A stretch of DNA of 42,265 nucleotides from assembly GCA_022616105.1 (NCBI GenBank), contig JAKEFL010000231.1, positions 1 to 42,265 of the forward strand, read 5' to 3'. Within the stretch, counting starts at the first letter, position 1, and each line of letters opens with the position of its first letter. Both the position numbers and the translations under genes were made by a program. The notes below the pieces were generated by a model. The model did no database searches and was not told where the DNA came from. It was given only the letters and a program-made list of their open reading frames with translations. Source of the DNA: Anaerolineae bacterium. Lineage in GTDB: Bacteria > Chloroflexota > Anaerolineae > Anaerolineales > Villigracilaceae. Below are positions 1 to 42,265 of this stretch, in pieces.

Positions 1-176
1 ACAATGCTACCATCTTTTTCGGATAATTCCAGCGCGCGGGCAAAAGCGGATTCCACGGGACTCGCCGCCTCAGACTCGACCCCGGCTTGCCGCGCCAACT
101 CGATGATTTTCTCCACCTCCAGCGCGCGTGGATGGTCAGCACGTGTCACGATGAGTCTCTTGATCTTTGGCTTCAT
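1..176 (-). CDS. Partial ORF running off the window edge; similar to the FolC C-terminal (Mur ligase C) region
   Basis: Minus-strand ATG at 176 overlaps the folC stop (ATGA). Translation MKPKIKRLIVTRADHPRALEVEKIIELARQAGVESEAASPVESAFARALELSEKDGSI aligns with the folC tail RVVATHADHPRAPSAEWIADQVKKAGIPVEAVTPVESALERALELAGEQKIV. Confidence 0.7.
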   Translation of the reverse strand, partial: MKPKIKRLIVTRADHPRALEVEKIIELARQAGVESEAASPVESAFARALELSEKDGSI

Positions 177-1489
177 CCTGGTCTCTTTCGCCAAGCCGCA
201 GTGATTTCACCTGCAAATGCAACACTGCCAGTAGCCAGAACAATTTTTTGTTCGCCAGCTAGTTCCAGAGCGCGCTCTAAAGCAGATTCTACAGGTGTGA
301 CTGCTTCCACCGGGATGCCAGCTTTCTTCACCTGATCAGCAATCCACTCAGCTGATGGCGCACGTGGATGATCTGCATGTGTCGCTACAACCCTTTCAAG
401 CCGTGGTTTAAGTTCTTCTAACATACCTGAAATATCTTTATCTTCCAAAGCGCAAAAAACCAAGATGACGGGTCTAGTAGGATAAATTTCATCAAGTGTC
501 TCGCGCAAACGTAATGCAGAATCGCGGTTATGAGCCGAATCAATTACAACAGGTGGCTCCCGACTGAGGATTTCAAAGCGGGCGCGCCATTTTACCTGAG
601 CAAACCCTTTTTGGATGGCTTCATCTGAAATTTCAAGCCCACTGGCTTTCAATGCCGCGTAAGATGTCGCCGCGTTTTCGATTTGATTGAGACCAAGCAA
701 GGGGATTGTGAAATCCAGTGATGGAAGAAAGATGAAAGATGAAAGACGGAATGTCTGTCCGTCAAGAGATGAGCTGAGTCGTTGAAAGTTTACATCTTTA
801 CCCACAAGTGTCATCTCACAACCCTTTAGTTTGGCTACGCGCTCCAAAACTTGTAGGGCTTCTTCCTTTTGCGGCGAGGATACAACTGGCACACCTTCCT
901 TGATGATGCCCGCTTTCTCTCCCGCGATTTTTGCAAGCGTATTTCCCAACACAGCCATATGGTCATAGGATAGTGACGTGATCACTGAAACTTTTGGTAG
1001 GACAATATTGGTCGCGTCCAATCTCCCGCCCAAACCGACTTCGATCACTGCTGCATTGACATTGTTCCTGGCAAAAGCCAAAAAGCCAAGCGCGGTGGTG
1101 ATTTCAAAGGTCGTGAGCTTGGGGATTTTCGCAACGGCCGGTTTTACTTCTTCAACCAACTCAACCAACTGCTCATGTGAAATTGGTTCTCCATTGATTC
1201 GGATTCGCTCTGTATATTCCAATAAATGCGGCGAGGTATATAGCCCAACTGTATATCCCGCCGCCCTCAGCGCGGACGCGCACAACGCGCAGACCGAGCC
1301 TTTACCCTTTGTCCCTGCCACGTGGATAATGGGATATTTCGCCTGCGGATTCCCGAGTTCTTCCATCAACGCGAACATGCGATCAAGGTTGAACTCAGCT
1401 TTGGCGATTTCAGAGGAATGTTTGAGGCTATAATCTACAAAAGAATAGAGGTAATCGAGGGCTTTGTTATATTGAATTTCAATGTCCAT
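173..1489 (-). CDS. folC: Bifunctional folylpolyglutamate synthase/dihydrofolate synthase
   Basis: Motifs HVAGTKGKGSVCA, TSPHL, VIEVGLGGRLDATN, LLGLNQIENAATSYAAL, DSAHN. Confidence 0.93.
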   Translation of the reverse strand: MDIEIQYNKALDYLYSFVDYSLKHSSEIAKAEFNLDRMFALMEELGNPQAKYPIIHVAGTKGKGSVCALCASALRAAGYTVGLYTSPHLLEYTERIRINGEPISHEQLVELVEEVKPAVAKIPKLTTFEITTALGFLAFARNNVNAAVIEVGLGGRLDATNIVLPKVSVITSLSYDHMAVLGNTLAKIAGEKAGIIKEGVPVVSSPQKEEALQVLERVAKLKGCEMTLVGKDVNFQRLSSSLDGQTFRLSSFIFLPSLDFTIPLLGLNQIENAATSYAALKASGLEISDEAIQKGFAQVKWRARFEILSREPPVVIDSAHNRDSALRLRETLDEIYPTRPVILVFCALEDKDISGMLEELKPRLERVVATHADHPRAPSAEWIADQVKKAGIPVEAVTPVESALERALELAGEQKIVLATGSVAFAGEITAAWRKRPG

Positions 1490-1575
1490 GCGAGGGATTG
1501 TAAAGCGTAATTGGTAATTAGTAAATTCGGGAATCGTGGGAACCTTGCATATTCTAAATCAAAGGCAGAACCTCA

Positions 1576-1887
1576 ATGGATGTTAGATATTATGAGAATG
1601 AAAGATCCATTAGTGCCGAATTATTTAGAGATTCGGACGGTTCTATATTTCGGTTGATCGCAGATGAATTAACTGAAGTGTTCAATGTTCAGTGGAAAAC
1701 TAAAATTGATGGTTTTGATCAGAGATATTGGGATTTTGAATTCAAGGGAACCACTTTAACTTTGCATCTTGAACACTTTCTAGGGATCAGTATCTTTGTT
1801 GAAAAATCTGAGGTGGACAGTAAAAGTGCAAAACGAGTTTTAGAGGAAATTGGAGATTACTTCAAGCCTTGGCATCCTCCAAATTGA
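1576..1887 (+). CDS. Hypothetical protein (103 aa)
   Basis: Open ORF MDVRYYENERSISAELFRDSDGS...; no family confidently recognised. Confidence 0.5.
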   Translation: MDVRYYENERSISAELFRDSDGSIFRLIADELTEVFNVQWKTKIDGFDQRYWDFEFKGTTLTLHLEHFLGISIFVEKSEVDSKSAKRVLEEIGDYFKPWHPPN

Positions 1888-1888
1888 A

Positions 1889-1960
1889 ATGCTCGCCACC
1901 CATACCATCTATTTTCACCTACCCGCAGACATAGTCCCTCAAAGAAATGCAAGGATAAAT
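1889..1960 (+). pseudogene. Degenerate copy of the 5' end of the DUF503 gene
   Basis: Translation MLATHTIYFHLPADIVPQRNARI matches MLATLTIHLHIPACTSLKEKRGRI at 2383; nucleotides also share atgct-gccacc and ctcaaagaaa. Confidence 0.55.
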
Positions 1961-1961
1961 T

Positions 1962-2381
1962 ATGGAAAACTGTTTCATCTGCCGAAAACACAATGGACTA
2001 GAAGCCGCCCCTCCTGGCGGATATATTTACGAAGACAAGCATTGGATGGTCTGCCACGCGCCTGCGAAGTTGGGACCATTAGGCACATTGTTCATCGAGT
2101 CAAAGCGGCATTTTCTTGATTACGCGGGAATGACAGATGAAGAGTCTGTCTCGCTTGGGAATGTAATGAAGAAAATCTATGCCGCGCTAAGATTGCACAC
2201 AAACGCAGAGCGCATTTATCAGGTCACTCTGATGGATGGAGTGCCACATTTTCATAGCTGGCTCGTACCGCGACGAAAAGATGACGCGGAGCGTGGAATG
2301 AAATTCCTTGCAAGAGATGATTCGTGCAATGAAGAAGATGCTATCGAGTTGGCAAATAAATTACGTGAAGCAATGAAATAA
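1962..2381 (+). CDS. HIT family protein
   Basis: CFICRKHNG start and PHFHSWLVPR HIT-like motif. Confidence 0.85.
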   Translation: MENCFICRKHNGLEAAPPGGYIYEDKHWMVCHAPAKLGPLGTLFIESKRHFLDYAGMTDEESVSLGNVMKKIYAALRLHTNAERIYQVTLMDGVPHFHSWLVPRRKDDAERGMKFLARDDSCNEEDAIELANKLREAMK

Positions 2382-2382
2382 G

Positions 2383-2667
2383 ATGCTTGCCACCCTCACC
2401 ATTCACCTCCACATCCCTGCCTGCACCTCTCTCAAAGAAAAGCGCGGACGAATCAAGCCGCTGATCTCACGCTTGCACCGCGAGTTCAATGTCTCTGTGG
2501 CGGAGCTGGATTTGCAGGATAAATGGGATGAAGCAATTATCGCCTGCGCGATGATAGGGAACGAACGCGGACATTTAGAGTCCGCTTTGCAGAATGTCGC
2601 AAAATGGGTGGAAGGAAATTGGACCGATGGGGATGTGTGGGATACCAAAATTGAAGTAGACAGGTAA
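2383..2667 (+). CDS. DUF503 family protein
   Basis: MLATLTIHLHIPACTSLKEKRGRIKPLISRLHREFNVSVAEL...W.....ACAMIGNE is DUF503-like. Confidence 0.85.
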   Translation: MLATLTIHLHIPACTSLKEKRGRIKPLISRLHREFNVSVAELDLQDKWDEAIIACAMIGNERGHLESALQNVAKWVEGNWTDGDVWDTKIEVDR

Positions 2668-2705
2668 ACAAGGAACGTGTGTGCCTGTATACCTGCCTAC
2701 CTGTT

Positions 2706-2927
2706 TTACATCACATCCCGCGGCGCGCGCATTTCATCCAGTCTCTGGCGCAGCTCAATCCTTCGCTCATCCGCCGCGTGACGGACATCGCTAAAGAAAT
2801 TCTGCCCGCGCTCACGTATCTGTGAACGTAATTGATCTCCAGATTCTGGAGCCATTAACAATGCGATCGTCGAACCAACCAGGCTTCCCACTGCAATTCC
2901 GATCATAAAGCCAAACATTCTTCTCAT
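2706..2927 (-). CDS. YtxH domain-containing protein
   Basis: Short protein with GIAVGSLVGSTIALLMAPESGDQLRSQIRERG. Confidence 0.8.
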   Translation of the reverse strand: MRRMFGFMIGIAVGSLVGSTIALLMAPESGDQLRSQIRERGQNFFSDVRHAADERRIELRQRLDEMRAPRDVM

Positions 2928-2946
2928 ATCGTCTCTCCTCTTTGGA

Positions 2947-3070
2947 TGTCATTGCGAGGAGGGCGCTTTTCCCGACGAAGCAATCTCCAAATTCATATGG
3001 AGACTGTTTAGCTGCATGCGCTTCGTCTGCGCCTCCGGCTCCGCTCAGCGCGAAACAATTCGCAATGACA
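2947..3070. repeat. Small interspersed element with 11-bp terminal inverted repeats
   Basis: tgtcattgcga (2947-2957) and tcgcaatgaca (3060-3070) are exact reverse complements; no coding content. Confidence 0.7.
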
Positions 3071-3239
3071 CAATTTTTTTGATAAATTTATTATAGATGA
3101 AATTCGAGTTTTGTGGAATAATAGAAAGACCGAGCGTATCCGCTTTGCGTGAACGCGACGGAATCATATCAAAGCTGTCCACGTTGCGGCAATTAGTGGG
3201 CGACCGCACCAAACGGCTCCTACCATTTTGGAGGATACC

Positions 3240-4121
3240 ATGTCTACATCTACACCAATTTCCACCAGCGCGCCCCCGCGCAAAAAGGTAACTACGCTTA
3301 CCTATCGTCAAAAGAAGGAGCGCGGTGAGATCATCACCATGCTCACCGCGTATGACTATCCCACTGCCATTGCAATGGACAAGGCCGGAATCGATTCCAT
3401 CCTTGTCGGCGATTCACTAGGGATGGTTGTACTCGGCTACGAGAACACTCTCCCTGTCACGATGGAGGAGATGCTCCATCACTGTCGCGCGGTTGCGCGC
3501 GGCGCAAAGACCGCGCTTCTCATCGGCGACATGCCATTTATGTCGTATCAAGTTTCAGTAGAGGAAGCGACGCGTAACGCAGGCCGCTTTTTGCAGCAGG
3601 GCGGCATGGACGCGGTCAAACTCGAAGGCGGACGTGAACGTGCGGATGTCATCCGTTCGATCACCAGTGCAGGGATTCCCGTCATGGGACACCTCGGTCT
3701 CACGCCGCAATCTGTCAATCAATTGGGCGGATTCCGTGCACAGGGCAAGACCGCCATCGCCGCGAAACGACTCGTGGAGGATGCGCTCATTCTCGAAGAA
3801 GCAGGCTGTTTCAGCGTTGTGCTCGAATCTGTTCCCGCGCGTCTGGCGGAATTGATTTCGAAAAAGATTTCGATTCCAACAATTGGCATCGGCGCGGGCG
3901 CGGGCTGCGACGGGCAAGTATTGGTCACACATGACTTGCTTGGATTGTTCGACCGCTTCACACCCAAGTTCGTCAAGAAATATGCAAACTTCCATAATGA
4001 GATGCAAAAGGCCTTCGCCGATTACATCGAAGATGTGGAGACGAAACGCTTCCCTGCGCCTGAACACACCGTTGAGATGAAAGATGAAGAGTGGGAAATC
4101 CTACTGAAGGAACTTGGCTAA
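3240..4121 (+). CDS. panB: 3-methyl-2-oxobutanoate hydroxymethyltransferase
   Basis: ITMLTAYDYPTAIAMDKAGIDSILVGDSLGMVVLGYENTLPVT; RBS ggagg precedes the ATG at 3240. Confidence 0.96.
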   Translation: MSTSTPISTSAPPRKKVTTLTYRQKKERGEIITMLTAYDYPTAIAMDKAGIDSILVGDSLGMVVLGYENTLPVTMEEMLHHCRAVARGAKTALLIGDMPFMSYQVSVEEATRNAGRFLQQGGMDAVKLEGGRERADVIRSITSAGIPVMGHLGLTPQSVNQLGGFRAQGKTAIAAKRLVEDALILEEAGCFSVVLESVPARLAELISKKISIPTIGIGAGAGCDGQVLVTHDLLGLFDRFTPKFVKKYANFHNEMQKAFADYIEDVETKRFPAPEHTVEMKDEEWEILLKELG

Positions 4122-4130
4122 CAAAAGAAT

Positions 4131-4164
4131 ACGCAGTACGTATTACGTAATACGTACTGCGTAA
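4131..4164. repeat. Perfect 34-bp palindrome between panB and panE
   Basis: tacgcagtacgtattac followed directly by gtaatacgtactgcgta. Confidence 0.85.
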
Positions 4165-4172
4165 TTTATAAC

Positions 4173-5156
4173 ATGAATAACGATAGTATTCTCATCGTCG
4201 GCACAGGCGCGCTTGCCACGCTTTTCGCCGCGCGCCTGACACAAGCGGGACATCATGTCACCTTACTTGGCACATGGAAAGAGGGAATTGATGCATTACG
4301 CAAGAACGGCGCGCGGTTGATCGATACAAATGGAAATGAACATCAGTTTGAAGTCCATGCGACAGATGACGCACATGAATGTGTAGGTACAAAACAAGCG
4401 CTCGTGCTTGTCAAAGCCTGGCAAACGGAGCGCGCCGCGGGACAATTAAAAGAATGTCTCGCAGATGATGGACTCGCAGTCACTCTCCAAAATGGACTAG
4501 GGAATTACGAGACACTGGTTCAAGTTCTTAATTCATCTGCCACAGACGCTTCGCGCACAGAGCAAAAAAGAGAAAAAGACTCAAAGAACTCAGTGATCTC
4601 TGTGGCTCAGAAATATTCGCGTGTGGCATTAGGCAGTACCACTACTGGAGCGACTCTGCTCGGGCCTGGTCTGGCAAAAGCGGGTGGAGAGGGGATTATC
4701 TCCATTGAACGGCATCAGGCTTTAGGTCCGATTGAGGCGGCGTTGAGGTCCGCAAAATTCAATGTACAAATCGTTGAAGATGCGCAATCATTAGTCTGGG
4801 GAAAGCTGGTCATCAACGCGGCGATCAATCCATTGACGGCGTTATTGCGAGTCACAAATGGCGAATTACTACAGCGCCCGTCCGCACGTGAAATGATGGG
4901 AGCATTAGCATGTGAAGCCGCGCAAGTCGCAAAGGCTGAGAAAGTTGAGTTGCCATTCACCGACCCAATTGCTGCGGTGGAGGATGTGGCGCGGAAGACC
5001 GCTGCAAACCGTTCATCCATGTTGCAGGATATACTTCGTAATGCGCCAACGGAGATCGATGCGATCTGTGGCGCTGTGATAAAAGCCGCACAAAAGCATC
5101 AAATTGACACACCTGCCAATTGGGCTTGTTGGAATTTGATCAAAGCCATATCTTAG
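4173..5156 (+). CDS. panE: 2-dehydropantoate 2-reductase with a repeat-derived internal insertion
   Basis: N-terminal GTGALATLFAARLTQAGHHVTLLGT, LQNGLGN, STTTGATLLGPG, KLVINAAINPLTALL. Confidence 0.92.
   Translation: MNNDSILIVGTGALATLFAARLTQAGHHVTLLGTWKEGIDALRKNGARLIDTNGNEHQFEVHATDDAHECVGTKQALVLVKAWQTERAAGQLKECLADDGLAVTLQNGLGNYETLVQVLNSSATDASRTEQKREKDSKNSVISVAQKYSRVALGSTTTGATLLGPGLAKAGGEGIISIERHQALGPIEAALRSAKFNVQIVEDAQSLVWGKLVINAAINPLTALLRVTNGELLQRPSAREMMGALACEAAQVAKAEKVELPFTDPIAAVEDVARKTAANRSSMLQDILRNAPTEIDAICGAVIKAAQKHQIDTPANWACWNLIKAIS
4556..4604. repeat. Repeat element inside panE
   Basis: cacagag...ctctgtg termini; related phrases recur at 41172-41211 (cacagag...ctctgtg). Encodes roughly RTEQKREKDSKNSVIS. 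Confidence 0.6.
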
Positions 5157-5194
5157 CAAATGGAATTGAAATCAATTTTCGGGATTTTCATTGG

Positions 5195-5352
5195 CTCACC
5201 TTACGCGCTTTAATACTTTTTAGGTATGTCACCCTGAGCGACAGCGAAGGGTCTCTGAGACAATCGAAGAGATTCTCACCTGCATGATTTGCTTAGCAAA
5301 TCACGTGCGGCGCAAGTGTCGCTTCGCTCAGAATGACACTCCGTAAGGTGAG
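5195..5352. repeat. Nested intergenic repeat: outer 11-bp inverted repeat around a gtcaccctgagc...gctcagaatgacac element
   Basis: ctcaccttacg (5195-5205) / cgtaaggtgag (5342-5352); inner element at about 5225-5339. The left inner arm recurs inside the heparinase-like ORF. Confidence 0.7.
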
Positions 5353-5431
5353 TTATTGATTGGTTCACCTGACCAGTTAAAAGCCCCTCTTTGGTGGGGC
5401 AACCTTTGTGGGTAATCCACGTATACCTAAT

Positions 5432-5512
5432 ATTACAGCGCAAGGTTGCGAGTAAAAAGCCGCTAACGAGGTCTGATTTACCTTCGTGAAAATACCTACT
5501 TTGCGCTGTAAT
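5432..5512. repeat. Element with 12-bp perfect inverted repeats
   Basis: attacagcgcaa (5432-5443) / ttgcgctgtaat (5501-5512). Confidence 0.6.
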
Positions 5513-5547
5513 ACTAAGTGCCACTCAAGTTAAAAAGGAGAAGAGAT

Positions 5548-6129
5548 ATGTTCACGAATCGTTCAAATCCCGGTTCACTCATTGCGGGCGCCGCCTTGAT
5601 TGCGGTTGGCTTGCTCGCGCTGGCAGGTCAGCTCTTCAGAGGGTTTGATTTCTGGGGAGCCATCTGGCCATTTTTCATCGTTGGCGCCGGCGCATTGTTC
5701 TTTGTAGGAATGTTCAGCGGTGGGAAACCAGCTGCAGGTCTGGCAATCCCCGGCTCCATCCTCATTGCCGTTGGGCTGATGCTGTTCCTGCAAAACCTGT
5801 TTGGGCATTGGGAAAGCTGGGCATACGGCTGGACCGTGATCCTGATGGCAGTAGGTATTGGTATTTACATTATGGGACGGTACACGGAAAACCCAGGTCA
5901 ACGTGCGAGCGGGCTGAGTCTGATCAAAATCGGCGCGATTATGTTCGTTGTCTTCGGTGCGTTCTTCGAGATGATTTTCAATTCGTTCGCTTTCTCAAGG
6001 TTCCTATTTCCTGCAGCGTTGATTTTGTTTGGCGTCTATCTCATCTGGGGGCGTTCCCGTTCGCTGACCAAACCTCAGGACATGCCAGCAGAGATGACGA
6101 ACTCATCTACAAGTTTGGAGGAAAAATGA
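5548..6129 (+). CDS. Multi-pass membrane protein, LiaF/DUF5668-like TM region
   Basis: Repeated TM hairpins (GSLIAGAALIAVGLLALAGQL, ...GSILIAVGLMLFLQNLFG); RBS aaggag before ATG 5548. Confidence 0.75.
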   Translation: MFTNRSNPGSLIAGAALIAVGLLALAGQLFRGFDFWGAIWPFFIVGAGALFFVGMFSGGKPAAGLAIPGSILIAVGLMLFLQNLFGHWESWAYGWTVILMAVGIGIYIMGRYTENPGQRASGLSLIKIGAIMFVVFGAFFEMIFNSFAFSRFLFPAALILFGVYLIWGRSRSLTKPQDMPAEMTNSSTSLEEK

Positions 6130-7076
6130 ATCAACGTTCGTTATTTTGGCCCCTGACGCTGATCGCAACCGGCGTGGTCTGGCTGATGGTCAGCATGAAT
6201 GTCATCCCTGCCGCGAATCTGTGGGCGTTGACTTATATCTGGCCCTATGTGTTGATCCTGCTTGGGCTGGGATTAATTTTGCGAAGTTACCTGCCCGCGG
6301 CTGGATGGATCGTCTCGGCGCTGATCGTGATCGGCGCGGTGGCAGCGGTCGTCTTTGCACCTCGATTGGGCTGGGCGGGTGGACCAAGCATGGCTTTCGG
6401 CCCAGATTTTGGTGGGGGTGTCCCAGGATCCGGGAAGATTGAATCGGAAACGCGCGAAGTGCAGGGTTTCCTTGCAGTATCAATCAACTATCCCGCAGAA
6501 GTCCTCATCCAACAAGGCAAAGTCGAATCAGTGAAAATCGAAGCGGATGATAATTTGCTTTCACAGCTCACAACCGAAGTGAATGATGATACTCTTGTCA
6601 TCGAAAATAAAGAGGAGCGCTGGTCAGAGCGCGTAAACCCCACGGAGCGTGTGAAGATCACGATCACTGTAAAGGATTTGCATGAGATCGAGTTTTCCAG
6701 CGCAGGGAATTTGCGAGTGGAAGGTTTGAAGACTGATGAATTAAGTTTGAAACTGAACGGTGTGGGCGAAATGATATTGAATGATCTCGATGTGCGCAAA
6801 CTGGAATGCCGGCTCAGCGGTGCAGGCAACATCGAAGCCAATGGCGTAGCCGATGAGCTTGATATCAGAATCAGTGGGGTGGGCGGTTTCGATGCGCCGA
6901 AACTTGAAAGCATGGTTGCCAACGTCCGCATCAGTGGCGCAGGCAGTGCCACAGTGTTCGTCAAAGATGACTTAACGGCCAGAGTGAGCGGCGCTGGGTC
7001 GATCAACTACTATGGCTCACCTACTTTGCACGAAGAGGTCTCTGGTGCAGGATCGGTAAGCCAGGTCGACGAATAA
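6126..7076 (+). CDS. LiaF-like TM region fused to a DUF2807-type (GIN) beta-repeat domain
   Basis: N-terminal TM helices; C-terminal repeats SSAGNLRVEGL, LSGAGNIEANG, ISGAGSATVFV, VSGAGSINYYG. Confidence 0.85.
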   Translation: MNQRSLFWPLTLIATGVVWLMVSMNVIPAANLWALTYIWPYVLILLGLGLILRSYLPAAGWIVSALIVIGAVAAVVFAPRLGWAGGPSMAFGPDFGGGVPGSGKIESETREVQGFLAVSINYPAEVLIQQGKVESVKIEADDNLLSQLTTEVNDDTLVIENKEERWSERVNPTERVKITITVKDLHEIEFSSAGNLRVEGLKTDELSLKLNGVGEMILNDLDVRKLECRLSGAGNIEANGVADELDIRISGVGGFDAPKLESMVANVRISGAGSATVFVKDDLTARVSGAGSINYYGSPTLHEEVSGAGSVSQVDE

Positions 7077-7206
7077 CTCTGGCTGACAGTCATTTTCTGG
7101 AAAGTTTAAAGGCAGGTTGTAACTTATTAATATCGCGCTGGGAGTAAATTTCAGGTAAAATTAGGCAAAGAAGATTATATATAATATATAATCTCAAGGA
7201 GATTGA

Positions 7207-8712
7207 ATGCCTGGCTTTACTCCCGGCCGAAGATGGCAGCCTGCCTACTCCCCCTTCCAAAAAGAGACCTTTGGCGAACACGCCCTGCGAGTGCTCGAAT
7301 ACAGCGTGAAGGGTCCGCTGTTTGGGTGCCGCATGTGCGGGAATTGTTTACTGGCAGAGACCGCGCTGATCTGCCCGATGGAATGTCCAAAGGGATTGCG
7401 CAACGGTCCATGCGGAGGCTCCACATCCGAATATTGCTACGTGGATAAAAGCCGTCCATGCATCTGGTACAAGATTTACGAACGTTCATTTGAATGGGGG
7501 CGTGAAGCTGTATTGCTTGAAGTGCTTCCGCCGCTCGATTGGGAACAAGTGGGAAAAGATTCGTGGAGCGCAATTTTCAGGAACGCGAGAAACATTGGTG
7601 TAAAGAAAATTTTTAGCGGATTACTTTCACGTTCGTCTGACGTGCGCGCACAAACATTGGATGGGATTTTCCGTCCTGTACGTCAGCCTGAGTGGTGGCA
7701 AGGCGATTCGAAATATCATCCGCCCGCGTACACAGAACCCGCTTCAGAACTGGAACAGAGGCTGGTCGCCGGTGAATTTGTCGTTACTTGCGAAGTGACA
7801 CCTCCGTTATCTTCCTCCACTGACAGGTTGATCCACAACATCGAAATGGTCAAGCCTTATGTGACGGCAGTTAATTTCACGGACAATCAATCCGCGATGC
7901 CGCGCATGACCTCGTGGGCATGCAGTCAGGTTGCGATGAGTCATGATGCTGAACCGGTTTTGCAAATGTCGGCGCGCAATCGTTCGCGTGGAAGTCTGCA
8001 AAGCGAGATCATCGGCGCGACCGCGCTCGGTGTGCGAAATGTTTTGTGTGTAACAGGCGACAGTGCCAAACTCTCCCCCTCCCCGCGCGATCAAATGGAT
8101 ATTAATGATCTGGATTCAATCCAAATGTTGTGGGTGTTGCGTCGTATGCGCGATGAAGGCAAATATTTGGATGGACGCGAGATCAAATATCCGCCCATGT
8201 TCTTCCTCGGCGCGGCGGCTTCGCCATTTTCGTCCAATGTGAAATTTCAGGCATTGCGCGAACAAAAGAAGGTCAACGCTGGGGCACAGTTCTTCCAGAC
8301 CAATTTGATTTTCGATGTGGATGGAATGGAACTCTGGTTGAATGAACTCGCGAAGAGAAATGTGTTGGATAAGGTCTACATTCTGGCTGGCGTCACACCC
8401 ATCAAGAGTTTGAAGATGGCACAAAAACTTGCAGAAGTTCCAGGAGTATATCTTCCAAAGAATATTCTTCAAAGAATGGAAGTTGCAGACCGAGCAGGTA
8501 ATGCTCAGGCAGAAGGCGTGCAAATCGCGCTGGAAGTCATTCGTAGAATCAAGACTTATGAAAAACAGGGAATTCACGGAATCCACCTCATGCCCGTTGG
8601 GTGGGATGAGATTGTTCCGCGGATTGTTATGGAGGCAGGGTTGATTCGGCGGGCTGAAGCCCTGCCTCAGTTCATGGAAGTCCGCTCAAGCGGACTCAGG
8701 ATTTCAGCGTAG
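7207..8712 (+). CDS. Methylenetetrahydrofolate reductase with N-terminal MTHFR_C/MetV-like cysteine-rich domain
   Basis: CRMCGNCLL...CPMECPKGLRNGPCGG followed by MTHFR-like EFVVTCEVTPPLS...NVLCVTGD; RBS aaggag. Confidence 0.85.
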   Translation: MPGFTPGRRWQPAYSPFQKETFGEHALRVLEYSVKGPLFGCRMCGNCLLAETALICPMECPKGLRNGPCGGSTSEYCYVDKSRPCIWYKIYERSFEWGREAVLLEVLPPLDWEQVGKDSWSAIFRNARNIGVKKIFSGLLSRSSDVRAQTLDGIFRPVRQPEWWQGDSKYHPPAYTEPASELEQRLVAGEFVVTCEVTPPLSSSTDRLIHNIEMVKPYVTAVNFTDNQSAMPRMTSWACSQVAMSHDAEPVLQMSARNRSRGSLQSEIIGATALGVRNVLCVTGDSAKLSPSPRDQMDINDLDSIQMLWVLRRMRDEGKYLDGREIKYPPMFFLGAAASPFSSNVKFQALREQKKVNAGAQFFQTNLIFDVDGMELWLNELAKRNVLDKVYILAGVTPIKSLKMAQKLAEVPGVYLPKNILQRMEVADRAGNAQAEGVQIALEVIRRIKTYEKQGIHGIHLMPVGWDEIVPRIVMEAGLIRRAEALPQFMEVRSSGLRISA

Positions 8713-8741
8713 TAGGTGGAGCAGGTAAAAAATAACATCTC

Positions 8742-8805
8742 GTACCGCGGCTTCGCGGTGTCGCTCTACCCAACGCAGGCGACACCGCGAAGCGTGTCGC
8801 GGTAC
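8742..8805. repeat. Intergenic hairpin repeat
   Basis: gtaccgcg...gcttcgcggtgtcgc pairs with gcgacaccgcgaagc...cgcggtac. Confidence 0.75.
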
Positions 8806-8822
8806 ATTTTGGAGAGGAATTC

Positions 8823-9695
8823 ATGCACACTATCTTGAAAAGTAATACTAAAACTGTCACCATAGGTGCAGACAAGCCGTTCGTCATCATCGGTGAAAAG
8901 ATAAACCCGACTGGAATCAAGAAACTTGGACAGGCGCTCGTTGACCAAAACTTCGAGTACGTCAAATATCTCGCGCAGAGACAAGTCGCCTGGGGCGCGG
9001 ATGTGTTGGATGTCAATGTCGGTCACCCACAGATTGACGAAGCCGCGATCATGCCGAAGGTAGTTGAAGCAGTCTTGTCCGTTGTGGATGTGCCATTGTG
9101 CATTGACTCAAATGAGCCGAAGATCCTGGAAGCTGGTTTGAAGGTAACGCCCGGAAAGCCGTTAGTGAATTCAGTGAACGGAGAGGACAAGCAACTGGCG
9201 ACAGTTCTGCCCATCGTCAAGGATCGAGGCGCGGCGGTGATTGGGATGGCAATCGGCAATGAGGGTATCCCTGCTACACCGGAGGGACGTCTCGCCGCGG
9301 CGGGGAAGATCATTGAGCGCGCGGCAAAGATGGGCATCCCGATCGAGGACATTGTCATTGACCCTCTTGTGATGACGGTGGGTCATAACAGCAACGCGGG
9401 CCTGGTGACGTTGAAGTCGATTGAGTTGATCAAGAAGGAATATGGGGTAAATATGAGTCTTGGCGCGAGCAATGTCTCGTTTGGTCTGCCAGACCGTCAT
9501 TCGGTGAACAGCGCGTTCCTTGCACTGGCAGTGCAGACAGGTGTGACCATATCCATTACTGACCCGATCAAATTGGGAAGTTCCATCCGCGCGATCGATT
9601 TATTACTTGGTAAGGACGCGAATTCGATGAGGTATCTGAAGTATTTCAGAATGACGGAGAAGTTGAGGGCGGAAGAGGCGGCAGTGATGGTGTAG
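8823..9695 (+). CDS. Dihydropteroate synthase-like methyltetrahydrofolate:corrinoid methyltransferase (AcsE-like)
   Basis: IIGEKINPTG, GADVLDVNVG, PLCIDSNEPKILEAGL, NSVNGE, VIDPLVMTVG, SLGASNVSFGLPDR. Confidence 0.88.
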   Translation: MHTILKSNTKTVTIGADKPFVIIGEKINPTGIKKLGQALVDQNFEYVKYLAQRQVAWGADVLDVNVGHPQIDEAAIMPKVVEAVLSVVDVPLCIDSNEPKILEAGLKVTPGKPLVNSVNGEDKQLATVLPIVKDRGAAVIGMAIGNEGIPATPEGRLAAAGKIIERAAKMGIPIEDIVIDPLVMTVGHNSNAGLVTLKSIELIKKEYGVNMSLGASNVSFGLPDRHSVNSAFLALAVQTGVTISITDPIKLGSSIRAIDLLLGKDANSMRYLKYFRMTEKLRAEEAAVMV

Positions 9696-12126
9696 TAATT
9701 GGCCCCACAGGGATGCTTCGCAATAAGTGGTAATTGTGGAGGAATCGGAGAATTAGAGACTGGAGATTGGAAGGGCTGGTGGTTGAGTAGCCCGAAGCGA
9801 CACTTGCACCGCACGCAAGTGCAGGTGTAGCGAAGGGTGTATCGAAACCACCAGTAAGTAAAGCAACTTTTGTTACAAGAGTGTTTTTGATTCCTGTTGG
9901 TTTCGACTGCTTGCGCTCGACCAGCGGAATTTTATTTGAATTAATCTTTAGATCATTTTCTTCTACTTCAACAACATCATTTTCAAATCCAAAGAACGTC
10001 CAAAAAGTGACTTGGGATTGATTTGCCTCAAGCATCACGGAAATGGCTGGTTCTTTGTGACCGTAATATCGCGAACGCCAGCCGCGCGTGGAGTTGGGGT
10101 CCGCGCGGACGATAGAGAAGTTCTCGTTTCCTTCCATCAATCCCATTTCAATCAAAATTTTGGAGTCGGACAGCTTGCTGTCAGTTTTTGCTGGAGTCAG
10201 CCATAAGCCATGTGCAGTAGCAAGCTCCTGCACTCCAAAATCTCCATCACAGAGCAACCAATGCAAAGCATAACGATGTGGTTCGTTTGCGATAAGGTTA
10301 TCAATGACAAGCCAGCGGTCATCTTCTAATATCATCACAGTTCGTTTGTGAGCCACGGGTTTGTAGCCATTGTGTTCGCCTTGCCAGATTTTTTCGTTGT
10401 GTTTAAGAACTTTGCCTTTTGCCCAATTCGTCCACGTGAAGCGACTGAACATGGTCATTTGGTCTTTGCCATCTACAGTTACTGTATTATGAACAGAGGT
10501 GCGTGCAAAACCATTGCGCCAGATGCCTTTACCGCTGTATAGATAGGTCCCCGCATCGCAGGCGATATTGTGACCGTGAATCCACAAGTCTACGTGGAGT
10601 TGGTCGGCGTGGGAGGGGCGGGAGCGGAAGTCCGTGCAGCGGATGAGGGCTTTGCTGTTTGCACCGCGGAGGAGGAATACTCCCCCATTAAGAAAACTTG
10701 TGCTATCTTGACTCTCCCTCACCCTAACCTCTCCTTCGGAGCGCTTCGCAGTCTCCCGCTGGGAGAGGGGACTCGTGCCATATAACCAAAATATATCTTC
10801 GTCCCATTCACCAGAGTCAAATAATGATTCGCCTTTTGTTATAAAGGAACCCAACTGCAAAAGCGGACGATAATCGGTGAAGTCGCAGTTGTTCAATGGC
10901 AGGACTAAGGCACCATCATTTGAACCATAGACAGGCATTTGTCCTGTTTGGGGGTCGATAAGTTGGGAGAGGTAGGTGATAGAGGATGAGGTTTTTTGAT
11001 AAACGAGACTGGAGACTGGAGATTGGTTTAACTCGCCTAGTCGAATCATGTACAGATAGATTTGCAGGATAAAGCGATGATAATTCAGCGAATACATAGA
11101 GTAACTACCATCGTGGAAAATTTGTTTAACTGCTTCCTCTTCGAGTAGTTTCTTACCTAGTGCAAGATATTTTTCCGCGTCTTTCAATTCGGGGAAAAGC
11201 AATCCAACTAACCATAATCCAAAGGCTTCGCTGATGGTGTGATTGCTTTTTGTGGAAATAGCGTAGTCAATGTTCTTATAGATCCGTTCGGCTTGTGCGG
11301 CGACGAACGTAGTGAACCGCGCGATGTGTTGAGGAGTTGCAGAAGGAGAATTAGAGAATTGGTAGTAACCGAACATCCATGCCATGAGGCGGAGGACGAT
11401 TTCCTGTCCGTCTTTCCAGTTGGCGCCTGTGTTCGGAGGATTATGTTCCGCCCAATCAAGAATCAATTGCCAGAAGGCTTCGGCGTATTTTTCATCTTGA
11501 GAGGCGGCATAGGCGCGGACGAGGGTGTAGACAAAACTGAATCGGTTCGCTTCCCAGATAAATTTGATATCAATGTTGGCATCGTCGGAGATTTGGGACC
11601 AGTGTTTGGTAGATATGTCACTCTGAGGGAGCGCACTTAGCGACCGAAGAGTCTCGGATGGTTGATGTAGAGACCCTTCGCTATCGCTCAGGGTGACATA
11701 GCTGGAAAAATAATCTTGCTGCCAATTGGGAGGAAAACCAGTTTGATGAAATTGATGAGCAAAATATCTTATTTCGCCAGATAAGATTCGATTGGCTTCA
11801 TCAATAGCGGTTTGCTTATTCCATGGGAGGGTTGAAGGTAAACGCGCTTCGTCTGCGCTCGACAATCGCTCGCTCCGTTCAGCGCGAAGAGAACCGAAAA
11901 AAAACTTAGGAGAATTTTGTTTTCGCCATTGAGTATATGATTCAGGGTTCGATGAGATATCTTTCTTCAACCAAGTTTCAAGCGGGCGGTCATTCCATCT
12001 ATATTGTGGCATTTGCAAACGGATGAGTCCCGTGCGGAGGCGAAAGGCGTAGACGAGGCGAAAGACTGACCAACGGAATCCAAGCTCTCGGTAGAGCGAA
12101 GCGAACGTCTGGAGTTTCATCAACAT
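9646..12126 (-). CDS. Heparinase II/III family protein carrying several repeat-derived insertions
   Basis: IKFIWEANRFSFVYTLVRAYA, NHTISEAFGLWLVGLLFPEL, RPSHADQLHVDLWIHGHNIACDAGTYLYSG, HNTVTVDGKDQM. Confidence 0.88.
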   Translation of the reverse strand: MLMKLQTFASLYRELGFRWSVFRLVYAFRLRTGLIRLQMPQYRWNDRPLETWLKKDISSNPESYTQWRKQNSPKFFFGSLRAERSERLSSADEARLPSTLPWNKQTAIDEANRILSGEIRYFAHQFHQTGFPPNWQQDYFSSYVTLSDSEGSLHQPSETLRSLSALPQSDISTKHWSQISDDANIDIKFIWEANRFSFVYTLVRAYAASQDEKYAEAFWQLILDWAEHNPPNTGANWKDGQEIVLRLMAWMFGYYQFSNSPSATPQHIARFTTFVAAQAERIYKNIDYAISTKSNHTISEAFGLWLVGLLFPELKDAEKYLALGKKLLEEEAVKQIFHDGSYSMYSLNYHRFILQIYLYMIRLGELNQSPVSSLVYQKTSSSITYLSQLIDPQTGQMPVYGSNDGALVLPLNNCDFTDYRPLLQLGSFITKGESLFDSGEWDEDIFWLYGTSPLSQRETAKRSEGEVRVRESQDSTSFLNGGVFLLRGANSKALIRCTDFRSRPSHADQLHVDLWIHGHNIACDAGTYLYSGKGIWRNGFARTSVHNTVTVDGKDQMTMFSRFTWTNWAKGKVLKHNEKIWQGEHNGYKPVAHKRTVMILEDDRWLVIDNLIANEPHRYALHWLLCDGDFGVQELATAHGLWLTPAKTDSKLSDSKILIEMGLMEGNENFSIVRADPNSTRGWRSRYYGHKEPAISVMLEANQSQVTFWTFFGFENDVVEVEENDLKINSNKIPLVERKQSKPTGIKNTLVTKVALLTGGFDTPFATPALACGASVASGYSTTSPSNLQSLILRFLHNYHLLRSIPVGPITTPSLPPLPPSTSPSF
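9776..9854. repeat. Repeat element in the C-terminal coding part of the heparinase-like gene
   Basis: ctggtggtt / aaccaccag termini enclosing cgacacttgcaccgcacgcaagtgcaggtg, related to 12186-12215. Confidence 0.7.
10713..10771. repeat. Repeat element (ctccctcaccctaacctctc... type) within the heparinase-like gene
   Basis: tctccctcaccctaacctctcc...gggagagggg; related to the element in recQ (26357-26447). Encodes SPLSQRETAKRSEGEVRVRE. Confidence 0.65.
11615..11699. repeat. Repeat element (gtcaccctgagc type) within the heparinase-like gene
   Basis: atgtcactctgag...ctcagggtgacat; minus strand atgtcaccctgagcgatagcgaagggtctct nearly matches 5225-5254. Encodes YVTLSDSEGSLHQPSETLRSLSALPQSDI. Confidence 0.8.
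11844..11888. repeat. Repeat segment within the heparinase-like gene
   Basis: gcgcttcgtctgcgc...gctccgttcagcgcgaa matches the intergenic repeat at 3018-3054. Confidence 0.7.
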
Positions 12127-12174
12127 TAAGAAGGGATTTAAAACACGAAGGAAAATCCTTAAGGATTAAGAACC

Positions 12175-13224
12175 TTAGTGGACCTCACCTGCACTTGCGC
12201 CAGGTGCAAGTGTCGTGTCCTTTGTGGTTAAAGATTTTGCATGGCGAGATAAGAGAATCCAAATGAGCGGAAGTCCCAAAATAATCAATGGCGGGGCATA
12301 GACTTGTCCCCATGACCACGCGTAGGAGAGCAGGCCCGCGAGCAGAGTCAGGGAAATATACAATGTGCTAATGGCTGCATGACTGTAGCCGCCAATGACC
12401 AGACGTTGATAGAGATGTGTGCGATGCGCGGTAAAAATATTTTCACGTTTGAGGGCTCGGCGAATGAAAGTTACGCCCGCGTCCATGATGAAGGTCCACA
12501 TCAGGAGCGTGCCGAGCATGAGCGCGTCGCCGCTTTGATCGGACGATATCAAAGGTAGAGCCGCAAAGGTATAACCGAGAAACGTGCTGGCAACGTCGCC
12601 CATGAAAATTTTTGCAGGCGACCAGTTATGACCCAGAAAACCCAAGCTGCTCGCAGCGATGGCTAATGCAATCCAAAACGCAAACGGACTATGCGCGTTG
12701 GTCGCTAGCAACATCCAGCCTAGACTACCTGCAAATGCCACACCGCCCGCGATGCCGTCAATACCGTCCATGAAGTTATAGGCGTTCGTCAAGCCGATGA
12801 TCCACAAAAACGTGATGACGACTCCTACCACTCCCAGTTGCAATTCTCCGAACAATGGAATCGTGACCGATTTGAAATACCCCAACCCATAAATCGAGAC
12901 CACCGCGACAAGCCCGTGCACCGCAAAACGGACGCGCGTCGAAAGGGATGAGACATCGTCGCGCCAACCTAACCATGCAATGACCAAACCACATGCAATA
13001 TAAATAAGCACACGGCTTGCATCCGCTTCCTTCATTGACCATAAAGCTGTCGCTATTACCAACATAACAATTGCCAGCCCGCCCCCGCGCGGCGTGGGCA
13101 TGGAATGTAAACTGCGTTCGTTTGGATGGTCTATGATTTGACGTCGGTCCGCGTAACGACGAATGAGGTAGACGCCGATGTAAGAGAGGATGGTGAGTAG
13201 GAGGAAGATAAGAAGTTGGGTCAC
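12175..13224 (-). CDS. MraY/WecA-like glycosyl-1-phosphate transferase (paralog 1)
   Basis: NAYNFMDGIDGIAGG, GFLGHNWSPAKIFMGDVASTFLGY, RRALKRENIFTAHRTHLYQRL. Confidence 0.9.
   Translation of the reverse strand: MTQLLIFLLLTILSYIGVYLIRRYADRRQIIDHPNERSLHSMPTPRGGGLAIVMLVIATALWSMKEADASRVLIYIACGLVIAWLGWRDDVSSLSTRVRFAVHGLVAVVSIYGLGYFKSVTIPLFGELQLGVVGVVITFLWIIGLTNAYNFMDGIDGIAGGVAFAGSLGWMLLATNAHSPFAFWIALAIAASSLGFLGHNWSPAKIFMGDVASTFLGYTFAALPLISSDQSGDALMLGTLLMWTFIMDAGVTFIRRALKRENIFTAHRTHLYQRLVIGGYSHAAISTLYISLTLLAGLLSYAWSWGQVYAPPLIILGLPLIWILLSRHAKSLTTKDTTLAPGASAGEVH
12186..12215. repeat. Hairpin repeat at the 3' end of the WecA-like gene
   Basis: cacctgcacttgcgccaggtgcaagtgtcg; near copy at about 9799-9829 (reverse strand). 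Encodes DTLAPGASAGE. Confidence 0.65.
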
Positions 13225-13287
13225 AGAGATGATTGTAAACGAGACTTGAAATTTTCGCTCTCAATAACTCAATGATAGAATTAGCAA

Positions 13288-14637
13288 ATGGCATCCCCCA
13301 CTCAACTCAAATTGGGATTTGATGGCACTGAAGAAGTTCAGGAAGAAGAAAAGAAATCTGAACTTTCCAATGGTCGCGCCAATAAATTATCTCTTCAAGA
13401 CCGTGCCTTTCATGATTGGTATCGGTTTGTTTTGTCATTTCCACCGCACTTGGTTAGAGAGTACATCACAAAATTTGAACTGAGTCAAAATAGTGTTGTA
13501 CTAGACCCATTCTGCGGTACAGGAACAACACTGGTTGAAGCAAAGTTAACAGGAATGAAAGCCATTGGTTTAGAAGGTAATCCTTTCCCACATTTTGCTT
13601 CATCAGTCAAGACTGAATGGAACTTGGATGCAGATTTGCTTTCGTCGTATGCACAAAAAATAGCAGATGAAGTATTGGATGTTCTGAAGTCGCAAGGCAT
13701 TGACGACAATTTTCCTCTTGAAATAGATAACAAGAAACTAAGAACTCTCTCGCCAGAGGCAGAAAAACTTATCTTGACAAACTCAATAAGTCCACTTCCG
13801 TTACACAAGACACTGGTTTTGTTCGAACTCCTCAAAAAGCATGAGACAGAACCTTATTATCGCCATTTACTTTTGGCTTTGGGAAATGCTTTGGTGTTCA
13901 AAATCAGTAATTTGCATTTTGGTCCAGAAGTGGGAGTCAGGAATCCTAAAATTGATGTTCCTGTTGTTTCAAATTGGCTGGTTGAAGTCGATAAAATGAT
14001 AAAAGACTTGCGCAAGATTGCAGGAAAATCATTTTCAGACACTCAAGTCCACTTGACAGATGCTCGCAACTTGGAAATATTGGAACCAAATTCTGTTGAT
14101 GCAGTCATTACATCACCCCCCTATCCAAATGAAAAAGATTACACTAGAATTACAAGGCTCGAGTCGGTTCTACTTGGGTTTATTAATAACAAAAAGGAAT
14201 TGCAGGAATTAAAGAGAAAACTTGTGAGGTCAAACACGCGCGGTATTTACAAAGATGATGATGATGATAAGTGGGTTACCGATATTCCAGAAATCCAACG
14301 TATTGCACAGGAAATCGAAAAACGTCGGATTGAACTTGGAAAAGATTCGGGGTTTGAAAAACTATATCCAAAAGCTGCAAAATTATATTTTGGTGGTATG
14401 GCAAAACACCTGTCCAGTCTGCGCAAGGTTCTTCGCCCTGGGGCGCGGCTTGCCTATGTAGTCGGTGACCAAGCGTCTTATTTACGCGTAATGATAAGAA
14501 CCGGCCAGCTTTTGGGAGATATTGCCCAGAAACTCGGCTATGAACTCGTTGACATTGACTTATTCCGTACTCGATTGGCAACAGCCACAAAGGAACAATT
14601 GCGAGAAGAAGTAGTTATCCTAAAATGGAGTGGGTAA
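13288..14637 (+). CDS. DNA methyltransferase (type II RM, TSPPY class)
   Basis: LDPFCGTGTTLVEAKLTGMKAIGLEGNP and VDAVITSPPYPNEKDYTR. Confidence 0.88.
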   Translation: MASPTQLKLGFDGTEEVQEEEKKSELSNGRANKLSLQDRAFHDWYRFVLSFPPHLVREYITKFELSQNSVVLDPFCGTGTTLVEAKLTGMKAIGLEGNPFPHFASSVKTEWNLDADLLSSYAQKIADEVLDVLKSQGIDDNFPLEIDNKKLRTLSPEAEKLILTNSISPLPLHKTLVLFELLKKHETEPYYRHLLLALGNALVFKISNLHFGPEVGVRNPKIDVPVVSNWLVEVDKMIKDLRKIAGKSFSDTQVHLTDARNLEILEPNSVDAVITSPPYPNEKDYTRITRLESVLLGFINNKKELQELKRKLVRSNTRGIYKDDDDDKWVTDIPEIQRIAQEIEKRRIELGKDSGFEKLYPKAAKLYFGGMAKHLSSLRKVLRPGARLAYVVGDQASYLRVMIRTGQLLGDIAQKLGYELVDIDLFRTRLATATKEQLREEVVILKWSG

Positions 14638-14642
14638 GGATC

Positions 14643-15443
14643 ATGGAAAACAAAGAAGCCAATCGTTACTCCAGAATTCTTGAAGCCATTTTTATAAAAC
14701 GCTTCAAGAAAGGTACGACTGAGATTGAATTCGAACGTGCAGAATTCAGCCAAGTTGCAGACGAATTAGGAATTGTCCTTCCTAAAAACTTGGGAGATGT
14801 TCTCTATTCATTCAGGTACAGAACGAATTTGCCAAAGTCCATCACTTCAAAAGCCCCGAAAGGTTATGAATGGATTATAAGGCCGGCAGGCAAGGGAAAA
14901 TACAAACTTGTAATTGCCAAGCAATCAAATATTATCCCATCAACTATTCTAGCAGAGACAAAAATTCCAGATGCAACCCCAGGCATCATAGCCAAATATT
15001 CAATGAACGACGAGCAATCCTTATTGGCAAAACTTCGCTATAATCGCTTGATTGACATTTTTACTGGTTTGACTTGCTATTCCCTACAAAATCATTTGAG
15101 AACAACTTTGAGCGACGGCTCGCAAGTGGAAACCGACGAAATCTATATCGGCTTAGATAAGCGCGGTGCGCATTATATACTGCCAGTTCAAGCGAAAGGT
15201 GGCAAAGACAAGATTGGTGTGATACAAATTGAACAAGATTTTGAAATGTGTACAATCAAATTTCCAGGTTTGGTTTGCCGTCTCATTGCTGCACAATTTA
15301 TTGATAAAAACCTGATTGCCCTTTTTGAGTTCGAACCTTCAAAAGATGGAATAAAAGTCACTTCTGAAAAGCATTATCGCTTGGTAAAACCAGACGAACT
15401 ATCACCAGAAGAGTTGAAAAATTATTTGGTAAGGCAAGATTAG
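14643..15443 (+). CDS. Putative restriction endonuclease, PD-(D/E)XK-like
   Basis: Adjacent to the methyltransferase; TDEIYIGLDKRGAHYILPVQAKGGKD fits an E/D...QxK core. Confidence 0.7.
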   Translation: MENKEANRYSRILEAIFIKRFKKGTTEIEFERAEFSQVADELGIVLPKNLGDVLYSFRYRTNLPKSITSKAPKGYEWIIRPAGKGKYKLVIAKQSNIIPSTILAETKIPDATPGIIAKYSMNDEQSLLAKLRYNRLIDIFTGLTCYSLQNHLRTTLSDGSQVETDEIYIGLDKRGAHYILPVQAKGGKDKIGVIQIEQDFEMCTIKFPGLVCRLIAAQFIDKNLIALFEFEPSKDGIKVTSEKHYRLVKPDELSPEELKNYLVRQD

Positions 15444-15481
15444 TTTCATAACTGTTTACGATATGAACTAACATTTGCCTG

Positions 15482-15523
15482 AAACAAGGAACTCGGAGGC
15501 TTTCACCTCCGAGTTCCTTGTTT
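15482..15523 (+). terminator. Strong hairpin after the RM cassette
   Basis: 18-bp perfect stem aaacaaggaactcggagg / cctccgagttccttgttt, 6-nt loop. Confidence 0.85.
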
Positions 15524-15556
15524 ATGCTGGTCTCACACGGGAATAGTCAACGTGCT

Positions 15557-15695
15557 TTACTCAATTCAATTCTTATCCTTCCTCAAACGAAACGGACTGA
15601 CCCCAAAATCCCTCTCTGCTTCCGCATAACTAAAATCCTCATTCTCATTCAGGCGCAAGACCTGTTCCGCTTTGATTAGGAATGCGTCCGAGAAG
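15557..15695 (-). pseudogene. Remnant of the C-terminus of an NAD-epimerase paralogous to 17506-18375
   Basis: Minus-strand translation AFLIKAEQVLRLNENEDFSYAEAERDFGVSPF vs PFPLKAEQVLRLNEDKAFSYADAQRDFSYAPL. Confidence 0.85.
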
Positions 15696-15720
15696 TTTTT
15701 CGCTAACAACCCTTGAAAAA

Positions 15721-15741
15721 ATGTTAGCATTGTGCTAACAT
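15721..15741. promoter_or_regulatory. Probable toxin-antitoxin operator
   Basis: atgttagca-ttg-tgctaacat inverted repeat ending 6 bp before the GTG start. Confidence 0.65.
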
Positions 15742-15747
15742 AGAGTC

Positions 15748-16005
15748 GTGTACAAAATCATCATCAAGAAAGAAGCCTCAAAATCGTTGAACAAACTTCC
15801 ACGCAATATAGCAAAGACGATTCGTGAGAAACTTGAAGCTATTGCTGCCAACCCATACGCTGACCATCCAAATGCGAAAAAACTACAAGGAAGAGATGGT
15901 TACCGTCTCAGAGTTGGAGACTGGCGAGTAATTTACGAAATACAAAATAATGAATTGGTAATATTGGTTCTGAGAGTTGCTCCACGCGGAGAGGTGTACC
16001 GATGA
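15748..16005 (+). CDS. RelE/ParE family toxin
   Basis: MYKIIIKKEASKSLNKLPRNIAKTIREKL...KLQGRDGYRLRVGDWRVIYEI. Confidence 0.9.
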   Translation: MYKIIIKKEASKSLNKLPRNIAKTIREKLEAIAANPYADHPNAKKLQGRDGYRLRVGDWRVIYEIQNNELVILVLRVAPRGEVYR

Positions 16006-16391
16006 AAGAAAATATTCAATTAATTGAACGAGATGGCAAGCCTGAATGGGCTATTCTTCCTTATGAGGATTATCTATATCTTCTTGAGCAGGCTGAAATG
16101 CTTGAAGATATCCGCGACTACGATGCTGCAAAAGCCGAGCTTGAAAATGGAGAAGATGAACTAATTCCCTCTGAAGTTGTATTTGCGATTCTGGACGGCG
16201 AAAATCCTATCAAGGTTTGGCGCGAGTATCGCGGGCTGACACAACAACAACTGGCAGACGCGGCGGGAATTAGCAAGCCCTATCTCTCGCAAATCGAAAC
16301 AGGCAAACGGACAGGGACGACTGAAATCTTATCCGCGATTGCGAAGGTGTTAGATGTGTCGCTGGATGAGGTAGTAGAAAGAAAAGAGTAA
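16002..16391 (+). CDS. XRE-family HTH antitoxin
   Basis: Overlaps the toxin by 4 bp; IKVWREYRGLTQQQLADAAGISKPYLSQIETGKR. Confidence 0.9.
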   Translation: MKENIQLIERDGKPEWAILPYEDYLYLLEQAEMLEDIRDYDAAKAELENGEDELIPSEVVFAILDGENPIKVWREYRGLTQQQLADAAGISKPYLSQIETGKRTGTTEILSAIAKVLDVSLDEVVERKE

Positions 16392-16436
16392 AATTTGGCG
16401 GCGAAGAGCCACCTTTTTGTTTGAGTTAAGAGACTT

Positions 16437-16493
16437 TACTCAACTCCAATCTTATCCCTCCTCAAACGAAAACGGACTGGACCAAAAGTATAT
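16437..16493 (-). repeat. Second copy of the epimerase-tail sequence, flanking the TA cassette
   Basis: ctttactcaactccaatcttatccctcctcaaacgaaaacggactgg vs ctttactcaattcaattcttatccttcctcaaacgaaacggactga at about 15553. Confidence 0.7.
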
Positions 16494-17504
16494 TCACTCA
16501 ACACTGCGCAAGCGCGCTGCATGAAAGGTCAACAGACTCCAGATCACTAGGAGACTCGCAAATATCAATGGTGGAGCGATATAACTGCCTTGCAACCAGA
16601 TATGGGAAAGGTATCCTGCAAGCAGCGTTAGCACAATATATAAGGAACTTATCGTTGAGTGCTTGTATCCACTGATGACCAGGCATTGAAACAGGTGGGA
16701 ACGATGACGCGAAAAAATATTTTCGCGTTTGATCAAACGCCCAATGAAGGTCACACTTGCATCCATAATGACGGTCCACATCAAAAGTGTCCCGATCAGT
16801 AACGCATCTCCCCTTTGATCGGAAACGATCAGTGATAGAACAGCGAAACTATAACCAAGAAACGTGCTGGCAGCATCGCCCATAAAAATTTTAGCAGGTG
16901 ACCAGTTATGTCCAAGAAAGCCCAAACTGCTGGCTGCAATTGATAGTGCAACCCAAAAAGCAAAGGCATTATTGACGTTTAATGAAAGCCACATCCAGCC
17001 CAAGCCCGCGCTGAACGCCACGCCGCCCGCCATGCCGTCAATGCCATCCATAAAATTAAAAGCGTTTGTCAAACCGACAATCCACAAAAACGTGATGATG
17101 ATTCCAACCACTCCAAGTTGAAGTTCACCAGACGATGCCAATGTGATGACCTTGAAATATCCCATCCCCCATATGGAAATCATAGCGACGAGACCTTGAA
17201 TTACCAGGCGGAAGCCTGCAGGTAAGGAATGAACATCATCGCGCCAGCCCATCCAGGCGATGATGGATCCGGAGACAATGTAAATCAGACTTCGTTTCCA
17301 ATCCGTTTCATTAGCCACCCATGCGCCTGTTGCAAGCACAAGGATGGCAATGACCAGCCCTCCCCCGAGCGGCATTGGAATGGAATGTGAACTGCCTTCA
17401 TTTGGGTGATCCATAATCTTATACTGCAATGCCAAACGGCGAATATAGAAAACACCGATGTAGGAGAGAACGGACAGGAGGCAAAACACAGTAACTTGCA
17501 ACAT
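16494..17504 (-). CDS. MraY/WecA-like glycosyl-1-phosphate transferase (paralog 2)
   Basis: NAFNFMDGIDGMAGG, GFLGHNWSPAKIFMGDAASTFLGY; closely similar to 12175-13224. Confidence 0.9.
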   Translation of the reverse strand: MLQVTVFCLLSVLSYIGVFYIRRLALQYKIMDHPNEGSSHSIPMPLGGGLVIAILVLATGAWVANETDWKRSLIYIVSGSIIAWMGWRDDVHSLPAGFRLVIQGLVAMISIWGMGYFKVITLASSGELQLGVVGIIITFLWIVGLTNAFNFMDGIDGMAGGVAFSAGLGWMWLSLNVNNAFAFWVALSIAASSLGFLGHNWSPAKIFMGDAASTFLGYSFAVLSLIVSDQRGDALLIGTLLMWTVIMDASVTFIGRLIKRENIFSRHRSHLFQCLVISGYKHSTISSLYIVLTLLAGYLSHIWLQGSYIAPPLIFASLLVIWSLLTFHAARLRSVE

Positions 17505-17505
17505 A

Positions 17506-18375
17506 TCAATGTCCCCGTAAACCTTCCAATTCAAGTTTTATTCCATCTTCAAAAGACAAGGGAGCATAACTAAAATCCCTTTGTGCATCTGCATATGAAA
17601 ATGCCTTATCTTCATTCAGCCGCAGCACCTGCTCCGCTTTGAGGGGAAACGGAATACGCATCCGCTCAAATAGTCTCAGCAGGGATATCACAGGACGTGA
17701 TGGTATCTGGATTTTTCCAACACGCTTCTTCATCTGTCTGGCTATCGTATCGATGACCTCATTATAGGTAAGCGGATGTTTCCCAGCGATATTGTAATTC
17801 TTGCAGATGGTTTGATCCTTCAATAAGCAATTCACGATTGCCTGTGAAACATCATCCACATATACAGGCTGTTGCAGGGAATTCCCATCGCCAAAGACAG
17901 GGACAATCGGAGAGGTACGCATAAATCGGATCAGCCACCACATGTTTCTGTCACGTGGGCTTCCATAGATCATGGTCGGGCGCAGGATGGTGTATTTCAA
18001 CCCGCTGTTTTCAATCGCATGTTCCGCAGCAACACGGACCTTCTTGCTGTTCGCGTTCAATTGTGTAAAGATGGCTGTCGTGCTGATGAAGACCGCGCGT
18101 TCAATGCCCGCCTTCATGGCTGCGCTGAGGATCGACTCCGCGTGACCAAATCCGAGAGAGGCAATGTTGACGAGGGCATCTGTCCCCTGTATCGAAGCGG
18201 TGAGGGCTGGGGTGTCGGATAAATCTCCTGACGCCCACTCAATTTCCGGCTGAAGAAGAAGCGAGCGGTCACTTGTCAGACGGCAAAGACAACGTACCTG
18301 GAATCCGTTTTGCAGCAGCAAAGGAACGACTCGTGAGCCAGCGAATCCGGTCGCGCCTGTGACAAAGACTTTCAT
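17506..18375 (-). CDS. NAD-dependent epimerase/dehydratase family protein
   Basis: MKVFVTGATGFAGSRVVPLLLQNGF; YTILRPTMIYG; QPVYVDDVSQAI. Confidence 0.92.
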   Translation of the reverse strand: MKVFVTGATGFAGSRVVPLLLQNGFQVRCLCRLTSDRSLLLQPEIEWASGDLSDTPALTASIQGTDALVNIASLGFGHAESILSAAMKAGIERAVFISTTAIFTQLNANSKKVRVAAEHAIENSGLKYTILRPTMIYGSPRDRNMWWLIRFMRTSPIVPVFGDGNSLQQPVYVDDVSQAIVNCLLKDQTICKNYNIAGKHPLTYNEVIDTIARQMKKRVGKIQIPSRPVISLLRLFERMRIPFPLKAEQVLRLNEDKAFSYADAQRDFSYAPLSFEDGIKLELEGLRGH

Positions 18376-19592
18376 GTCTTCACTAAATTTTTAAGCAGTT
18401 GCAAAGTTTCATCCAACTTATCATGCCGATCAAGATGCCTGACCAGATACGCGCGCGCATTCATTCCCATTTGATTTGTGCGCTGAGGGTCTTTTGAAAG
18501 TTCGAGAATTGTTTTTGCAAGCATTTCATCATCCCCAGGGTTGACATAGATTCCCCCATCAGAGGACTCGATCACTTCGCGGATGACGCCGTCGATCACA
18601 AGGATGGTAGGGCGCGCAGCCGCCATATAATCGAAAACCTTGTTCGGATAGGTTGTGCGAAACATGGGAATATTCTGTAAGATCGCCAGGCACACATCCG
18701 ACGAAGCCAGCACAAAGGGCATCTCTTTTTTCGGACAAGGACCTGCGAAGATTATGTTATCGAGTTTCTTATGACTTGCTTCCGCCTCCAGCCGCGTCCG
18801 TTCCTTGCCATCACCGAACAGGATAAAACGGATTTTGGATTCATCCTGCAAACGCAAGGCTGCGCGCAGGATCGTATCAATGTCGTTTGCCTGTCCTAAT
18901 GCTCCTGCATAAACAACTGTGAATTTATCATCCAATCCGAATTTCTTTCGGATGTGTGAGCCATCCACATTTGGGTTAAACATGTTGATATCTGTTCCAT
19001 AAGGAATGAATGTGATCTTCTTTCCAGGCACGCCTTTGCCAAGCAGATATTCCTTATAGGCAGGTGAATTGACTAATATATGTGTTGCATGTTTATACAG
19101 GAAGTTTTCAAGCCAGCGCGCAGGCACAATGACAATTGGATTCCTGATCACGCCCATGCTAATCCCGAACTCGGGCCACAGATCGCGCACCTCCAGCAGG
19201 AAGGGTTTGCGCCGCAGCCAGGCTACAAACCATGCAGATAGCGCTTGAAAGATCTGCGGTGTTGTGCCCATGATGATGTCCGCATCTTTCACGAATAAAG
19301 CCGTCCACACGGAACTGAACATAAAGCTGAAAAAGGAAACAATACGCCAAAAATAACTGCGATGCAGTTCAGGATAGATATAAGCGCGAAGGATTCGCAC
19401 ACCATCAATGACCTGTTCGGTGAACATACCGCGATGCTTTACAATGCGTTGACCAGTCTGGTAATTCAGGTCACTGGCAACGATGACCAATTCGTGTCCA
19501 TGTTTGAGCAAGTATTGAGCCATTTCAAAGTGGCGAGTATGCCCCGGTTCATCAGGAGAAACAAAAGCTTGATGGAGCAATAAGATTTTCAT
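18372..19592 (-). CDS. Glycosyltransferase family 4 (WbuB-like)
   Basis: LLHQAFVSPDEPGHTRHFEMAQYL..., EVRDLWPEF, VVYAGALGQANDIDTIL, TYPNKVFDYMAAARP. Confidence 0.9.
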   Translation of the reverse strand: MKILLLHQAFVSPDEPGHTRHFEMAQYLLKHGHELVIVASDLNYQTGQRIVKHRGMFTEQVIDGVRILRAYIYPELHRSYFWRIVSFFSFMFSSVWTALFVKDADIIMGTTPQIFQALSAWFVAWLRRKPFLLEVRDLWPEFGISMGVIRNPIVIVPARWLENFLYKHATHILVNSPAYKEYLLGKGVPGKKITFIPYGTDINMFNPNVDGSHIRKKFGLDDKFTVVYAGALGQANDIDTILRAALRLQDESKIRFILFGDGKERTRLEAEASHKKLDNIIFAGPCPKKEMPFVLASSDVCLAILQNIPMFRTTYPNKVFDYMAAARPTILVIDGVIREVIESSDGGIYVNPGDDEMLAKTILELSKDPQRTNQMGMNARAYLVRHLDRHDKLDETLQLLKNLVKT

Positions 19593-19844
19593 CTATGGTC
19601 ATTATAAATTATATATGGGATAAAGAACCGCTCATGCTGCGCCCAGGCATGTCTCGCTTCGATGGCATCCACCAGTTTAGAAATTTTCCTACAGTCAAAA
19701 TACTTAATGTTATTACTCACCCAGATTTGAATTTAACAATATTTTCAAAATCAACATGAATTATAATAAGCGTATAAGGATTCCATACAAATCCATCGCG
19801 AATCCTCATATTCACCCCAATACAACAAATAGAAAGGAATTACC

Positions 19845-20327
19845 ATGGGCCTCTTCTCAAAAATTCTTGAAAAGCTTGGGATTAAAAAGGACAAACAGGC
19901 GGGAGCAACTGCGACTGTCACTGAAAAGCCTGCCGCGTCAGCTCCGGCACCAAAGGTCAGTGCACCTGCCAAGCCAGCCCCAGCAGCCACATCCAGGGCT
20001 GCCTCTACACCCAAACCTGCTCCGGTTCCAGTTACACCCAAAGTGGCAGCTCCGACTCCGATTTCAGAAGTTGATGTGGTTAGCAAGCTTGAGGGACTTG
20101 CCGCCAATAATCCCGCAAAACTTAACTGGAAGGTATCGATCGTGGACCTTCTAAAACTCCTCGATCTGGAAAGCAGTTTTGAGGCACGCAAGGAAATGGC
20201 AGTCGAGCTTGGCTGTCCTCCCGAACTGATGAATGATTCTGCCAAGATGAATACATGGCTTCACAAGAAAGTTCTACAGGAAATTGCCGAAAACGGCGGA
20301 AATGTTCCAAAGGAACTGTTAGACTAG
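19845..20327 (+). CDS. DUF3597 domain-containing protein
   Basis: Ala/Pro-rich linker then KLNWKVSIVDLLKLLDLESSFEARKEMAVELGCP...NTWLHKKVLQEIAENGGNVPKELLD. Confidence 0.85.
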   Translation: MGLFSKILEKLGIKKDKQAGATATVTEKPAASAPAPKVSAPAKPAPAATSRAASTPKPAPVPVTPKVAAPTPISEVDVVSKLEGLAANNPAKLNWKVSIVDLLKLLDLESSFEARKEMAVELGCPPELMNDSAKMNTWLHKKVLQEIAENGGNVPKELLD

Positions 20328-20346
20328 AGAAAAATCAATGTATCAG

Positions 20347-20374
20347 CAGCGTGGACTTGAATAAGTCCACGCTG
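20347..20374 (+). terminator. Hairpin after the DUF3597 gene
   Basis: cagcgtggactt-gaat-aagtccacgctg. Confidence 0.7.
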
Positions 20375-20513
20375 TTGTGATTTATTCAGACAAGTTGTTG
20401 AAAATGATTGGGACTCTTAATAAAGTCTCATTTTCATTTTAGAAAGGAAATAACCCTGAGAGTCTTTGAGAGTCTCACTGCATAGAATTATATGTGAAGA
20501 AAGGAATTTATTC

Positions 20514-20918
20514 ATGGAAATCCCAAGACACTGGAGACTCAAAAAACAACGCTACGGGCTGGTCGGTGAAGTTTGCCCCCATTGCGATTACAAGATTTTC
20601 CCCCCACGAGATGTCTGCCCAAACTGTGGCGACGAAGCCAAAGACCTCTATACATTTAGCGGCAAAGGCGAAGTGTACTCTTATACTACCGTTTATGAAG
20701 CCCCCAGCGGCTACGATAGCAGCGCCCCTTATACTGTGGCACTCGTAAAACTGGACGAAGGTCCCATGGTCACTGCCCAACTTACAGATGTAGACAATGA
20801 CGCGGTTGAAATCGGTATGCCTGTTGAGATGGTTACCCGCAAGATGCGAAATGACGGGGATGAGCGCGGACTCATCGTCTATGGCTACAAATTTCGTCCC
20901 CGCCTGGCTGTTGCATAA
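20514..20918 (+). CDS. Zn-ribbon/OB-fold DUF35 protein
   Basis: CPHCDYKIFPPRDVCPNCG then GEVYSYTTVYEAPSGYDSSAPYTVALVKLDEGPMVTAQL. Confidence 0.85.
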   Translation: MEIPRHWRLKKQRYGLVGEVCPHCDYKIFPPRDVCPNCGDEAKDLYTFSGKGEVYSYTTVYEAPSGYDSSAPYTVALVKLDEGPMVTAQLTDVDNDAVEIGMPVEMVTRKMRNDGDERGLIVYGYKFRPRLAVA

Positions 20919-20983
20919 TCTCTCGTAAGGTGGAATGGCATCCCGCCCTACGTGCCATTACAAAAAGCAATTTAGATACCCAT

Positions 20984-21006
20984 CGTCCTGCCGAATTGGC
21001 AGGACG
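20984..21006 (+). terminator. Terminator-like hairpin after the DUF35 gene
   Basis: cgtcctgcc-gaatt-ggcaggacg followed by attttgtt. Confidence 0.7.
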
Positions 21007-21025
21007 ATTTTGTTATGTACAAATA

Positions 21026-21039
21026 TAAAGTTGTATAAT
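21026..21039 (+). promoter_or_regulatory. Predicted -10 region for the SWIM gene
   Basis: taaagttgtataat, identical to the 14-mer upstream of recQ. Confidence 0.55.
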
Positions 21040-21067
21040 ACGGACATCCCCTTCTTTGGAACGTTCC

Positions 21068-22807
21068 ATGACATCTATTCCACACCTCAAAAAATCCGAT
21101 GTCGTCCGATGGACAGATGAAATTTATTTTCAACGGGGTCAAAAGTACTTTGAAGCGGAAGCCATTTATGACCAACGCCGTGAGGGAATGACGCTCAAAT
21201 CCAAATGCTCTGGGAGCCAGGCGCCTTTTTATCAGCAGAAAGTGATATTCGACAGCAAAGGGATTCAGTCTGCGGAATGTTCCTGTCCCGTGGGCGATGG
21301 CGGACATTGCAAACATGCCGTTGCGTTACTGCTTACATGGGTCAACGATCCTGATTCGTTTCAAGAAGTTGAAGCGCTGGAGGAGATTCTCGAAAAACGA
21401 ACCAAAGCTGAACTGATTGTCATTGTTAAACAAATGCTCGATCAGGAACCAGATCTCGAGTCCCTCCTGGATTTGCCATTTTCACAGGAAGAAAGCCAGC
21501 CGCTCAACGTCAAAGCGATTCGTCAACAGGCGCAAAATGCTTTTCGTAATGTGGATTATGAATGGGGCTACACGCGCGAAATCAAACAGGTTTTGAATCC
21601 GCTTTTGAAACTCGCGGCGAGTTATCTCGCCCGTAATGATGCGGAAAATTCCGCCCTCATATATGAAACCATCATCGAATCCATTATAGACAATGAAAAT
21701 GCGGCTCTTGGCGATAAAGAAGGAGAATTGCTGAGGGTTGTATATGATTGCGCTGAGGCCCTCGGAGAGTGTCTAACTCCTATCGCTGACTCGAAGACGC
21801 GGATTGAGATTTTACAAATCTTATTCAGCGCCTATCGGTGGGACACTATCAAAATAGGCGGCGTCGGCGCAGCGGACTGTGTGCCAGAAATTCTCACATC
21901 ACAAACAACATCTAAAGAGCAGAAAGAAATAGCACAATGGACGCGCGAAATCATGCCAAAAGGAAACAGTTGGAGCGATGGCTACCATCGCGAAGTCCTG
22001 GGCAGGCTATTGCTCGACCTTGAGGCAAATACTCTCGATGATGAAGCCTATTTGAAGATCTGCCGAGAGACAGGGCGATTGAACGACCTGATCGAACGCC
22101 TGCTCAAACTCAAAAGAATTCAAGAAGCCGAAGAAGATGCCAAAGCCGCGGAAGATTATCCGCTTTTTCGTGCGCTTGAGATTTTTACAAAACACAAACA
22201 AGCCGACCTTGCCGAAAAAATTGTGACGGAACGCTTGAAAACAATCGAAGATGACCGCCTGATAGAATGGCTTTCAGAAAGATACAAACAACGCGGCAAT
22301 TTGGCTGGCTCATTAAATTTAGAAGAACGCTTATTCCGGAAATACCCTAACATCGAGAAATACAAAAAACTTCACAAACTGGCAGGGCAGCTTGACCGCT
22401 GGGGGCATTTGCGGGCCCAAATCATCAGCGAACTTGAAAACAAAAAGGATTTTCATTTCCTGATAAGTATCTACCTTTTTGAAAAAGAAGTGGGGAAAGC
22501 GCTTGCAATGCTTGAAAAATTACCGCCTCGATGGGGAGACCATTCTACGCAATTTGAAGTGGCACAGGCGGCAAAGAAGCAATATCCTCAGGAAGCCATT
22601 CGAATATTCACGAATGAAGCAGAACGATTTATTGACTTTCGCAACCGCGACAGTTATTCACAAGCCGCGCTTTGCCTGCATGAGGTTCGCGATATCTATC
22701 GCCAAATGAACGAAATGGAATCCTGGAACAAACTCATCAAAGAAATACGCGAACGGTATAAAAAACTCCCTGCCCTTCAGGACGAATTGCATCAACTCAA
22801 GTTATGA
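21068..22807 (+). CDS. SWIM zinc-finger domain protein
   Basis: AECSCPVGDGGHCKHAVALLL (CxCx(n)CxH) and helical repeat-like remainder. Confidence 0.85.
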   Translation: MTSIPHLKKSDVVRWTDEIYFQRGQKYFEAEAIYDQRREGMTLKSKCSGSQAPFYQQKVIFDSKGIQSAECSCPVGDGGHCKHAVALLLTWVNDPDSFQEVEALEEILEKRTKAELIVIVKQMLDQEPDLESLLDLPFSQEESQPLNVKAIRQQAQNAFRNVDYEWGYTREIKQVLNPLLKLAASYLARNDAENSALIYETIIESIIDNENAALGDKEGELLRVVYDCAEALGECLTPIADSKTRIEILQILFSAYRWDTIKIGGVGAADCVPEILTSQTTSKEQKEIAQWTREIMPKGNSWSDGYHREVLGRLLLDLEANTLDDEAYLKICRETGRLNDLIERLLKLKRIQEAEEDAKAAEDYPLFRALEIFTKHKQADLAEKIVTERLKTIEDDRLIEWLSERYKQRGNLAGSLNLEERLFRKYPNIEKYKKLHKLAGQLDRWGHLRAQIISELENKKDFHFLISIYLFEKEVGKALAMLEKLPPRWGDHSTQFEVAQAAKKQYPQEAIRIFTNEAERFIDFRNRDSYSQAALCLHEVRDIYRQMNEMESWNKLIKEIRERYKKLPALQDELHQLKL

Positions 22808-22882
22808 CCATCACAGCCCAGTCAACCGAGTTTGCTTCAGAGTTCTGTTGCATCAATTTGCCATTTATGGCATAATAATTTC

Positions 22883-23518
22883 ATGAAATTTGCTGAGTTG
22901 CTTTCCCTTGTTGGAGATCAACCGGTTTTTGAAACGGGATTGCTCCTGGCAGGGAATGTAGACCCCAATGATGTGCGTCGCCAACTCTCACGCTGGGTGC
23001 ACACTGGAAAAATTCGCCAACTACGACGGGGGTTGTATATGTCTGCGCCGCCATACCAGAATGTCGTACCACATCCTTTTTTAATTGCCAATGCGCTCAT
23101 GCCTGGCTCCTACGTCAGCGAACAATCAGCATTGGCGTATTATGGGCTGATTCCAGAATACACGCCTCGCACACTCAGTGTTACGATGTCGCGCCCAGCA
23201 CAATGGGAGGATGGTTTTGTTTTTCGGCATCTTGCCCCGCACCTGTTTTTTGGCTATCAATCCATCGAAGTTGCTCAGAGACAGCATGTCTTTGTTGCAC
23301 ATCCCGAGAAAGCCCTGCTTGACTTGGCGCATCTTACACCAAATTCAGATTCACTAAAGTATTTGTCCCAATTACGCTTGCAAAATCTGGAACGTTTAAA
23401 TTTGGACCGACTGTATGGTTTTGCCGAACGCGCTGGCAAGCCCAAGTGGAAACGAGTTGCCCACCAGGTTATCGTGTTGGCACGGCAGGAAGAAAGCGAA
23501 TATGAGGAGTTACGATGA
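22883..23518 (+). CDS. AbiEi-type antitoxin (type IV TA)
   Basis: LRRGLYMSAPPYQNVVPHPFLIANALMPGSYVSEQSALAYYGLIPE; ATGA overlap with the AbiEii gene. Confidence 0.85.
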   Translation: MKFAELLSLVGDQPVFETGLLLAGNVDPNDVRRQLSRWVHTGKIRQLRRGLYMSAPPYQNVVPHPFLIANALMPGSYVSEQSALAYYGLIPEYTPRTLSVTMSRPAQWEDGFVFRHLAPHLFFGYQSIEVAQRQHVFVAHPEKALLDLAHLTPNSDSLKYLSQLRLQNLERLNLDRLYGFAERAGKPKWKRVAHQVIVLARQEESEYEELR

Positions 23519-24333
23519 AAGAACATCTGGCAACATTGATTCAATCGTCACCGTCTCCTGTTGAAGCACGTAACCTGGCGCGCGAATACTTGCAAGCTCT
23601 GATCTTGCAAAGTCTACAGCGAGCAAGTGCAATGACCTCATTTGCGTTTCATGGAGGTACTGCCTTAAGATTTTTATATTCCCTGCCGCGTTATTCTGAA
23701 GACCTGGATTTTGCTCTTGAACGTGCATCCGATTCATACAATTTTCGATCCTTCCTTCAAACCATTCGCAAAGATTTGGAAACACAAGGATATGCCATCG
23801 CGCTCAAGGTAAACGATCAGAAAACGGTCCACAGTGCATTTGTCCGTTTTTCAGGGTTGCTCTATGAGTTGAAATTGACTCCGCATCAGGATGAAATTTT
23901 GGCGGTGAAACTTGAAGTGGATACTAACCCACCAAAGGGAGCCGTATTGAATACATCGCTTGTTCGCCGTCACATTTTACTTAATTTACAACACCATGAT
24001 CAGTCATCTTTGCTTGCTGGCAAACTTCATGCAATTTTGCAACGCCCATATCTCAAAGGACGCGATATATATGATCTCCTCTGGTATTTGAGTGATAGGA
24101 ATTGGCCCGCCCCCAACCTGATTTTGCTGAATAATGCATTGAAACAAACAAACTGGGATGATCCAACCCTGACTGCGGAAAACTGGCGTGAGATCGTACG
24201 CACTCGAATCGGATCAAGTTCCTGGGAGCGCGTTATGGATGATGTTCGCCCATTCCTCGCATCGCAACAGGAAATCGAGTTGTTGACAAAGGAAAACCTG
24301 ATCAGGCTGCTCAAGAAAGATTCTTTGGATTAA
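23515..24333 (+). CDS. Nucleotidyltransferase AbiEii/AbiGii-type toxin
   Basis: FAFHGGTALRFLYSLPRYSEDLDFAL; GRDIYDLLWYL. Confidence 0.92.
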   Translation: MKEHLATLIQSSPSPVEARNLAREYLQALILQSLQRASAMTSFAFHGGTALRFLYSLPRYSEDLDFALERASDSYNFRSFLQTIRKDLETQGYAIALKVNDQKTVHSAFVRFSGLLYELKLTPHQDEILAVKLEVDTNPPKGAVLNTSLVRRHILLNLQHHDQSSLLAGKLHAILQRPYLKGRDIYDLLWYLSDRNWPAPNLILLNNALKQTNWDDPTLTAENWREIVRTRIGSSSWERVMDDVRPFLASQQEIELLTKENLIRLLKKDSLD

Positions 24334-24492
24334 AGCCTATGTCCATTTATGCCGAATGCGTCTACAAAACACGTACCTGAGCGTGATGGGAAGGCCAATG
24401 ACACACGTCGCAAGCAGATGCCGTCACGCTGTGCTTCGATGTTCTCCATAATATCCCCTGTCAATTTTGACAGGGCAATTTTGTTTCTATCT

Positions 24493-24506
24493 TAAAGTTG
24501 TATAAT
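24493..24506 (+). promoter_or_regulatory. Predicted -10 region for recQ
   Basis: taaagttgtataat 14-mer shared with 21026-21039. Confidence 0.55.
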
Positions 24507-24522
24507 CCCTGCATCCTATTCT

Positions 24523-26772
24523 TTGGAACCTAATGTGATATCCACTACGAATTTACTTTCCATCTCATCCATTCTAAAAGACACCTTCGGCTACGATACC
24601 TTTCGTCCGCTTCAACGTGAAGTGATCGAAAACGTGATGGCTCGCCGCGACACGCTCGCAGTCATGCCCACGGGCGGAGGCAAATCACTCTGCTATCAAA
24701 TCCCGTCGCTCCTTTTTGATGGGCTTACTGTCGTTGTCTCTCCTCTCATTTCGTTGATGAAAGATCAAGTGGAGCAGTTGCGCGCCTTTGGTGTCCCTGC
24801 CCTGTTCCTCAACAGTTCGCTGGCGCCACAGGAATATCAGGAGAACATGGACTATATAAAGCGCGGCGAAGTAAAACTGTTATACGTCGCGCCTGAAACG
24901 CTCCTCACCCCGCGTATCCTCTCACTCCTTTCGTCGCTTCAAGTGGACTGCCTGACGATTGACGAAGCCCACTGCATCTCAGAATGGGGTCACGACTTTC
25001 GCCCTGAATATCGTCAAATCATCGAAATACGAAAACGATTCCCAAACGCGGTCTGTCTCGCCCTTACTGCTACTGCCACCTCGCGCGTGCGGCAGGATAT
25101 TCGCTCCACCCTCAAGTTCACAACCACAAACGAATTCATCGCCAGTTTCAACCGCGAAAATCTCTATATCGAAGTCATTCGCAAACGCGACCCGATCGGG
25201 CAAACCATTCAGATGCTTGAACGTTTCAAGGATCAATCAGGCATCATTTATTGTTTCTCGCGTAAACAAGTGGATGAACTCGCCGCGTATCTCGCTTCAA
25301 AAGGATATTCTGTCCGTCCATATCACGCGGGATTGGAAGATTCAGACCGCCGCAGAAATCAGGAGGCATTCATCCGCGATGACGCACAAATCATCGTTGC
25401 CACCATTGCGTTCGGCATGGGCATCAACAAGCCAAACGTACGCTTTGTCATTCACTTCGATCTGCCCAAGAGCATTGAAGGTTATTATCAGGAAATCGGC
25501 CGCGCGGGACGTGACGGCTTGCCCGCGCATTGTCTTCTCCTCTACAGTTATTCGGATGCCGCCAAAATCAACTACTTCATTGAACAAAAGGATGGGGACG
25601 AAAAACGCGTCGCCATTGAACATCTGAATGCAATCGTACGTTATGCGGAAGATGAGATGACCTGCCGCCGCAAACCGCTCCTCAACTACTTCGGCGAATC
25701 ATTCCAAGCTGACACCTGCTCCAACTGCGACAACTGTACCTCCGCCCCTACCGCGCTGACAGATATCACAGTCTTCGCACAGAAATTCCTCTCCTGCGTC
25801 AAACGCGCGGAGGAAAAATTCGGCGCGGGTCATATCACAGATATATTGCTCGGTTCGAAAAACGAAAAGGTCCTGCGCTGGGAACATGACAAACTGTCCA
25901 CGTATGGCATCGGCCCGGAACTTACGAAGAAACAATGGATGCACATCGCGCGTCAACTCATGACAATGGGGTATCTGAAACAGGAGGGCGAGTATCACAC
26001 ATTGAGTCTCACGGCGCGGGCGTTGGATGCGCTCAAGAAAAGAGAACCAATTTTCGGCGTCGTGCAGGAAGCGGAGCGTGTCCGAACAAAAGGAAAGAAG
26101 AAAGTGGAGTTGGAGTATAACCACGCTTTGTTTGCATTGCTCCGTCAAAAACGCAAAGAGATGGCAGACGAAGCAGGTGTACCTCCATACGTCATCTTCT
26201 CCGATCGAACCCTCATAGAAATGTCCGCTTATTATCCACAGTCGTTTGCAAGCCTCCTGAATATCTCTGGTGTGGGACAGGCAAAAGCCAGTCAATATGG
26301 CGACGCGTTTTTGGAAGTTATTCAATCATATTGTAAAAAGCATAGACTCGCGGAAATCCCTCATCCCCGACTCCGCGAAGCGTCCCGAGGGGAGAAGGGA
26401 GCGGCATCCCCCTTTCCCAATGGGAGAGGGGCTGGGGGTGAGGGAGAACTGAGCGAGCGCACGTGGCTCGTCGCTGAAGCATTCAATGAAGGTGCGACGA
26501 TTCAAAATTTAATGGAACGACATCAAGTCACAAAAGGAACGATTCTCGAACATCTCACAAAATACGTGATGGCAGGCAACATCCTGCGAAACGGAGAAGA
26601 CCTGGTATCGCTTGCAGCGGTCACGGCCGAACAAAAACAAGCCGCCTTCACTGCGTTCGATGAACTCAGCCCAACATTTCTCAAACCTGTGTTTGACAAG
26701 TTGAACGGAACATTGAATTACGATGAATTGAAAATTTTGCGAATGTTGTATTTGATCGCGCGACAGGGGTAA
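24523..26772 (+). CDS. recQ: ATP-dependent DNA helicase RecQ with repeat-derived linker
   Basis: AVMPTGGGKSLCYQIP, IDEAHCISEWGHDFRPEY, GIIYCFSRKQVDELA, QEIGRAGRDG, Zn cysteines CSNCDNC, HRDC. Alternative GTG start at 24535. Confidence 0.95.
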   Translation: MEPNVISTTNLLSISSILKDTFGYDTFRPLQREVIENVMARRDTLAVMPTGGGKSLCYQIPSLLFDGLTVVVSPLISLMKDQVEQLRAFGVPALFLNSSLAPQEYQENMDYIKRGEVKLLYVAPETLLTPRILSLLSSLQVDCLTIDEAHCISEWGHDFRPEYRQIIEIRKRFPNAVCLALTATATSRVRQDIRSTLKFTTTNEFIASFNRENLYIEVIRKRDPIGQTIQMLERFKDQSGIIYCFSRKQVDELAAYLASKGYSVRPYHAGLEDSDRRRNQEAFIRDDAQIIVATIAFGMGINKPNVRFVIHFDLPKSIEGYYQEIGRAGRDGLPAHCLLLYSYSDAAKINYFIEQKDGDEKRVAIEHLNAIVRYAEDEMTCRRKPLLNYFGESFQADTCSNCDNCTSAPTALTDITVFAQKFLSCVKRAEEKFGAGHITDILLGSKNEKVLRWEHDKLSTYGIGPELTKKQWMHIARQLMTMGYLKQEGEYHTLSLTARALDALKKREPIFGVVQEAERVRTKGKKKVELEYNHALFALLRQKRKEMADEAGVPPYVIFSDRTLIEMSAYYPQSFASLLNISGVGQAKASQYGDAFLEVIQSYCKKHRLAEIPHPRLREASRGEKGAASPFPNGRGAGGEGELSERTWLVAEAFNEGATIQNLMERHQVTKGTILEHLTKYVMAGNILRNGEDLVSLAAVTAEQKQAAFTAFDELSPTFLKPVFDKLNGTLNYDELKILRMLYLIARQG
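26357..26447. repeat. Repeat element inside recQ
   Basis: tccctcatccccgactccgcgaagcg...tgggagaggggctgggggtgagggaga; related to 10713-10771. Encodes PHPRLREASRGEKGAASPFPNGRGAGGEGE. Confidence 0.75.
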
Positions 26773-26935
26773 GTCCGCTTTAGCGGGGTTTGTACGAATA
26801 GCACGGGGGTTTATCCCCGTGCGAGCAATGTCTGGCGGAATTCATCATGCGCGCAAATTGTGAGTCATCCCCTCGTTACCCGCACGGACGTCAACGTCCG
26901 TGCTACACTACACCTACAAAGACGGCTGAAGCCGC
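26771..26935. repeat. Cluster of short hairpin repeats downstream of recQ
   Basis: gtccgctttagcgggg; gcacgggggtttatccccgtgc (26801-26822); gcacggacgtcaacgtccgtgc (26882-26903); cggctgaagccg. Confidence 0.7.
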
Positions 26936-26956
26936 CTACTTAAAGGAAAATAAGAA

Positions 26957-28045
26957 ATGCCCGAATATCCCGAATATGTGCATAAAACACTCGCCCGTGC
27001 GCGGGAGGAAGGTCAATGGCACGCGGCACAGTCAGACGCCGCGGGGTTGTGTTTTGATGTACTCGCGCTCTTCCCTGATTGCGAAGAAGCGAAGGAACTG
27101 GTCTATGAACTCTTTTGCGATGAATGGACAATTTATGATAACCGCGTTGCGGTTCAACAAAACATTGATGAATGGGACGATCGCCCGTGGCAACAACGCC
27201 GCAGGCTGGCATTGTCTTATCGCTTCATGAGTCGCTGGGATGGCAAGTATGAAACCAAAATGGACAGGGGCGGACCTAAAGATGTGCGAAAGATTCTCGA
27301 TGATGGAAAAATGGAATTGCTCGGCGCATATTGTCTTGGAGATGAGGAATGTACAGATTATGCCTGGTCCATTTTTGCGGATGCTATTCACAAAGCCAAA
27401 GACCCACAATCAACCTTGTTCTGGATCGGATGGCAATATGCCGACCTTGGCTTCTTTGCAGACGCGGCAGAAGCGCTCGGCGAATTATGCTCGCGTTTCA
27501 ACGATGCAGATGCAAGACGCCTTCTTGCTGAGGTCGTCTGGTGGCGCGACAATGCCCATCGCATTCCGTGGATTCCGCCTGCGGGTGATGGCTCACGGTA
27601 TGATCGAATGATAAAACAAATTGACCCCAATGCCCTTACAACACGGGAATATATTCAAAGAACGCGCAACGAAAATCAAAAGGAGCGCATCGCACCGTAT
27701 CGTCCCAGCATTGACAAACAACTGGCGAATCTTTTCAACCGATCCATTCCTGATAAAAAAGAACTGCCTGCCTCCACCCTTGTAGATTGGAGTTTCCTGG
27801 ATCAGGATGACGGTCAACCCGGCGAACTCCCTGATTGGGCGAAAAGGCAAATCAAACGACTCGAACGCCTCAAAGATGACGATGATGTGTCGAAGGAAAT
27901 GATCGAGCACATGATTCAAACACACAAATGGACGCGCAACATCCCGCCTCCCTCCACGCCGCCTCGTTACGACCCGAACGAGCCGCCTTTCGATCCAAGT
28001 GAATTTCTTGGCGATGCAGATCTCGATTTGGATGATGACGACTGA
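26957..28045 (+). CDS. Hypothetical protein, possibly TPR-like, with acidic C-terminus
   Basis: Long ORF; helical repeat-like N-terminus; ends FLGDADLDLDDDD. Confidence 0.75.
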   Translation: MPEYPEYVHKTLARAREEGQWHAAQSDAAGLCFDVLALFPDCEEAKELVYELFCDEWTIYDNRVAVQQNIDEWDDRPWQQRRRLALSYRFMSRWDGKYETKMDRGGPKDVRKILDDGKMELLGAYCLGDEECTDYAWSIFADAIHKAKDPQSTLFWIGWQYADLGFFADAAEALGELCSRFNDADARRLLAEVVWWRDNAHRIPWIPPAGDGSRYDRMIKQIDPNALTTREYIQRTRNENQKERIAPYRPSIDKQLANLFNRSIPDKKELPASTLVDWSFLDQDDGQPGELPDWAKRQIKRLERLKDDDDVSKEMIEHMIQTHKWTRNIPPPSTPPRYDPNEPPFDPSEFLGDADLDLDDDD

Positions 28046-28056
28046 TTTGAAATGAT

Positions 28057-28080
28057 GCCGCTCCCTGGAGCGGCTTTTTT
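28057..28080 (+). terminator. Rho-independent terminator
   Basis: gccgctccctggagcggctttttt. Confidence 0.9.
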
Positions 28081-28131
28081 GTAACTTCTGCAATGCTATA
28101 ATCCGCACATCTTTTGGGTAAGAGATATTGC

Positions 28132-29406
28132 ATGAATTGCATGAGGAACCTTCTTACAAGGAACTGGCTCCAGGACTTATCAGACCAGCAAAAGGATGTT
28201 TTGCTGGGTCTCTTTATAGTTTTGGTAGTCGCTGTTTTATATTACTTTCAATGGGCTTTTTATTTAACAGGGCTTGAAGGAAGCAAAGTCAATGTAGATC
28301 AGCCCGAAAGATATTTTTGGTGGGCAAATGACTCGCGCAGTTATCGTTCGGCAGGCGAATGGCTATTTGGACGTGAGGTTACAAATGCAATTGGAGAACG
28401 TCCCTGGCTTTACCCGTTCATGCTGGGACTGGCTCGCACACTTTTCGGGGGCAATGCAGAAGGGGTAATATGGGTCAGTCAATTTTTGATGTGGCTTGTA
28501 AGCGGACTCTTCATCTATATTGCACTGCAAAACGGCACAAAGTCTACAATACTCTCGATGACCGGAGCGGGCATCTTCTTCTCGCATCCATCTCCACTGA
28601 TCCTTACTTTCCATGGAATGACGGAATCATTGAACATCCTTTTGATCGCGATCTTATGCTGGGTCCTGATCACAGAAATTGAGGACCGCTATTATTTTGT
28701 TATCCTGCTCGTAAGCCTTGCAACTGTAACGAAACCAATTTATTTGTTATTCCTGGTTATGCTGATTATCTATGTCATAGCGCAACACAAACAAACTCCA
28801 AGATTAAGACAAATTGGAATCGTCGCTTTACTGCTTATCCCGATTTGGATTCAGCTTATTCTATCGACGCTTGCAATCGGAAAGCCAACAATTTCCACCA
28901 TTGGAGCATATACTTTCAAAAATTATTTGGTGGCAGATGTCCATCTTCGAGTAGAAGGACTCGAATGGCGCGAGAGCACAAAGGTAATTGAGGATTGGGA
29001 TCTGCAAAAACAAGTGACATATTTATGGCAACATCAGAGAGAAACCGCGCTGGCTTATCGTCGTCATATCATCGACTCAAATTTGTGGACTGGCTCTTTC
29101 TTTACACTCGGCGAGGGAAATCGGTTGGCTGAGTTTGCCCGCACAGCCAACGCGATTGCGGCCTACCTCCACCTGCTGATGCTTCCAATCGTGATCTACT
29201 ATCTTGTGTCATCGAAGTATTGGGATAATAAAGAGACGATTGCTCTGCTTTACATCTGTTTTGTGATCCAGCTCTTGACCAGTGGAATATCCACTGGTCA
29301 AGAGGACAGGTTGATGATTACTGCTTTGCCGCTGTGGATTGTTGCTTATTTTTTGGTATATACAAGTTTCCGAATTTATCCATTCCCTAACAATACCAGG
29401 AACTGA
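28132..29406 (+). CDS. Multi-pass membrane protein (ArnT/PMT-like glycosyltransferase topology)
   Basis: Many hydrophobic helices; no definitive motif recognised. Confidence 0.6.
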   Translation: MNCMRNLLTRNWLQDLSDQQKDVLLGLFIVLVVAVLYYFQWAFYLTGLEGSKVNVDQPERYFWWANDSRSYRSAGEWLFGREVTNAIGERPWLYPFMLGLARTLFGGNAEGVIWVSQFLMWLVSGLFIYIALQNGTKSTILSMTGAGIFFSHPSPLILTFHGMTESLNILLIAILCWVLITEIEDRYYFVILLVSLATVTKPIYLLFLVMLIIYVIAQHKQTPRLRQIGIVALLLIPIWIQLILSTLAIGKPTISTIGAYTFKNYLVADVHLRVEGLEWRESTKVIEDWDLQKQVTYLWQHQRETALAYRRHIIDSNLWTGSFFTLGEGNRLAEFARTANAIAAYLHLLMLPIVIYYLVSSKYWDNKETIALLYICFVIQLLTSGISTGQEDRLMITALPLWIVAYFLVYTSFRIYPFPNNTRN

Positions 29407-29645
29407 CTTTGCGTTGATCCCCAAATAATCTACAGAAATTCCACTTCGACACGATTTCGCTCGTCAGCGCACCTGGTCCTTTCCCAACTGAGTAGGAAAG
29501 TCATCACAACTAAAAATCATCATCAGGGCCCGGAAAGGTTTTTGAAATAAAGGCAGCAATTTAGGTGAGTTATTAAAACAAAAGCCGTGTATACAACTAC
29601 CCAATTTTCACCCATCTGCTTTAACTTTTAATCTCATTCTAATTC

Positions 29646-29702
29646 TTAAGAATGTTTTAAGAACTTATTTAGAGCAACTTAAGAGCATTCGGCTAATATT
29701 AT
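29646..29702 (+). promoter_or_regulatory. Four tandem 11-bp repeats followed by a -10-like box
   Basis: TTAAGAATGTT/TTAAGAACTTA/TTTAGAGCAAC/TTAAGAGCATT at 29646, 29657, 29668, 29679; TATTAT at 29697-29702. Confidence 0.65.
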
Positions 29703-29842
29703 AGTTGAGAGCCAAGTTTCCAGCATAGCTGGTATTTGGCGCTTATAGGCATTGCGTTAGCAATCAATGTTGATGGGAAATAATTTGGCATCAGCCAAAG
29801 TATCCCAAGTCCGAAAACCAATTTTTCGAGGAGGTTTTTGCT

Positions 29843-32800
29843 ATGATGAGTTCGATTGTTCGATCAAGTTTGAAATATCAATTCCTGGTGATTACGATTG
29901 CCGTCACGCTGATGGCATTCGGCCTCACCCAATTCCGCGGGATGCCGGTGGATGTCCTGCCGGAGTTCTCTCCGCCTTTTGTCGAGATCCAGACTGAGGC
30001 GCTGGGGCTTTCCGCGGAGGAAGTAGAGCAGATGATCACTGTTCCCATAGAGCAGGACCTGATGGCCGGCGTGGCATGGCTCGATGTCATCCGCTCCGAG
30101 TCCGTACCAGGTCTATCATCCGTGCTTATCTACTTCGAACCTGGGACCGATCTCTATCGTGCACGCCAGATGGTGACTGAGCGCCTTGCGCAGGCCGCAA
30201 TCGCCATCCCGCATGTATCCAAGCCGCCGACAATGATCCAGCCTCTGTCGTCACAGAGCCGGTTCATGATTGTCGGTCTCTCTTCGCAGGAACTGTCCCT
30301 GATCGAAATGTCCGTGCTTGCGCGTTGGACGATTGCCCCTCAGTTGATGGGCGTACCCGGCGTGGCACATGTGGCCATCTGGGGTAACCGCGATCGCCAG
30401 CTTCAAGTGTTGGTTGACCCTAAGCAACTTCATGAGCAGGGTGTTTCACTCGACCAGGTGGTCGCTACTACAGGAAATGCCCTCTGGGTCTCGTCCTTGA
30501 CCTATCTCGAGGCTTCATCGCCCGGCACCGGTGGCTTCATCGATACACCCAATCAACGGCTTAATGTCTGGCATGTTTTGCCAATTTCCTCCGCTGAGGA
30601 TCTTGCCAAAGTCCCCGTGGATGGTACAGAAGGGCTGCGCCTGGGGGATGTGGCTCAAGTGGTGGAAGATCATCAGTTGTTGATCGGGGATGCAGTCGTT
30701 AACGAAAACCCCAACCTTTTGTTGGTGATCGAAAAATTGCCTGGTATCAATACTCTGGAAGTGACACGCGCTGTGGAAGCTGAGCTGGCGGGCTTGCAGC
30801 CTGGTCTGCCTGGTGTCCAATTTGATGCCACGCTTTTCCGCCCGGCAACCTTTATCGAAATGGCAATCTCTAACCTCACCCGCACTCTGGTCGTTGCCGC
30901 GCTGCTTGTAGTTCTGGTACTGGGTATGTTCCTTTACGGATGGCGCGCTGCATTGATCAGCCTGGCAGCTATCGTGGTATCCCTGTTCGCTGCCCTTTTC
31001 GTGCTCTATATGCGGGGCGAAACTCTCAATTCAATGGTGATTGCAGGTCTGGCAGTGGCACTCGGTCTCGTGATTGATGATGCCATCATCGATGTTGAAC
31101 GTATTATACAGAGTCTGCGCCTAAACCGCCAGCAAGGTGGACTCAGATCAGCTCCCGCTGTGATCCTCGGAGCGATAGGCGAAACGCGCAGTGCGCTCTT
31201 CTTCGCTACCCTGATTACGCTGCTGGCGATCTTGCCGGTCTTCTTCATCCAGGGTGTTTCTGGTGCATTATTCCAGCCCATGGTTGTTTCTTATGCACTG
31301 GCTGTTCTGGCTGCCATGATTGTGGCAGTGACCGTTACACCGGCACTGAGTATGCTCCTCTTATCAAAGACAAACCTCTCACTCCGGGAATCAGCATTTG
31401 TTGCCCGGCTGCAGAGCGGTTATGACCGGAATTTGTCACGGACTGTTAAGAGTCCAGGGCTTGCCAACACTGCCATTGTAGTCCTCGTGGTGGCAGCGCT
31501 TGTTGCGCTTCCATTCCTGGTGGAAGAAAATACGGCACTTCCTACATTCAGAGAACCTTATCTCACGGTCCGGTTTGAAGCCGCGCCGGGCACATCCCAG
31601 CCTGAGATGAACCGTATCGTGTCCCGCGCCAACAACGAATTGCGTAGTATTTCCGGCGTGAGCAATGTCGGTGCCCATATCGGCCGCGCCGTGTTTGGGG
31701 ATCAGACAGGCAATGTCAATTCTGCGGAACTTTTCGTCAGCATCGATCCTAATGCAAACTATGATGCAACAGTAGCCGCAGTTCAAAATGTAATAAATGG
31801 ATATGCCGGAGTGGATCGCGAAGTGCGCACCTACGTGCAACAGACTCTCAGCCAGCCGCAGACCAGCACCGCATCTGATCTCACCGTGCGTGTATATGGT
31901 GAGGATCATGCTACCCTGCGCGCTGAGGCACAAAAGTTGCAGCAGGTTTTGGCCAAGGTAAATGGCGTGGCTGATCCGCGCGTAATCCTCACCGCGGATG
32001 AACCTTCCCTGGAGATCGAGGTCGATCTGGCTGCAGCGCAAAAATTTGGCGTCAAACCTGGCGATGTCCGCCGGACTGCTGCAATCCTTTTGTCCGGAAT
32101 TCAGGTCGGCAGCCTTTTCGAGGACCAGAAAGTATTCGATGTAGTCGTCTGGGGCGAGCCTCAGCTGCGTCAGAACGTCTCGAACATTCATGATCTGCTG
32201 ATCGATGTTCCAGGTATTGACACTGCTCCTGGCACACAAGTGCGTCTGGGAGACGTTGCCGAAGTGCGCATCGTGTCATCTCCAACTGTGATCCATCGCG
32301 AAGCTGTTTCGCCATACCTGGATATTGCCTTTGGTGTCGAAGGTCGAAATGCCAACGCTGTGGCCCAGAACGTGACTGCCGCCCTCCAGAATTACCCCTT
32401 CCCGCTCGAATATCACGCGGAAGTTGTAAATGATTACGGAGCCCGGCAGGCCGCTCAGCAAAGTATCATCATCGCCAGCCTTGTTGCCATTCTCGGGATT
32501 TTCCTGCTCCTGCAGGCTTCTTTCAGGAGCTGGAAACTGGCTGTGGCTGCGGTCATCACCCTGCCTGCAGCGTTGTCTGGTGCCATATTGGCAGACCTGT
32601 TGGGGAATGGTGGTGCAGTATCGCTCGGTTTGATGATGGGCTGCCTTGCAGTGGCAGGCATCGCGCTCCGCAACAGTATCATGCTGGTCAACCACTATCA
32701 GAATCTCGAAGAGCAACAGGGTGAGAACTTTGGTCCAGAATTGGTGATGCGCGGCTCACGAGAACGAATGTCGCCCATCCTGATGAACGCCCTGGCAACT

Positions 32801-33007
32801 GGTTTGGCCTTCCTGCCCTTTGTGCTCTTCGGCAATATACCCGGGCACGAGATTGTGCGCCCCATGGCTATCGTGATTATAGGCGGCCTGATTACTTCGA
32901 CCTGGTTCAACCTGTTCGCCATGCCTGCCTTGTACCTGCGCTTTGGCGCCAGCCGTGAAGCCGATCTTGGCTTCCAGCAAGTCACAGCCGTCGCAGCGGA
33001 CGATTAG
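29843..33007 (+). CDS. Efflux RND transporter permease subunit (RND-1)
   Basis: FRGMPVDVLPEFSPPFVEIQTEALGLSAEEVEQMITVPIEQ; GLVIDDAIIDVERI; PGHEIVRPMAIVIIGGLITST. Confidence 0.95.
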   Translation: MMSSIVRSSLKYQFLVITIAVTLMAFGLTQFRGMPVDVLPEFSPPFVEIQTEALGLSAEEVEQMITVPIEQDLMAGVAWLDVIRSESVPGLSSVLIYFEPGTDLYRARQMVTERLAQAAIAIPHVSKPPTMIQPLSSQSRFMIVGLSSQELSLIEMSVLARWTIAPQLMGVPGVAHVAIWGNRDRQLQVLVDPKQLHEQGVSLDQVVATTGNALWVSSLTYLEASSPGTGGFIDTPNQRLNVWHVLPISSAEDLAKVPVDGTEGLRLGDVAQVVEDHQLLIGDAVVNENPNLLLVIEKLPGINTLEVTRAVEAELAGLQPGLPGVQFDATLFRPATFIEMAISNLTRTLVVAALLVVLVLGMFLYGWRAALISLAAIVVSLFAALFVLYMRGETLNSMVIAGLAVALGLVIDDAIIDVERIIQSLRLNRQQGGLRSAPAVILGAIGETRSALFFATLITLLAILPVFFIQGVSGALFQPMVVSYALAVLAAMIVAVTVTPALSMLLLSKTNLSLRESAFVARLQSGYDRNLSRTVKSPGLANTAIVVLVVAALVALPFLVEENTALPTFREPYLTVRFEAAPGTSQPEMNRIVSRANNELRSISGVSNVGAHIGRAVFGDQTGNVNSAELFVSIDPNANYDATVAAVQNVINGYAGVDREVRTYVQQTLSQPQTSTASDLTVRVYGEDHATLRAEAQKLQQVLAKVNGVADPRVILTADEPSLEIEVDLAAAQKFGVKPGDVRRTAAILLSGIQVGSLFEDQKVFDVVVWGEPQLRQNVSNIHDLLIDVPGIDTAPGTQVRLGDVAEVRIVSSPTVIHREAVSPYLDIAFGVEGRNANAVAQNVTAALQNYPFPLEYHAEVVNDYGARQAAQQSIIIASLVAILGIFLLLQASFRSWKLAVAAVITLPAALSGAILADLLGNGGAVSLGLMMGCLAVAGIALRNSIMLVNHYQNLEEQQGENFGPELVMRGSRERMSPILMNALATGLAFLPFVLFGNIPGHEIVRPMAIVIIGGLITSTWFNLFAMPALYLRFGASREADLGFQQVTAVAADD

Positions 33008-33039
33008 TTAATACGGTTGAAATTAATAAAACGAAACAT

Positions 33040-34071
33040 GTGAGCAAAATGAATCCAAGAATAGATTCCAAGATAACAAGCCCTCAGCCTGAAGTTTTGG
33101 TGGCTGAGGGCCTCCAAAAGTCCTATGATAAGAGACATGCACTTCAAGGGTTGACATTAACCTTGAGGGAAGGGCGCATCCTGGGCTTCCTAGGTCCGAA
33201 CGGCGCCGGAAAAACGACCTCCATTCGCATCCTCACCACGATGATCACGCCCGACGCAGGCTCCTTCTCTGTGGATGGCATCAGTTCCGACCATCCTCAG
33301 GAGATTCGCCGCAGGATTGGCGTTCTGCCGGAAAACCTGGGATTCCCCAGGCAAATGACAGGGATGGAATACCTGACCTTTTTCGGCCAGCTCTACGGTA
33401 GAAGCGCGGCAAATGCCAGAGAAACTGCCAAGGCTCTCCTCGAGGATGTGGGCATGACCAACAGGGCAAAGTCCCTCATCGGCAGTTACAGCCATGGGAT
33501 GAAACAAAGAATTGGCATTGCACGTTCCCTGATCAATGACCCGGTGGTTGTTTTCCTGGACGAACCAACGTTGGGATTGGATCCTCGTGGCCAACAGGAA
33601 CTGTTGGAACTGATCCAGCGCATCGCTCGAGAGCGAGGAACCGGCATCATCCTATGCAGCCATCTTTTATCTGAGATCGAGAATGTTTGCGACGATGTGG
33701 TCATCCTGAACCAGGGTCAAATCGTTGCACGTGGGACAGTAGCTGATGTCATAGGCCGCACACAGCAAAATATTGTTCTGAAAAATTCCATGCGCATCCA
33801 AGTGCCGCCCGACTATGTTGCAAAGGCAAAACAGGCTTTGAAAGCCACCATGCCGAATGTCATCAAGGTGAACTCCATCAGCGAGACGGAAGGCTGGATA
33901 CGCGCGGAACTTGTGGACGCGGCAAATGGAAATTCCGATAAGACCTACCTGATCAATAATACCATTCTGAGTTCGCTTATTCGCGCCAAGATCCCGATCT
34001 TGAGTTTTGTGGTCGAAGGCGGCAAACTACAGGATGTATTCCTGCACCTGACCGAGGAGACGATCAGATGA
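33040..34071 (+). CDS. ABC transporter ATP-binding protein
   Basis: Walker A FLGPNGAGKTT; YSHGMKQRIGIARSL; VVFLDEPTLGLDP. GTG start. Confidence 0.95.
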   Translation: MSKMNPRIDSKITSPQPEVLVAEGLQKSYDKRHALQGLTLTLREGRILGFLGPNGAGKTTSIRILTTMITPDAGSFSVDGISSDHPQEIRRRIGVLPENLGFPRQMTGMEYLTFFGQLYGRSAANARETAKALLEDVGMTNRAKSLIGSYSHGMKQRIGIARSLINDPVVVFLDEPTLGLDPRGQQELLELIQRIARERGTGIILCSHLLSEIENVCDDVVILNQGQIVARGTVADVIGRTQQNIVLKNSMRIQVPPDYVAKAKQALKATMPNVIKVNSISETEGWIRAELVDAANGNSDKTYLINNTILSSLIRAKIPILSFVVEGGKLQDVFLHLTEETIR

Positions 34072-34913
34072 GCAATGTCACTGCCAGCCTGAATGATAAA
34101 CAAGCTAGCCAGCGCCGGGCAGAATCCTTTGGGCGCGGGGCGCCGGCCTGGTGGCTTATGTTCACAAGGGAACTCGCCGATCTCTGGATTGGCGGGAAAG
34201 CCCTGTACCTGATTCTCGCTTACAGCCTATTTCTTGGATTCCAGTCTTACGCCCAGGTAAAGACTAGTGAGACCAGCTTTATTCCCCCAAAGGAAATGGT
34301 ATTCGCCACATTGCAGGGTGTCATCTATATGAGCGGACTGATCGGGATGATTATCGGAGCAGATAGCATCAGTGGCGAACGAGAACGAGGCACTCTGGAG
34401 GCACTGCTGCTCACACCGGCGAGCCGAAGGCAGATGCTCCTCGGCAAATTCCTTGCTGGACTGTCTCCCTGGCCAATCGCCCTGCTTATTGCCATCCCCT
34501 TCTTCCTGATGCTGGCTCAGGGGGATCCGATTTTCGGTCAGGCCCTGTATTGGGGCAGCATCGTGGGAACCCTGCTTGCAATCGGCTTTACTGGCCTGGG
34601 AATGCTGGTCAGTTTCTGGTCGAACTCCAACCGGGTCAGTTTCTTTGTAAGTTTGGGAATTTATATCGTGCTCCTGCTCCCCTCTAGTTGGCCTGGCAGA
34701 ACCGTGAGAGGAACCGTGGCAAAGGTCTTCCAAAGATTGAACCCAATCGAAGGTCCGATTAATGAATTTCTGCCAAAAATTCTCGTAAACAATCGGCACT
34801 TTTCTGAGTACGCGCACTGGCTGTGGACGCCAGAAGTATTTGCCGGCGTGATAGTACTGCTGCTCTTCCTCTATGCAGGTGCCCGACTCAGCATAGAGGC
34901 GAGACAACGATAG
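34068..34913 (+). CDS. ABC-2 type permease (permease A)
   Basis: ADSISGERERGTLEALLLTPASRRQMLLGKFLAGLSPWP and multiple TM helices. Confidence 0.9.
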   Translation: MSNVTASLNDKQASQRRAESFGRGAPAWWLMFTRELADLWIGGKALYLILAYSLFLGFQSYAQVKTSETSFIPPKEMVFATLQGVIYMSGLIGMIIGADSISGERERGTLEALLLTPASRRQMLLGKFLAGLSPWPIALLIAIPFFLMLAQGDPIFGQALYWGSIVGTLLAIGFTGLGMLVSFWSNSNRVSFFVSLGIYIVLLLPSSWPGRTVRGTVAKVFQRLNPIEGPINEFLPKILVNNRHFSEYAHWLWTPEVFAGVIVLLLFLYAGARLSIEARQR

Positions 34914-34936
34914 TTATTTTTTTAGGAGAATTTCGA

Positions 34937-36358
34937 ATGAAAAGTATGACAATGCAGCAGGTCAGTAAAACTAAGATTGAACCCTGGCGGCCAGCGGTGC
35001 CTGCTTCGTGGGTTATGCTTACAAGCGAACTCACCGATCTCTGGGTGGGAGGCAAGGCACTATACCTTATTCTCGCCTATAGCATTATGCTCGGAATCCA
35101 AACCTTCGTCCTGGCAACCAATTTCGAACTGAGTTTGTTCACGCCGCAAGAAATGGTCTTCGAGATCCTAAAATCTTCCATTCAGGTAAGCCTGCTGATC
35201 GGATTGATCATTGGCTCCGATAGCATCAGCGGCGAACGCGAGCGGGCCACACTTGAAGGGTTGTTGCTTACACCCGCCAGTCGCAGGCAAATTGTCCTTG
35301 GCAAATTCCTCGCCTCACTCTCCCCTTGGCCCGCGGCTCTATGTATCTCTCTACCCTTCATATTCGTCCTCGCTCAAGGCGAAGTAGCCCTTGGTCCGGC
35401 GTTTCTTTGGAGCGCCCTCGTGGGCATTCTCCTGGTTCCCGCCTTTACCGCGCTGGGGATGATCGTGAGCTTCTGGTGTAACTCAAACAAGACCAGTTTC
35501 TTCATTAGCCTCGGAATCTTCCTGGTCGTCATCCTAATGGGACAGGTGATTGGAACCACCAGAGTAGGTGTGTTCGGTCAAATGCTTCTATTTATCAACC
35601 CTATCCCATCCGGCTTTGATTTCCTTTCGAAGATGCTGGTCGCTAACGGCACCTTTGCTGAATTCTGGATTTATCTGAAGGCGTCTTTTGTCTTTACTGC
35701 CGTGGTGATAGGATTTCTCTTCTATTACCTTAGCCCAAGACTCATGGTTGAGGAAGGAAGGATGAGCAGACTCTGGTCGAAGTTGAGCCGAAGGGTTGGT
35801 TTGGCGGTGATCGTCTGTCTTGTGCTAGCCCCGAGCGTGACTTCTGCTCAGGCTCTCTACCAATCTGAGGCAGGCGATTTGCAGATGTCTATCAGTATTC
35901 ATTCCATACAAGGGAAAACCGGCGACACAATCAATTTCGATACGGTCGTGACCAATACCAGCGCACAGCAATCCCCGCCAGTGATTGCAGCAATGAACAT
36001 CATCAATTTGAGCAAAACAGGAGACGTGGTCGATCCGGAAGATTGGTCGCCCCAACGAACCCAATACATCGATTCCCTGGGGCCCAATCAATCCACTACA
36101 CTTTCCTGGACTGTTAATGCTGTCTTGGATGGTGATTTCATGGTCTACGTTGTCGGAATTCCCCAACCTCAAACTGCGGAGGACTCCAGCCAGGTCGTTG
36201 CCAGTCCGGGCTTGCATTTATCGGTAGAAAAATTCACCAGTCTCAACCCCAGCGGCATCCTCCCGTTTGTGATTGGCGTACCAGTGGTCTTAGTGATTGC
36301 CATCTCCCTGTTGTTCCGGATGCGGCGCAGGCAGATTGACACGGGCGGTTCATCGTGA
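34937..36358 (+). CDS. ABC-2 type permease (permease B) fused to an extracellular beta-rich domain and C-terminal TM
   Basis: SDSISGERERATLEGLLLTPASRRQIVLGKFLASLSPWP, then GDTINFDTVVTNTS...LGPNQSTTLSWTVNAVLDGDFMVYVVG and final TM ILPFVIGVPVVLVIAISLLF. Confidence 0.9.
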   Translation: MKSMTMQQVSKTKIEPWRPAVPASWVMLTSELTDLWVGGKALYLILAYSIMLGIQTFVLATNFELSLFTPQEMVFEILKSSIQVSLLIGLIIGSDSISGERERATLEGLLLTPASRRQIVLGKFLASLSPWPAALCISLPFIFVLAQGEVALGPAFLWSALVGILLVPAFTALGMIVSFWCNSNKTSFFISLGIFLVVILMGQVIGTTRVGVFGQMLLFINPIPSGFDFLSKMLVANGTFAEFWIYLKASFVFTAVVIGFLFYYLSPRLMVEEGRMSRLWSKLSRRVGLAVIVCLVLAPSVTSAQALYQSEAGDLQMSISIHSIQGKTGDTINFDTVVTNTSAQQSPPVIAAMNIINLSKTGDVVDPEDWSPQRTQYIDSLGPNQSTTLSWTVNAVLDGDFMVYVVGIPQPQTAEDSSQVVASPGLHLSVEKFTSLNPSGILPFVIGVPVVLVIAISLLFRMRRRQIDTGGSS

Positions 36359-36399
36359 ACCACTCAAAACATTTTTCAAATTTATATTGGAGGTATCAA

Positions 36400-36816
36400 A
36401 TGAAACACATCAATCGCTGGCTAGTTATCGTCCTTGTCCTTGTCACTCTCGGACTTGCAGCCTGTGGCCCCAAAACGACAACGGTGGAAAAAATCGTTCC
36501 GTCGAAACTTGAGCCCATCGAAGGCACGGATCTCAGCCGTGTGATCCTCACCGAGAAGGCCGCCGAGCGAATCGGCATCGAAACCGTCCTGGCAAGCGGG
36601 AAGTCTGTTCCCTTTGCTGCGGTAATTTATGATATCGAAGGCAATACCTGGATCTATACCAACCCCGAACCTCTGACCTTCGTTCGAGAACCCATCGTGA
36701 TAGATCAGATCGAAGGTGATACAGCCATATTGGCTGAAGCCTTAAACTCTGAAATGAACGTTGTAACGGTTGGAGTGATCGAGTTGTATGGTACTGAGAC
36801 CGGAGTTTCCAAATAA
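36400..36816 (+). CDS. Lipoprotein resembling a reduced RND membrane-fusion protein
   Basis: Lipobox LGLAAC; VILTEKAAERIGIETV and VPFAAVIYDIEGNTWIYTNPEPLTFVREPIVIDQIEGDTAIL...VVTVGVIELYGTETG are adaptor-like. Confidence 0.75.
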   Translation: MKHINRWLVIVLVLVTLGLAACGPKTTTVEKIVPSKLEPIEGTDLSRVILTEKAAERIGIETVLASGKSVPFAAVIYDIEGNTWIYTNPEPLTFVREPIVIDQIEGDTAILAEALNSEMNVVTVGVIELYGTETGVSK

Positions 36817-36834
36817 CGCACCAGGAGGTGCACT

Positions 36835-39800
36835 ATGCGCTGGATTGTTCAAGCAAGCTTACGTTATCGCTACCTGGTGATGTTTCTCGCCGCAGTGCTG
36901 TTGGTCTTTGGCATTGCCCGGTTGAGGAACTCCGCGGTAGATGTCTTTCCTGAGTTCGCGCCGCCCAAGGTAGAGGTTCAGACACTCTCCATGGGGCTTT
37001 CCGCGACGGACGTGGAGGAGCTCGTCACAGTACCGATCGAGCAGGCGCTCAATGGGGTGCCCGGGCTGGACGTAATGCGCTCCAGGTCAGTAACCGACCT
37101 GTCTGATATCTTTCTGATCTTTAAGCCTGGCACCGATCTGATCTACGCGCGGCAGTTGGTTGCAGAGCGCCTCGCAGCGGTCTACCCAACACTGCCCACC
37201 TGGGCCGCCCCGCCGGTGATCATTCAACCTCTGTCATCGACCAGCCGGGCAATGAAGATCGGCATTTCCTCAGATATCTATGACGAAATGGATCTGTCGA
37301 TGATCGCTTATTGGAAGATCCGTGCCCGCCTGTTGGATGTGCCTGGCGTTGCCAATGTGCCGATCTACGGCGAGAAGATCAAGATGCCGCAGGTACAGGT
37401 GGATTTGAAAAAGATGCAGGAGCATAATGTCACGCTCGATGAAGTGATGGAAGTCACCTCAGATGCCCTGGATGTCAGCTTATTAATGTTCTCTGAAGGC
37501 TCATTCATTGGCACGGGCGGATTCATCGACACACCCAACCAGCGGCTTGGCATCCGCTCCGTTCTGCCCCTCATCACCCCTGAAAAATTGGGTGAGGTGC
37601 CCATCAATGATCGAACAAAGCCTGATGGCTCGCCTCTGCTCATTAAAGATGTGGCTAATGTCGTTTGGGGAACTTGGTCGCTCTTTGGGGATGCAGTCAT
37701 TAACGAAGGCCCCGGTTTAATGCTGATCGTTGAAAAGCTGCCGTGGGCAAACACCCTGCAAGTAACTCGCGGGGTGGAAGAGGCGATCGCCGAGATGCAG
37801 CCCGGACTGGATGGGATAAATATCGACACCACCATCTTCCGGCCGGCGACCTTCATCGAAACCTCGATCAATAATCTCACCCAATCACTTCTGATTGGCG
37901 CCGTTCTGGTCGTGATCATCCTGCTCTTCTTCCTATACGAATGGCGGGTTGCGCTGATCAGTGCTACGATCATCCCGTTATCACTCATGGCTTCCATGCT
38001 GGTGCTTAACCTGCAGGGTGTGGCGATCAATGTGATGACCCTGGCAGGCCTTGCGATTGCAATCGGCGCTGTGGTAGACGATGCCATCGTTGATGTCGAA
38101 AATATTGTGCGTCGTCTGCGCCGCCTCCGCCAGGAAGGCAGCACTCAGTCGACAGCCAGCATTGTGCTGGAGGCTTCCCTAGAAGTGCGTGGCTCGATTA
38201 TCTATGCTTCACTCATTGAGATCGCCGCCTTGATGCCGGTCTTTTTCCTGGATGGCTTGTCAGGCGCGTTCTTCCGGCCCCTGGCCACCGCTTATGTTGT
38301 GGCGGGCCTGGTCTCCCCGTTCGTTGCTCTGACGGTCACACCAGCCATGGTCTTGACCCTGCTGTCAAACGCACCCATAGACCATCGCCCATCCCCGATC
38401 ATTCCCTGGCTCCACAGTATCTATGACCGTGTACTGGGACGGGTTTTCCGTGCGCCCGCTCTGGCTTACGCTACTGCAGGCGTGATAGTGGTGGCCGGAC
38501 TGGCGGTAACGCCGTTTCTTGGGCAGGAATTATTGCCCTCGTTCAAGGAACGCGACTTCCTGATGCACTGGATTCTCAAGCCTGGCGCTTCCCACCCTGA
38601 AATGTGGCGCATCACCGCCGAGTCTTGCCGCGAATTATTGACGATCCCCGGCGTACGCAACTGCGGCTCACATATCGGTCAAGCCGTTAATGCCGATGAA
38701 CCCTACGGTGTCTACTTTACCGAAAACTGGATCAGTGTCGACCCTTCGGTTGACTATGACAAAACGCTGAACTCGGTTCAGGAGCTGGTGGATGGCTACC
38801 CTGGGCTGGTCCGCGATGTGCAGACCTATCTAAAAGAAAGAATCCGTGAGGTTCTCACGGGATCGAGCGATACGGTCGTGATCCGTATTTATGGTCAGGA
38901 CTTACATGCCCTCGGTGAGAAGGCAGATGAAGTTCGGGCTGCGTTGGAAGGCATTCCTGGAATCGTGGATCTAAAAAAGGAACTCCACATGGAGACGCCT
39001 CAGATAGAAGTCGAGGTGGATCTGGCAAAGGCTGAGCAATACGGCCTGAAACCGGGCGATGTCCGCCGTGCAGCAGCTTTCCTGTTACAGGGCGAAGAAG
39101 TCGGAGATATTTTCCTCAATGGGAAGACCTACGATGTAAATGTGTGGAGCACGCCCGAAACGCGCCACAGCCTGAACGATATTGAAAATCTCCTGATCGA
39201 TACACCCAGCGGTGAACGTGTGCGCCTGGCGGATGTAGCAGACGTACGCATTGGGGCAGTTCCGAATGTGATCGAACGTGAGGGCCAGTCGCGCAAAATT
39301 GACGTTTCAGCGAATGTAAAGGGACGCGATCTCGGTTCTGTAGCGGATGATGTCGAAGATACCCTAGCTAAGATCGAGTTCCCACTGGGCTTCCATGCAG
39401 AGGTGCTCGGCGAGTTTGCAGAACGGGAAAAGGCGCAACAGAACTTACTCCTCGCCGGGTCTATCGCTGTCATCGCCATATTCTTCCTGCTGTATACATC
39501 CTTCGGGAACTGGCGCCTGGCTACACTTACTTTCTTCACCCTGCCCTGGGCGCTGGTAGGCGGCTTGCTGGCAGCATATTTTAGCAGTGGCGTACTCTCC
39601 CTTGGCTCACTGGTTGGGCTGCTCACGATCCTGGGCATTGCCACCCGCAACGGCATCATGATGGTCAGTCACTTCCAGCATCTGGAGCAGGAGGAAGGTA
39701 TGACCTTTGGTCCGGAGTTGGTCATGCGCGGCGCGAAAGAACGCATCGCACCCATCATGATGACGGCATTGACGACTGGCCTGGCGCTTATCCCTCTGGC

Positions 39801-39987
39801 GATTGCCGGCGACTTGCCTGGTCATGAGATCGAGCATCCAATGGCACTCGTCATCCTGGGTGGACTGGTCACTTCGACCCTGCTCAACCTGCTAGTGGTA
39901 CCCACCTTGTATCTGCGCTTTGGTAAAGCTCCTGAGCGTGCAGGCAGATCAATCGCAGTTTCGCCTGAGCCAGCCGGAACCGATTAG
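36835..39987 (+). CDS. Efflux RND transporter permease subunit (RND-2)
   Basis: RNSAVDVFPEFAPPKVEVQTLSMGLSATDVEELVTVPIEQ; GAVVDDAIVDVENI; GIATRNGIMMVSHFQHLE. Confidence 0.95.
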   Translation: MRWIVQASLRYRYLVMFLAAVLLVFGIARLRNSAVDVFPEFAPPKVEVQTLSMGLSATDVEELVTVPIEQALNGVPGLDVMRSRSVTDLSDIFLIFKPGTDLIYARQLVAERLAAVYPTLPTWAAPPVIIQPLSSTSRAMKIGISSDIYDEMDLSMIAYWKIRARLLDVPGVANVPIYGEKIKMPQVQVDLKKMQEHNVTLDEVMEVTSDALDVSLLMFSEGSFIGTGGFIDTPNQRLGIRSVLPLITPEKLGEVPINDRTKPDGSPLLIKDVANVVWGTWSLFGDAVINEGPGLMLIVEKLPWANTLQVTRGVEEAIAEMQPGLDGINIDTTIFRPATFIETSINNLTQSLLIGAVLVVIILLFFLYEWRVALISATIIPLSLMASMLVLNLQGVAINVMTLAGLAIAIGAVVDDAIVDVENIVRRLRRLRQEGSTQSTASIVLEASLEVRGSIIYASLIEIAALMPVFFLDGLSGAFFRPLATAYVVAGLVSPFVALTVTPAMVLTLLSNAPIDHRPSPIIPWLHSIYDRVLGRVFRAPALAYATAGVIVVAGLAVTPFLGQELLPSFKERDFLMHWILKPGASHPEMWRITAESCRELLTIPGVRNCGSHIGQAVNADEPYGVYFTENWISVDPSVDYDKTLNSVQELVDGYPGLVRDVQTYLKERIREVLTGSSDTVVIRIYGQDLHALGEKADEVRAALEGIPGIVDLKKELHMETPQIEVEVDLAKAEQYGLKPGDVRRAAAFLLQGEEVGDIFLNGKTYDVNVWSTPETRHSLNDIENLLIDTPSGERVRLADVADVRIGAVPNVIEREGQSRKIDVSANVKGRDLGSVADDVEDTLAKIEFPLGFHAEVLGEFAEREKAQQNLLLAGSIAVIAIFFLLYTSFGNWRLATLTFFTLPWALVGGLLAAYFSSGVLSLGSLVGLLTILGIATRNGIMMVSHFQHLEQEEGMTFGPELVMRGAKERIAPIMMTALTTGLALIPLAIAGDLPGHEIEHPMALVILGGLVTSTLLNLLVVPTLYLRFGKAPERAGRSIAVSPEPAGTD

Positions 39988-40019
39988 ATACAAAATCACT
40001 GTTAATCTCTTATTTTAGG

Positions 40020-40059
40020 TCGACACACGATATGGTATTATTGCCATATCGTGTGTCGA
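40020..40059. promoter_or_regulatory. 16-bp-stem inverted repeat just upstream of the lipoprotein gene
   Basis: tcgacacacgatatgg-tattattg-ccatatcgtgtgtcga; no T-tract follows. Confidence 0.7.
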
Positions 40060-40072
40060 GAATCGAGGCAAA

Positions 40073-40918
40073 ATGCAACGTTCTCACCTCTTATTTGTAG
40101 CAGTGGCTCTCCTCATCACAATTATTGTTTCAGCATGTGCGCCAAGTGCACCTGATGATCCGGTTTTCGATAGCTTCGATCCCAATAATTTCGACAATTC
40201 GACCAACATAGATAATGAATGGATGCCCTTGAAACCTGGCACGCAGTTGGTTTTTGAAGGGGAAACCATTGAGAATGGCGAATCAGTTCCGCATCGAGTG
40301 GTGATTAATGTTACGGATTTAACCAAGGTAATCAGCGGGGTCCGCTCAGTCGTCACCTGGGACTTGGACTATAGCGGAGACGAATTAGTGGAGGCAGAAC
40401 TTGCCTTCTTCGCCCAGGATAATGACGGGAATGTCTGGCGTATGGGTGAGTATCCTGAAGAATATCAGGATGGCAAATTCATTGATAATCCAACCTGGAT
40501 TCATGGCTTGGATAATGCGCTCGCGGGCATTGCAATGCAAGCCAACCCACAACCCGGCACACCGGATTATCCTCAAGGGTGGGGTCCCGAGGTAGATTGG
40601 ACCGACCGCGGCTTGGTGGATAAGATCGTTCAGGAAACTTGTGTCCCAGCCGGCTGTTATCAGAATGTTTTGGTCATCAAAGAAACCAGTGCAACTGAAG
40701 TTGGAGCGTTTCAGCTCAAGTATTTTGCGCCTGGCGTGGGTAATGTTTTAGTGGACTGGACTGGCACAGACAAAACGCAAGAGACTCTGGAACTGGTTGA
40801 ATACAATCAACTCAGCCCCGAAGAGATGGACGAGGTCCGCGCCTCGGCGTTGGAACTGGAAAAGAGCGCCTATGAAAGAAGCAAAGATGTATACAGCCAG
40901 ACACCGCCGTTGGAATAA
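40073..40918 (+). CDS. Predicted secreted lipoprotein
   Basis: Signal peptide with lipobox VSAC; NIDNEWMPLKPGTQLVFEGETIENGESVPHRVV. Confidence 0.8.
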   Translation: MQRSHLLFVAVALLITIIVSACAPSAPDDPVFDSFDPNNFDNSTNIDNEWMPLKPGTQLVFEGETIENGESVPHRVVINVTDLTKVISGVRSVVTWDLDYSGDELVEAELAFFAQDNDGNVWRMGEYPEEYQDGKFIDNPTWIHGLDNALAGIAMQANPQPGTPDYPQGWGPEVDWTDRGLVDKIVQETCVPAGCYQNVLVIKETSATEVGAFQLKYFAPGVGNVLVDWTGTDKTQETLELVEYNQLSPEEMDEVRASALELEKSAYERSKDVYSQTPPLE

Positions 40919-41005
40919 TATAGAAGTACAACTCACTTCGGATACCTAACGCAAGTTGTGATTCCCGTTTGTACATCCAATCCGAAGAGTTATTAGACAA
41001 ATTTC

Positions 41006-41052
41006 AACTTCCCCAATCATGGTAGTAATGCCATGATTGGGGAAGTTACTTT
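41006..41052 (+). terminator. Long-stem terminator
   Basis: aacttccccaatcatgg-tagtaatg-ccatgattggggaagtt followed by actttttaaaa. Confidence 0.85.
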
Positions 41053-41081
41053 TTAAAATGTTTCAAATAGGAATAAACTAC

Positions 41082-41257
41082 GGAGTGGCTAAAAGGGTGG
41101 GTTGACATCCTCCACCACGGAGTACACACACCTGCCCTGGTACGGCTTAAGCCGCACGGTGCCAGGGGAGTTCACAGAGATTGTTAAAGCTTTTCTCCGT
41201 GCTCTCTGTGCACTCAGTGGATAAATCTTTGGACAAGCCCACAACATTAGCCACTCC
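41082..41257. mobile_element. MITE-like element with 11-bp TIRs and 10-bp flanking direct repeats
   Basis: ggagtggctaa...ttagccactcc; aataaactac at 41072-41081 and 41260-41269; no transposase inside. Confidence 0.7.
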
Positions 41258-41348
41258 CTAATAAACTACCATCTTTTTCTCCCCAATATAAGACCATGCC
41301 TGGCAGGTAATTTTTAACGATCCCAGGCTTTAATCTGGCATACAATCA

Positions 41349-42038
41349 CTACTTCTCAAATATGTATCCAACACCGTGGAGCGTTAGGATATAACGCGGG
41401 CTTCTGGTATCTTCACCAAGTTTTCTTCGGAGATGTGAGATATATACATGAACATAGTCCATGCTTCCACGATATTCATTTCCCCAAACATTACTAAGGA
41501 TCTGTTCGAAAGTTAAGACCTTACCTGCGTTACGCGCAAGATAAGTCAACAACCGGAACTCAACAGGGGTTAATTTTATCCTTTTGCCATGTAACAAGAC
41601 ATCGCGTCTTTCAACGTCAATGGTCAGGTCACCGTTGTTGTAATTAAAAGGGTCACTCTGGGATTTAAGATTTTCACTGCGACGCAGGACTGTTTTGGCT
41701 CGGGCAAGCAGAACCTCTGCATTGAAAGGTTTTGATAGGAAATCATCCGCGCCGGCATCCAACCCGCGTAACATTTCCTGTTCATGGTTCAAGGCTGTTA
41801 GCATGATAAGCGGAGTATCCGAAACCTGTCTAATTCTTTGACAGACCTCGAACCCGTTCATCCCTGGCATCATTACATCTAAAATGATCAGATCAGGATG
41901 ATAGGTAAAGAGTTTACTAACACCTTCCATGCCATCACGAGCTGTCATAACTTGAGCTCCTTCCTTTTTAAAAATGACGGAAGCCAGTTGAAGGAGATCA
42001 GCGTCATCATCTATGAGAAGCACTTTTGAGTTAATCAT
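41349..42038 (-). CDS. OmpR/PhoB-family response regulator
   Basis: LLIDDDADLL, DLIILDVMMPGMNGFEVCQ, FLSKPFNAEVLLAR; winged-helix RDVLLHGKRIKLTPVEFRLLTYLARNAGKVLTFEQIL...LGEDTRSPRYILTLHGVGYIF. Confidence 0.95.
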   Translation of the reverse strand: MINSKVLLIDDDADLLQLASVIFKKEGAQVMTARDGMEGVSKLFTYHPDLIILDVMMPGMNGFEVCQRIRQVSDTPLIMLTALNHEQEMLRGLDAGADDFLSKPFNAEVLLARAKTVLRRSENLKSQSDPFNYNNGDLTIDVERRDVLLHGKRIKLTPVEFRLLTYLARNAGKVLTFEQILSNVWGNEYRGSMDYVHVYISHLRRKLGEDTRSPRYILTLHGVGYIFEK

Positions 42039-42199
42039 ACTTCCATCAATTTTGGATTAAAAAGGTTGGCTCAAATCTTGTTCCCAGATTCCTGAACGGT
42101 ACTTGTTGCAATAGATATAATATTATAAATCCAGAATGCCCGAAAATCAACAAGCGTTTCTTTCCGGTGTGCACGCAAAACATGTCAGGCAGTTGCTCC

Positions 42200-42253
42200 C
42201 TGCGCCGTCCTCGGCGCAGGATTTACCTGAAAAACGCCGCCGAGGACGGCGGC
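42200..42253. repeat. Pair of hairpins with mutually complementary loops
   Basis: ctgcgccg-tcct-cggcgcag and gccgccg-agga-cggcggc; 14-nt cores are exact reverse complements. Confidence 0.75.
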
Positions 42254-42265
42254 TTGAGCTTAGGT

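Follow-up and report, generated by a model that had tools for sequence, protein, structure and literature searches.

Taken together, the window, samples of its genome and the genomes of its relatives lead us to propose, with a probability of roughly 0.85, that short repeats insert widely in the DNA of these bacteria, that selection purges nearly all of the copies falling in coding sequence, and that in-frame copies in permissive protein linkers survive and are repeatedly replaced. The source is a 4.0 Mb Anaerolineales (Chloroflexota) metagenome-assembled genome in 367 contigs; its nearest named relatives are likewise Anaerolineales of the Chloroflexota, one of them labelled Villigracilaceae. 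The window is the whole stretch of DNA that was analysed, 42,265 nt in length.

Repeat families between and within genes

We distinguish at least eight families, plus arrays of 7-nt tandem repeats. The families are defined by the motifs CCCTGAGCG..AGCGAAGGG (A), GTCATTGCGAGG...CGAAGCAATCTC (B), ACCTGCACTTGCG (C), CCCTCACCCC...CCCTCTCCC..GGGAGAGGG (D), GCGCTGAGCGGAGC (E), CACAGAGA...CTCTGTGGCT (F), CGCAAAG..CGCAAAG (G) and TGGTGGTTTCGA...CTCAACCACCAG (K); the heptamers include AATTACC, AATCTCC, GGACRRT and others, several per clade. The family A core occurs at 39 places in the genome with at most two mismatches (none in the backward-read control) and varies from 0 to 62 copies among 17 congeners (G001-G017). 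The family D palindrome (CCCCTCTCCC-N2-12-GGGAGAGGGG) occurs 36 times in the source genome and is found in 29 of the 37 genomes of the bacterial family, each time against a control of zero. The GGACRRT heptamer is present in 24 of the 37 (one match in the control) and absent from the source genome. Since the occurrence of these three differs between genomes, the repeat content is lineage-specific. Family K is represented by 13 intergenic copies in a 647 kb sample of the source genome. Computed folding energies indicate that most inserts could form hairpins. Period 7 dominates the tandem repeats in the intergenic DNA of the congener G011, with 16 arrays, whereas 0-3 were counted at each other period tested within the range 5-11. 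Within the window, Rfam 15 gave no match at the gathering threshold.

Two intergenic elements, neither assigned a strand, illustrate the architecture. A family B element (GTCATTGCGAGG...CGCAATGAC) at 2948-3067, with a repeat depth of 7, is predicted to fold into a long hairpin (-43.9 kcal/mol) and holds a nested family E copy at about 3018-3054, while a family A element at 5225-5338 (-49.9 kcal/mol) carries a C-like palindrome within its 3' arm. The initial annotation had asserted that words are common to intergenic and coding copies, and this is borne out at 90-96% over 23-40 nt: positions 5217-5256 are 90% complementary over 40 nt to 11669-11708 (intergenic versus coding, family A), 9798-9827 matches 12186-12215 at 90% over 30 nt, 5304-5326 matches 9793-9815 at 96% over 23 nt, and the likeness of the intergenic word at 3018 to the coding one at 11844 is directly visible. 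Single clear cases of nesting are C in K, C in A and E in B; a general preference of repeats for landing within repeats was rejected, as the 12 close pairs seen do not differ significantly from the 7.0 expected (300 permutations gave as many as 17).

Other features of the window are recorded here in their own right. Two 50-nt blocks at 21026-21075 and 24493-24542 (TAAAGTTGTATAAT...CTTTGGAAC) are 76% identical, and the second lies just 5' of recQ; they may represent a shared promoter or operator. An inverted repeat pair at 5425-5446 and 5498-5519 (ACCTAATATTACAGCGCAAGGT), without an Rfam match, lies between panE and the gene for a LiaF-like membrane protein. The region 29843-39987 encodes two related ORFs of about 1,050 residues with common diverged repeats D2/D3, the first being AcrB-type (RND) by Pfam, and an ABC transporter pair lies between them.

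Insert sites in conserved proteins

Repeats had been reported in frame in panE, a heparinase-like gene, the gene of WecA paralog 1 and recQ; reading back and translating the intervals confirmed that all seven inserts are free of stop codons and in the frame of the host gene. In panE, a family F palindrome (CACAGAG...CTCTGTG) occupies 4549-4608 on the forward strand, of which 4556-4604 encode residues 128-144. Four inserts lie on the reverse strand in the heparinase-like gene: a C palindrome nested inside a K palindrome (TGGTGGTTTCGA...CTCAACCACCAG) at 9776-9854 (residues 758-784), in a C-terminal extension that is absent in orthologs; a family D insert in a linker at 10713-10771 (residues 452-472); a family A insert (YVTLSDSEGSLHQPSETLRSLSALPQSDI; fold -35.5 kcal/mol) at 11614-11699 (residues 143-171); and a family E insert at 11844-11888 (residues 80-95), where most orthologs have a gap or other sequence. 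The predicted peptide TLSDSEGSLHQPSETLR spans one of the insert junctions in this protein. A family C palindrome at 12186-12215 (reverse strand, residues 337-347) forms the C-terminal tail of WecA paralog 1, whose orthologs have different tails, several of them repeat-like. Finally, a family D insert (fold -54.2 kcal/mol) occupies 26357-26447 of recQ on the forward strand (residues 612-642), between the HRDC and HTH_40 domains identified by Pfam.

The proposal that the inserts map to linkers or termini holds for the linkers and terminus of the heparinase-like protein, the interdomain position in RecQ and the WecA tail; the panE insert is instead, by alignment, in a loop inside the N-terminal domain. 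The heparinase-like inserts fall outside the best-matched stretches of both heparinase domains. An AlphaFold model of this protein, with pLDDT below 50 for about 94% of the insert residues, supports the linker reading weakly, because the model is mediocre (mean pLDDT 59) and about 38% of the remaining residues are also below 50.

Alignment with relatives revealed that the inserts of the heparinase-like protein, RecQ and PanE are missing, shorter or replaced in orthologs. The same residues in distant orthologs, which had been named as an outcome that would speak against the reading, were absent from relatives and from other families. The panE F insert is common to the congeners G009, G011, G012, G013 and G017 and missing in most other relatives; being common to several congeners, it is old and ancestral. 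Among 40 heparinase-like orthologs, scanned with the heparinase DNA masked and with three or more matches elsewhere required at each position, repeat positions coincide with the linkers at about 58-101, 137-182 and 450-476 and with the termini; short repeat motifs also occur at about 256, 370 and 650, and none elsewhere in the protein. Classification by family motif assigned 27 of the 40 in zone 137-182 (A in 15, B in 12, tandem repeats in 5, E in 2) and 24 of the 40 in zone 450-477 (D in 11, G in 11, few others). By comparison, 10 of 298 random windows from the core were assigned, and shuffling predicts about two assignments per zone; this classification leaves some linkers unassigned and may miss or misname old copies. 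The core of the heparinase-like gene is constrained, with differences of 46-48% at third, 17-23% at first and 10-15% at second codon positions.

Reading frames are preserved at these sites. Each intact heparinase-like ortholog matches in a single frame. Those orthologs that were inspected closely are open, with the sole exception of the valyl-tRNA synthetase (ValRS) of G015 (G015:C2:836583-839281), which is divided at about residue 329 between two adjacent frames and has one TAA. Of 186 repeat segments compared with ortholog proteins, every one that lay inside a gene with a reference kept the frame, and no gene was split; the comparison has low power because the reference covers only part of the proteome. 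Within this limited power, no tested repeat broke a frame, contrary to the other adverse outcome that had been envisaged, namely coding copies that mostly cause frameshifts.

Genomic distribution and turnover of occupants

The distribution between coding and intergenic DNA was determined in two samples: 60 contig stretches plus the window from the source genome (647 kb; 547 genes from a home-made caller) and 40 stretches (800 kb) from G011, a congener assembled as a single contig. A coding repeat was defined as a gene segment with three or more intergenic matches, and reversed genes served as the control. In the source genome the repeats account for 8,933 of the 128,285 intergenic nt, 506 coding nt and 33 nt of reversed genes (about 7%, 0.1% and 0.006%, respectively). 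The corresponding values in G011 are 4,535 of 140,587 intergenic nt, 396 coding nt and zero. Counts in both genomes thus indicate that coding copies are rare, being 50-70 fold depleted relative to intergenic DNA, yet well above the control. About 1% of sampled genes have inserts; outside the window these encode ValRS, glycyl-tRNA synthetase (GlyRS), ProRS-like, NRPS-type and helicase-like proteins, as well as an APH(6)/hydroxyurea-kinase-like protein, which has two. The ProRS-like protein (L129:12468-13691) is unusual in having editing and anticodon-binding domains and no match to the catalytic core; a C repeat lies near the expected place of the core, and a repeat-associated deletion is possible.

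The occupants of a given site change between close relatives. We mapped the state of the heparinase-like linker 450-477 onto a tree of 40 rows built from the core of this protein only, and found at least 18 changes, against 19.7 with shuffled labels. This number was the same for two labellings that differ in L040, L208 and L217, one of them being the classifier's own with mixed calls treated as one letter. Restricted to the D and G rows, 9 changes are found with the classifier's labels and 10 with the first labels. Opposite families (D versus G) occur in the sister pairs L032/L041 (from G017 and G011), L196/L198 and L199/L203, with SH-aLRT supports of 96-100; the pair L210/L217 is opposite in the first labelling only. 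A similar picture emerges for ValRS: of 30 genomes, 8 have family D and 7 have 7-nt tandems in the linker joining the catalytic core to the anticodon-binding domain (residues 606-631, approximately). Further arrays there look repetitive without being assigned to a family, and in several outgroups the linker is short and plain. Inspection by eye of protein sequences from other classes of the phylum revealed none of these families in this linker.

These observations would be explained by the following scheme. Unrelated, mostly palindromic families (A-G, K) and 7-nt tandems, present in many copies between the genes of these Anaerolineales, would multiply there, some copies landing inside genes. 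Purifying selection would then remove almost all genic copies, as indirectly suggested by the coding depletion and the near-absence from domain cores. The survivors, as the sites, frames and orthologs demonstrate, are in-frame copies free of stop codons that lie in linkers, surface loops or termini, where the additional residues are probably near-neutral padding. Permissive sites are hit many times over, so that sister species come to have unrelated repeats at one linker; the tree of the heparinase-like protein shows this, and it is also seen in ValRS. The palindromes may move by non-autonomous transposition or template switching, and the predominance of period 7 among the G011 intergenic tandems suggests that the 7-nt arrays arise by replication slippage. 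The repeats could be linked to no mobilising enzyme, and neither a target duplication nor a clean pair of filled and empty sites at strain level was found: seven Y1 transposase genes lack flanking copies of the main families, and one has an E-like 18-nt copy beside it. Mobilisation by a RAYT (Y1 transposase), as for REPs, is therefore unsupported. Copies of A and B appear by eye to start with GTCA, and inverted arms are seen in the folded inserts.

A single old insert per site, diverged until it resembles different families, would give the scheme a common-origin alternative comparable to that raised for RPE-4/6/7 (PMC3767692). Insert positions are indeed equal across species and some inserts, such as the panE F copy, are truly shared. 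However, the occupants (D, G, A, B, E and 7-nt tandems) are unrelated and each is multi-copy elsewhere in the sampled genomes or relatives, and well-supported sisters differ at one linker; we regard this alternative as very improbable. An assembly or binning artefact is less probable still: short-read assemblies can join or collapse at repeats, which are classic breakpoints, and the window comes from a fragmented assembly, but dozens of independent assemblies preserve the frames and comparable linker inserts occur in the single-contig genomes G011 and G025.

The reading frames bear on a further possibility, adaptive exaptation, in which repeats are kept for useful encoded peptides. Some inserts persist across species, as in panE, and the peptide TLSDSEGS occurs in more than one protein. 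Against this, family D is read in all six strand and frame combinations, so that its encoded peptide is not conserved, A and B are read in five each, and families are swapped at one site between sister species. The intergenic copies are overall as open as shuffled sequence and not more so, and the idea that the elements are adapted for openness in many frames was accordingly rejected. Exaptation thus seems to us highly unlikely, and we retain widespread insertion with purging and repeated replacement as the preferred explanation.

Relation to known repeats and significance

The Rickettsia palindromic elements (RPEs) offer the closest precedent. These palindromic repeats, which form several families, occur in intergenic DNA as well as in frame inside conserved proteins (PMC10969869, PMC2229807), and in R. 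japonica different RPE groups lie near one site in orthologs, the choice between a hotspot and one diverged insert having been left undecided (PMC3767692). The repeats described here are likewise palindromic, intergenic and in frame in conserved proteins, with several families and differing occupants at one site. However, RPE hosts are Rickettsiales, namely Rickettsia and Wolbachia (PMC3767692), whereas the present host belongs to the Chloroflexota; RPEs have a preferred frame, in which they encode a conserved peptide (PMC10969869), whereas family D is used in every frame; and the occupants of one site are here unrelated in sequence and include 7-nt tandems. For reasons of phylum and frame usage we do not call them RPEs; they work like RPEs, a likeness of description rather than of sequence match. 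The RPE-like process with several unrelated families put forward in the initial annotation is supported in this sense, as an analogy and not as family membership, and its "new protein segments" are to be understood as tolerated linkers, loops and tails only. The use of many frames, and unrelated families that share or replace one another at fixed linkers, suggest a variant distinct from known RPEs.

Other small repeats share part of this behavior. GTAG/CGTC REPs occur in frame within genes, for instance in O. terrae, R. conorii and Thauera, and linkers and loops have been suggested to tolerate them (PMC3733652). They resemble the present repeats in being short palindromes that keep the frame of unrelated host genes, among them genes for repair proteins and tRNA synthetases. 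REPs have a GTAG or CGTC tag at one end (PMC3733652), whereas the cores here do not seem, by eye, to be of either type, and no RAYT gene flanked by repeats was found. Bacterial MITEs with in-frame fusions, such as Correia, ERIC and YPAL (PMC2229807), are also small, hairpin-forming, mainly intergenic and sometimes fused in frame to genes; the repeats described here differ in having no demonstrated terminal target duplication or parent transposase. The 7-nt direct repeats TAACTGA of Beggiatoaceae and Cyanobacteria, whose copies within ORFs lie mainly at the protein periphery (PMC4679880), share the 7-nt tandem unit and the mainly intergenic location; they differ from our arrays, which are built of other heptamers, several per clade, and reach an internal ValRS linker. 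We found no report of such inserts in Chloroflexota in literature coverage that excludes most subscription journals.

Rickettsia is the best-known example of selfish repeats lying in frame in core proteins, and REPs provide scattered cases elsewhere (PMC10969869, PMC3733652). Dozens of species with unrelated families now constitute a natural experiment, which favors repeated insertion and replacement over one diverged insert. It also maps tolerant insertion sites in ValRS, GlyRS, RecQ and PanE, and implies that, in these proteins, neither linker sequences nor indels serve well as phylogenetic markers. We give about even odds to the broader view that linkers and tails of core proteins in this bacterial family are continually rebuilt from whichever extragenic repeats the genome currently hosts, with turnover by whole-repeat replacement between sister species. 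If true, linkers would also evolve by a route other than point mutation and slippage, and would do so in essential enzymes, ValRS and GlyRS among them.

Follow-up and report, generated by a model that had tools for sequence, protein, structure and literature searches.

The two different RND subunits of MdtBC are described as an unusual feature, and the duplication behind them has been placed in Proteobacteria. MmpL/MmpS and SwrC (YerP) are RND exporters not known to work with a TolC-type outer-membrane factor (OMF). YerP is noted in PMC8277102. For MdtB2C a division of labour between motor and substrate roles has been documented (PMC4338810), and tandem RND genes were found only in HAE-1 clade B in a survey from which Actinobacteria and Chloroflexi had been left out (PMC10872679). 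BesA of Borrelia is an RND adaptor without the alpha-hairpin, and a hairpin-less adaptor was expected in Gram-positive organisms but not yet seen, according to a review (PMC4446572).

We analysed a 42,265-nucleotide stretch of DNA from an Anaerolineae bacterium (contig JAKEFL010000231.1; hereafter the window), in which seven tightly spaced genes lie on the + strand between positions 29843 and 40918. All seven ORFs were located where an earlier sequence-only reading had placed them, in the tight succession it described. The first gene (29843..33007) encodes RND1, a member of the upstream paralogue clade of RND permeases, and is followed after 32 nt by that for a DrrA/GldA-like ABC ATPase (33040..34071; PF00005) with intact Walker A, signature, Walker B and H-loop. 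The ATPase gene overlaps by 4 nt with the gene for PermA (34068..34913; PF12679), an ABC-2 permease, and about 23 nt separate PermA from PermB (34937..36358, with ATG 34937 as the more likely start), an ABC-2 permease with a C-terminal extracytoplasmic domain and a final TM segment. The gene for the mini-adaptor lipoprotein (36400..36816) comes 41 nt downstream, and its start is more likely the ATG at 36400, behind a GGAGGT-like ribosome site, than position 36355. After 18 nt follows RND2 (36835..39987), an RND permease of the downstream paralogue clade, and after 85 nt Lip281 (40073..40918), a lipoprotein for which structure model and fold search gave a beta-barrel-like domain of the YmcC/RseB/LolA type. 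The overlaps and short gaps noted earlier were thus measured as one 4-nt overlap and gaps of 18-85 nt. No strong internal terminator was detected within the seven-gene run, and a strong bidirectional terminator-like hairpin of 19 pairs (41006..41047) closes the operon 3' of the last gene.

This arrangement is far beyond chance because it recurs in other genomes, the majority of those surveyed being MAGs. The conserved core is a cassette of RND1, mini-adaptor and RND2, optionally with a LolA/YmcC-like lipoprotein, and not the seven-gene composite. The adaptor gene lies between both RND genes in 70 of the 71 named loci with both RNDs, covering about a dozen phyla, and 50 of the loci examined contain Lip281, in most cases as the next gene after RND2. 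The composite was rejected as the conserved unit, as the ABC module is located inside the cassette at only 3 of the 71 named loci and in the window; the RND-ABC-RND neighbourhood expected to be conserved was therefore absent from most cassette loci and known from only four genomes. Response regulator genes often adjoin the cassettes at the loci examined. The window carries an OmpR-type response regulator gene on the - strand (41349..42038; PF00072 and PF00486), a candidate regulator with 66-71% identity to regulators encoded directly upstream of the cassette in genomes G300 and G329. The open-licence literature searched contained no description of a paired-RND/mini-adaptor system outside MdtBC.

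Both RNDs, the only full-length RND permeases of the window genome, match PF00873 of the RND superfamily (ACR_tran) end to end, with 634 bits for RND1 and 730 bits for RND2 (cut-off 28). In the tree, the upstream copies are monophyletic (support 1.0), as are the downstream copies (0.991), and the two groups are sisters (1.0). RND1 and RND2 are thus sister clades from a single ancient duplication, and together they stand apart from CusA, AcrB, MdtB/MdtC and the canonical tripartite relatives (support 1.0). This sisterhood and the position of the adaptor gene agree with the initial view that the two RNDs belong together. Their identity is about 46% on average, and the correlation of 0.82 between their distance matrices (about 67 pairs) reflects common inheritance, not contact. 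Single-RND relatives accompanied by Lip281 and ABC-PermB were found in two genomes (G738 and G513), and RND2-type proteins can therefore work alone; whether these relatives branch before or after the duplication has support 0 in the tree.

The relay residues of window RND1 are D412, D413, R943, R975 and N982, the last of which is T in RND2. The D-D-R-R-T relay of RND2 is invariant in 67 of 67 proteins (31/31 non-redundant), whereas that of RND1 (DD, R/K, R, T/S) is kept in only 24 of 67. RND1 evolves faster than RND2, and its loss of conservation is greatest in TM4/10/11 (mean difference -0.28) and PC1 (-0.23), with none in PN1 (+0.02) and in the DN funnel (+0.11). The invariant relay of RND2, together with an RND1 that often lacks the relay yet keeps PN1 and funnel, suggests a heteromeric pump with RND2 as the motor. 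The MdtBC-like heteromer of the sequence-only reading has thereby gained strong evolutionary support, from one duplication, gene order and asymmetric conservation; the physical heteromer itself is what we infer from this pattern. Against it, two separate homotrimeric pumps with one common mini-adaptor would equally conserve gene order if made from one operon, both are full-length proteins, all relay residues persist in about one third of the RND1 copies, and the single-RND relatives exist. We nevertheless regard two homotrimers as unlikely, since both paralogues are kept around one adaptor gene in nearly all loci and RND1, in many lineages, has a degenerate relay but a conserved funnel and PN1. 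The faster evolution and lost relay residues of RND1 might also be read as decay of a non-functional duplicate kept by hitch-hiking; however, RND1 frames are open across phyla, gene order is kept, DN funnel conservation is higher in RND1 (0.73) than in RND2 (0.62-0.64) and PN1 is equally conserved, so that decay is very improbable.

The mini-adaptor, of 138 aa, was assigned to the periplasmic adaptor (MFP) family by its membrane-proximal domain (MPD), the only adaptor domain that it contains. In full tripartite adaptors its HMM aligns with the two ends only, and the mini-adaptor contains no alpha-hairpin, lipoyl or beta-barrel domain. A single-query PDB sequence search gave no match, and profile and fold search were needed: with an AF2 model of pLDDT 91.3, the best PDB match was CusB in CusBA, followed by AcrA, MexA, ZneB and BesA, at modest Foldseek E-values (best 2.1e-3). 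Domain content and fold thus bear out its first description as a mini-adaptor, and it represents the hairpin-less reduction that had been expected. Longer adaptor relatives (248-289 aa) keep a barrel-like part and are without the hairpin. An assembly or frame artefact was ruled out, since most of 76 loci share a length class of about 142-180 aa and the model is confident, and an LptM-like identity was rejected, as the sole match covered 23 residues of the signal peptide and scored below cut-off.

No OMF (PF02321) was detected within +/-10 kb of any cassette locus, monoderm or diderm, by a search in which the positive control worked; PF02321 also gave no match in the window assembly and none in 5 of 6 cassette genomes. 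Because MAGs make up most of the genomes and the window assembly has 88% completeness, this absence is provisional, and G300 and diderm hosts may have an unlinked OMF. As far as ORF annotation shows, the window itself contains neither OMF nor full adaptor, as first noted. The alternative raised at that time, a full adaptor and an OMF encoded elsewhere, is matched in its first half, full-size adaptor-type proteins (TIGR01730) being encoded elsewhere in the window genome, but, within the 88%-complete assembly, not in its second. The proposal that the design is adapted to an envelope lacking an outer membrane was not sustained: because diderms, among them Bradyrhizobium and Bacteroidota, share both the adaptor and the lack of a nearby OMF, it is not simply such an adaptation.

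The locus might also be read as a common heavy-metal efflux (HME) system, of the CusA/CzcA type, whose outer-membrane parts were lost. The adaptor resembles CusB, among NCBIfam models TIGR00914 scores best against both RND1 (469.5 bits) and RND2 (578.7 bits), and the closest tripartite relatives carry a response regulator, with an annotated sensor kinase beside it in 2 of 3. Both scores, however, are below the cut-off of 701.45, and the TM10 residue is R, as in HAE-like relays (K), not the E of CusA. M573/M623/M672 of CusA correspond to H/F/E, invariant in RND2, and to variable residues without Met consensus in RND1, and a CusA-like copper/silver methionine site was excluded by this alignment. 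We consider the HME reading improbable, slightly more so than two homotrimers.

The ATPase with its intact motifs and the permeases PermA and PermB, which match ABC2_membrane families, constitute an ABC-2 exporter. The ATPase scored 251 against the drrA subfamily model, below its cut-off of 312, and is 56-71% identical to its orthologues in other linked loci. PermA, 51% identical to the N-terminal part of PermB, is an extra copy present in the window and not in linked relatives. The ABC module is optional for the cassette, yet recurrently linked to it: ABC-PermB is rare (3/251 and 4/400 genomes), but 4 of the 5 non-window genomes from the permease search have the module within an RND/lipoprotein cassette or immediately next to it, with three different arrangements of the genes. 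The idea of ABC-RND cooperation thus survives in part, supported by co-occurrence in these relatives and weakened by the many cassettes without ABC. Its main rival is a co-regulated efflux island, in which the RND cassette works independently of the ABC-2 exporter and the two, under a common operon or regulator, respond to the same toxic stimulus with no hand-over of substrate. Such an island agrees with the rarity of ABC inside cassettes, the adjacent response regulators, the ABC-PermB of G198 that adjoins a MacB-like cluster without RND, and a different ABC module (330-aa protein, peptidoglycan-binding MFP-like protein and MacB) within 10 kb of the cassette at 17 loci. Against it stand the mostly cassette-linked occurrence of so rare a permease and, in the window, the location of the module inside the operon between the RND subunit genes. 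We give the island a little less than an even chance.

We consider it fairly likely that the product of the operon is a heteromeric RND exporter whose lineage is distinct from that of MdtBC. In it, RND2 would be the proton-driven motor protomer and RND1 the diverged sister that completes the trimer and is no longer fully coupled to protons. The mini-adaptor, anchored by lipid, would bind to the RND porter region and stabilise it; being reduced to the MPD, it cannot reach an outer-membrane channel, and substrate would be released just outside the cytoplasmic membrane, into cell-wall space or periplasm. An amphiphilic substrate is probably captured by Lip281, whose barrel-like fold has relatives among lipid-handling proteins, and the ABC-2 exporter built into the operon in this Chloroflexota lineage probably takes substrate of this kind from the cytoplasm or inner leaflet and delivers it to the RND pump. 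More tentatively, and with clearly less than even confidence, we propose a separate class of heteromeric exporter (motor RND2, proton-uncoupled RND1, MPD-only lipoprotein adaptor) that works without an outer-membrane channel and releases its substrate into cell-wall space or periplasm. Such exporters would occur in a dozen or more phyla and, in part of the Chloroflexota, would combine with a dedicated ABC-2 exporter into a single two-stage machine. The cassette is a natural minimal system for the role that the adaptor MPD plays beyond the link to an outer-membrane channel, and it lets one ask what an RND subunit contributes without proton relay, and the recurrent ABC-RND pairing offers a case for testing two-stage export.

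Among known systems, MmpL/MmpS and SwrC belong to other RND subfamilies and are not known to combine two RNDs with an MPD-only MFP. The partner of BesA is the outer-membrane protein BesC, and BesA is reported to miss only the hairpin, whereas the mini-adaptor also misses the lipoyl and barrel domains, a barrel-like part being found in some of its relatives. CusCFBA/CzcCBA (HME-RND) provide the closest curated subfamily model, but the cassette differs in its sub-threshold scores, missing metal-site methionines, lack of a nearby OMF and second RND. The closest relatives among RNDs, with about 49-53% identity to RND2, are encoded by tripartite operons of Sphingomonas, Hymenobacter and Methylomonas plasmids, which have a response regulator nearby and an adaptor whose ends are homologous to the mini-adaptor, but differ in the single RND, the larger adaptor and a TolC-family gene. 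MdtABC/MuxABC (HAE-1 clade B heteromeric RND) resemble the cassette in two RND paralogues from one ancient duplication within one operon, MdtB and MdtC being about 50% identical. The cassette RNDs fall in a different clade, with an MPD-only adaptor encoded between them and no OMF nearby, and span monoderm and diderm phyla. The cassette is a second, independent paired-RND lineage, with a phylum range much wider than that of MdtBC.

The two RND permeases of the seven-gene cluster at 29843-40918 (+), RND1 upstream and RND2 downstream, belong to a widespread lineage of paired RNDs, the second of its kind, in which the adaptor is reduced to the membrane-proximal domain and no outer-membrane channel is linked, and in some Chloroflexota an ABC-2 exporter has been added to this cassette. 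All seven same-strand open reading frames of the sequence-only reading were present at the coordinates proposed, and its family assignments held on matches to PF00873, ABC_tran and ABC2_membrane; the starts of PermB, the ABC-2 permease with a C-terminal extracytoplasmic domain, and of the mini-adaptor were moved to 34937 and 36400, respectively. Intergenic spacing is operon-like, no strong terminator was found inside the cluster, and a bidirectional terminator-like hairpin of 19 pairs is located at 41006-41047. Apart from RND1 and RND2 the assembly has no full-length RND permease; its third PF00873 match is partial and weak. An OmpR-type response regulator (41349-42038, minus strand) is 66-71% identical to the regulators of genomes G300 and G329, in which these lie directly upstream of the cassette; in the window the regulator is relocated downstream.

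The RND1 search of 400 genomes indicated the RND pair in only a handful, with no match in 15 other same-genus genomes listed, and the adaptor was carried by 10 of the 400 genomes of the phylum Chloroflexota. The ABC-containing neighbourhood expected to be conserved was recovered in part: the order RND1, ABC ATPase, PermB, adaptor, RND2 and Lip281 recurs in G300, G328 and G243, but the ABC genes are missing from G003 and G175 (RND1, adaptor, RND2, Lip281). Given how few genomes carry the RND pair and the adaptor, the cassette is an accessory unit of patchy distribution. By RND2-alignment scan of named genomes, 80 loci were returned, with titles naming Chloroflexota, Actinomycetota (Arthrobacter, Catellatospora, Nonomuraea and Kribbella), Bradyrhizobium, gammaproteobacteria, Geobacter, Bacteroidota, NC10, Rokubacteria, Nitrospirota, Gemmatimonadota, Planctomycetota, Chlamydiota, KSB1 and Trueperaceae. 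Some of these records are MAGs, for which the name may be wrong; isolates are present among those of Bradyrhizobium and Arthrobacter. The mini-adaptor was situated between the RND genes in 70 of 71 two-RND loci. The sole locus without a detected adaptor, L095:1-4089, is a short contig with an RND1 fragment and RND2 7 bases apart. A Chlamydiae MAG (L064:3707-11063) has the order adaptor-RND-adaptor-RND with two differing mini-adaptors.

ABC-PermB was rare among the genomes searched. Besides the window, the PermB search gave two finds in 251 genomes of the order (G243 and G198) and three in 400 genomes of the phylum (G474, G738 and G513). ABC-PermB lies inside the cassette in G243 and after RND1-adaptor-RND2 in G474, and a single RND, Lip281, ABC and PermB stand in a row in G738 and G513; G198 has ABC-PermB and no RND cassette. 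Co-occurrence of ABC and RND genes in relatives thus holds for four of five unbiased finds, across three gene orders, but not for G198; G300 and G328 (ABC inside) and L051 (ABC about 8 kb off) strengthen the linkage but, having been found via RND, are outside this count. Single-RND relatives at L140:3455-10132 and L141:2-5100 carry Lip281, ABC and PermB, without adaptor and RND1. A putative hand-over of substrate from ABC to RND is proposed. Against a single machine stands a different ABC module (330-aa protein, peptidoglycan-binding MFP-like protein and MacB), detected near the cassette in 17 loci (L030, L050, L051, L056, L058, L061, L081, L083, L092, L096, L097, L098, L104, L107, L112, L116 and L123); its presence fits a general export island as well as it fits cooperation. 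This second exporter module recurs in several phyla, no more than 10 kb from the cassette, and includes MacB in 16 of the 17 loci.

Lip281, a lipoprotein, was found in 50 of the loci examined, mostly right after RND2. For its model (pLDDT 91), YmcC-like lipoproteins were the stronger match (E 3.5e-6), with RseB and LolA-type folds matching less well. Lip281 may have a role in handling amphiphile substrates. The G175 relative carries a second Lip domain in tandem, and those of G300, G328, G243, G003 and G329 are about 200 residues longer at the C terminus, features that are both absent from the window copy; relatives with an extra domain or extension are located at L033:3319-5103 and L029:3459-5021.

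The mini-adaptor of the window is a 138-residue lipoprotein (model pLDDT 91), for which Foldseek ranked CusB of the CusBA complex first (E 2.1e-3, probability 1.0); AcrA, MexA, ZneB and BesA were among the next matches, aligned across the membrane-proximal domain. A profile of 30 mini-adaptors matched the tripartite adaptors at both ends, with an overall E of about 1e-31 to 1e-33, the middle being missing; at some loci longer relatives of 248-289 aa keep a barrel-like middle and have no hairpin. By HMM search, verified on an independent outer-membrane factor, no TolC-family gene was found within 10 kb of any cassette. PF02321 gave no match in five of six cassette genomes, and the matches in G300 are on contigs other than that of the cassette. 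Adaptation to an envelope lacking a typical outer membrane had been suggested; since diderm hosts have the same reduced adaptor, the reduction is not explained by monoderm adaptation alone.

In a maximum-likelihood tree of 67 RND1/RND2 pairs with CusA, AcrB, MdtB, MdtC and plasmid tripartite RNDs, all upstream copies grouped in one clade (support 1.0) and all downstream copies in a second (0.991), these clades being sisters (1.0), indicating that RND1 and RND2 are paralogues from one duplication. The closest outgroups came from Sphingomonas, Hymenobacter and Methylomonas, in canonical operons that combine a single RND and a bigger adaptor with a gene of the TolC family and with a response regulator. 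As these nearest outgroups are tripartite, the simplest origin of the cassette would be a tripartite system in which the RND was duplicated, the adaptor reduced and the gene for the outer-membrane partner lost.

At the proton-relay positions (AcrB D407, D408, K940, R971 and T978), RND2 was D-D-R-R-T in all 67 proteins, whereas RND1 retained D407 in 36 and R971 in 52, with a relay of intact type in 24; the window RND1 is mildly changed (D412, D413, R943, R975, N982). Among 31 non-redundant pairs, the main losses of conservation in RND1 relative to RND2 were in TM4/10/11 (-0.28) and PC1 (-0.23); PN1 (+0.02) and DC (-0.01) were equal, and the DN funnel was more conserved in RND1 (+0.11). The difference was significant for relay TMs versus DN (p = 2e-16) and versus other TMs (p = 3e-6). 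Such a pattern would be expected of a partner subunit that still has to fit into the trimer and suit its docking face without the need to drive transport. RND1 and RND2 may thus form a putative heteromer, and MdtB2C is a documented precedent for a motor/partner-type split between RND subunits (PMC4338810).
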